Of a stretch of DNA of 39,675 nucleotides, positions 1-39,675 are shown in pieces (position 1 is the first letter of the stretch; each line of letters starts with the position of its first letter). Both the position numbers and the translations under genes were made by a program. The stretch is from Bacteroidota bacterium (GTDB taxonomy: Bacteria; Bacteroidota; Bacteroidia; AKYH767-A; JABDAW01): NCBI GenBank assembly GCA_013288905.1, contig JABDAW010000008.1, forward strand, positions 1 to 39,675, read 5' to 3'. The notes under the pieces are model-generated. The model had not been told where the DNA came from. It made no database searches and saw only the letters and a list, made by a program, of their open reading frames with translations.

Positions 1-24
1 TAAAATGATGATAAAACCAATTGA

Positions 25-87
25 CAATTGACAATGGATAATTGACATCATGTGGAATGTCAATTGTCAATTATCCATTGTCAATTG
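25..87. terminator. Perfect 23-bp inverted repeat overlapping the 3' end of lpxB
   Basis: CAATTGACAATGGATAATTGACA (25-47) and its reverse complement TGTCAATTATCCATTGTCAATTG (65-87); the right arm encodes the last lpxB codons and stop. Confidence 0.6.
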
Positions 88-1195
88 CTTCAAACATCTT
101 GGTGGCAATGCTTTTGGAGGCACCATTGATGCCAAGTTTATTCTTTAATTCCTGGTAATCTTTGAATAGATTGGTGCGCTTTTCTTTGTCGAATAACAGG
201 GCATTGAGTTCCTTGCGAATGTTGTCCGCCGTCATGTCATCTTGAATTAATTCCTTCACCACTTCCCTGTCCATTATCAGGTTCACCAAGGAAATATACT
301 TCACCTTCGCAACCCTCTTGGCAATGGAATAGGAGAGCGCATTCGCCTTATAACACACGACTTCAGGGGTGTCGAGCAAGGCAGCCTCCAAGGTCGAAGT
401 ACCTGATTTCACGATGGCTGCATCGCTGTTTTTTAGAATGGAATAGGTCTGATTGAAGAGGATTTTCACATCCCTTCCGCCCGCGAATTGCCGGTAATAT
501 TCCTGTGGAATGGAAGTCGCACCGGCAACGATTACCTGGTATTCTTTATAACTATCACAAGCCTCCAGCATGATCGGAAACATGCGCGAAATCTCTTGTT
601 TGCGGCTGCCGGGAAGGATTGCTATGATGGGTTTATCATTCAGATGGTGGGCTTTTCGCCAGGTAGTATCATCAGGATTATTCTTCTTCCAATCATTAAT
701 ACCATCCGTCAAAGGATGCCCTGCATACTCGACTTTGTAATCATGTTTTGCATAGAATTCTTTCTCGAATGGAAGGATGACAAAGAGCTTGTCCACATAC
801 TTCTTGATAGTCTTTACACGGCTTTCATGCCATGCCCACACAGACGGCGAGATGTAGTAAAACACCTTGAATCCCTTCATCTTTGCGAACTCCGCAATCC
901 TTAAATTGAAGCCCGGATAATCAACCAATATCAAGACATCAGGCTTGAATTCAAGGATGTCTTTCTTGCAGAATTTAATGTTGGAGAGAATGGTTTTAAG
1001 ATTCAAAAGCACCTCCGCAAAACCCATGAAGGCAAGGTCTTTGTAATGCTTCACAATCGTTGCGCCCTGTGCCTTCATCAAGTCTCCACCCCAACAATGA
1101 AAGGTGGCATGCTTATCTAATAATTTAAGTTCTTTGATAAGATTCGAAGCGTGTAAATCTCCCGAAGCCTCACCAGCAATGATGTAATATTTCAT
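71..1195 (-). CDS. lpxB: Lipid-A-disaccharide synthase
   Basis: N-terminus MKYYIIAGEASGDLHASNLIKEL and internal GHPLTD / LPGSRKQEI / KSGTSTLEAALL motifs typical of LpxB; adjacent to surE. Confidence 0.97.
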   Translation of the reverse strand: MKYYIIAGEASGDLHASNLIKELKLLDKHATFHCWGGDLMKAQGATIVKHYKDLAFMGFAEVLLNLKTILSNIKFCKKDILEFKPDVLILVDYPGFNLRIAEFAKMKGFKVFYYISPSVWAWHESRVKTIKKYVDKLFVILPFEKEFYAKHDYKVEYAGHPLTDGINDWKKNNPDDTTWRKAHHLNDKPIIAILPGSRKQEISRMFPIMLEACDSYKEYQVIVAGATSIPQEYYRQFAGGRDVKILFNQTYSILKNSDAAIVKSGTSTLEAALLDTPEVVCYKANALSYSIAKRVAKVKYISLVNLIMDREVVKELIQDDMTADNIRKELNALLFDKEKRTNLFKDYQELKNKLGINGASKSIATKMFEAIDNG

Positions 1196-1221
1196 GCTTT
1201 GATTAAACGTTTTTTAAGAAA

Positions 1222-1515
1222 TTAAATAACTCCGACCTTAGCAAGAAGAATGATGCCTGCATAGATGAAAGTGGCGAATAATACACCACGAGATGATTGA
1301 TAATATTCCTTCTGAAGAAACAAAAAGAAGACACCAAGATTGATGATCAGACTCAAGCTTAGTGCAGGCGATATTAATTTGTAAACGATGATGTGGCTAA
1401 GGTATTCGCTCAACTTCATCTCGTGGAATTGCATCAACCAATAAACAAGAATAGCTATGAATGGAGCAAGCATTCCACATATCAATCCGAATATCATTGA
1501 GTCTTTTTTAATCAT
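1222..1515 (-). CDS. Small integral membrane protein, unknown function
   Basis: 97-aa ORF with about 3 hydrophobic segments, between surE and lpxB on the same strand. Confidence 0.75.
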   Translation of the reverse strand: MIKKDSMIFGLICGMLAPFIAILVYWLMQFHEMKLSEYLSHIIVYKLISPALSLSLIINLGVFFLFLQKEYYQSSRGVLFATFIYAGIILLAKVGVI

Positions 1516-1555
1516 ATCAAAATCGTAATTCCTAATTCGTAATTCCTAATTGATT

Positions 1556-2335
1556 CTAAAGTTCCCAGTTGTTCAGAAAAGGAATTGCATGATGGGCAGT
1601 GAAATCAAACTGCACGGGGCATATCGAAACATAGCCATTCGCAAGTGCCCATTCATCAGTATCCTCGCCATGATCATAGTTCTTGAACTTTCCGGTAAGC
1701 CAATAGTAACTACGATTATAAGGATCCTTTCGCTCATCAAATTCTTCTTCCCATTTTGCAATTGCCTGGCGACAAATTTTGATTCCTTTTATCTCCTTTT
1801 CAGAAAGTTTAGGAATGTTGACATTCAACAAGGTTCCTTGTGGCAAACCATGTTTAAGAACATTGACAGCAATGATACCGGCGAACTTTTGTGCAGGAAC
1901 AAAGTCTGCATTCAACTCATAATTATTCAAAGAAAAACCTATGGAAGGAATGGACTCAATAGCCCCTTCCATAGCAGCAGACATGGTGCCTGAATAGATG
2001 ACATTAATAGAAGAATTCGAGCCATGATTAATACCTGAAACAAGAATATCCGGCTTGCGATGCAGTATCTTATCAATAGCTATCTTCACGCAATCCACGG
2101 GCGTTCCAGAGCATTGATAGCCTAATGATTCACCATGATAAGAAACCTTGTCAAGACGCAATGGTTTGTTGATAGTTATCGCATGACCCATACCGGATTG
2201 AGGACTATCCGGTGCAACTACAACCACCTCACCAAGAGTCTGCATTTCTTCCACCAATGCCCTAAGACCGGGGGCAGTGATACCATCATCATTGGTAACT
2301 AATATTATCGGGCGGTTAGCGGTGGTTTTAGACAT
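1556..2335 (-). CDS. surE: 5'/3'-nucleotidase SurE
   Basis: ILVTNDDGITAPGLRAL, APDSPQSGMGHAIT, CSGTPVDCV, SGINHGSN motifs. Confidence 0.97.
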   Translation of the reverse strand: MSKTTANRPIILVTNDDGITAPGLRALVEEMQTLGEVVVVAPDSPQSGMGHAITINKPLRLDKVSYHGESLGYQCSGTPVDCVKIAIDKILHRKPDILVSGINHGSNSSINVIYSGTMSAAMEGAIESIPSIGFSLNNYELNADFVPAQKFAGIIAVNVLKHGLPQGTLLNVNIPKLSEKEIKGIKICRQAIAKWEEEFDERKDPYNRSYYWLTGKFKNYDHGEDTDEWALANGYVSICPVQFDFTAHHAIPFLNNWEL

Positions 2336-2351
2336 TATATTATTAATAAAA

Positions 2352-2394
2352 GAGCCACGAATTTCACTGATTAATTCTTCGTGAAATTCGTGGC
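2352..2394. terminator. Stem-loop between desaturase gene and surE
   Basis: Perfect 14-bp arms AGCCACGAATTTCA / TGAAATTCGTGGCT, followed on the minus strand by a T-rich stretch. Confidence 0.6.
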
Positions 2395-2413
2395 TGTCTT
2401 TTCAAGTTTTGAA

Positions 2414-3421
2414 TTATTTCTCTGAATTAATTAAGTCAGTATCCGGTGTGGAAAGATCTGTCAAAGCAATCTTCCCACGCTCTTGTCTCACCACCCTTGA
2501 ATACATGGAAACATTGGGATCAAACAAGAACTTAAAGAACAATTTCGTCCATGATTTATGTGAATGCAAATTATCATAGTGCTCATGCGCCTTAGCTTTA
2601 ATCTGGGGTAATTTATTCCAGGGCACAGATGGGAAATCGTGATGCTCATTGTGATACCCGACATTCAAAGCAATCTTATTTAAGACACCATAATAACTAT
2701 AAGTCTCCTGTTCATCAGTGATTGTCAGGAAATGTTCCTGAATCCAACGTGCACCCAGTGGATGCAAGCCAATTGAAAAGAAAAGGCTTGATAAAAGATA
2801 AAAGAAAGCCTTCGGTCCAAAGAAATAAATGATAGCGATTGAGAATACTATCTGGCATAAAATATTAACCACAATCCATCCTGTCAAAGGCTTTATTTCC
2901 TTTAAGCGAGCAACCCGAACTGCCTGAAAAAAGGGGAAGAACAGCATCCACATTGCCTTACCAAATGTCGAGTTACCAATCAATTTTGCTTCCCATTCAT
3001 TAGGAAGATCGGCATCTAATTCATGGATGCCTTGGAAGGAATGATGCTTGATATGATACCTCTGAAAAGAGATGGCGCTGGGGATAATCTGTGGAAGATT
3101 TGCAAAAATTGCAGATATGGTATTCGCAGCTTTCTTCTTGAATAAAAGATTGTGGGCGCATTCATGAATCGAAACAAACAAGGCATGATCAGCGAAGGCT
3201 CCGACAAAATATGCAATCACAAAAATCAGCCACCAAGGCTGTTCTCTAAGCACTATTGCTAAACCAATTTGCAGGAATACAGCAAACATTATTATCAGAA
3301 TTGTATAAGGATTTCTCCCGATTAATTCTCTCATATCGGGATGGTCTTTCAATATGGTTTTCGTTCTTGCTCTATGCGGTTCGCGTTCATCGGAGTGCAC
3401 AAAGTCGGTCTTTTTATTCAT
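2414..3421 (-). CDS. Fatty acid desaturase of the sphingolipid delta-4 desaturase (DEGS/DES1) type
   Basis: Three His boxes HECAHN, HIKHH, HNEHH; long DEGS-like block ETYSYYGVLNKIALNVGYHNEHHDFPSVPWNKLP and N-terminal PHRARTKTILKDHPDMRELIG...NP. Confidence 0.88.
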   Translation of the reverse strand: MNKKTDFVHSDEREPHRARTKTILKDHPDMRELIGRNPYTILIIMFAVFLQIGLAIVLREQPWWLIFVIAYFVGAFADHALFVSIHECAHNLLFKKKAANTISAIFANLPQIIPSAISFQRYHIKHHSFQGIHELDADLPNEWEAKLIGNSTFGKAMWMLFFPFFQAVRVARLKEIKPLTGWIVVNILCQIVFSIAIIYFFGPKAFFYLLSSLFFSIGLHPLGARWIQEHFLTITDEQETYSYYGVLNKIALNVGYHNEHHDFPSVPWNKLPQIKAKAHEHYDNLHSHKSWTKLFFKFLFDPNVSMYSRVVRQERGKIALTDLSTPDTDLINSEK

Positions 3422-3461
3422 TATAATTAATATATTAATTGATCTTTCATTATTACGGGCT

Positions 3462-3470
3462 GCAAAGATA
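3462..3470 (-). promoter_or_regulatory. Bacteroidota -7 element for the desaturase gene
   Basis: Reverse complement reads TATCTTTGC (TAnnTTTG consensus) about 40 nt upstream of the start codon. Confidence 0.6.
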
Positions 3471-3789
3471 TAACATATTTGGGTAATGGGGATATTATTT
3501 TAAACAATCAAAATAAAAATCGACATATTAATACGAATGATAATTATTGGATATGCTTAATTCTTGTAGTTGAGATGATTTGGATTATTGATGTTGCCCG
3601 AATGAAATTAGAAGGGTGACTTTTTGACACTTTTTCGGGGAAATGTTGATGGGGTATGTTGTAATATACTATTGATTAGATTGGTTTTAAGCAAGGTGAA
3701 TGTTTGGATAATATTGCCGGTATGACAATATGGTTACCTATTAGCTAATAAAGTCAGTCATTTTAAATAATAAAAATATGTTAAATGTT

Positions 3790-3807
3790 TATTTGATATA
3801 TCAAATA
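3790..3807. promoter_or_regulatory. Candidate MarR-family operator
   Basis: Perfect 18-bp palindrome TATTTGATATATCAAATA just upstream of the -7-like TAATTTTGC (3824-3832) and the MarR gene. Confidence 0.55.
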
Positions 3808-3847
3808 TTGACAAATCATTTTGTAATTTTGCGCCATAATTATTTTT

Positions 3848-4291
3848 ATGGAGCATTTAAACGATATACTATTTTATTCGATAGATAAGTCTATCAGGAC
3901 ATACCGGCAATATGCCCAAAGGCAATTGAAGAAGGCGGGATTCACCATCACTATTGATCAATGGCTTATCATTAAAAATCTTTTGGAGAATCCTGATATT
4001 ACTCAACAGGAACTTGGCGAAAGAGTCTTTAAGGATAATGCTTCTGTCACTCGGATAATAGAATTGCTGGTGAAAGCAAAATATATTAACCGCAAAGTTT
4101 TTGCTGAAGACAGGAGAAGAACTAATTTGGTAGTAACCCCGAAAGGAGAGAAAATTATTCGTGATGTGCAGAAGATTGTGCTGAAGAACAGGGCTGTGGC
4201 TTTGAATGGGGTTTCTAAAAAGGATATGGATATAACCAAGAAAGTTCTCGAACGAATTATTAAAAACTGTAACGTCAAAAAGGAAAAGTAA
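3848..4291 (+). CDS. MarR family transcriptional regulator
   Basis: wHTH with NPDITQQELGERVFKDNASVTRIIELLVKAKYINRKVFAEDRRRTNLVVTPKG, typical MarR helix/wing. Confidence 0.93.
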   Translation: MEHLNDILFYSIDKSIRTYRQYAQRQLKKAGFTITIDQWLIIKNLLENPDITQQELGERVFKDNASVTRIIELLVKAKYINRKVFAEDRRRTNLVVTPKGEKIIRDVQKIVLKNRAVALNGVSKKDMDITKKVLERIIKNCNVKKEK

Positions 4292-4308
4292 AACAAAATA
4301 AATTAATC

Positions 4309-6738
4309 ATGAATCGTACATTATTAACTATCGTCTTTGTATTAAGCCTTAATGTTGGTTTTGCAGGGACAACAAGCAATTCAATAATAAATGGAAATGT
4401 TATTGATAAGGATAAAAATCCTTTGGAATTCGTAAATGTTACTTTGCTAAAGGCGGAGGATTCAACACTTGTGAAAGGCGTGATTACCGCGACAGACGGC
4501 AAGTTCGCGTTAGAATCTATTGTAAGCGGGAACTATTTTATTTTGATTTCTCTTGTCGGTTATGAGAAACAAATTATCAAGCCTTTCTTTATTAAGGAAG
4601 GCGAAACGCTTAATTACAGTAATGTTATGCTTAATTCAAGATCCGATTTGAAAGAGGTTACGGTTACTTCCACTCAACCATTGTATAGTCAGAAACCTGG
4701 TATGTTGGTGATGAATGTTGAAAACAGTGCCGTTAAAATCAGCGGTACTGCCTTTGATGTTGTCAGCACTGCGCCTGGTGTCAGCATTGATCAGGACGCA
4801 AATATTTCTCTTAAAGGAAAGAGCGGTGTTCAGATTTATATTGATGGAAAGCCGACTTATTTATCTGGAGATGAGTTGAAGGATTACTTGTTGACAATGC
4901 CTGCCAGCGATATTGTAAGAATTGAAATGATGACAACTCCTCCTGCAAAATATAATGCGGAGGGTAGTGCAGGAATAATAAATATTGTGACTCAACACAG
5001 CAAGAAGCAAGGCTTCAATGGCACAGTCAATGCGGGTTTCGGGCAGTATAAAGTATCTAAAGGAGAGGGTGGCTTAAACCTAAATTATGGAACTCTCAAG
5101 TATAATATTTATGGCAAATACAATATTTCTTATCCCAACAGATTGGAAAGTAAATCAGTAAACAGGGTAGTATATGACGGTGATCATACGACAGATTTCG
5201 ACCAGCAAATAACCCTGCATTTCGCACCTATAACTCAATTATTAAAAGCAGGAGCCGACTTTTATCCAAACAAAAATAGTACCTTCGGAATACGTTTTGA
5301 TGCCTCACAAAGGAATACCAATACTACCTTAAATTCGACTACCCAAATTAATAAAGTAGATTCCAATTTGGTGGATATATTACATCAGATAAACCAACTT
5401 AATGGTAGTTTTAAAAATGCAACTGTTGGTTTATATTTCAATCAAAAGCTGGACAGCACGGGCACGGAGATAAGCACTTCCGGTGATTATGTTACCTATT
5501 ACAACAGGTCGTTGGAGAAATATGATTTATATTTTCTTGATCAATCCGGCATCGAAAATGCCATACCAAGTTATCAGCGCAGCTTTCCAAATACCGATAT
5601 AGCTATCTATGCCGGGCAAGTGGATTTTACACACCCATTCGAAAAGAAATATAAAATTGATGCAGGCATTAAAAGCAGTTATGTAAAAACAAATAATAAT
5701 CTGTTGTTTGAGATACAGAATTCCACCGATCAAAATTGGGTAAACGATACCACGCGCACCAACTCTTTTATTTATACAGAGCAAATAAATGCAGCATACA
5801 TTTCTGCCTCTGCTGATTTCAACAAGTGGCAAGTACAGGCGGGTTTGCGTGCCGAACAAACCCATTCCGAAGGAAATTCTCCTACCATGCATGAGGATAA
5901 TATCAACAATTATCTACAGTTATTTCCTTCTGTTTTTGTTACTCAAAAGATCAATAACGATAACTCTTTTCAATATACTTTGGCGCGCAGAATTAACCGT
6001 CCTGCTTACGATCAGCTTAATCCTTTTTTCTTTTATGTTGACCAATATCTCTATAAAGTTGGCAATCCTTTCCTGCAACCTGAAATAGCCAATAACGTTG
6101 ATATTACGCATGATTATAAAGAATCTCTTTTCACGAGTCTTGGCGCATCGCACACCATTGGAGGCATTGCCCATGTGACCCACCTTGTAGATTCCACGGG
6201 CGTTATGCACCAAAACGTGGTCAACATGAATACCATTGACAACTACTATCTCAACTTTGTTTACTCTCATAATTTTATGAAATGGTGGATCAATGAAAGC
6301 AGCCTCAACTTCACTTATAACCACTACCTTGGCATGCTCGACGGCAATCCGATTGATAAAGGAAATCTTGTTTTGAACCTCACAGTTACCGAGACTTTTC
6401 TTATCAGCAATGGTTGGAAATTAGAGACATCCTGCTTTTATCAGTCGCCCACGGAGTACTCCATATTTCTTATAAAGCCCAGTGGCGACTTGACTTTTGG
6501 CGTTTCGAAAGCGCTCTTCAATAATAAATTGAAGTGTACGCTCAATATCAGCGATGTGTTATACACCCAGTCGCAGCGGGTGGTTGTTGATTATGAAGAC
6601 CAACATATCAACTCTACCTACAACTTCGACACCCGTTATGTGTACCTGCGCATGCGTTACAATTTTGGCAAACAGGAATCCGCCAAGAAGCCAGATTTTA
6701 AGAACGCTGCCGATGATTTGCAGCATAGAGTAGGGTAG
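4309..6738 (+). CDS. Outer membrane beta-barrel receptor (TonB-dependent receptor-like, carboxypeptidase-regulatory-like N-domain)
   Basis: Signal peptide, GNVIDKDKNPLEFVNVTLLKAEDSTLVKG Ig-like domain, plug region VQIYIDGKPTYLSGDELKDYL...IEMMTTPPAKYNAEGSAGIINIVT; 17 nt downstream of marR. Confidence 0.93.
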   Translation: MNRTLLTIVFVLSLNVGFAGTTSNSIINGNVIDKDKNPLEFVNVTLLKAEDSTLVKGVITATDGKFALESIVSGNYFILISLVGYEKQIIKPFFIKEGETLNYSNVMLNSRSDLKEVTVTSTQPLYSQKPGMLVMNVENSAVKISGTAFDVVSTAPGVSIDQDANISLKGKSGVQIYIDGKPTYLSGDELKDYLLTMPASDIVRIEMMTTPPAKYNAEGSAGIINIVTQHSKKQGFNGTVNAGFGQYKVSKGEGGLNLNYGTLKYNIYGKYNISYPNRLESKSVNRVVYDGDHTTDFDQQITLHFAPITQLLKAGADFYPNKNSTFGIRFDASQRNTNTTLNSTTQINKVDSNLVDILHQINQLNGSFKNATVGLYFNQKLDSTGTEISTSGDYVTYYNRSLEKYDLYFLDQSGIENAIPSYQRSFPNTDIAIYAGQVDFTHPFEKKYKIDAGIKSSYVKTNNNLLFEIQNSTDQNWVNDTTRTNSFIYTEQINAAYISASADFNKWQVQAGLRAEQTHSEGNSPTMHEDNINNYLQLFPSVFVTQKINNDNSFQYTLARRINRPAYDQLNPFFFYVDQYLYKVGNPFLQPEIANNVDITHDYKESLFTSLGASHTIGGIAHVTHLVDSTGVMHQNVVNMNTIDNYYLNFVYSHNFMKWWINESSLNFTYNHYLGMLDGNPIDKGNLVLNLTVTETFLISNGWKLETSCFYQSPTEYSIFLIKPSGDLTFGVSKALFNNKLKCTLNISDVLYTQSQRVVVDYEDQHINSTYNFDTRYVYLRMRYNFGKQESAKKPDFKNAADDLQHRVG

Positions 6739-6903
6739 AATTCCTTGCTTGCTAAAATTCACGAGGTGTAGTATTTGAAGTTTCATCATCGTTTTGTTGT
6801 TGCGCCTGAAAAGTCGCAATCACAAGACGATGAAAAAAAACTGATATGGGAATTATGTAAGTCTTTTAAAGAATTATGTAACACTCACCCTTTCAAAAGG
6901 CAG

Positions 6904-6912
6904 TAATTTTGC
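6904..6912 (+). promoter_or_regulatory. Bacteroidota -7 element
   Basis: TAATTTTGC about 50 nt upstream of the ATG at 6961. Confidence 0.5.
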
Positions 6913-6960
6913 AGCCTGAAAAATCAGATAAAATAGTAAAACAATTTAATAAAATTAAAA

Positions 6961-7217
6961 TGGAAAAGAAAATCAAAGAAAAAGAAGTCGAAGAAGAATT
7001 CTACATCACAGATGAAGAAACTGAAAAGAATGAAAGTATTTATGAGAAAAAATGGAATAAACTTATTCCAAAAATCATCAAGGCTTATCCCAGCCTTACT
7101 AAAGATGACCTGTTGCACCGAGAAGGCAGTGGTCATAAACGCTGGGAATTAATGATGAAGAAAACAGGTCTTTCGCATAACGACCTCGAAAAATTCCTTA
7201 ATTCGCTTGAACAATAA
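6961..7217 (+). CDS. Small charged hypothetical protein
   Basis: The supplied ORF starts at a TTG (6909); ATG at 6961 gives 85 aa preceded by a promoter-like TAATTTTGC. Confidence 0.65.
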
Positions 7218-7240
7218 TAATTAAATAAATATAAAAAAAT

Positions 7241-7942
7241 ATGAAAACAATAAAATCATTGGAGGGAATGAAAACACTTGAGTTTTTTGACCTCAACGAT
7301 CAGTCCTATTTAAGATGTACTGATTACAAAAACAGGAAATACATCATCCTGATGAGCACCCCTGCCGCTATCCACATTCTAACTGCGGCATTAAAAATCA
7401 AAAGTAATGACCGGAATCGCGGAGTAAAGGCAAGGGCTGTCGTATTGAAATTCTCTACCAGCACGTGGGTTTCCGTACCTATCGGCACCGTTACTGCCAT
7501 ATTGGCTTTAATTGATGCCTTTAATGCAGCTATCGGAGTTGCGAAAACGCCAACTTGGAATGCGGTTAACACAGCTTTGAAGGCTGTAATGGGTACGTTC
7601 TCCGCAGCAATGGGTTTGAATCCGGTACACGCGGAGGAAATTTGTGTCAGCGGAGGATTTTTTGTAAAGGGAGTGGGGATAAAACAGAAAAACATCTTTG
7701 GTCTTTTCCAGGATACTACTTCCGGGAGTTTTCACTGTATCGGTGATGTTTTGAATGTTGGTTGTATCCACGAATGGAAGTTGGGCAGTAGTGGTACAGT
7801 CTTAGTCATGCAGCGAGCCACTCAAAATGCTTTTAAACAATTTAGCGGGCTTGCTCCAGGAAGGTATTGGGTGTCACATCAGTGTATCAATGACAATGGA
7901 ACAAATGGTGTATTGCGGACCTTGTTCATTGATTTGATTTAA
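7241..7942 (+). CDS. Hypothetical protein, unknown function
   Basis: 233-aa ORF with ATG, 23 nt after the upstream gene. Confidence 0.75.
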   Translation: MKTIKSLEGMKTLEFFDLNDQSYLRCTDYKNRKYIILMSTPAAIHILTAALKIKSNDRNRGVKARAVVLKFSTSTWVSVPIGTVTAILALIDAFNAAIGVAKTPTWNAVNTALKAVMGTFSAAMGLNPVHAEEICVSGGFFVKGVGIKQKNIFGLFQDTTSGSFHCIGDVLNVGCIHEWKLGSSGTVLVMQRATQNAFKQFSGLAPGRYWVSHQCINDNGTNGVLRTLFIDLI

Positions 7943-8023
7943 GGGTATAAGGTATAGGGATATAGAGGTATAAGGATATTAGGTATAAAAATTACCTATA
8001 TACCTTTATACCCTATACCCTTA
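7940..8023. repeat. Imperfect inverted repeat made of GGTATAGGG/GGTATAAGG motifs, possible terminator
   Basis: TTAAGGGTATAAGGTATAGGG...CCCTATACCCTTA; related GGTATAGGG motifs after the sirtuin gene (about 24872-24900). Confidence 0.55.
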
Positions 8024-8069
8024 TTCCTGAAACTTAACTATTCAGCTTTAGAAAATATACTAATAGCTC

Positions 8070-8386
8070 AAGCCATTAGGACATTATATCAGCAACAAAA
8101 GGCATCATCTTTAGCAAATATGGCATGTACAGAGCATAATGATATGCTTACTCAAGTAATTGTATTGCTTACTAAGGCAAGTAGGTATACTTGCTAAGGC
8201 AAGTAAGACATTTGCTAAGGCAAATAAGACATTTGCTAAGGTAAGTAGGTATACTTGCTAAGGCAAGTAGGGTTACTTGCTAAGGCAAGCAGGTATACTT
8301 GCTAAGGCAAGGAACATATTTGCTAAGGCAAGGAAGACATTTACCACGGTAAGTAAGTAATTATCTACAGTAAGCAGGTCATTACC
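8070..8386. repeat. 21/22-bp period tandem array 1 with internal dyads
   Basis: About 15 units; core unit TTGCTAAGGCAAGTAGGTATAC / TTGCTAAGGCAAGTAAGACAT; degenerate units on both sides keep the 21-nt spacing. Confidence 0.85.
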
Positions 8387-8641
8387 GAAAGCCGCGATGC
8401 TTTTTTCTTTAATAACAAGTGTTGGTGGGAGTGTGGAAAGTTGCGTGGATAGAGGGGATTGAGGCGGGTAAGGGTGAAATAGAGGAGAAAGAAGGATTGA
8501 AGGGGAAGTGTTTGAAATGTTCCATTTGTTTTGTTTCTAAAGTAATTTATGTAATTTTGGCAACTGAAAATGAAATCCTAAAGTTGGCATAATGTTTGTT
8601 TCTTTCTATGTTCTTAAACAAATTCTAAAAACTAATACAAA

Positions 8642-9865
8642 ATGAATTATTTAAAAATCGTCAGATATGTTATAATAGGGATAGCGATGCTTGCACTAAC
8701 TTTTGCAGTTGCTGCTTTCTTAAATTATCAAGGATTAAAGTATACCTATAATTTATTTTTTGAACGATTCTCCCATAACATTGGAATTAATATCTGGTTA
8801 CTTAAGTCAATGTCTGTAGTTTTTAGTATTATTGCTTTAGGCTTTGGTTTTAGATGGTTTTGGCAAGTCATTTCACCTTCTCCATTAATCAAAAGGGAGA
8901 CAAGAAGGAACTCTCTCATTGGTTTAGGCTCCTTTTTTATTTTATATTTTATGACTATGTATTTTTTCACAAGAGGAAATTTTGATCAAAAGTGTTATGC
9001 AGCAACATTAACTGGTGGATACGAATATTGTGATTGTGGAAATAAAGTTCATCCGATTTATGGAACAGAAGTTAAACCTGTTACTCCTGAAATGATTCCT
9101 GTTATTGAGAATCAAAATAATTTGTCAGTAAGTAATAGAGTTATCCCAACAAGAAACCAACAATTTTTCTTTAATGATAAACCTCTTTTATTCTTCTTTT
9201 CATATCCCAATGGTAAACTTGAGTTCTTTTCTAAACCTGGTAAGCACCCTCAATTTAATCAAGATTTGATACCAGTAAATACTGCTATAGTTCAAACGCT
9301 TTTTAGCTATTGGGATTCTGGGAGAGATTCAATGATTGTTACAGGAAGGGAAAATAAAAATACAAGCATACATTCCAATTCAAATAATAGTTATGGAGCT
9401 AATAATACAGGAAATTCCACAAATAAAACCGATCAATTTGTTTCTCAAAAAACTTGCAATGAATGTAACGGAACAGGGTTTTTAATTTCTAAAAATTCTT
9501 GTAATAGTTGTCAAGGTAAGGGAAAGACAAATTGTACCAATTGTGATGGTAAAGGAAAAGTGCCTTGTCTCGGTTATATTTTTGCTGGTCCTCATAAATT
9601 AAAATGTCCTCAATGCTATCCTGGTGGTTATACTTCACCAAAGGTTCAAGCAGGATGGGATGCTTTTTATGAAAAAATGAAGCATTGTGAAATATGTCAT
9701 GGTGCAGGAGAAATTAATTGCCCCGAATGTCAGGGTACAACATGGAAAAATTGTAGTTATTGCGAAGGCAAAGGACTTACAAATTGTAAAATATGTAGTG
9801 GTAGTGGATTGGTTGATTCGCATAAAACTTGTCCAACTTGCAATGGTAGTGGAAAAATTATATAA
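8642..9865 (+). CDS. Membrane protein with C-terminal DnaJ-type CxxCxGxG cysteine-rich region (no J domain)
   Basis: N-terminal TM segments; nine CxxC units including CNECNGTG, CNSCQGKG, CTNCDGKG, CEICHGAG, CSYCEGKG, CKICSGSG, CPTCNGSG. Confidence 0.85.
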   Translation: MNYLKIVRYVIIGIAMLALTFAVAAFLNYQGLKYTYNLFFERFSHNIGINIWLLKSMSVVFSIIALGFGFRWFWQVISPSPLIKRETRRNSLIGLGSFFILYFMTMYFFTRGNFDQKCYAATLTGGYEYCDCGNKVHPIYGTEVKPVTPEMIPVIENQNNLSVSNRVIPTRNQQFFFNDKPLLFFFSYPNGKLEFFSKPGKHPQFNQDLIPVNTAIVQTLFSYWDSGRDSMIVTGRENKNTSIHSNSNNSYGANNTGNSTNKTDQFVSQKTCNECNGTGFLISKNSCNSCQGKGKTNCTNCDGKGKVPCLGYIFAGPHKLKCPQCYPGGYTSPKVQAGWDAFYEKMKHCEICHGAGEINCPECQGTTWKNCSYCEGKGLTNCKICSGSGLVDSHKTCPTCNGSGKII

Positions 9866-9874
9866 ATAAATATC

Positions 9875-10084
9875 ATGTTCATAACTTGGCGTATAATCAT
9901 AGTAGTCTATGTAATAATTTGCTTAGGAATCGCAAGCATATTCTTTAAGATTCCAAAAGACGAAACAATACTTGTAGGGAAGAGAGATTATCTTCTTAAA
10001 AAGTTTTTGGCTAATATTTTATTGTGTTTAGCCATTACTCCTATCTTTTATTTTGTTGTTCAATCATTAAAGAAAAAGAAGTAA
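9875..10084 (+). CDS. Small membrane protein, unknown function
   Basis: 69 aa with two hydrophobic segments, immediately downstream of the preceding ORF. Confidence 0.55.
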   Translation: MFITWRIIIVVYVIICLGIASIFFKIPKDETILVGKRDYLLKKFLANILLCLAITPIFYFVVQSLKKKK

Positions 10085-10314
10085 TGACGATGAAACCGGA
10101 CATGTAGGCTTTTTCAGCCTTCCTGTATGGTTTCCCGTTTATTAATCATAATACCTTCTTAAATACAACATTAAAAAAAACTTGCTACCATACAGGAAGG
10201 CTAAAGCCTACCTTCCGGTTTCATTCTTTCATCGTTTTGAGATAGCGACCCCTTGGGAGCTGCATCAAAACGAAGATGAGAATTATTAAGCCGGAAAGGA
10301 TTTGTATCTTTGCA
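10085..10314. repeat. Palindromic repeat element copy A, ending in a -7 promoter
   Basis: Arms GATGAAACCGGACATGTAGGCTTTTTCAGCCTTCCTGTATGGT / ACCATACAGGAAGGCTAAAGCCTACCTTCCGGTTTCATTC; high similarity to copy B at 10942-11181; ends GGATTTGTATCTTTGCA. Confidence 0.85.
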
Positions 10315-10331
10315 CCTTAATAAATAGAATA

Positions 10332-10588
10332 ATGAATGCCATAAGAAAAATTGTAAAGAGAGAAGGCAATGAATTAAGGATTGTATTGCCTGATGATTTT
10401 AAGTCTGAAGAATTTGAAGTTATCATTCTTCCTTCGGATGAGGAAAATAATTCAAAGGGACATACTGATGAGGAATCCGAATCATTATACAAGCTCTCAT
10501 CTGATGGGCTGGCAAGGGCTTATGACGATGAAGATGATAGCTTCGACAATTAAAAGTTATGGAACCTAATCCCAAATACAATAAATGA
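10332..10588 (+). pseudogene. Antitoxin-like gene of a PemK/MazF-type module, apparent 3' frameshift
   Basis: ORF from ATG 10332 stops at 10553 (MNAIRKIVKREGNELRIVLPDDF...YDDEDDSFDN*); the offset frame continues ...KVMEPNPKYNK* to 10588, where the TGA overlaps the toxin ATG (ATGA). Confidence 0.6.
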
Positions 10589-10925
10589 AGGAAGGCGATA
10601 TAATTAGAATTCCATTACCACAAAATGATGGAAAAGTAAAACCTCGCCCTGTATTGTTATTAAAGAAACTTCCCCATTTGGAGATTGGTTGGTATGTGGA
10701 ATAACATCCAAAGTAAGACATGAAGTAAAAGATTTTGACATACTGATTTCTAACCAACATACTGATTTCATAAACTCTAATCTGCCTAAACCATTTTTAA
10801 TTCGATTAGGATTCATCGGAAGAGTTCAGGAAGAAATGATAGAAGGAGTAATCGGAAACGTAAGCCCAGAAACCTATAATCAATTGATAGCTAATCTGAC
10901 AAGATTCTTGAAGGATAAATCTTAA
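10585..10925 (+). pseudogene. PemK/MazF-family toxin, frameshifted near 10682
   Basis: Frame 1 MKEGDIIRIPLPQNDGKVKPRPVLLLKKLPHLE... stops at 10704; frame shifted by one base continues DWLVCGITSKVRHEVKDFDILISNQHTDFINSNLPKPFLIRLGFIGRVQEEMIEGVIGNVSPETYNQLIANLTRFLK. Confidence 0.8.
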
Positions 10926-10941
10926 TATCAATCATTAATTC

Positions 10942-11181
10942 TGACGATGAAACCGGACAGTTAGGTTTTAACCTTCCTGTATGGTTGCCCATTTATTAAT
11001 CATAATACCTTCTTAAATACAACATTAAAAAAACTTGCTACCATACAGGAAGGCTAAAGCCTACCAGCCCGGTTTCATTCTTTCACCGTTTTGTGATTGC
11101 ATTCCGCCCTTGCGGTGCAGCAATCCCGTACGTACGGAAATGATGAGCAATATCAAGCCCGAAAGGATTCGTATCTTTGCA
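10942..11181. repeat. Palindromic repeat element copy B, ending in a -7 promoter
   Basis: Same order as copy A: GACGATGAAACCGGACAG...CTTCCTGTATGGTTGCCCATTTATTAATCATAATACCTTCTTAAATACAACATT...; ends GGATTCGTATCTTTGCA. Confidence 0.85.
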
Positions 11182-11232
11182 GCCAACTAAAAAGCTGAAA
11201 AAGGAAATCAATTGAATTAAACAAAACCTAAA

Positions 11233-12687
11233 ATGACCTATGAAGAAAAGAGAAATCATGTTGACTTACTTCAAGAGAAAATAAATTCTTATGGGGAATT
11301 GAGTGAGGATATAAAAAAGAAGATAAACTATAAATTTCGTTTAGATTGGAATTACTATTCTAACAGTATGGAGGGCAATACCCTTACTATGGAGGAAACC
11401 CGAAGTGTAATGGTGGGCAATCTGACTGTAAGCGGCAAACCTATTAAAGATGTTCAGGAAATGATAGGACATGACAGATTGATTTCTGAAATTCTCAAAA
11501 TTGGTAAAGGGGATATTCGTATTTCGGAGGCAAGAATTCGTGACATTCATAAAGGTATTATGAATGAAGAAGATGAAACCAAGAAAAGCAAAATTGGTGT
11601 ATGGAAAACGGAGCCTAATTATATATATAATTATAAAGGGGAGCGATTTGATTTTGTACCGCCCAATGAAGTTCAAGAGCGAATGCATGAATTATTGAAT
11701 AAAACCAATGCTTCAATTGATGCGATTAAGATGGATAAAAAGGGAGCTCCGCATCCTCTTGATGTTGCTTTACAGTTTCATTTGGATTATGTGATTATTC
11801 ATCCCTTCTATGATGGCAATGGCAGAAATGCGAGGATTCTTACCAACCTGATTTTAATTTCCTTTGGCTATCCACCATTTTGGATTAAGACCGATGAACG
11901 AAATATTTATCAACAATACATTGGAGATATTCAAGGCTATGGTGGAAACTCAGAATTGTTTTTTGAGTTTTGTACTGGTTTAATTATGAGGTCACAACAA
12001 TTGGTTTTGGATGCTATTGAGGGGAAGGATATTTCGGGTTCAGAGGATTTTGATAAAGAAATTGAACTACTCAAGAGAATGCAAAACCCACCGAACCTAC
12101 AGAAAGTGAAATTGAAAAAATCAAAACAGGTGATGCAAAATGTTTTAAAAGAAGTGTATTTCCCATTGATGCAAAACCTGAATGGAAATCTTGTAAAGTT
12201 GGATAAACTTTTCAAGGAACATTCGTGGACATATTTTGAAGAACCCAAGCCACCGAAGCATGGCATACGAGTGTTCCCAAGCTCCGGTACGATAAATGAT
12301 TTAATCAAATATCTCTATTCAGTAACTGAAACTCGTGATGATTCTTTTCATCACTTCAAAGCTGCTTATTGGCTGATGGATTATAACGACCAAAATGATT
12401 TCAGTTTGGAAGTGTCTTTGAAAATTTATTTTGATGAATCAAATTACAGAATAAAAGTTTTCATCGGGCAGCCATTTGCAGGAGGAGTGATGGCGCAATT
12501 ATTTGTGAAAATGATAAAATCATTTGCCAAAGATGAGGAAACTCCTTTTGATTCTTACAAAGATTACGACATGCTTGAAGTGGAGTATGATGAAGCAATT
12601 TCAAAAGAAAAAATCATTGATTATTCAAATCAAATCAGCAATGAAGCGCTTACTTATATCAAGCAGAAAGTAAACGGAAAGAAATAG
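11233..12687 (+). CDS. Fic/DOC family protein (probable AMPylase) with N-terminal inhibitory motif and C-terminal extension
   Basis: Fic motif HPFYDGNGRNAR; N-terminal SNSMEGN matching (S/T)xxxE(G/N); about 220 aa beyond the Fic core. Confidence 0.95.
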   Translation: MTYEEKRNHVDLLQEKINSYGELSEDIKKKINYKFRLDWNYYSNSMEGNTLTMEETRSVMVGNLTVSGKPIKDVQEMIGHDRLISEILKIGKGDIRISEARIRDIHKGIMNEEDETKKSKIGVWKTEPNYIYNYKGERFDFVPPNEVQERMHELLNKTNASIDAIKMDKKGAPHPLDVALQFHLDYVIIHPFYDGNGRNARILTNLILISFGYPPFWIKTDERNIYQQYIGDIQGYGGNSELFFEFCTGLIMRSQQLVLDAIEGKDISGSEDFDKEIELLKRMQNPPNLQKVKLKKSKQVMQNVLKEVYFPLMQNLNGNLVKLDKLFKEHSWTYFEEPKPPKHGIRVFPSSGTINDLIKYLYSVTETRDDSFHHFKAAYWLMDYNDQNDFSLEVSLKIYFDESNYRIKVFIGQPFAGGVMAQLFVKMIKSFAKDEETPFDSYKDYDMLEVEYDEAISKEKIIDYSNQISNEALTYIKQKVNGKK

Positions 12688-12768
12688 AATGAACATAACA
12701 CTTGAAAAGTAAATCATAAACCTTTCAGAACATGGTGAGTAAACAAACTAAAAGGTAACGATGGCAAT

Positions 12769-12806
12769 CCTTACAGCCAATCGCCCCTTCGCGATTTGCT
12801 GTAAGG
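12769..12806. terminator. Strong hairpin between the convergent fic and GNAT genes
   Basis: CCTTACAGCCAATCGC / GCGATTTGCTGTAAGG, 16-nt arms with one mismatch and a 6-nt loop. Confidence 0.5.
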
Positions 12807-12952
12807 TTCTACTTCTACGTTGGCTTTAGACATTGAAAAAAGAATTCAAATTTATCTTGTTTATTAAACTATAGAGTTCAAGTATTCATACTTTTCCTAT
12901 CAGACTCGACCCATATCCTGCGACTTTGATTGAGAATTAAACATCAGCAGTC

Positions 12953-13474
12953 TTAATACTTCAAAAATAACTGATGATCTTGATTGCAATGCTTTTCTGT
13001 CAACTTAAACTCATGACTACCTATCATTTCAAATCCCTTTTTCTTATAAAAACGAATCGCTCTAAGGTTCTCTTTCCAAACATAAAGCCACATCCCAGAT
13101 TGATGATTTGCCTTTGATAATTCTATATTATAATTGAATAATTCATCCCCAATTCGCATTCCGTAAAACTCTTTCAGCAAATAGAATCGCTCTAACTTTG
13201 TGACATTTACCGCAGCAATATTTGGATGAGGAACATTAAAAACAATTTTCGAGAAACCTGCAAGAATGTTGTCATGGTAAATAAAGTGATAGTTGTTTTT
13301 TGCATCAGCTAACTCTGCCTTACAAACATCCCAATTATAATTTTCCAAGACATACTTATTAATATCTTCAGGGGCAGCACTTCTTCCGTGTGACTCTATA
13401 AAAGATTGGCTCGCAATGCCGGCAAATTCCTTGTAATCCTGTTCATTAGACTTAACAATAGTATTTTTATTCAT
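12953..13474 (-). CDS. GNAT family N-acetyltransferase
   Basis: LERFYLLKEFYGMRIGDELFNYNIELSK...LYVWKENLRAIRFYKKKGFEMIGSHEF typical GNAT motifs. Confidence 0.9.
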   Translation of the reverse strand: MNKNTIVKSNEQDYKEFAGIASQSFIESHGRSAAPEDINKYVLENYNWDVCKAELADAKNNYHFIYHDNILAGFSKIVFNVPHPNIAAVNVTKLERFYLLKEFYGMRIGDELFNYNIELSKANHQSGMWLYVWKENLRAIRFYKKKGFEMIGSHEFKLTEKHCNQDHQLFLKY

Positions 13475-13592
13475 GCCGACAAACTTATAATAATTTCTAT
13501 TATCATTTATTGCAGCCGCAAAAGGCGAAACTTATTTTTATTGATTACCCCAATTAAAATGTCAGGAAAAAAACAAATAAGAAATGAAGAAA

Positions 13593-15728
13593 CTACTTGT
13601 CCGATTTCTGCATTAATACCAAAGCATCTATAGCTTCCTTGTTGTCGCGATCAAGAAATAAAACTCTTTTGTAATGGGCTTTTGCAAGATAGTTTTGATT
13701 AAGGGCAAGGTAACATTTGCCTGCTGCAAGATTGTAATCCTTTTCTAATTTGAAATAGAGAATACAAGTTTCAAAACAAACCGCAGCTTCATCAAATCGC
13801 TTTAGTTCAAATAATGCATTGCCTTTATTATAAAGGACTCCATAGTTTTCATCCTTGTCAAGATTAAAAGCACGGTCATAATGTTGAATGGCATTCAGGT
13901 AGTCTTTCTGATCAAAATAAGTATGCCCAAGTTGTTTCTCTGCCTGACTACTTTTAGGATGTGTTTCGATGAATGATTTAAGAACTTTCTCTGCTTCATT
14001 AAATTCCATTTTTTGAGCCAGGAAATATGCTAGCCGTGTAGTCCAAAGATCTTTATCAGGTTCTTCGGCAATCAAGGTTTTACTAATCTTTATACATTCA
14101 TCCCAATCTTTTTTCGCATCATAAATATCAACAAGATTAGAATAAGAATTCAACCTCCACCATTTTATCTCATCGCCTTGTTGTTCGGTGAGTTTCCTAT
14201 ACAATGGAATAGCCTGATCCGGTGATTGCAATTCAAGATAAACATGTGCTTTGACGGAATAATAATTAGGATGAAAAGGAGGTCCAATTTTCTCAACTTG
14301 TTTAAACAATTCCAAAGCCTTTTGAAAGTTCTGATCTTTCAATTCCATGTTAGCATAACGAATAAGCAATACAGGCTCTTCGGGATGCTGTGCCAAAGCC
14401 TTCTTCATAATAATTCGCTTGTTTTTATTATCCCATTCTCTATCATATTTATCAAGGATAATATGCCAGTCCATCGAATCAAAATAGATATTTGTATCGT
14501 TCTTTACATCAGCTTCATAGCGTCTCAAAGTCTCTGCCCGCAAGTCATCCTGTTCATCAACCAATGGCTTGGAGACATCAATGACTTCTGTATCTTCATC
14601 ATGATCATTTTTCGCAAATGAATCTTGCAGGAAATATATAAAAGCAGTATAGACGCCCATGAATAATTTTTGCTCATCAACAAACTTTGACCAAGGATCG
14701 CTTATCTTTTCCCCTTCCTTCATAAGTTGGCTCCAAGCTCCTAAAAAATCCTGATGGTCATCATCAATTGAACTATAATCAAGAGACCGGCAATCCATAT
14801 CAAGAAAATTACTTACCATAGCATCTATCTTTTCAAACAAAGGTTCCTGATATTCTTCTTCATCATTATCCCAAAACGTCTCAAACCATTCTACCTCTTT
14901 AAAAGTTGCAGTACATTCGTTGCAAAATTGAGTAACCTCTCCCTGAAATTTAGTGATATGTTCATTGAAATCATCGGTACGCTTTTGACTTTCTTCGGGA
15001 GTAGGTACGGTAAAACTTATCACCTCACTGACCATTGAACCTTTCATAGTTGGAGGAGGGATGCAAATACTATTTTGGGCTTTATCCAGCTTCTCCTTCA
15101 AGGCAGGAATTTGTTCCCAAAGATGTGGCAACCTATTATGAAGATTATTGATTGCAGGAAGAACCTTTCTTATTCTCTGACCAATTCTAAATGAGGCATC
15201 ATGTAATGCTTTGTATTTCTTAATAAAGTCCTTCTCGAATTTATTAAACGGAATCTCTTCTTCATACTTAATATTAATATCTCTGAAAGGTGTTTCAAAC
15301 GTCAAGAGATCCTGCCTTATATGAAACCTTTCAAGCTGATAAGTAGGGGTTTGCATACTATCAACTTTTTCTATCAAATCAGTCTTACCATCATAAGCAA
15401 TAAAATCAGTAATAATTTTTTTTAATTTCTTATCGAGTTCAGGATTTGGTAAATCCTCTTTTCTTTCATTATTAAGCTCCTCAAATTCAGCACGAAACTT
15501 CGACCACATCTTGCTTTCTTCATGCTTCCAGTCGTACCTTCTGTACATTGGTTCATTCTTAATTTCCGTCTTACCTTCCTTAGCTAAGTAATCTATTTTA
15601 CCATTTGCATCAAGAGGATAAATGGTAAATCCATGCACGTCTGTTGACTTCTGTAAATCATCTGTTTCATTGATGAATCGAGCGAAGTCATCAATTGCTT
15701 TAGGTATTCTTTTCGTAACTTTTATCAT
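13593..15728 (-). CDS. Tetratricopeptide repeat protein
   Basis: C-terminal TPRs (e.g. KQLGHTYFDQKDYLNAIQHYDRAFNLDKD, VLYNKGNALFELKRFDEAAVCFETCI). Confidence 0.85.
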   Translation of the reverse strand: MIKVTKRIPKAIDDFARFINETDDLQKSTDVHGFTIYPLDANGKIDYLAKEGKTEIKNEPMYRRYDWKHEESKMWSKFRAEFEELNNERKEDLPNPELDKKLKKIITDFIAYDGKTDLIEKVDSMQTPTYQLERFHIRQDLLTFETPFRDINIKYEEEIPFNKFEKDFIKKYKALHDASFRIGQRIRKVLPAINNLHNRLPHLWEQIPALKEKLDKAQNSICIPPPTMKGSMVSEVISFTVPTPEESQKRTDDFNEHITKFQGEVTQFCNECTATFKEVEWFETFWDNDEEEYQEPLFEKIDAMVSNFLDMDCRSLDYSSIDDDHQDFLGAWSQLMKEGEKISDPWSKFVDEQKLFMGVYTAFIYFLQDSFAKNDHDEDTEVIDVSKPLVDEQDDLRAETLRRYEADVKNDTNIYFDSMDWHIILDKYDREWDNKNKRIIMKKALAQHPEEPVLLIRYANMELKDQNFQKALELFKQVEKIGPPFHPNYYSVKAHVYLELQSPDQAIPLYRKLTEQQGDEIKWWRLNSYSNLVDIYDAKKDWDECIKISKTLIAEEPDKDLWTTRLAYFLAQKMEFNEAEKVLKSFIETHPKSSQAEKQLGHTYFDQKDYLNAIQHYDRAFNLDKDENYGVLYNKGNALFELKRFDEAAVCFETCILYFKLEKDYNLAAGKCYLALNQNYLAKAHYKRVLFLDRDNKEAIDALVLMQKSDK

Positions 15729-15811
15729 TGTATTTTATATTTTTTAATTCATATATAATATTCAGTTCCCATTCATCATCCTACCAATAAGGAATCATTT
15801 TCTTTTACGAT

Positions 15812-15820
15812 GCAAAGATA
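15812..15820 (-). promoter_or_regulatory. Bacteroidota -7 element for the TPR gene
   Basis: Reverse complement TATCTTTGC upstream of the start at 15728. Confidence 0.5.
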
Positions 15821-15939
15821 GTTTATTTTGAATATTAAAGCATCTCTAATATAGGCTTACGTTTAGAACCAAATGTCTAAACGTTACTGAAATCTAAATC
15901 TTACTTCAGAATGGAATTTGAAAGATGATAATTTTATAT

Positions 15940-16590
15940 TTACAAAATCTTCTTCCGGATAGCCTTCACCACTGCCTCGGATTTTGAATTGACTTGTAGC
16001 TTTTTGTAAATGTTTTTAATGTGAGAACTGACCGTATCATAACTGATGAAACAATGTTCGGCAATAAGTTTATAACTCATCCCTTCGACAAGGCATTTTA
16101 GGACTTCCTGCTCACGATCGGTAAGGTTGAATTCTTCATTCTTATCGAATGATTTACCAGACTTAAACATGGATAGGACTTTGCTTGCAATGCTTGGTGT
16201 CATGGGTGCACCGCCTTCATAGATTTCTTTTATAGAAGCAAGGATTTGTGATGGTTGAGTGTTCTTGAGAATGTATCCTTCAGCTCCATTGCAGATGGAA
16301 TTAAAGATCTTTTCATCGTCTTCAAAGATTGTTTCCATTAAGACTTTTATGTGAGGGAATTGGCCTTTGATTTTCTTAGCGGCTTCGATTCCATTGATAC
16401 CCGGCATTTCAATATCCATCAGAACAACATCCGGTTTTGTATCCATCATGTTTTTAGTAAGGTTATCACAGTTGGCAAAGGCACCGACGCATTCGAATCC
16501 ATCACTGCCATTGATGAGGAACATCAAGCCTTTGCGGAGGTTTGTATTGTCTTCAAATATCGTAACTCTAATCTTTTTATTAGACTCCAT
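15940..16590 (-). CDS. NarL/LuxR-family response regulator
   Basis: Receiver domain (DVVLMDIEMPGINGIEAAKKIK) plus LuxR HTH (LTDREQEVLKCLVEGMSYKLIAEHCFISYDTVSSHIKNIYKKLQV). Confidence 0.96.
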   Translation of the reverse strand: MESNKKIRVTIFEDNTNLRKGLMFLINGSDGFECVGAFANCDNLTKNMMDTKPDVVLMDIEMPGINGIEAAKKIKGQFPHIKVLMETIFEDDEKIFNSICNGAEGYILKNTQPSQILASIKEIYEGGAPMTPSIASKVLSMFKSGKSFDKNEEFNLTDREQEVLKCLVEGMSYKLIAEHCFISYDTVSSHIKNIYKKLQVNSKSEAVVKAIRKKIL

Positions 16591-16593
16591 TTT

Positions 16594-19524
16594 CTACTTT
16601 GCTTTAAGGTTTAATTCAATGATAGTTCCGTGATTTGGTGCGGTGTCTATCGTTAATTGAGCATTCATTTCAGCGGCTCTTTTCTTCATATTATTAAGAC
16701 CATTGCCTGAAGAAGGTTGGGTGGAATCAAAGCCGATTCCATTATCTTGAATCCTCATTTTGATAGAATGATCAGAGCAAGTAGTGTTGATGGAAACCCT
16801 TGTCGCTTCTGAATATTTGACCAAGTTATTGATTGCTTCCTTGAAGATTAAATAAACATTCCTGCGGTCTTGCATAGAGATCTTCTTCTTGTTTAATTGT
16901 TCATCAGATTTGAAGATGAAATCTATTTTCTTTGCATTCAAAAGGTTGTAGGATAGGGATTTCATTCGGAAAATAATCTTCTCGAAACTGTCATTCTTTG
17001 GGTTAATAGACCAGACTATGTCACTCATCACTTCAATGACCTGACGCGAGCTTTCACCTATCATTTCAAGGGCTTCATCTCGCTGGTTTGAATCCTTTCT
17101 TGCCACTTCACTGAATATGGAAATGCTGTTTAATGTCGAACCAATATCATCATGCAGATTACTTGCTATCTTGTTTCTTATTTCCTGTAATTGAATGACC
17201 TGATTAAGGCGGATTCTATAGATAGCATAGACAATAGAACTTATAAATAGTACTATAAATAATTTGAACCACCATGTGGAATAAAAGGGTGCCGTGATAG
17301 TGAATTCAAAGGACGCTGTTTCCCTGCTCCATTCGGAATTTGGCTTCTTTGAACGGATGGATAGATTATATTTTCCAGGAGAAAGATTAGCAAATAACAG
17401 ATGTGAATTTGTTCCTGTTTTAATCCATGATGAATCCTTTCCTTCATACTTATATTCGTATTGAATATTGTTACTATTTCCCAAAGTTATAGCTTTAAAA
17501 TCTATGGAAATATCATTTTGATTATAGGGTAATACAGGATCAATCGGAAGATGATAAAAGTTACTGAAAGCCTTGCTATACCTGCCCCAATTGCTATTGG
17601 AATTAAACAAGGAAACGGTTTCAATATGGATGATGGGAGGGATTGTATCTTCAATTATTTTATTGGTCGGAATATGTGCAAGGTATTCATCTGTTCCATA
17701 CCAAATGTCGTTGTTATTATCAGTGAGAAGATTGGCATAATAATAGGATTTATTGTTGAAGCCTTGTTGCTCGCCATACTTATTTATGGTATAGGTTTCT
17801 TTATCATTTTCTTTATGGAAGGTTATGTGGGCAAGCCCGGCAATCGTGGAAATCCGTAAAGAATTTTTATTATCAGAAGTCAGATTAAAAACAATATCGC
17901 TCGGCAAACCTTCCTTGGTTGTGATGTGATAATCGAGGACATATTTGTTATCATTTGTTCTGTGGTATTTATAGATGCCTTTGCCATTTGTTGCTATGTA
18001 TAATGACGAATTATCAAGCCATTGAATGGTTAGGAAGATGCTGTCAATGCCAAGCTGGGCGTTCATTCTGGTGTATTCACCTTTATTATTCTTCATAAAG
18101 ATTTTACCTTTCATGGTGGAGCACCAAAGCATTCCTAATGAGTCAAGAGAGAATGAGGTTATCTTATCTCCAAAGAAATTCGGGATGGAATCTACCGTGA
18201 ATTTATCATCTTTAATCTTTGTTATTCCATAAGGATTGCCGGCATAGATGGTATTGTTTGATGAATCAAATAGCATGGGGCTGGAACCCGGATGCAGCTT
18301 CCATTTTGCACTCATATCTTCTGCTTTATTCCCAATAATTCTGATAAGATTATTATCATTCGTGAAGAGCCAAAGATTCTTTTTATTGTCCATACAGAAT
18401 CCTTGTACCCAGTCATCAATTAATTCATTAGAAGCCTTGTCTAATACATCTTTTGAGTCAATGAATTTACCATTCTGATACTTTGTAAAGCCTCCTTTTG
18501 TATGACCGAAGTAAAGCGTGCCTTCCTTGTCTTTAAAGGAAGAACGGATGTCATACTTATTGAAGGTTCTTGTTTCATCAGGATAGAAATCTATGTATGA
18601 AGGACTTAATTTCAGCAAGCCATCAGAGGTCGTTGCCCAAATATTTCCTTCATAGTCTTCTGCGAATTTATTGATTTGATAGAGCTTCAATTCTTTAGGA
18701 TTTATCTGTTCATATTTATCACCGATGAATACATAGATACCATTATCAATCGTCCCGACCCACAGGTGTTTCCGGCTATCTATGAATTCAAAAAAGATAT
18801 TCTTGTCTTTTAGAATATCATCATGGAATAATTCAAAACGATTGCCTTTATAAACATACAAATGATTAAGGGTGCTCGTGAAGATTTGCCCATTTGTTTT
18901 TGTCAAAGTCTTGAATCTTTCATCAGCATTCTTACAGCGGATGATTGTTTCGAAATACCCGTCTTTATTGACCTTGATGATGCTATCCAAGCAATTAATC
19001 ATCATGAAACCATCCTCTAATTCCTCGGCATAATTGTAGAGCATATCAGGATGGTCTGGGAAGAGATTCATGCGCTTCCATAAGCCATTATTCAATTCAT
19101 AAATTCCTTTGAAAGTAACGAAGCGAATACGTCCTTCTTTGCTTTGAAAGATTGCATTGATGTTGATTTGAGCTGGAGGATTCTCTATCGGATATTGCTT
19201 GAAATCAAGACCATCAAAACAGGTAACATTATTCTTGGAAGGAAACCAAATTCTTCCCAAAGAATCTTCAATAAAATTATTCCCGCCAGAGTATTGCGGC
19301 AGCCCGTCATTCATTCCATAATTCTTAAAAGTGCTGCCATCAAAACGGCTCAATCCGCCATAAGAACTTACCCAAATATAGCCGCGGGAATCGGCAATTA
19401 TCGAGGATACGTCAAGCCCGGGCAGCCCGTCTTTCATGGTGTATAATTTATAGTTGAAATGTTGGGCAATAGCAAGACTTGACATCAAAATAATGCTTGA
19501 AAGAAGGACGATCTTTTTGAACAT
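16594..19524 (-). CDS. Sensor histidine kinase with reg_prop beta-propeller and Y_Y_Y periplasmic domain
   Basis: Signal peptide, repeated W-x-(S/T)-x-x-G-L propeller motifs, Y_Y_Y-like domain, TM, HisKA_3-type NLHDDIGSTLNSI and ATPase NGIGFD / GNGLNNMKKRA; 3 nt upstream of the RR gene. Confidence 0.95.
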   Translation of the reverse strand: MFKKIVLLSSIILMSSLAIAQHFNYKLYTMKDGLPGLDVSSIIADSRGYIWVSSYGGLSRFDGSTFKNYGMNDGLPQYSGGNNFIEDSLGRIWFPSKNNVTCFDGLDFKQYPIENPPAQININAIFQSKEGRIRFVTFKGIYELNNGLWKRMNLFPDHPDMLYNYAEELEDGFMMINCLDSIIKVNKDGYFETIIRCKNADERFKTLTKTNGQIFTSTLNHLYVYKGNRFELFHDDILKDKNIFFEFIDSRKHLWVGTIDNGIYVFIGDKYEQINPKELKLYQINKFAEDYEGNIWATTSDGLLKLSPSYIDFYPDETRTFNKYDIRSSFKDKEGTLYFGHTKGGFTKYQNGKFIDSKDVLDKASNELIDDWVQGFCMDNKKNLWLFTNDNNLIRIIGNKAEDMSAKWKLHPGSSPMLFDSSNNTIYAGNPYGITKIKDDKFTVDSIPNFFGDKITSFSLDSLGMLWCSTMKGKIFMKNNKGEYTRMNAQLGIDSIFLTIQWLDNSSLYIATNGKGIYKYHRTNDNKYVLDYHITTKEGLPSDIVFNLTSDNKNSLRISTIAGLAHITFHKENDKETYTINKYGEQQGFNNKSYYYANLLTDNNNDIWYGTDEYLAHIPTNKIIEDTIPPIIHIETVSLFNSNSNWGRYSKAFSNFYHLPIDPVLPYNQNDISIDFKAITLGNSNNIQYEYKYEGKDSSWIKTGTNSHLLFANLSPGKYNLSIRSKKPNSEWSRETASFEFTITAPFYSTWWFKLFIVLFISSIVYAIYRIRLNQVIQLQEIRNKIASNLHDDIGSTLNSISIFSEVARKDSNQRDEALEMIGESSRQVIEVMSDIVWSINPKNDSFEKIIFRMKSLSYNLLNAKKIDFIFKSDEQLNKKKISMQDRRNVYLIFKEAINNLVKYSEATRVSINTTCSDHSIKMRIQDNGIGFDSTQPSSGNGLNNMKKRAAEMNAQLTIDTAPNHGTIIELNLKAK

Positions 19525-19557
19525 TTTATTGCCTTAATTTTCTTTTAAATTCGAGGG

Positions 19558-19566
19558 GCAAAGATA
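19558..19566 (-). promoter_or_regulatory. Bacteroidota -7 element for the histidine kinase operon
   Basis: Reverse complement TATCTTTGC about 35 nt upstream of the ATG. Confidence 0.6.
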
Positions 19567-19718
19567 CCTTATATATAGTATCCATAAAATCACTTAAACA
19601 GGTGAAATATTCAGGAACTATTTCCTAATATCACGAATATTGGTGATTAATAAATATTACGTTGTTCTTGAGGGATAATGCATTCCTCGGTTATGGGTTA
19701 AACCTGTTGATTCTATTT

Positions 19719-19843
19719 TTTTTAACCTTAGTAGAAAATTGAAGTCATGAGAGACTAAAGAACCTTATTACCTTATTTTATTCTTTATAATAAGGTAATA
19801 AGGTTGAATTTATCTTTGTTTTGTTTTCTACTAAGGTTAAAAA
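19719..19843. repeat. Nested double inverted repeat
   Basis: Outer 20-bp perfect arms TTTTTAACCTTAGTAGAAAA (19719-19738) / 19824-19843; inner 17-bp perfect arms AACCTTATTACCTTATT (19761-19777) / 19789-19805. Confidence 0.85.
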
Positions 19844-19898
19844 CAAATCAATAGTTTTATACCATGACCCCTTCGTCAAATTTAATTAGCAATGACCT

Positions 19899-20562
19899 GA
19901 TGGCAGAAAAAGCTGTCAGGATGGCAGAAAAATTCGACAGTATCAAGGAAAAACAGGCTTCAAATTACCATTTTCTATGGTTATTCTATTAAATAGAAGA
20001 ATCTTTAAAAATCATATTTTAGACTATTACGCACATTATCAGTGCATTCCAAGAAAAGTCATCGTCTTAAAAACAAAACTTGTCGTCTTTTTCCCAAAAC
20101 TTCCCGAAGTTTTCCCAAAACTTCCCGAAGTTTTCCCAAAACCTCCCGAGGTTTTCCCAAAACTTCCCGAGGTTTTCCCAAAACTTCCCGAGGTTTTCCC
20201 AAAACTTCCCGAGGTTTTCCCAAAACTTCCCGAGGTTTTGGTAAAACTTCCCGAGGTTTTGGTAAAACTTCCCGAGGTTTTGGTAAAACTTCCCGAGGTT
20301 TTGGTAAAACTTCCCGAGGTTTTGGTAAAACTTCGGGAAGTTTTGTTTTTAAGACGATGAGTTGATTCCAAATGACGACAAGAAAACTTTAATGGATGAA
20401 TGGTTGATTCCAAATGACGACAAGAGATCTTTGAAAGACGACAAGATGATTCCATAAGACGACAAGATAAAGAATAATGATGAACCTTTTATTCCAAATG
20501 ACGTTGCTTTAAATGATAATGATAGTGCTTTTGGTTTTTATGATGAATCATTCCAAATTTAT
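19899..20562. repeat. 21-bp period array 2 (composite), including a 12-unit core at 20091-20342
   Basis: Core: 7 units TTCCCAAAACTTCCCGAGGTT then 5 units TTGGTAAAACTTCCCGAGGTT; left flank GATGGCAGAAAAAGCTGTCAG/GATGGCAGAAAAATTCGACAG etc.; right flank GACGACAAG/GACGATGAG units at 20353, 20374, 20395, 20416, 20437, 20458, 20479, 20500, 20521, 20542. Confidence 0.9.
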
Positions 20563-20697
20563 CATCACCAAAACAGGTGAGATGATCTGTAATTAAAGAA
20601 TTATTTCACGAGTTTTGGTGATTGACAGGAATGTTTTATTCACCGTACTTTGCAGTGTGATTTATTCGAAATATTTCGAGAAAAAAAGCATGATAAA

Positions 20698-23139
20698 ATG
20701 ATTGCAATAAAGAAGATATTCCTGATACTTATGATGCTATTATATGGTATCATTGGCAACGCCCAGAATGTTGGTATCAATTCCTCTGGTGCCATGCCGA
20801 ATGCCTCGGCAATGCTGGATATTGCATCATCTAATACCGGTCTTTTGATTCCAAGAGTTGCTTTATCTGCCACTAATTCCAATGCCCCGATTGGCAGTGG
20901 AATCGTTACGAGCTTATTGGTGTATAATACCGCCACAAACGGCACCAGTCCTGACAATGTGGTGCCTGGTTTCTATTATTGGAATGGTACATCGTGGATT
21001 TGTTTGAGTGGTTTCAGCGGCGGCAATAGTTGGTCATTGACGGGCAATTCAGGAACTACCGCAGGCACTGATTTTATTGGCACTACCGATGCTCAACCCC
21101 TGGAAATAAAGGTGAATAATACAATTTCAGGTTACATTGATTATAGCAGTTCTTTAGGTAATACTTGTTTCGGTTATCAGGCATTAAATACTAATTCCGG
21201 CTTGTATAATACGGCATTCGGATACCAGGCACTCAACTCTGCTTCGTCTGGTTTTAATACCGCTGTCGGTTATCAAGCATTACAAAACCCAAGTTCATCA
21301 GGTGAGAATACAGCGGTTGGTGCCAATGCTTTGCAATACAATACAAATGGAACTGAAAATACTGCGATTGGCATAGGGGCGTTGGAAAATAACACTACTG
21401 GTAAGTGGAATACTGCATGCGGTGGTGCTGCTTTGATCCATAATACGACAGGAATCAGAAATACAGCTATAGGGGAAGCGGCTCTTCTTCAGAATTCTAC
21501 TGCTGGGTTTAATACTGCTGTTGGCAATGATGCATTAGGAACTCAATCTTATACAAACGGAAATACAGCTTGGGCAACAGATAATGTTGCGATAGGTACT
21601 TTTACACTTTCTAATAACCAACCTACTACAGCAACAAATGGTTATCAGAATACTGCAGTAGGTGATTATGCTCTATATTCCAATACCACAGGTAGCGGGA
21701 ATGTTTCAGTCGGATACAATACCGGGTATAATAACAATGCGGATAATAATATCTATATGGGTTATCAGGCAGGGTATTCAACAAATTCAGGGACGCCGAA
21801 TATTTTTATAGGATATGAAACCGGATATACAAATACCAATGGAACAAATAATAATTTTATGGGATACAAGACGGGCTATTACAACCTCTCCGGTCAGTAT
21901 AACATCAGCATTGGCGATTATGCAGGTTACCTCAATTCTTCCGGTACTGCCAATGTTTCGATAGGGGCATACGCGGGATATTTAAATAGCTCTTCTGATA
22001 ATGTTTTTGTAGGTCATAGTTCGGGGTTTAATAATACAGGTTCTGCCAATACATTTGTCGGTTATCAATCAGGGCTCGACAATACAAGCGGTTATAATAA
22101 TTGTTACATAGGATTCAGGGCAGGTTTTTCAAATGTCATAGGACTTTTCAATACTTTTATCGGCGATTCGGCAGGATATAACAATACGGTTTCTTATAAT
22201 ACTTTTGTTGGAGGTGAATCAGGATATGCCAATACTACCGGAACAAATAATTCCTTCCTGGGATTCCAATCCGGAGAGAATAATTCTACAGGAGCTCAAA
22301 ATTCTTTCACAGGAGTTTATTCAGGACAGGCGAATACGATCGGTTCATTTAATACCTTTACGGGGTACCAATGCGGTGCCAAAAATACAAGCGGTGGTTA
22401 TAACTGTTCTTATGGAGTTGCAGCCTTTTATAATGATACTTCCGGCACTGATAATACTTCCATGGGATACGATGCTCTTAATGCCAATATATCAGGCTCA
22501 AACAATGTGGCATTAGGCATGAATGCTGTTGTTTCAAACACTACAGGGTCCTTCAATACCGGCATCGGATATAATGCCTATTTCGGTGGTACTAATCTTT
22601 CTAATACATCTTGCTTCGGATACAATTCAGGAGGCATAAGTAATGTTAGCAACCGTATTGAAATAGGTAATACCAGCAACTCTTGGATAGGTGGCGAGGT
22701 TTCATGGGCTACCTTTAGCGATGGACGAATAAAGGATAATATTTCAGAGAATGTGAAGGGTCTTGAATTCATTAAAAGATTGCGACCTGTTACTTATACC
22801 TACAACATTCACAAGGAAAATTCCTTGATAGATAAATATAAGAATGATTCTATTGAATGGAATGGGAAATATGATATTGAGAAGATACGTTTTAGTGGCT
22901 TCATTGCGCAGGAAGTAGAGAAGGCAACTCAAGAATCCGGCTATGATTTCAGTGGTCTTGTCAAGCCTGTTAATGCTAATGAATTATATTCCCTTCGATA
23001 CTCCGATTTTGTTGTTCCATTAGTAAAAGGAATGCAGGAACAGCAGCAAACCATTGATGAATTGAAGAAGGCAATGGAAGAATTGAGGAAACAGAATCAA
23101 GAATTGCTAAGAAAGATGGAGGCACTGGAAAAGAAGTAG
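20698..23139 (+). CDS. Secreted fibre/adhesin-like protein with NTAFGYQAL-type repeats and C-terminal endosialidase-chaperone (Peptidase_S74) domain
   Basis: Signal peptide MIAIKKIFLILMMLLYGIIGNAQ; many NTAxGYxAL / NxFxGYxSG repeats; C-terminal SDGRIKDNISENVKGLEFIKRLRPVTYTYN...GFIAQEVEKA and coiled coil. Confidence 0.92.
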   Translation: MIAIKKIFLILMMLLYGIIGNAQNVGINSSGAMPNASAMLDIASSNTGLLIPRVALSATNSNAPIGSGIVTSLLVYNTATNGTSPDNVVPGFYYWNGTSWICLSGFSGGNSWSLTGNSGTTAGTDFIGTTDAQPLEIKVNNTISGYIDYSSSLGNTCFGYQALNTNSGLYNTAFGYQALNSASSGFNTAVGYQALQNPSSSGENTAVGANALQYNTNGTENTAIGIGALENNTTGKWNTACGGAALIHNTTGIRNTAIGEAALLQNSTAGFNTAVGNDALGTQSYTNGNTAWATDNVAIGTFTLSNNQPTTATNGYQNTAVGDYALYSNTTGSGNVSVGYNTGYNNNADNNIYMGYQAGYSTNSGTPNIFIGYETGYTNTNGTNNNFMGYKTGYYNLSGQYNISIGDYAGYLNSSGTANVSIGAYAGYLNSSSDNVFVGHSSGFNNTGSANTFVGYQSGLDNTSGYNNCYIGFRAGFSNVIGLFNTFIGDSAGYNNTVSYNTFVGGESGYANTTGTNNSFLGFQSGENNSTGAQNSFTGVYSGQANTIGSFNTFTGYQCGAKNTSGGYNCSYGVAAFYNDTSGTDNTSMGYDALNANISGSNNVALGMNAVVSNTTGSFNTGIGYNAYFGGTNLSNTSCFGYNSGGISNVSNRIEIGNTSNSWIGGEVSWATFSDGRIKDNISENVKGLEFIKRLRPVTYTYNIHKENSLIDKYKNDSIEWNGKYDIEKIRFSGFIAQEVEKATQESGYDFSGLVKPVNANELYSLRYSDFVVPLVKGMQEQQQTIDELKKAMEELRKQNQELLRKMEALEKK

Positions 23140-23242
23140 GGTTAAGAGCGTATTTGCTTCAGGTATTCTTGAAATGTAATGTTCAAAAAGTTGAAGGGAT
23201 GTACAATAAGATTGAATAGAAATTGTATAGCTTAATTTTATG

Positions 23243-23251
23243 TATCTTTGC
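23243..23251 (+). promoter_or_regulatory. Bacteroidota -7 element
   Basis: TATCTTTGC upstream of the alpha/beta hydrolase gene. Confidence 0.5.
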
Positions 23252-23374
23252 GATACTAAATTAATGACTAATCACTGCAATGAATTCAGTAATCAATTAT
23301 ATAAAATCATTCTTGTTTCATTCCTTTTCGGAGGAGTTGTTTATCAACATAAATTATAACAAATAAGTATTGCT

Positions 23375-24175
23375 ATGGTCAATCATGTCTTGTATCTTAA
23401 TCACAAAATTTCCTTTTCCGATGAGGGTGAAGGGAAAGTAATTGTCTTGATTCACGGGTTCCTGGAGTCGCGGGAAATCTGGTTGAATTATATAGAAATT
23501 CTCTCCAAAAAATATCGTGTCATTGCGATAGACTTGCCGGGGCACGGGCGTTCTGATGTGTTTTATAAAATACATTCTATGGAGATGATGGCGAAGGCTG
23601 TGAAGCATGTTTTGGATGTTTTGGAGATCAAGAAATGTGTGATGGCGGGGCATTCGATGGGGGGCTATGTTACGCTGGCTTTTGCAGAATTATTTGCTCG
23701 ACAATTGAAGGGCGTGGCGATGATTAATTCTTCGACCTTGGCTGATTCCATAGAGAAGAAAAAGGACAGGCTTCGGGCTGTGGAATTGATCCAGAATGAC
23801 CGATTGAATTATATTACTGAATTAATCAATAAACTATTCGCACAGGAGAATCTGAAGAAGTTTAAAAAAGAAGGTGACGAACTGAAAAGGATTGCAAGAA
23901 ATACCAGGAAAGACGGGGCGACTGCTGCATTGTTAGGGATGAGAGAAAGGCATGATCGGACTACTATTCTGCAACAAATTAAAGTACCTTTTTTCTTTGT
24001 GTATGGTATGAAGGATATTGTTGTTTCATTCGAAAAAAATCTCCCGCTTGCTATGCTTCCAAAGAAAAACTACATCAGTATTTCGGAGCACTCCGGGCAT
24101 CTTTCTTTTATTGAGGATAGAGAAACGACGCTTATTAAATTCAAAGAGTTTCTAAAGATTTGTTACAAGAAATGA
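23375..24175 (+). CDS. Alpha/beta hydrolase
   Basis: LIHGFLESREIW, IDLPGHGRSD, AGHSMGGYVTLAFAE nucleophile elbow, EHSGHLSFIE. Confidence 0.95.
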   Translation: MVNHVLYLNHKISFSDEGEGKVIVLIHGFLESREIWLNYIEILSKKYRVIAIDLPGHGRSDVFYKIHSMEMMAKAVKHVLDVLEIKKCVMAGHSMGGYVTLAFAELFARQLKGVAMINSSTLADSIEKKKDRLRAVELIQNDRLNYITELINKLFAQENLKKFKKEGDELKRIARNTRKDGATAALLGMRERHDRTTILQQIKVPFFFVYGMKDIVVSFEKNLPLAMLPKKNYISISEHSGHLSFIEDRETTLIKFKEFLKICYKK

Positions 24176-24885
24176 AGAGAATAGTTGTCTTTACAGGATC
24201 GGGAGTGAGTGCTGAAAGTGGTATAAAGACCTTTCGTGACAGTGGTGGTTTATGGGAGGAATACAGAATAGAAGATGTTGCGACTCCTCAAGCCTGGCAG
24301 CGCGACCAAGCTCTTGTTCTTGACTTTTATAATCAAAGAAGACGGCAGGTTTTGGATGCCAAGCCCAATGCCGCTCACGTCGCCATTGCTGAATTACAAA
24401 AGAAATATGATGTGCAAGTCATCACCCAGAACATTGATGATCTTCATGAACGTGCAGGCTCCAAGAATGTATTGCATCTGCATGGAGAGATTCGCAAAAG
24501 CCGTAGCACCCTTAATCCATCGTTGGTTTACGATGTTGAAGGAACCGAACTAATCATCGGAGAGAAATGTACGCTTGGTTCCCAGCTTCGCCCGCATATC
24601 GTATGGTTTGGTGAGCAGGTGCCGATGATGGATGCTGCAGTTTCATTGACAGAAACCGCTGACATATTTATCGTCATCGGTACTTCATTACAAGTTTATC
24701 CTGCGGCAGGTTTGATCAGCCATGCGCCATACAATGCTGTGATGTATTTGATTGACCCTAATGCAGCTAAAATTCCTTATCTTCCAAATATTACAATCAT
24801 CAAAGAGCTTGCTGGAACTGGTGTTCCGGCATTGGTTGGTGAACTGTTGAAGAATTCAAAAGGAAAAAAAGGTATAGGGAAATAG
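24172..24885 (+). CDS. cobB: Sir2-family NAD-dependent deacylase
   Basis: TGSGVSAESGIKTFRDSGGLWE, TQNIDDLHERAG, HLHGE, LRPHIVWFGE, GTSLQVYPAA; ATG at 24172 overlaps the upstream stop (ATGA). Confidence 0.95.
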   Translation: MKRIVVFTGSGVSAESGIKTFRDSGGLWEEYRIEDVATPQAWQRDQALVLDFYNQRRRQVLDAKPNAAHVAIAELQKKYDVQVITQNIDDLHERAGSKNVLHLHGEIRKSRSTLNPSLVYDVEGTELIIGEKCTLGSQLRPHIVWFGEQVPMMDAAVSLTETADIFIVIGTSLQVYPAAGLISHAPYNAVMYLIDPNAAKIPYLPNITIIKELAGTGVPALVGELLKNSKGKKGIGK

Positions 24886-24943
24886 GGTATAGGGAAATAA
24901 AGAGAAAATAAATTAGTTATAATTCACAATAAATAAAATCAAA

Positions 24944-25498
24944 ATGTTATTAATTCAAGCAGTAATCTTAGCCCTGATATTTTGCCTTATCAGACCATAC
25001 AACAAAGGGTTGTTCAACACGCGGAAGTGGATTGCAAAAATCAGAGAACCAAAGGGCACATTAGATAATGAAGAAACCAACATTACATTATTACAAAAGG
25101 ATGTAAAAATAATGAGTATAGACCTGGTCTTAAAGCCCACCATGAACACCGTTTTTTTATTGGCAGGAATCATCATGGGGTTCCTATATAAATGGTGGGG
25201 AGGGTTGCTGGTCATCGCCATTACCAGGCTTCTCAAGGAAGTTACGATATTATATCTCACCCCTTCCTTAGCCTATTATCTGAAGCGAAACAGAAGAATT
25301 GTCATGAAGAAAATAGAAGGCTTTAAAGAGGATGACGAAGATGAGCTGGAGGAGTATAAAAAGTATCTTGCTGACCTTGAAAAAATCCTTGTCATCTACA
25401 AAGACAGTAAATTGAAACCGCCCGATTCCCGCGAACTACGAGACATTCCGTATGGTGATATTAATTATTTCATCAACAACTATGAGCTGGCGAAATAA
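24944..25498 (+). CDS. Hypothetical membrane-associated protein
   Basis: 184-aa ORF with N-terminal and central hydrophobic segments and a charged C-terminus. Confidence 0.75.
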   Translation: MLLIQAVILALIFCLIRPYNKGLFNTRKWIAKIREPKGTLDNEETNITLLQKDVKIMSIDLVLKPTMNTVFLLAGIIMGFLYKWWGGLLVIAITRLLKEVTILYLTPSLAYYLKRNRRIVMKKIEGFKEDDEDELEEYKKYLADLEKILVIYKDSKLKPPDSRELRDIPYGDINYFINNYELAK

Positions 25499-25506
25499 AC
25501 AGTTCG

Positions 25507-28500
25507 TTATCGTATTAAAGTCAAAAAACCTTTATTATTATATGGGCTTCCATAGAAATCATTTGCATTGAAGATATAATAATAGGTGCCATCGGGACAT
25601 TCTCCGCCTGTATTATTGAGCAATCCATTCCATTTAATATTATTGTTATTGCTTTCAAAAACCTTCAATCCCCATCTGTCAAAAATAATCAGATGATAAT
25701 TTTCATAACCCTCCGCCACAAGATTAAAGAAATCATTCTTTCCATCGCCATTAGGGGAGAAGGTATTGGGGACATAGAGATTACAGGAATCTACAACAAT
25801 TTCAACAGTCATGGAGTCTGGAGCATTGTAGCAGCGGGTATTGTAATTGGAAACAACGAGTGTAATATGATAGGTTCCAGAATCAAAATATATTACCGGA
25901 GGAGGATTTGATGTATCAATAGATTCACCATTGCCAAAGTTCCAGTAATAATTTGAACCATTCGTGCTGCTGTTGGTGATATTGACAATTAAAGGAGTGC
26001 AGCCTGACATAGGGCTTACACTGAATTTACTGGTAACCTTGATGGGATCGGCAACGAGAATATATTCCGTCTTTACTGTACTGTCGGTATATACACCACA
26101 AATTGATGTATCATTAATCATGACCAATGTTACAGTGAATTCACCCGAATCGGTATAGGTATGAGTTGCATTAAATGAATTCGCGGTGGTACTGTCGCCA
26201 AATCGCCATAAATAATTCGTAGCATCTGATCCGTTATTACTGAAGTTGATGGTCAATGGATTGCATCCCTGGAAAGTATCAGAAGTAAATGGGCTGGTCA
26301 CAACAGGATGATTGATTACAGAAATTGAATTGTAATGCACAGTATCATTGCATCCGCCGGCACCATAAGCAATTAAAGTAACCGGATAAACTCCTGCATT
26401 TGAATAAGTGTCAGAACCATTAGTAGAAGTGCTGTGATTACCATCTCCGAAATCCCATGAATAAGAAATCGCATTGGTACTGGTGTTGTTAAAAGTAACC
26501 AGGAATGGAGCACATCCCAAGAGACTATCTGGTGTGAAGTGGGCAATAGCCTGAGCATTTACTGTAATATAATTTGTTTGTGTGCTCGAATCCTTAACTA
26601 CCCCGCATAATGAAGAATCTGTTGTATATAAAGTTACCGAATATATTCCGGTGGTATATATATGTGATGGGTTAGCCGCTGTATCCGTAGTATTATCACC
26701 AAACTTCCAGTAATAATTTATTCCGCTGGTACTTGAATTATTAAAAGTAACTGACAAAGGATTGCAGCCTGACAAAGGATTTGCTGTGAATGATGTGGTA
26801 ACAACAGGCAACGTATCTACTATAATCGAACTGAAATGAGCGGTATCATTGCATCCATTCGCACCATACCCGATGACTGTCACAGTATAGGTCCCTGTAT
26901 TATGATAAGTATAATCAGGCTTTGGAATAGTTGATGTTCCTCCATCGCCGAAAGTCCAGTAATAAGATGTAACGCCAGTATCACTTTCATCGAAATGAAC
27001 AAACAATGGAGAACATCCATGCGTAGTATCTGGCAGGATAGTAATATGAGCATCAGGTAAAACATGAATATAATTAGTCAGAACAGTGGTATCCGAGCCG
27101 GGACCGCATGTGGAACTATTAATAGTAATGAGCGTAACAGAAAAGTATCCGGTATCGGTGTAAGTATGCGTGGGATTAGAAGATGTGCTCGAATCATTGT
27201 CACCAAAACTCCAGATATAGTTAGTGCCATTGACACTGTTATTTTGAAAAGTAACTGTAAGCGGATTACATCCACTCAAAGGGATTGCATTGAAAGCACT
27301 TACAACAGGACCACCATTGCCTGAAAGAATCGGGCAGGTGGAATCGACAACGAATTTCCACATGTCGTTATAAAAACCATTATAACCTCCAAACATCCAT
27401 AAATTGTTTGAAAGATCTTTAAAACCAAGAGCACCCCATCTGTTACCTGGGGTATTTGTAGGACTTGGAATATTTAGTGTTCCCCAATTAGGTACACCAG
27501 ATGTATTTGCAGTACCATTCATACAAGTCCATTGTAATGTTGAAACACTGAAGTTCCACATATCATTTGTAGATGAGCCATAATTCACAAAATTATCGCA
27601 TCCCAGTGTCCAACAGGCACGATCCTCGTACCTGCTACTTGGACGATAGCCCGTGTCAGGAACACAATTAGCACCGCTATCACCTGCGTCATTTGTTGTA
27701 TTTGGACCACTCATCCAGGTCCATTCATTTGTAGAAATATTAAACCTCCACATATCATTGAAATCTCCTGAAGCTGTTCCACCGAATAACCAAAGATCTC
27801 CACTTGTAGATTTCCATGCAGCATAACTTCTTCTTCCTCCTGGAAAGTTTGCTGGGTCAGGAACTTCTATTATTCCATAAACTGGAGGTGCACTTGCAGT
27901 GGTCGAACCACTCATCCATGCCCATTCGTTAGTTGCTATATTATACATCCATAAATCAGATCCTAAAGTTCCAGAATTCAGATACCCGCCATACATCCAA
28001 AGATTACCATTATCATCTGTCCAGGAAGCATTGCTTTCACATCTGCCACCTGGGGTATTGCCTGGCGCAGGTATGCCCATAGTTCCATAAACTGGTGCTG
28101 GAGAATAAATATCAGATCCATTTTCCCAAGTCCATTCGTTAGTAGTTATATTATACATCCACATGTCGCCCATATTTCCAGCCAATGCATCTGACGCATC
28201 ATATCCATAACCTCCATATATCCATAAATTGTTGTTGTTATCAACCCAACTTATAACTCCATAACCCCTACCACCAGGATTGTTTGCGGCATTAGGAACA
28301 TTAATAGTTCCATAAACACCATTTTGATTGTTAATTCCAGGTCCTTTTATCCAAGCCCATTGATTAGTTGCTGGATTGAATTCCCAAAGATCTCCATAAT
28401 AAACTGAACCTATTGGATAGCCTAATCCTGCCATAACCCAAAAGTTACCTTGTTGGTCGGTGAATTGACACCCTTCATAATTATTTGGAGGAGTGTTCGC

Positions 28501-28641
28501 AGCAGCAAAAACTCCTTGAGTTCCATAAACTCCTGCGGCATTTATTGTATTGCTTCCATTCATCCAAGTCCATTGCCCTTGTTGGCAATAGCTGCTGATG
28601 GTGATTAGCCAAATTGCAAAGAGGGTTATTATTCTTTTCAT
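25507..28641 (-). CDS. Kelch-like plus PKD-repeat protein with gliding motility-associated/T9SS type B C-terminal sorting domain
   Basis: Repeated DLWMYNIATNEWAWMSG kelch-like blocks, several FSFGDG-type PKD domains, C-terminal VPNTFSPNGDGKNDFFN...IFDRWGLKVFES...DGTYYYIF. Confidence 0.95.
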   Translation of the reverse strand: MKRIITLFAIWLITISSYCQQGQWTWMNGSNTINAAGVYGTQGVFAAANTPPNNYEGCQFTDQQGNFWVMAGLGYPIGSVYYGDLWEFNPATNQWAWIKGPGINNQNGVYGTINVPNAANNPGGRGYGVISWVDNNNNLWIYGGYGYDASDALAGNMGDMWMYNITTNEWTWENGSDIYSPAPVYGTMGIPAPGNTPGGRCESNASWTDDNGNLWMYGGYLNSGTLGSDLWMYNIATNEWAWMSGSTTASAPPVYGIIEVPDPANFPGGRRSYAAWKSTSGDLWLFGGTASGDFNDMWRFNISTNEWTWMSGPNTTNDAGDSGANCVPDTGYRPSSRYEDRACWTLGCDNFVNYGSSTNDMWNFSVSTLQWTCMNGTANTSGVPNWGTLNIPSPTNTPGNRWGALGFKDLSNNLWMFGGYNGFYNDMWKFVVDSTCPILSGNGGPVVSAFNAIPLSGCNPLTVTFQNNSVNGTNYIWSFGDNDSSTSSNPTHTYTDTGYFSVTLITINSSTCGPGSDTTVLTNYIHVLPDAHITILPDTTHGCSPLFVHFDESDTGVTSYYWTFGDGGTSTIPKPDYTYHNTGTYTVTVIGYGANGCNDTAHFSSIIVDTLPVVTTSFTANPLSGCNPLSVTFNNSSTSGINYYWKFGDNTTDTAANPSHIYTTGIYSVTLYTTDSSLCGVVKDSSTQTNYITVNAQAIAHFTPDSLLGCAPFLVTFNNTSTNAISYSWDFGDGNHSTSTNGSDTYSNAGVYPVTLIAYGAGGCNDTVHYNSISVINHPVVTSPFTSDTFQGCNPLTINFSNNGSDATNYLWRFGDSTTANSFNATHTYTDSGEFTVTLVMINDTSICGVYTDSTVKTEYILVADPIKVTSKFSVSPMSGCTPLIVNITNSSTNGSNYYWNFGNGESIDTSNPPPVIYFDSGTYHITLVVSNYNTRCYNAPDSMTVEIVVDSCNLYVPNTFSPNGDGKNDFFNLVAEGYENYHLIIFDRWGLKVFESNNNNIKWNGLLNNTGGECPDGTYYYIFNANDFYGSPYNNKGFLTLIR

Positions 28642-28755
28642 AGCTTAAATTTTTAATTTGAGTACAAAATTAGATAAAATAGTTGAGACAGCAAAAAATA
28701 TCGAAGGTAAATACTTAAGCCTATCAAAATTTCTCCCCAGTTTGTTGCGGATGTA

Positions 28756-28764
28756 TATCTTTGC
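28756..28764 (+). promoter_or_regulatory. -7 promoter-like motif upstream of array 3
   Basis: TATCTTTGC about 160 nt before the array core. Confidence 0.4.
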
Positions 28765-28904
28765 CGAATTGAAAAATAAAATGAAACTCTTAAAATCTCT
28801 TATTTCCTTCCCAAAAAAGTTCGATTCAAAAAAATCACCGTTTTGGATGCTCTTTTTGGATTATTTTAGCTTTTTACAATATAGAATTGCTCAAAAGTTT
28901 GCTC

Positions 28905-29175
28905 TGCTGCCGTTCAAAATTGATCTGTCCGAGACTACCGGACAACTGAATAAGCTCCTTATGGAGATGAATATGTCGCAAAACCAACTGAATGAACGAC
29001 AAATGCAACTGAATAAGTCATTCCAGGTACTGGTTAAACGAAAAATGTTCCTGCTTTCAGCATATATTCAGTTAGTTTTGCGATATATTCATCTACATAC
29101 ACGACAATTTCAATTGTCCGGTAGTCTCGGACAATCCATATTATATGGATTATTCCTAATTAAGATCAAGTTTTA
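28905..29175. repeat. 21-bp period array 3, arranged as a long imperfect inverted repeat
   Basis: 20-bp perfect outer arms TGTCCGAGACTACCGGACAA (28926-28945) / 29114-29133; CAACTGAAT starts at 28943, 28985, 29006 (42 and 21 nt apart); inner arms TCGCAAAACcAACTGAAT / ATTCAGTTaGTTTTGCGA. Confidence 0.85.
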
Positions 29176-29199
29176 AGACATTTTTAATCACCAAAAACT

Positions 29200-29892
29200 A
29201 TGGCAAGAAGGAATTGGATGCCTCGAAGTATCCCCGCAAGAGCAAGATTATTGGCACATCTTGATGAAAATTTAAAGTACTATAAGGATGATTTAAACAT
29301 CTCTCAAGATAACTTGGACAGGCTGCATAAATGCAACCTGATATTCGCATATTTCATAAAAAACAAGAAAAATGTAACGTCATTTCTTAAAGCCTGGAAT
29401 AGTTATTTCAATGATTTGAATGAAGGCAAAAAAGGGCTTTCGATGGATATAATTCCGACCCTTGCAGACCTTGGTGCCGCGCCGGAAATAGTGCCATCAA
29501 ATATATTTGGATTCATCAGGCAGCTACGCAGGACCTCAATGCTTCAGGATAAATATACCTTCGGTACGGGGCTTGCCTTGATGTTTTATGGTACTGAAAT
29601 TAATTTCAAGAAGGATGCCTACAAACCGACAATAAAAGTTATCGTCAGGGGGAATAAAATCAAAATTATCACATCGGTTATTGATGTCAAAATTCATCAC
29701 ATATATTTGAAGATAGGAAAGAGCAAAAGCTTCGTGATTGGGCAGACAATCGTTTCTGCAAGCCTTGAATTTACGATACCTGTCAACACCAAAAATGTTG
29801 GAATCCCTGTATCAATAAAATTAATCGGAGTGATCCATAGCAATGAAATCGGAAAACACTCTGACACCGTCGAGATCCTCTACCGATCATGA
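29200..29892 (+). CDS. Hypothetical protein
   Basis: 230-aa ORF with ATG; no confident family recognised. Confidence 0.75.
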   Translation: MARRNWMPRSIPARARLLAHLDENLKYYKDDLNISQDNLDRLHKCNLIFAYFIKNKKNVTSFLKAWNSYFNDLNEGKKGLSMDIIPTLADLGAAPEIVPSNIFGFIRQLRRTSMLQDKYTFGTGLALMFYGTEINFKKDAYKPTIKVIVRGNKIKIITSVIDVKIHHIYLKIGKSKSFVIGQTIVSASLEFTIPVNTKNVGIPVSIKLIGVIHSNEIGKHSDTVEILYRS

Positions 29893-29907
29893 TTAAAGCG
29901 AATTAAT

Positions 29908-31839
29908 ATGTTACAAATTATAATAACATATTTCATCGTTGCATTGATGGCAGCATCATTGTTTTATATCCTCGGCGGAATATTTTTTAATGCAATGAAG
30001 ATAAGTTTGGAAGGAGCTTATCTTAAACTATTTGCACATCTTTTATGTGGAATATTTGTAACAGTATTTCTGTATTCATTCATCATAACCCGCGGTATCA
30101 CTGTGAATATAGGTTTAATAATACCCTTTGGAATATTAGTTTCAATGGTATATAAAGTTCATGATAAGAGAGAAAGATTACCTGACACTTTAGCAATGAA
30201 TTATAAAATCATTCTGCTTAGTGTAATACTGATTCTATTGGTTTGTGGCTATAGTTTTTCATTTCTATTGGATGGAAATACGCATCAACTCCTACCACCC
30301 GAAAGAGATAAAGTATTTTATGCAAGAGTAGCAGACTACCTGAATAATCAAGGCATTGAGAGCAATTTTCTAAATTACTATGGAATGAATCAGCCTTCAC
30401 CTTTTCATTATTTTGAAATCTGGATAGCAGCTTTTATTGAAAAAGTTTCAGGATTGAATACCTTACTGATACAAGAACTTATAGTAAATAGTATTCTCTT
30501 CCTGATACTTTATTCAGGAGCACTTGCTTTGATTAATTTATATAAACGAATCACAATTTATGATCTTTTTATCTGTCTTTCGATTCCCTTTTTTATGGGA
30601 ATAAAGTTCTTTTTTCTGCCTCAAGCCTTGCTTCACCACATAGATAGTTTCTTTTTCCTGAATCCAATCCTAAGACATAAATATTTTGTGGTAAGCATCC
30701 TGTTTCTTGCCTCATCTATTCTCTTTTTAAAGAACAGAAATGATCTTGCATTATTGATATTATTGATAGGATGCTACTTTAACTTCTCTTTAATAGCAAG
30801 TGTTCCCATCACAGTTATCATTTTGTGCTTTCTAATAAAAGTTGATAATAAAATAAAGATCTTAGTGGCAGCAATAATGACTCCTGCATTCATTTTATTG
30901 TTTTATCATTTCAATAATACCACCAAAATGATGATTGATAATCCGTCATTATTATTCTTAATACAAGATTCTTTTTCTTCAATGGCAAATCTTAAAATCG
31001 TAATCAATAATACCGCAAAAAGCATAACAGAAGTGATTCTTATATTTCTTCCTTTTGCACTCCTTCTTTTCTTTCTCTTAAGAGCAGAAAGGCTTTATTC
31101 AAAAGGATTAAAGGCAATACTGATAACAGTGTTTATTCTTTTTATTCTATCAGCTTTTGAATGGTCTTTATTCAATAAAAAATTAGATTCAATACAGGTC
31201 TTTGATAATATATCTATCCCTTTAGTAGGAATAACAGCCTTTATAATCATTGCACTTATTATTGCCCAAACAAAAACCATTTTTAGATTAACTTCTTATA
31301 TAATCATTGCGGCATGGGGCATTGCATGCTTCAATAAAACAAATGCACAACTTAATGTAACCAAGGAAAAGGAAATTAATTACTACTCTCCTGAATATTT
31401 ATCAGCAGTAAAAAGCAAACTATTATCATTAAATAATAAAGGAGGAAGTCTTATGAATGTTGAAGGTCATTATACTTTCGTAAGTACCTTGTTTATGGCA
31501 TACTCATATAAGAATTATCTTGCCTTAATGAAGAATAATATCAACATAACATTGCTCCAAAGCACTATGGATATTGATCTTCCAGATGAAAGTATCTATC
31601 GAAAACAAATACTGGAACTACAGAAAAGAGAAGTATTCAATAATTATATCATCCATCAAAAAGAGAAGAATGAATTCTTTTCAGAAGAACAAAGCAGAGT
31701 GGATTTTATAAAAGAAAACCATCTTGAATACATCATAGCAGATAATGATGTGGAGATAGATTCCTCTATTCAAAAAATGACAGAAGAAGCAATAGTTGAT
31801 AAGCTGTCCGGCGAACGTTTTATAGTTCTTAAAAGATAA
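29908..31839 (+). CDS. Polytopic membrane protein, possibly GT-C-like
   Basis: 643 aa with many predicted TM segments and a C-terminal soluble region; GT-C assignment tentative. Confidence 0.8.
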   Translation: MLQIIITYFIVALMAASLFYILGGIFFNAMKISLEGAYLKLFAHLLCGIFVTVFLYSFIITRGITVNIGLIIPFGILVSMVYKVHDKRERLPDTLAMNYKIILLSVILILLVCGYSFSFLLDGNTHQLLPPERDKVFYARVADYLNNQGIESNFLNYYGMNQPSPFHYFEIWIAAFIEKVSGLNTLLIQELIVNSILFLILYSGALALINLYKRITIYDLFICLSIPFFMGIKFFFLPQALLHHIDSFFFLNPILRHKYFVVSILFLASSILFLKNRNDLALLILLIGCYFNFSLIASVPITVIILCFLIKVDNKIKILVAAIMTPAFILLFYHFNNTTKMMIDNPSLLFLIQDSFSSMANLKIVINNTAKSITEVILIFLPFALLLFFLLRAERLYSKGLKAILITVFILFILSAFEWSLFNKKLDSIQVFDNISIPLVGITAFIIIALIIAQTKTIFRLTSYIIIAAWGIACFNKTNAQLNVTKEKEINYYSPEYLSAVKSKLLSLNNKGGSLMNVEGHYTFVSTLFMAYSYKNYLALMKNNINITLLQSTMDIDLPDESIYRKQILELQKREVFNNYIIHQKEKNEFFSEEQSRVDFIKENHLEYIIADNDVEIDSSIQKMTEEAIVDKLSGERFIVLKR

Positions 31840-31840
31840 C

Positions 31841-31849
31841 TATGTTTGC
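31841..31849 (+). promoter_or_regulatory. Bacteroidota -7 element
   Basis: TATGTTTGC shortly upstream of the 31870 start. Confidence 0.45.
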
Positions 31850-31869
31850 ATCCATAAAAAACAAATAAA

Positions 31870-32286
31870 ATGATAACGGAACATAAGAAATATACAGTAG
31901 AGATAGAAAAAACTTATATAGCTTCACGCAAGAAGATTCGCGGATTATTTAAAGATAAAACCATTTTAAAGTTCACCGGAGCGGATAAAATAGAAGGAGA
32001 ATTCAAAACAGGAAGTGAGTTTAAATTATCATTCAAGGGTCGCGGAAAAATTATAGTGCATGTTATCTATTTTGTAAAAGGGCGTATCTGTTTATTATGG
32101 AATGTAAAGGGTTTTAATCTTCCAGAAGAATATTCATCAGTATATATTTATCTTGAAAAGAAAGGAAAGAAATGTCTCTTGACTTTAATTCATGAAGACA
32201 TCCTGCTTGAAGAATCCGCAAAGCTAAAAGACAAGGCTTGGACAGAGATTCTGGAAGATTTAGATAAGGAATTGAAGAAGGTTTGA
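31870..32286 (+). CDS. SRPBCC/AHSA1-like protein
   Basis: 138 aa: IASRKKIRGLFKDKTILKFTGADKIEGEFKTGSEFKLSF...VLLTLIHE-like fold pattern. Confidence 0.6.
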   Translation: MITEHKKYTVEIEKTYIASRKKIRGLFKDKTILKFTGADKIEGEFKTGSEFKLSFKGRGKIIVHVIYFVKGRICLLWNVKGFNLPEEYSSVYIYLEKKGKKCLLTLIHEDILLEESAKLKDKAWTEILEDLDKELKKV

Positions 32287-32319
32287 TTGGATTTATCAAT
32301 CCCTTTCATGCCTTATTTA

Positions 32320-32328
32320 TATGTTTGC
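32320..32328 (+). promoter_or_regulatory. Bacteroidota -7 element for the first lepB
   Basis: TATGTTTGC about 57 nt upstream of the ATG. Confidence 0.5.
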
Positions 32329-32384
32329 ATCCTTGATTATAATTTTATATATTGATTCTCGTTATAAGCCCTTAAATTTAAACT

Positions 32385-33854
32385 ATGAAAAAAATTCTTG
32401 CAAGACTTAACAACAGACAGAAAGCTTGGTTCTGGACTTTTACCATCGGTAATGCTTTATTCTTTCTATTCATCCTTATTTTAGCTGGAGCCGACTTTAT
32501 TAATGCGCTTGCTTTGTTGCTCATCACGCAATTCTTGGTTGTGGCATATTATATGAGTATCCGTAATGATAAGAAGAAAGGCGTTGCCCGCGAATGGTTT
32601 GATGCCATTGTGTTTGCTGTGGTTGCTGCGACGATTATCAGAGCATTTTTCCTGGAGGCTTTTACTATCCCTACCTCTTCTGAAGAAAAGACTTTGATGA
32701 TTGGTGATTTTCTTTTTGTAAGCAAATCAAGTTATGGAGCAAGGCTTCCTATGACTCCAATTGCTTTCCCTTTTGCTCATCATACCATGCCTGTTATTGG
32801 CGGCAAGGCATATATTGAATGGCCTAAGATTCCTTATTACCGCCTTCCCGGTTTTGGAAAGATTCAAAACTATGATGCAGTTGTTTTTAATTATCCAGAC
32901 GGCGATACTGTTGCATTGAATGCCCAGGATCAGAGCTATTATCAACTCTGTCGCGACTATGGAAGAGACAATGTTTGGAAAGATGATCAGATGAATCCGC
33001 AAACAGGACAGTCTTATTTTGGTAAGGTTGTGGCTCGTCCTGTTGATAAACGTGAAAATTATATTAAGCGTTGCGTTGCCATCGCTGGAGATACTATATT
33101 AATCAGGCATAAAGATGTTTTTATTAATAGCAAGCCATCTCTTAATGTTGGTACGATTCAATACAATTATTTAGTGCGAACTGACGGCAGTCAAATCAAT
33201 CAAAACATCCTTGAGAAGTTTGATATTACAGAACAAGTTCGCCAAGCTCCAAATGGAGATTATGAAGTTTTTATTCCTAATAATAAACTGGAAGATTTTA
33301 AACAAATAAGTATTATAAAATCTGTAAAACCCTTGGTTGAAGACAGTGGAGTTTATTCTTCGCGCATTTTTCCTCATAGTAAATCTTATGCCTGGAATGT
33401 TGATAATTTTGGACCTTTGGTAATTCCCAAAGAAGGCATGACTGTTGCCATTGACACTACTAATATTGTTTTATATGATAGAATAATAGGGGTCTATGAA
33501 CACAATGATTTGAAGGTTCAAGAGGGTAAAGTTTTTATTAATGGAAAGGAAGCCCATTCTTATACTTTCAAGATGAATTATTATTGGATGATGGGCGATA
33601 ATCGTCACAACTCCGCGGACTCTCGTTACTGGGGTTTTGTACCTCAAGACCATATTGTTGGTAAGGCTGTATTTGTATGGATGTCTTTGAAAGAGAACAC
33701 AGATATTTCTCATAAGTTTCGCTGGAATCGTTTCTTTACTTTTGTGCATCCTTATGGATTATCGAGGTCTTATTTAATTCCATTTCTTATTATCTTAGCT
33801 TCTATCTTTATTGCCTCTTATCTTTATGGCAGAAGGAAAAAGCATCATCGTTAA
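32385..33854 (+). CDS. lepB: Signal peptidase I (paralogue 1)
   Basis: TIPTSSEEKTLMIGDFLFVSK (Ser region), KRENYIKRCVAIAGD (Lys region), MMGDNRHNSADSRYWGFVPQDHIVGKA. Confidence 0.95.
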   Translation: MKKILARLNNRQKAWFWTFTIGNALFFLFILILAGADFINALALLLITQFLVVAYYMSIRNDKKKGVAREWFDAIVFAVVAATIIRAFFLEAFTIPTSSEEKTLMIGDFLFVSKSSYGARLPMTPIAFPFAHHTMPVIGGKAYIEWPKIPYYRLPGFGKIQNYDAVVFNYPDGDTVALNAQDQSYYQLCRDYGRDNVWKDDQMNPQTGQSYFGKVVARPVDKRENYIKRCVAIAGDTILIRHKDVFINSKPSLNVGTIQYNYLVRTDGSQINQNILEKFDITEQVRQAPNGDYEVFIPNNKLEDFKQISIIKSVKPLVEDSGVYSSRIFPHSKSYAWNVDNFGPLVIPKEGMTVAIDTTNIVLYDRIIGVYEHNDLKVQEGKVFINGKEAHSYTFKMNYYWMMGDNRHNSADSRYWGFVPQDHIVGKAVFVWMSLKENTDISHKFRWNRFFTFVHPYGLSRSYLIPFLIILASIFIASYLYGRRKKHHR

Positions 33855-33953
33855 AGTTACCAAAAGGTATTGGTAATAAGTGATAATGTAGAATTCATTA
33901 TTCATAATAATCATTCTTAAAAGAAGAAAGAATAATATCAAAATCTCTTTTTA

Positions 33954-35201
33954 ATGATAAGGAAATTAAGAAGCCTGAACCGCCGTCAAAGAAGGAGATT
34001 TAAGATTCTTTCTTTAATTAATCTGGGGTTTCTTTTGATTCTTTTATTCGGTGCAAAAGCAATTGTTCTTAATGCAGTTTCAATTTTCCTTATCAATCAA
34101 TTCCTTATTACCATTTATCACCTTTCTCTTAATCCTGAAGGCTCAAGAACTACAGTTGGCGAGTGGTTTCATGCTATTCTGTTTGCTCTTGTTGCAGCTA
34201 TTATTCTTCGTTCTTTTGTTGTTGAAGCATTCACTATTCCTTCTTCTTCAATGGAGAAAACTTTGCTGATAGGCGATTTTATTTTTGTAAGCAAAATTAA
34301 TTATGGTCCCCGCATTCCTATGACTCCAGTTGCCTTTCCTTTCACTCATCATACGCTTCCATATAGAGGTTTGAAATCTTATACGGAATGGTTGAAGCTT
34401 CCTTACTGTAGATTGCCTGGTTTTACTCATATCAGGAACAATGATGTGGTAGTTTTTAATTACCCGATGGAAGACTTCCGCCCTGTTGATAAACGCGAAA
34501 ATTATATCAAAAGATGTGTCGCGATCCCAGGCGATGATTTCATGATTGTTCATGGAAATATTTACATCAATCATCGTCGGCTTCCCTTTCCTGATCATGC
34601 TTTGCAGACTTATCATATCAAAGCGGATGATGATACATACTTTCAGGACAGCATCAGGTATGTTGAGGCTTATTTACCGCAATTAGTTTCTAATAAAGGA
34701 GATTATTTAGTCCCTCTTTCCAAGATTGGTTTGGAGCAATTGCATTCCATTAAGTGCATTATAAATGTTGAGAGATTAAGCCCTGAAGAAATCAAACATT
34801 ACTATCAAACTTCGCTCTTTCCTTATGACAAATTTCATGACTGGCAGGTTGATGATTTCGGTCCGATAAAGATTCCCAAGATAGGCGATACTATCTATCT
34901 TGATCATTCTAATATTGCCATCTATCGCAGGATTATTGAATCTTATGAGGGTAATAAATTTGAAGAGAAGGATGATAAAATATTCATTAATGACAAAGAA
35001 ACTTCTATATATAAATTCAAGATGAATTATTACTTTATGATGGGCGACAACCGTTATAATTCGGAGGACTCTCGCTTCTGGGGATTCGTACCCGAAGACC
35101 ATATCGTAGGAAAAGCTTCCATGATTTGGATGTCTTGGGATAAGGAAGCAAAGGGGTTTTCAAGGATAAGATGGAATCGGTTGTTCCGATTTATCAATTA
35201 G
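33954..35201 (+). CDS. lepB: Signal peptidase I (paralogue 2)
   Basis: TIPSSSMEKTLLIGDFIFVSK, KRENYIKRCVAIPGD, MMGDNRYNSEDSRFWGFVPEDHIVGKA. Confidence 0.95.
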   Translation: MIRKLRSLNRRQRRRFKILSLINLGFLLILLFGAKAIVLNAVSIFLINQFLITIYHLSLNPEGSRTTVGEWFHAILFALVAAIILRSFVVEAFTIPSSSMEKTLLIGDFIFVSKINYGPRIPMTPVAFPFTHHTLPYRGLKSYTEWLKLPYCRLPGFTHIRNNDVVVFNYPMEDFRPVDKRENYIKRCVAIPGDDFMIVHGNIYINHRRLPFPDHALQTYHIKADDDTYFQDSIRYVEAYLPQLVSNKGDYLVPLSKIGLEQLHSIKCIINVERLSPEEIKHYYQTSLFPYDKFHDWQVDDFGPIKIPKIGDTIYLDHSNIAIYRRIIESYEGNKFEEKDDKIFINDKETSIYKFKMNYYFMMGDNRYNSEDSRFWGFVPEDHIVGKASMIWMSWDKEAKGFSRIRWNRLFRFIN

Positions 35202-35413
35202 GACAATTCTGAATTCATGATTCCATACACATGATTTTAAATTATTAAAACACCTGTTTTATCCGTGTCCTATTTTCCGAAGAACTCTAATGTCTTCCTT
35301 TTATGACATAGCTTTTTTTGAGGCAATGCAATAAAAGGAGTATCGAAACAATTTTAAATTACGAATTACGAAAATAAGAAGTGCTTTTCTCATAATTCGT
35401 AATTTGAAATTCG

Positions 35414-35422
35414 TATGTTTGC
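35414..35422 (+). promoter_or_regulatory. Bacteroidota -7 element
   Basis: TATGTTTGC upstream of the amidohydrolase-like gene. Confidence 0.5.
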
Positions 35423-35461
35423 AGCCAATAATTAATTTAATCATTCTTATAAAATTGAAAT

Positions 35462-36754
35462 ATGAAGAATCTATTTGGGATACTATTTTGCGTTATATTT
35501 ACAGGATTTGTTTATTCCCAAAACCCTTCTCCTGCAAAGGACCAGGATAAACCTGTTTTAATTTCTAATGCGACGGTTCATATAGGGAATGGACTGATAA
35601 TAACGAATGGTGCTGTGGCTTTTACTAAAGGAAAAATTGTAGCAGTAGGCGAAGTTTCTAAATTGGGAATTGATGTGGCAGGTTATGATAAAATTGATGC
35701 TCAAGGAAAGGATGTCTATCCCGGCTTCATTGCTCTAAATACCATTTTGGGTTTGAGCGAAATAGAGGCAGCAAGGGCTACAAATGATTATGCTGAAGTA
35801 GGAAGTCTTAATCCTGATGTTCGGGCGATTATTGCTTATAATACCGACTCTAAAGTGCCTGCTACCGTGCGTTCTAACGGTGTATTGCTTGCACAGATAG
35901 TTCCGCAGGGAGGCCTTATATCGGGACAAAGCTCAGTTGTGGAATTAGATGGTTGGAATTGGGAAGATGCTGCCTATAAAATGGATGAAGGGATACATTT
36001 GAATTGGCCCTATATGTCTATAAACAGAGCTTCAGCAACCGAGACAGATGAAGTGCAAAGAGAAAGGATTCAGAAGAATTTGAATAACCTGAATGACTTG
36101 TTTAAAAATGCAAAAGCTTATAGCCAGATTAAGAACCCTGCTGAGAAGAATTTGAAATGGGAAAGTATGCGCGGGCTATTTGATGGCAGTAAAAAACTAT
36201 ATGTTCATGCATACAATGTAAAAGAAATAACTGCCGCAGTAAATTTCTGTAAAGAGTATGGAGTAAAGATGGTTTTAGTAGGTGGAAATGATGCATGGCG
36301 AACGACTGATTTATTAAAAGAGCAAAATATTCCTGTTGTTCTTGGACGCTCACATTCCCTGCCTATTCGTGATGATGAGGATATAGATATGCCTTATAAA
36401 TTGCCAGTAATATTGCAACAGGCGGGCATTAACTATTGTATAAGTATTGATGGTTTTTGGCAAGTAAGGAATATTTCATTTAATGCAGGAACTCCCGTGG
36501 CTTATGGGCTTACAAAAGAACAAGCCTTGATGGCAATAACTAATAATGCTGCGAAAATTCTGGGGATAGATAAACAAGTCGGTACGATTGAGGCTGGTAA
36601 GGATGCAACACTTTTTATATCCGACGGAGATGCTTTAGACATGCGGACGAGTAACCTAACTCAAGCTTTTATTCGTGGTAAAAACATTAATCTTGATAAC
36701 ATCCAAAAGCAACTTTATAAGAAATATATGGATAAATATGGATTGAAAGAGTAG
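35462..36754 (+). CDS. Amidohydrolase-superfamily-like secreted protein
   Basis: Signal peptide; ISNATVHIGNG...KGKIVAVG...DAQGKDVYPGFIALNTILGLSEIEAARATNDYAEVGSLNPDVRAIIAYNTDS; C-terminal AAKILGIDKQVGTIEAGKDATLFISDGD. Confidence 0.88.
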   Translation: MKNLFGILFCVIFTGFVYSQNPSPAKDQDKPVLISNATVHIGNGLIITNGAVAFTKGKIVAVGEVSKLGIDVAGYDKIDAQGKDVYPGFIALNTILGLSEIEAARATNDYAEVGSLNPDVRAIIAYNTDSKVPATVRSNGVLLAQIVPQGGLISGQSSVVELDGWNWEDAAYKMDEGIHLNWPYMSINRASATETDEVQRERIQKNLNNLNDLFKNAKAYSQIKNPAEKNLKWESMRGLFDGSKKLYVHAYNVKEITAAVNFCKEYGVKMVLVGGNDAWRTTDLLKEQNIPVVLGRSHSLPIRDDEDIDMPYKLPVILQQAGINYCISIDGFWQVRNISFNAGTPVAYGLTKEQALMAITNNAAKILGIDKQVGTIEAGKDATLFISDGDALDMRTSNLTQAFIRGKNINLDNIQKQLYKKYMDKYGLKE

Positions 36755-36775
36755 GGGAGTAGCTAATATAAATAC

Positions 36776-36784
36776 TATATTTGC
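36776..36784 (+). promoter_or_regulatory. Bacteroidota -7 element
   Basis: TATATTTGC about 50 nt upstream of the 36832 ATG. Confidence 0.45.
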
Positions 36785-36831
36785 CTTCTTAATAATTCAA
36801 AAATAATTTACCTTAATTAAAACATTCTATT

Positions 36832-37254
36832 ATGCAATTTCACAACATTAATCTCGTAGCCGTGCTGGTATGTGCGGTATCAAGTTTCATCATTGGCGGA
36901 ATATGGTATTCGCCAGTCCTCTTTGCAAGAAGTTGGGCAAAGGAACTCGGAAAATCTCCTGAAGATTTTAAGAAAAGCAGCCCTTTAGTACCAATGTTAA
37001 TTTCTTTTTTGGCATCCATTGTTATTGCTTTTGTAATGGCACATATTATTGTCTTTGCAGACACAGCAAGAGTAGTTCACAGCTTGAGAACTAATATTGA
37101 AACTGCAATTCTCTTGTGGGGTGGATTCACTGCCGCCACTTCCTTTGTGAATAAGGGATTTGAAGGTTATTCCATGACTCTTTGGGCAATTAATGTCGGT
37201 TACAGATTGGTTGATTTCATTGCTATGGCAGTGATTTTGACCTTGATGCCCTAA
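36832..37254 (+). CDS. DUF1761-like membrane protein
   Basis: SSFIIGGIWYSPVLFARSWAKELGKSPEDFKK and several TM segments. Confidence 0.8.
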   Translation: MQFHNINLVAVLVCAVSSFIIGGIWYSPVLFARSWAKELGKSPEDFKKSSPLVPMLISFLASIVIAFVMAHIIVFADTARVVHSLRTNIETAILLWGGFTAATSFVNKGFEGYSMTLWAINVGYRLVDFIAMAVILTLMP

Positions 37255-37338
37255 TTATTTTCTTCTATTATTGTTCTTTATTTCCGAAAACCTATTTAAA
37301 GGAGGGACATAGGTAGGTATTTAATTAAAGATGTTATT

Positions 37339-37929
37339 ATGAAAGGTTTGATTATATTTATTATTGTGTGTTCTATGGTAGAATGCAAATCTGGATCTGA
37401 TACAAATAATCATCCTATTGTTTCTTCCTCCTTTTATGACATTAATATTAGCACTGTTTCCAGTGAGCATGTTGCTCTTTCAAAGATAAAAAAGAGTAAG
37501 GCTTCGGTCTTTTTCTTTATGTCTCCTGAATGTCCGATATGTGAGAATTATTCTTTAACTATTAATGAAATTATTGAGACATTTAAGGATAAGAATATAG
37601 ATTTCTATTGCATCTTTCCGGGAACTTATTACAACAGGAATCAGATTCTGGAATATCTTACTAAATTTAAAATGGAGTTCATACCTTTATTAGATCCTCA
37701 ATTATTATTAACCAAAAATATTAATGCCAAAGTGATGCCTGAAACCTTTGTTATTGAATCTTCCGGCACCATTCTTTACCACGGAAGCATTGATAATTTA
37801 TATTATTCCATAGGTAAACAAAGAACTATTGTTACCGAGCATTATCTCAAAGACGTTCTTGAAAACATCGTTAATAATAAACCATTCGATGCTAAAAACA
37901 CCGAAGCTATAGGATGCTTTATTGAATAA
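37339..37929 (+). CDS. Thioredoxin-like/redoxin-domain lipoprotein
   Basis: Lipobox-like SMVEC; FFMSPECPICENYS CxxC motif; cis-Pro region KVMPETFVIESSGTILYHG. Confidence 0.85.
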   Translation: MKGLIIFIIVCSMVECKSGSDTNNHPIVSSSFYDINISTVSSEHVALSKIKKSKASVFFFMSPECPICENYSLTINEIIETFKDKNIDFYCIFPGTYYNRNQILEYLTKFKMEFIPLLDPQLLLTKNINAKVMPETFVIESSGTILYHGSIDNLYYSIGKQRTIVTEHYLKDVLENIVNNKPFDAKNTEAIGCFIE

Positions 37930-37947
37930 TATTTTGAAGGTATTTGC

Positions 37948-39324
37948 ATGAATTATTATATAAGGAAATATTTACTGAATGTCACAGAACTACTGATAGT
38001 TGTGGCTTTCATTACTTCCTGTAAGCATTCTGATAAAGTAACATTCGCTGAAACTATTGCTCCGATTATTTATAAGAATTGTACTACTTGTCATCGTCCA
38101 GGTTCTGACGCTCCATTTGATTTGATAACTTATAATGATTGCAAGAAGAGAGCTAAATTAATTCAGAAAGTTACCGAAACAAAGTTCATGCCCCCGTACC
38201 CTGCAGACCCTTCTTATTCTCATTTTATTGATGAAAAAGTATTGTCAGATAATGACATTAAATTAATAAAAGAATGGGTGGAGGAAGATGCCCCAATGGG
38301 TGATTCTGCAAAACTTCCCAAGCCGCCTCAATTTCCCAAAGGCTCACAATTAGGCATTCCAGATTTGGTTTTAAAGATGCTATATCCACATCATATTGTT
38401 GGTGATAATAAAGACAAATTTTATCTGATAAAAATCCCATATACTATTCCAAATGATACCTTCATCAGAGTGATAGAATTCATTCCTGGCACCCCAAAAG
38501 TAGTTCATCATGTCAATGGTCAGTTGATAAGTTATGATGAAGGCAAAAAGCAAGATATTTATGGCGGACAATATATCGTTGATATTGATTCCTTCAATCA
38601 TAAAGAAGGCTTTGAACGCATGCAGATCCCCAACGATGACGGCACTTATCCTACCTACACGCCTTCTGTTACGAATTATCTTCCGGGTGTCATTGCCACC
38701 ATATATCCTGAAGGAATCGGCGGCTATAAAATGGCTAAACAAGGCATGATTCTCTTTAGTGAAATACATTATGGACCTTCCCCGATTGCTTATGATGATA
38801 CTTCTTATTGCAATGTGTTTTTTGACAAGGAAAAACCTGTTCGTCCGACATTTGAATTGCAATTAGGTACGCTTGGTATTTCAAAAATTATTCCCCCACT
38901 TGTCATTCCTCCGAATACTGTCAAAAAATTCCACACAAGTACCTTTGTCGGAATGGATATTTCCCTGCTCACGGTCAATCCCCACATGCACCTTCTTGGA
39001 AAGAAGTTTCTCGCTTATGCCATAACGCCTTCCGGCGATACTATCCATTTGATTCGGATAAATAATTGGGATTTTCGCTGGCAATATTTCTATACTTTTA
39101 AACAAATGATTAAGATTCCAAAAGGCTCCTTGATTTATGCCGAAGGCACTTATGACAACACCACAAACAATCCATTAAACCCCTTCAATCCACCCCAAAC
39201 CGTGTCAGAAAAAAACGGAAGCATGAAGGTTACAGACGAGATGTTTCAATTCATCATGACTTATCTTCCCTATCAGCAAGGCGATGAAAATATCTCACTT
39301 GAGAATCCTAAATACAATCATTAG
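37948..39324 (+). CDS. Secreted cytochrome c / copper type II monooxygenase-like protein
   Basis: Haem motif CTTCH near the N-terminus; VHHVNGQL and NPHMHLLGKKF (PHM-like copper-ligand motifs). Confidence 0.8.
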   Translation: MNYYIRKYLLNVTELLIVVAFITSCKHSDKVTFAETIAPIIYKNCTTCHRPGSDAPFDLITYNDCKKRAKLIQKVTETKFMPPYPADPSYSHFIDEKVLSDNDIKLIKEWVEEDAPMGDSAKLPKPPQFPKGSQLGIPDLVLKMLYPHHIVGDNKDKFYLIKIPYTIPNDTFIRVIEFIPGTPKVVHHVNGQLISYDEGKKQDIYGGQYIVDIDSFNHKEGFERMQIPNDDGTYPTYTPSVTNYLPGVIATIYPEGIGGYKMAKQGMILFSEIHYGPSPIAYDDTSYCNVFFDKEKPVRPTFELQLGTLGISKIIPPLVIPPNTVKKFHTSTFVGMDISLLTVNPHMHLLGKKFLAYAITPSGDTIHLIRINNWDFRWQYFYTFKQMIKIPKGSLIYAEGTYDNTTNNPLNPFNPPQTVSEKNGSMKVTDEMFQFIMTYLPYQQGDENISLENPKYNH

Positions 39325-39340
39325 AATGTTCCGATTCATC

Positions 39341-39386
39341 ATCCTTATATTGCAGCAGCCAGAAAAGGCTACTATCATATAAGGAT
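39341..39386. terminator. Hairpin downstream of the last CDS
   Basis: TCATCCTTATAT ... AGCCAGAAAAGGCT ... ATATAAGGATGA. Confidence 0.6.
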
Positions 39387-39483
39387 GAAAAAATTGTTTA
39401 AAGTTAAAGCCTGAAATCTAAAGTTTGGGAATATTCGATATTACTTTAACGTGAATTCGGGATTAGAAATGAAAATTGATGCC

Positions 39484-39675
39484 GTTTTAAGCTCAAAGAT
39501 GTTATTTTTAAGCTACCTTCAACCTATTATGTAATTCCATTAAACTAATACATACCTCCTTCAACCTATTATGTACTTCCTTTAAACTATTATGTACTTC
39601 CTTTAAGCTAATATATACTTCCTTCAACCTATTATGTACTTCCTTTAAACTATTATGCACTTCCTTTAAGCTAAT
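39484..39675. repeat. 21-bp period array 4, truncated by the window edge
   Basis: Units ATTATGTACTTCCTTTAAACT / ATTATGTACTTCCTTTAAGCT / AATATATACTTCCTTCAACCT; TTTTAAGCT at 39485 and 39506 keep the same 21-nt spacing. Confidence 0.9.

Follow-up and report, generated by a model that had tools for sequence, protein, structure and literature searches.

The window analysed here, a stretch of 39,675 nucleotides, is the complete contig C8 of a Bacteroidota MAG (2.64 Mb in 209 contigs, 59% complete; labelled G000). Four of its intergenic regions contain arrays with a 21-bp period, for each of which the self-match at lag 21 was reached by none of 1000 dinucleotide-shuffled copies, the maximum being taken over lags 8–60. 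These are the four regions in which a preliminary description had noticed 21-bp units, and all four withstand the comparison, array 3 being weakly periodic. Their features are as follows.

8145–8420, unstranded: array 1, made of 21/22-bp units with the consensus CTTGCTAAGGCAAGTAGGTATA; TRF core 8168–8332.
8397–8464, plus strand: edge of array 1, belonging to the second edge family (TTTTTTCTTTAATAACAAGTGTTGGTGGGAGTGTGGAAAG).
20060–20081, plus strand: left terminal inverted repeat of array 2, CATCGTCTTAAAAACAAAACTT, 22 bp and perfect, from sequence and fold.
20089–20334, unstranded: core of array 2; TRF gives 21 bp, 11.7 copies and 97% match.
20338–20359, minus strand: right terminal inverted repeat of array 2, AAGTTTTGTTTTTAAGACGATG, from sequence and fold.
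20360–20503, unstranded: degenerate array of 42-bp period directly downstream of array 2 (TRF, 42).
28905–29175, unstranded: array 3, a degenerate 21/42-bp periodicity within one long imperfect hairpin.
28926–28945, plus strand: left arm of the inverted repeat of array 3, TGTCCGAGACTACCGGACAA, perfect over 20 bp.
29114–29133, minus strand: right arm of the same inverted repeat, TTGTCCGGTAGTCTCGGACA.
39516–39675, unstranded: array 4, with the unit CCTTTAAACTATTATGTACTT and a 63-bp higher order (TRF, 21/63).

Array 1 has a self-match of 0.51 at lag 21 and mixes units of 21 and 22 bp, which is why TRF reports a period of 22 for its core. Two sister copies are present elsewhere in the genome, identical to it over approximately 256–275 bp, with flanks that differ by 5–10%. 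Array 2 is the cleanest of the four (0.65 overall, 0.88 in the core); its units carry TTTTCCC in the left half and TTTTGGT in the right half, the switch occurring at the midpoint, and the two halves therefore pair with each other. Array 4 (0.72) is cut at the contig end because the window comprises the whole contig. Array 3, whose self-match is 0.40 for lag 21 and 0.415 for lag 42, is too degenerate to be called by TRF and folds as RNA into a single long imperfect hairpin of −103 kcal/mol; a more fitting description is that of a long inverted repeat, imperfect and weakly periodic at 21/42.

The distribution of periods was analysed in samples of two genomes, 1.17 Mb from this MAG and 0.90 Mb from the congener G002 (98% complete), the sequence sampled amounting to about 2.1 Mb over three congeners, the third being G001, also near-complete. 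In the own genome, 128, 133, 95 and 101 segments are found at lags 21, 42, 63 and 84, respectively, against at most 11 at any other lag between 8 and 100 and approximately 1 per lag in shuffled sequence; the genome-wide excess that the preliminary description had left to be checked is thus clearly present, at 21 bp and its multiples. Nearly all noncoding tandem repeats in the samples of the own genome and G002 have a period of 21 (primary period of 89 loci in the former and 156 in the latter) or of 42 (35 and 36 loci). Periods of 10, 11, 31 and 32 are absent among noncoding arrays, and there is no noncoding class with 63 only, such loci being mostly coding repeats. The two 21-bp halves of the 42-bp arrays are usually unrelated. 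An assembly artefact was rejected, as judged from the assemblies: the units contain distinct variants, three assemblies agree and orthologous arrays recur between species.

Array length is unimodal at about 200–260 bp, corresponding to about ten units, and the edges are more degenerate than the core. Arrays make up roughly 3–5% of the sampled genome and, among gaps of 300 bp or more, are found in 90 of 194 for the own genome and in 93 of 155 for G002 (46–60%), whether the bordering gene pairs are convergent, divergent or co-directional. Promoter elements were discarded as an explanation since every orientation class, convergent gaps included, contains arrays, and DNA curvature was discarded since the units have no 10.5-bp phasing of A/T (W/S) or AA/TT. 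The arrays might also be degraded coding repeats of a seven-residue unit, 21 being a multiple of 3 and some arrays having an open frame. Yet many have none on either strand, the short ORFs at true arrays mostly consist of nothing but the array, the units give no period-3 signal, and the genuine coding repeats of these genomes have other periods (63, 72, 45 and 54). Such an origin is extremely unlikely, and the arrays are noncoding as previously proposed.

The genome conserves the length of the repeat while its spelling differs at almost every site. Indeed, except for a small tail of related pairs, the similarity of units between loci equals that of the shuffled null, in agreement with the earlier view that length and architecture are kept whereas the unit sequence is specific to the locus. 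Matches of 14-mers elsewhere in the genome cover at most 5 of the 21 positions for every unit. The mean unit match is 0.47 in the own genome (controls 0.26–0.30) and 0.38 in G002 (controls 0.16–0.27), an excess too small for targets, so that guide-like arrays were not retained.

Three features had escaped the preliminary description: edge sequences proper to arrays, their independence from the array itself, and the confinement to a single genus. At least two families of edge sequences face arrays only, each at a minority of them. Read away from the array, the main edge motif is TTAATGTCTCC-GCGAC-TTTTTT, to which one subfamily adds CCCGTTATAAAACCCGATTTTCAGG; it recurs beside arrays with unrelated units and is present at roughly 10% of arrays. 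All 24 matches of the edge profile with E<0.1 in about 2.1 Mb, most of which were seeds, face an array at −15 to +14 bp. A sequence model of this edge, searched against whole genomes, finds 78 copies in the three congeners (20, 15 and 43) and not a single one in 28 further genomes from the order; this edge family is restricted to one genus. Five readable edge matches lie outside the sampled regions, and each of the five faces a 21-bp array with a new unit; the presence of arrays at these newly fetched loci is an independent prediction, which held. The second edge family, that of array 1 of the window, has seven matches in about 2.1 Mb of the three genomes, five of them seeds, all facing arrays. 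The main motif borders the start of the gene beyond it in 15 cases and the end of that gene in 9, and thus shows no preference for gene starts.

Edges and arrays are uncoupled in both directions. Besides the same edges next to unrelated units, there are three loci with homologous flanks and different arrays (L012:13573, L057:8147 and L049:9321), two of these arrays sharing a short TTTGAA core. Conversely, near-identical arrays are found in unrelated surroundings: five pairs are 86–96% identical (L004 and L035, L027 and L039, L133 and L131, L136 and L134, L097 and L144), with no flank homology detectable at the BLAST threshold. Alignment of L027 with L039 shows that the shared stretch stops at 24-bp terminal inverted repeats, and L004 and L035 also have about 40 bp of leader in common, which BLAST did not report. 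For most arrays, a sister copy was not detected. Arrays also differ by presence and absence between species: five of the six informative orthologous gaps (one of these five resting on a weak segment in the own genome) have an array in one species and none in the other, as for example between orthologous genes in L027 of the own genome (199 bp, no array) and L102 of G002 (627 bp, with array). In the sixth, the arrays are homologous and inverted.

Array density in G001 is similar. Small samples of G003 (same family) and G021 (same order) contained only 7-bp repeats, G027, from another family, has two weaker arrays, and the LpxB loci of the order contained none. Among 80 named Bacteroidota loci (1.39 Mb), a comparable array is present in one only, from a Rimov reservoir MAG (L170).

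Self-complementarity is enriched in the arrays, the palindrome z being about 0.9 for units of 21 bp and 2 for those of 42 bp. Complementarity is slightly but clearly higher around the array centre than around off-centre axes (0.0114, s.e. 0.0024), and strong inverted flanks border 8.6% of arrays compared with 0.4% of mismatched pairs. The idea that arrays are generally capped by an inverted copy of their unit was rejected, such a copy being seen at only about 10%. These properties bear on the possibility that the arrays are transcribed as hairpins acting as terminators, RNA stabilisers or regulatory RNAs. Predicted folds are more stable than those of column-permuted arrays (mean folding-energy z of about −2 where the period is 21 bp and −4 where it is 42 bp), arrays 2 and 3 of the window form array-wide hairpins, and a covarying hairpin with a TTTTTCT loop is found near some arrays. 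Against this, significant structure is lacking in about half of the 21-bp arrays, the two strands are structured to the same degree, arrays lie between genes of all relative orientations and no Rfam covariance model matches the window at the gathering threshold; moreover, nothing in RNA structure calls for a tandem period of 21 nt. The earlier suggestion of structured repeat RNAs is thus supported in part, self-complementarity being enriched yet neither universal nor strand-specific, and we regard such a function as very unlikely.

B-DNA has 10.5 bp per turn, and 21 bp correspond to two turns. Since 21 is the smallest whole number of base pairs that makes a whole number of turns, this would explain why a period of 42 is seen and periods of 10, 11, 31 and 32 are not. 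The same geometry would suit a function at the DNA level, in which in-phase sites are coated from one side by one protein or by a diverging protein family, meaning nucleoid organisation or gene insulation, with selection keeping the spacing while the sequence drifts. Consistent with it are the two-turn period (42 allowed, 31 and 32 absent), the unimodal length of about 200–260 bp, a dyad symmetry equal on both strands and the invariance of window array 1 among its three copies. Nevertheless, no site is common to the loci, unrelated sequences could not be recognised by one fixed protein through base contacts, the units have no 10.5-bp phasing and arrays are gained and lost at orthologous gaps. 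A DNA-level function is accordingly considered unlikely, albeit with some chance of being correct.

Passive minisatellites, produced by replication slippage in a hairpin-tolerant lineage without any dedicated mechanism, would account for edges that are more degenerate than the core and for the enrichment in palindromes. Also in its favour, searches for SbcD, a subunit of the hairpin nuclease, gave no hit above the cut-off in any genome of the order. However, the relatives in the order, equally without SbcD, have few or no arrays in the sampled sequence, and an absence that extends over the whole order is therefore at most permissive. Slippage yields many periods, and not 21 and 42 only, so that the period spectrum disfavours it, as do the array-specific edges. 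Loss of MutS1 was rejected as a cause, the protein being present in G001 and G002, both near-complete. Slippage alone is thus quite unlikely as an origin. With regard to other machinery, the sampled DNA yielded neither a transposase nor an autonomous parent element, and visual inspection of a few boundaries revealed no target-site duplication. Y1 transposases are no commoner in the genus than in its relatives, which speaks against RAYT/Y1 as the cause, and repeats made by a reverse transcriptase are unlikely, the array-rich G002 having no RVT_1 match.

We put at about even chances the reading that these arrays form a family of intergenic elements specific to the genus, which are short, dispersed and non-autonomous, number several hundred and have a core that is rewritten in 21-bp steps. 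At the heart of each element would be about ten tandem units of 21 bp (or 42 bp), a subset being bounded by conserved edge sequences or inverted repeats. Transposition or recombination may carry copies of the elements, or of array cores alone, to other sites, and tandem duplication with homogenisation would keep rewriting the core 21 bp at a time, a step that an enzyme or a DNA-bound complex would set. Counting against this family, besides the lack of a detected parent element and, for most arrays, of a detected sister copy, strong terminal inverted repeats are present at fewer than 10% of arrays and the main edge at about 10%, and indels in arrays are depleted only about twofold relative to other noncoding DNA; in addition, an array in duplicated segments can be better conserved than its flank, and the invariance of array 1 beside flanks that differ by 5–10% could mean selection or gene conversion and not free rewriting. 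Of the three options offered in the preliminary description (tandem protein-binding sites, structured repeat RNAs, and slippage or copying with a unit of fixed size), copying with such a unit is the best fit. A more specific proposal, which we put forward tentatively, is that a dedicated machinery recognises the edge of the array and the helical phase of the DNA, and not the bases, and builds or swaps arrays in exact 21-bp steps, giving each gene boundary a private repeat.

The nearest known relatives are the BrickBuilt elements of Porphyromonas, which in P. gingivalis are MITEs with an internal 23-nt minisatellite, present in 19 copies with one shared repeat (PMC4596501). Both occur in Bacteroidota, are intergenic, contain tandem repeats of 20-odd bp with leader and tail flanks, have partial terminal inverted repeats and predicted long stem-loops, and encode no internal transposase. 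Unlike BrickBuilt, the present arrays number about 190 loci per 0.9 Mb (in G002), have a different unit at almost every locus and a period of 21 or 42, not 23, and no IS-like ends were identified. A conserved leader or tail is found at a minority of arrays; as they have neither the shared internal repeat nor the 23-nt unit, they are not classed as members of BrickBuilt. The heptamer TAACTGA repeats of Beggiatoaceae, Cyanobacteria and Bacteroidetes (PMC4679880) likewise form many intergenic tandem arrays per genome, but with a conserved sequence and a 7-bp unit, as against a variable sequence and a 21-bp unit here. REP/BIME palindromes, GTAG- or CGTC-tagged (PMC3733652), are also short, intergenic, partly palindromic, numerous and sometimes clustered; they have a shared consensus, a tag and RAYT transposases, whereas here a unit consensus is absent and Y1 is not enriched. 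CRISPR arrays are as regular, some of the present arrays having conserved flanking sequence as well, but here repeats and spacers do not alternate and the units have no strong excess of matches elsewhere in the genome. The preliminary description did not recognise the arrays as CRISPR, REP or another named class, and the lack of spacers, of a REP consensus or RAYT excess, and of any Rfam match in the window bears this out. The literature searched, which left most subscription papers outside, contained no description of arrays with fixed period and free sequence. The arrays fit no repeat family known to us, and there is a real chance that these minisatellite-bearing dispersed elements are of a new kind.

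Repeat families are normally defined by sequence, whereas here the period is the trait conserved across hundreds of unrelated arrays. Such families are missed by sequence-based repeat finders and are found at once by a scan of the lag spectrum. What sets the period of a minisatellite becomes directly testable by comparison of loci, and the arrays show that a rule blind to sequence and tied to the geometry of DNA can shape bacterial genomes.

Many contigs of G002, one of three congeners rich in intergenic 21-bp arrays, start or finish within such an array, indicating that short-read assemblies are broken by the arrays and that array copy numbers are probably underestimated. Several further repeats and hairpins were located in the window and at sampled loci.

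Repeats and hairpins (L, sampled locus, with positions within it after the colon)
L094, L097, L100, L103, L107, L109: G002 contig ends inside 21-bp arrays
L145:6246; L130:12710; L148:10560; L160:5639; L143:13550; L056:15004; L005:18485: TTTTTCT-loop hairpin
Window 19689-19869, upstream of array 2: nested inverted repeat, AACCTTAGTAGAAAA ... TTTTCTACTAAGGTT, with inner hairpin AACCTTATTACCTTATT
Window 7942-8030 and 24871-24899; L014:1017-1179; L015:11689-11752; L021:11745-11788: GGTATA(A)GG / CCTATACC hairpin element
L004:3578-3954; L023:4715-4976; L026:5413-5621; L015:16489-16571; L061:13318-13401: heptamer arrays (TAGTGAA / TTCACTA)

The GGTATA(A)GG / CCTATACC element is a further dispersed intergenic type, forming imperfect hairpins from 7-8-bp motifs, and a sequence similar to the nested inverted repeat occurs at L031:7360-7504. 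The heptamer arrays, carried by the own genome and resembling 7-bp arrays in a same-family genome (G003) and an order genome (G021), look like the TAACTGA heptamer repeats described for other bacteria (PMC4679880). On the coding side, giant repetitive ORFs were observed at L010:8743-17613 (2957 codons; collagen-like repeats of 9/18/45/54/99 bp) and L021:1712-7849 (2046 codons; 63-bp repeats), as were two adjacent S26 signal peptidase genes at window 32385-35201.

The small TTTTTCT-loop hairpin keeps its loop constant while stem changes between copies are compensatory; 7 of the 11 copies in the sampled DNA lie <=120 bp from an array, such DNA making up 3.7% of the sample. Of 41 genomes from across the order, none gave an SbcD match above the curated cut-off, against 13 of 14 control genomes with a match (above the cut-off in 8), and the hairpin nuclease SbcCD may be missing from the whole order.
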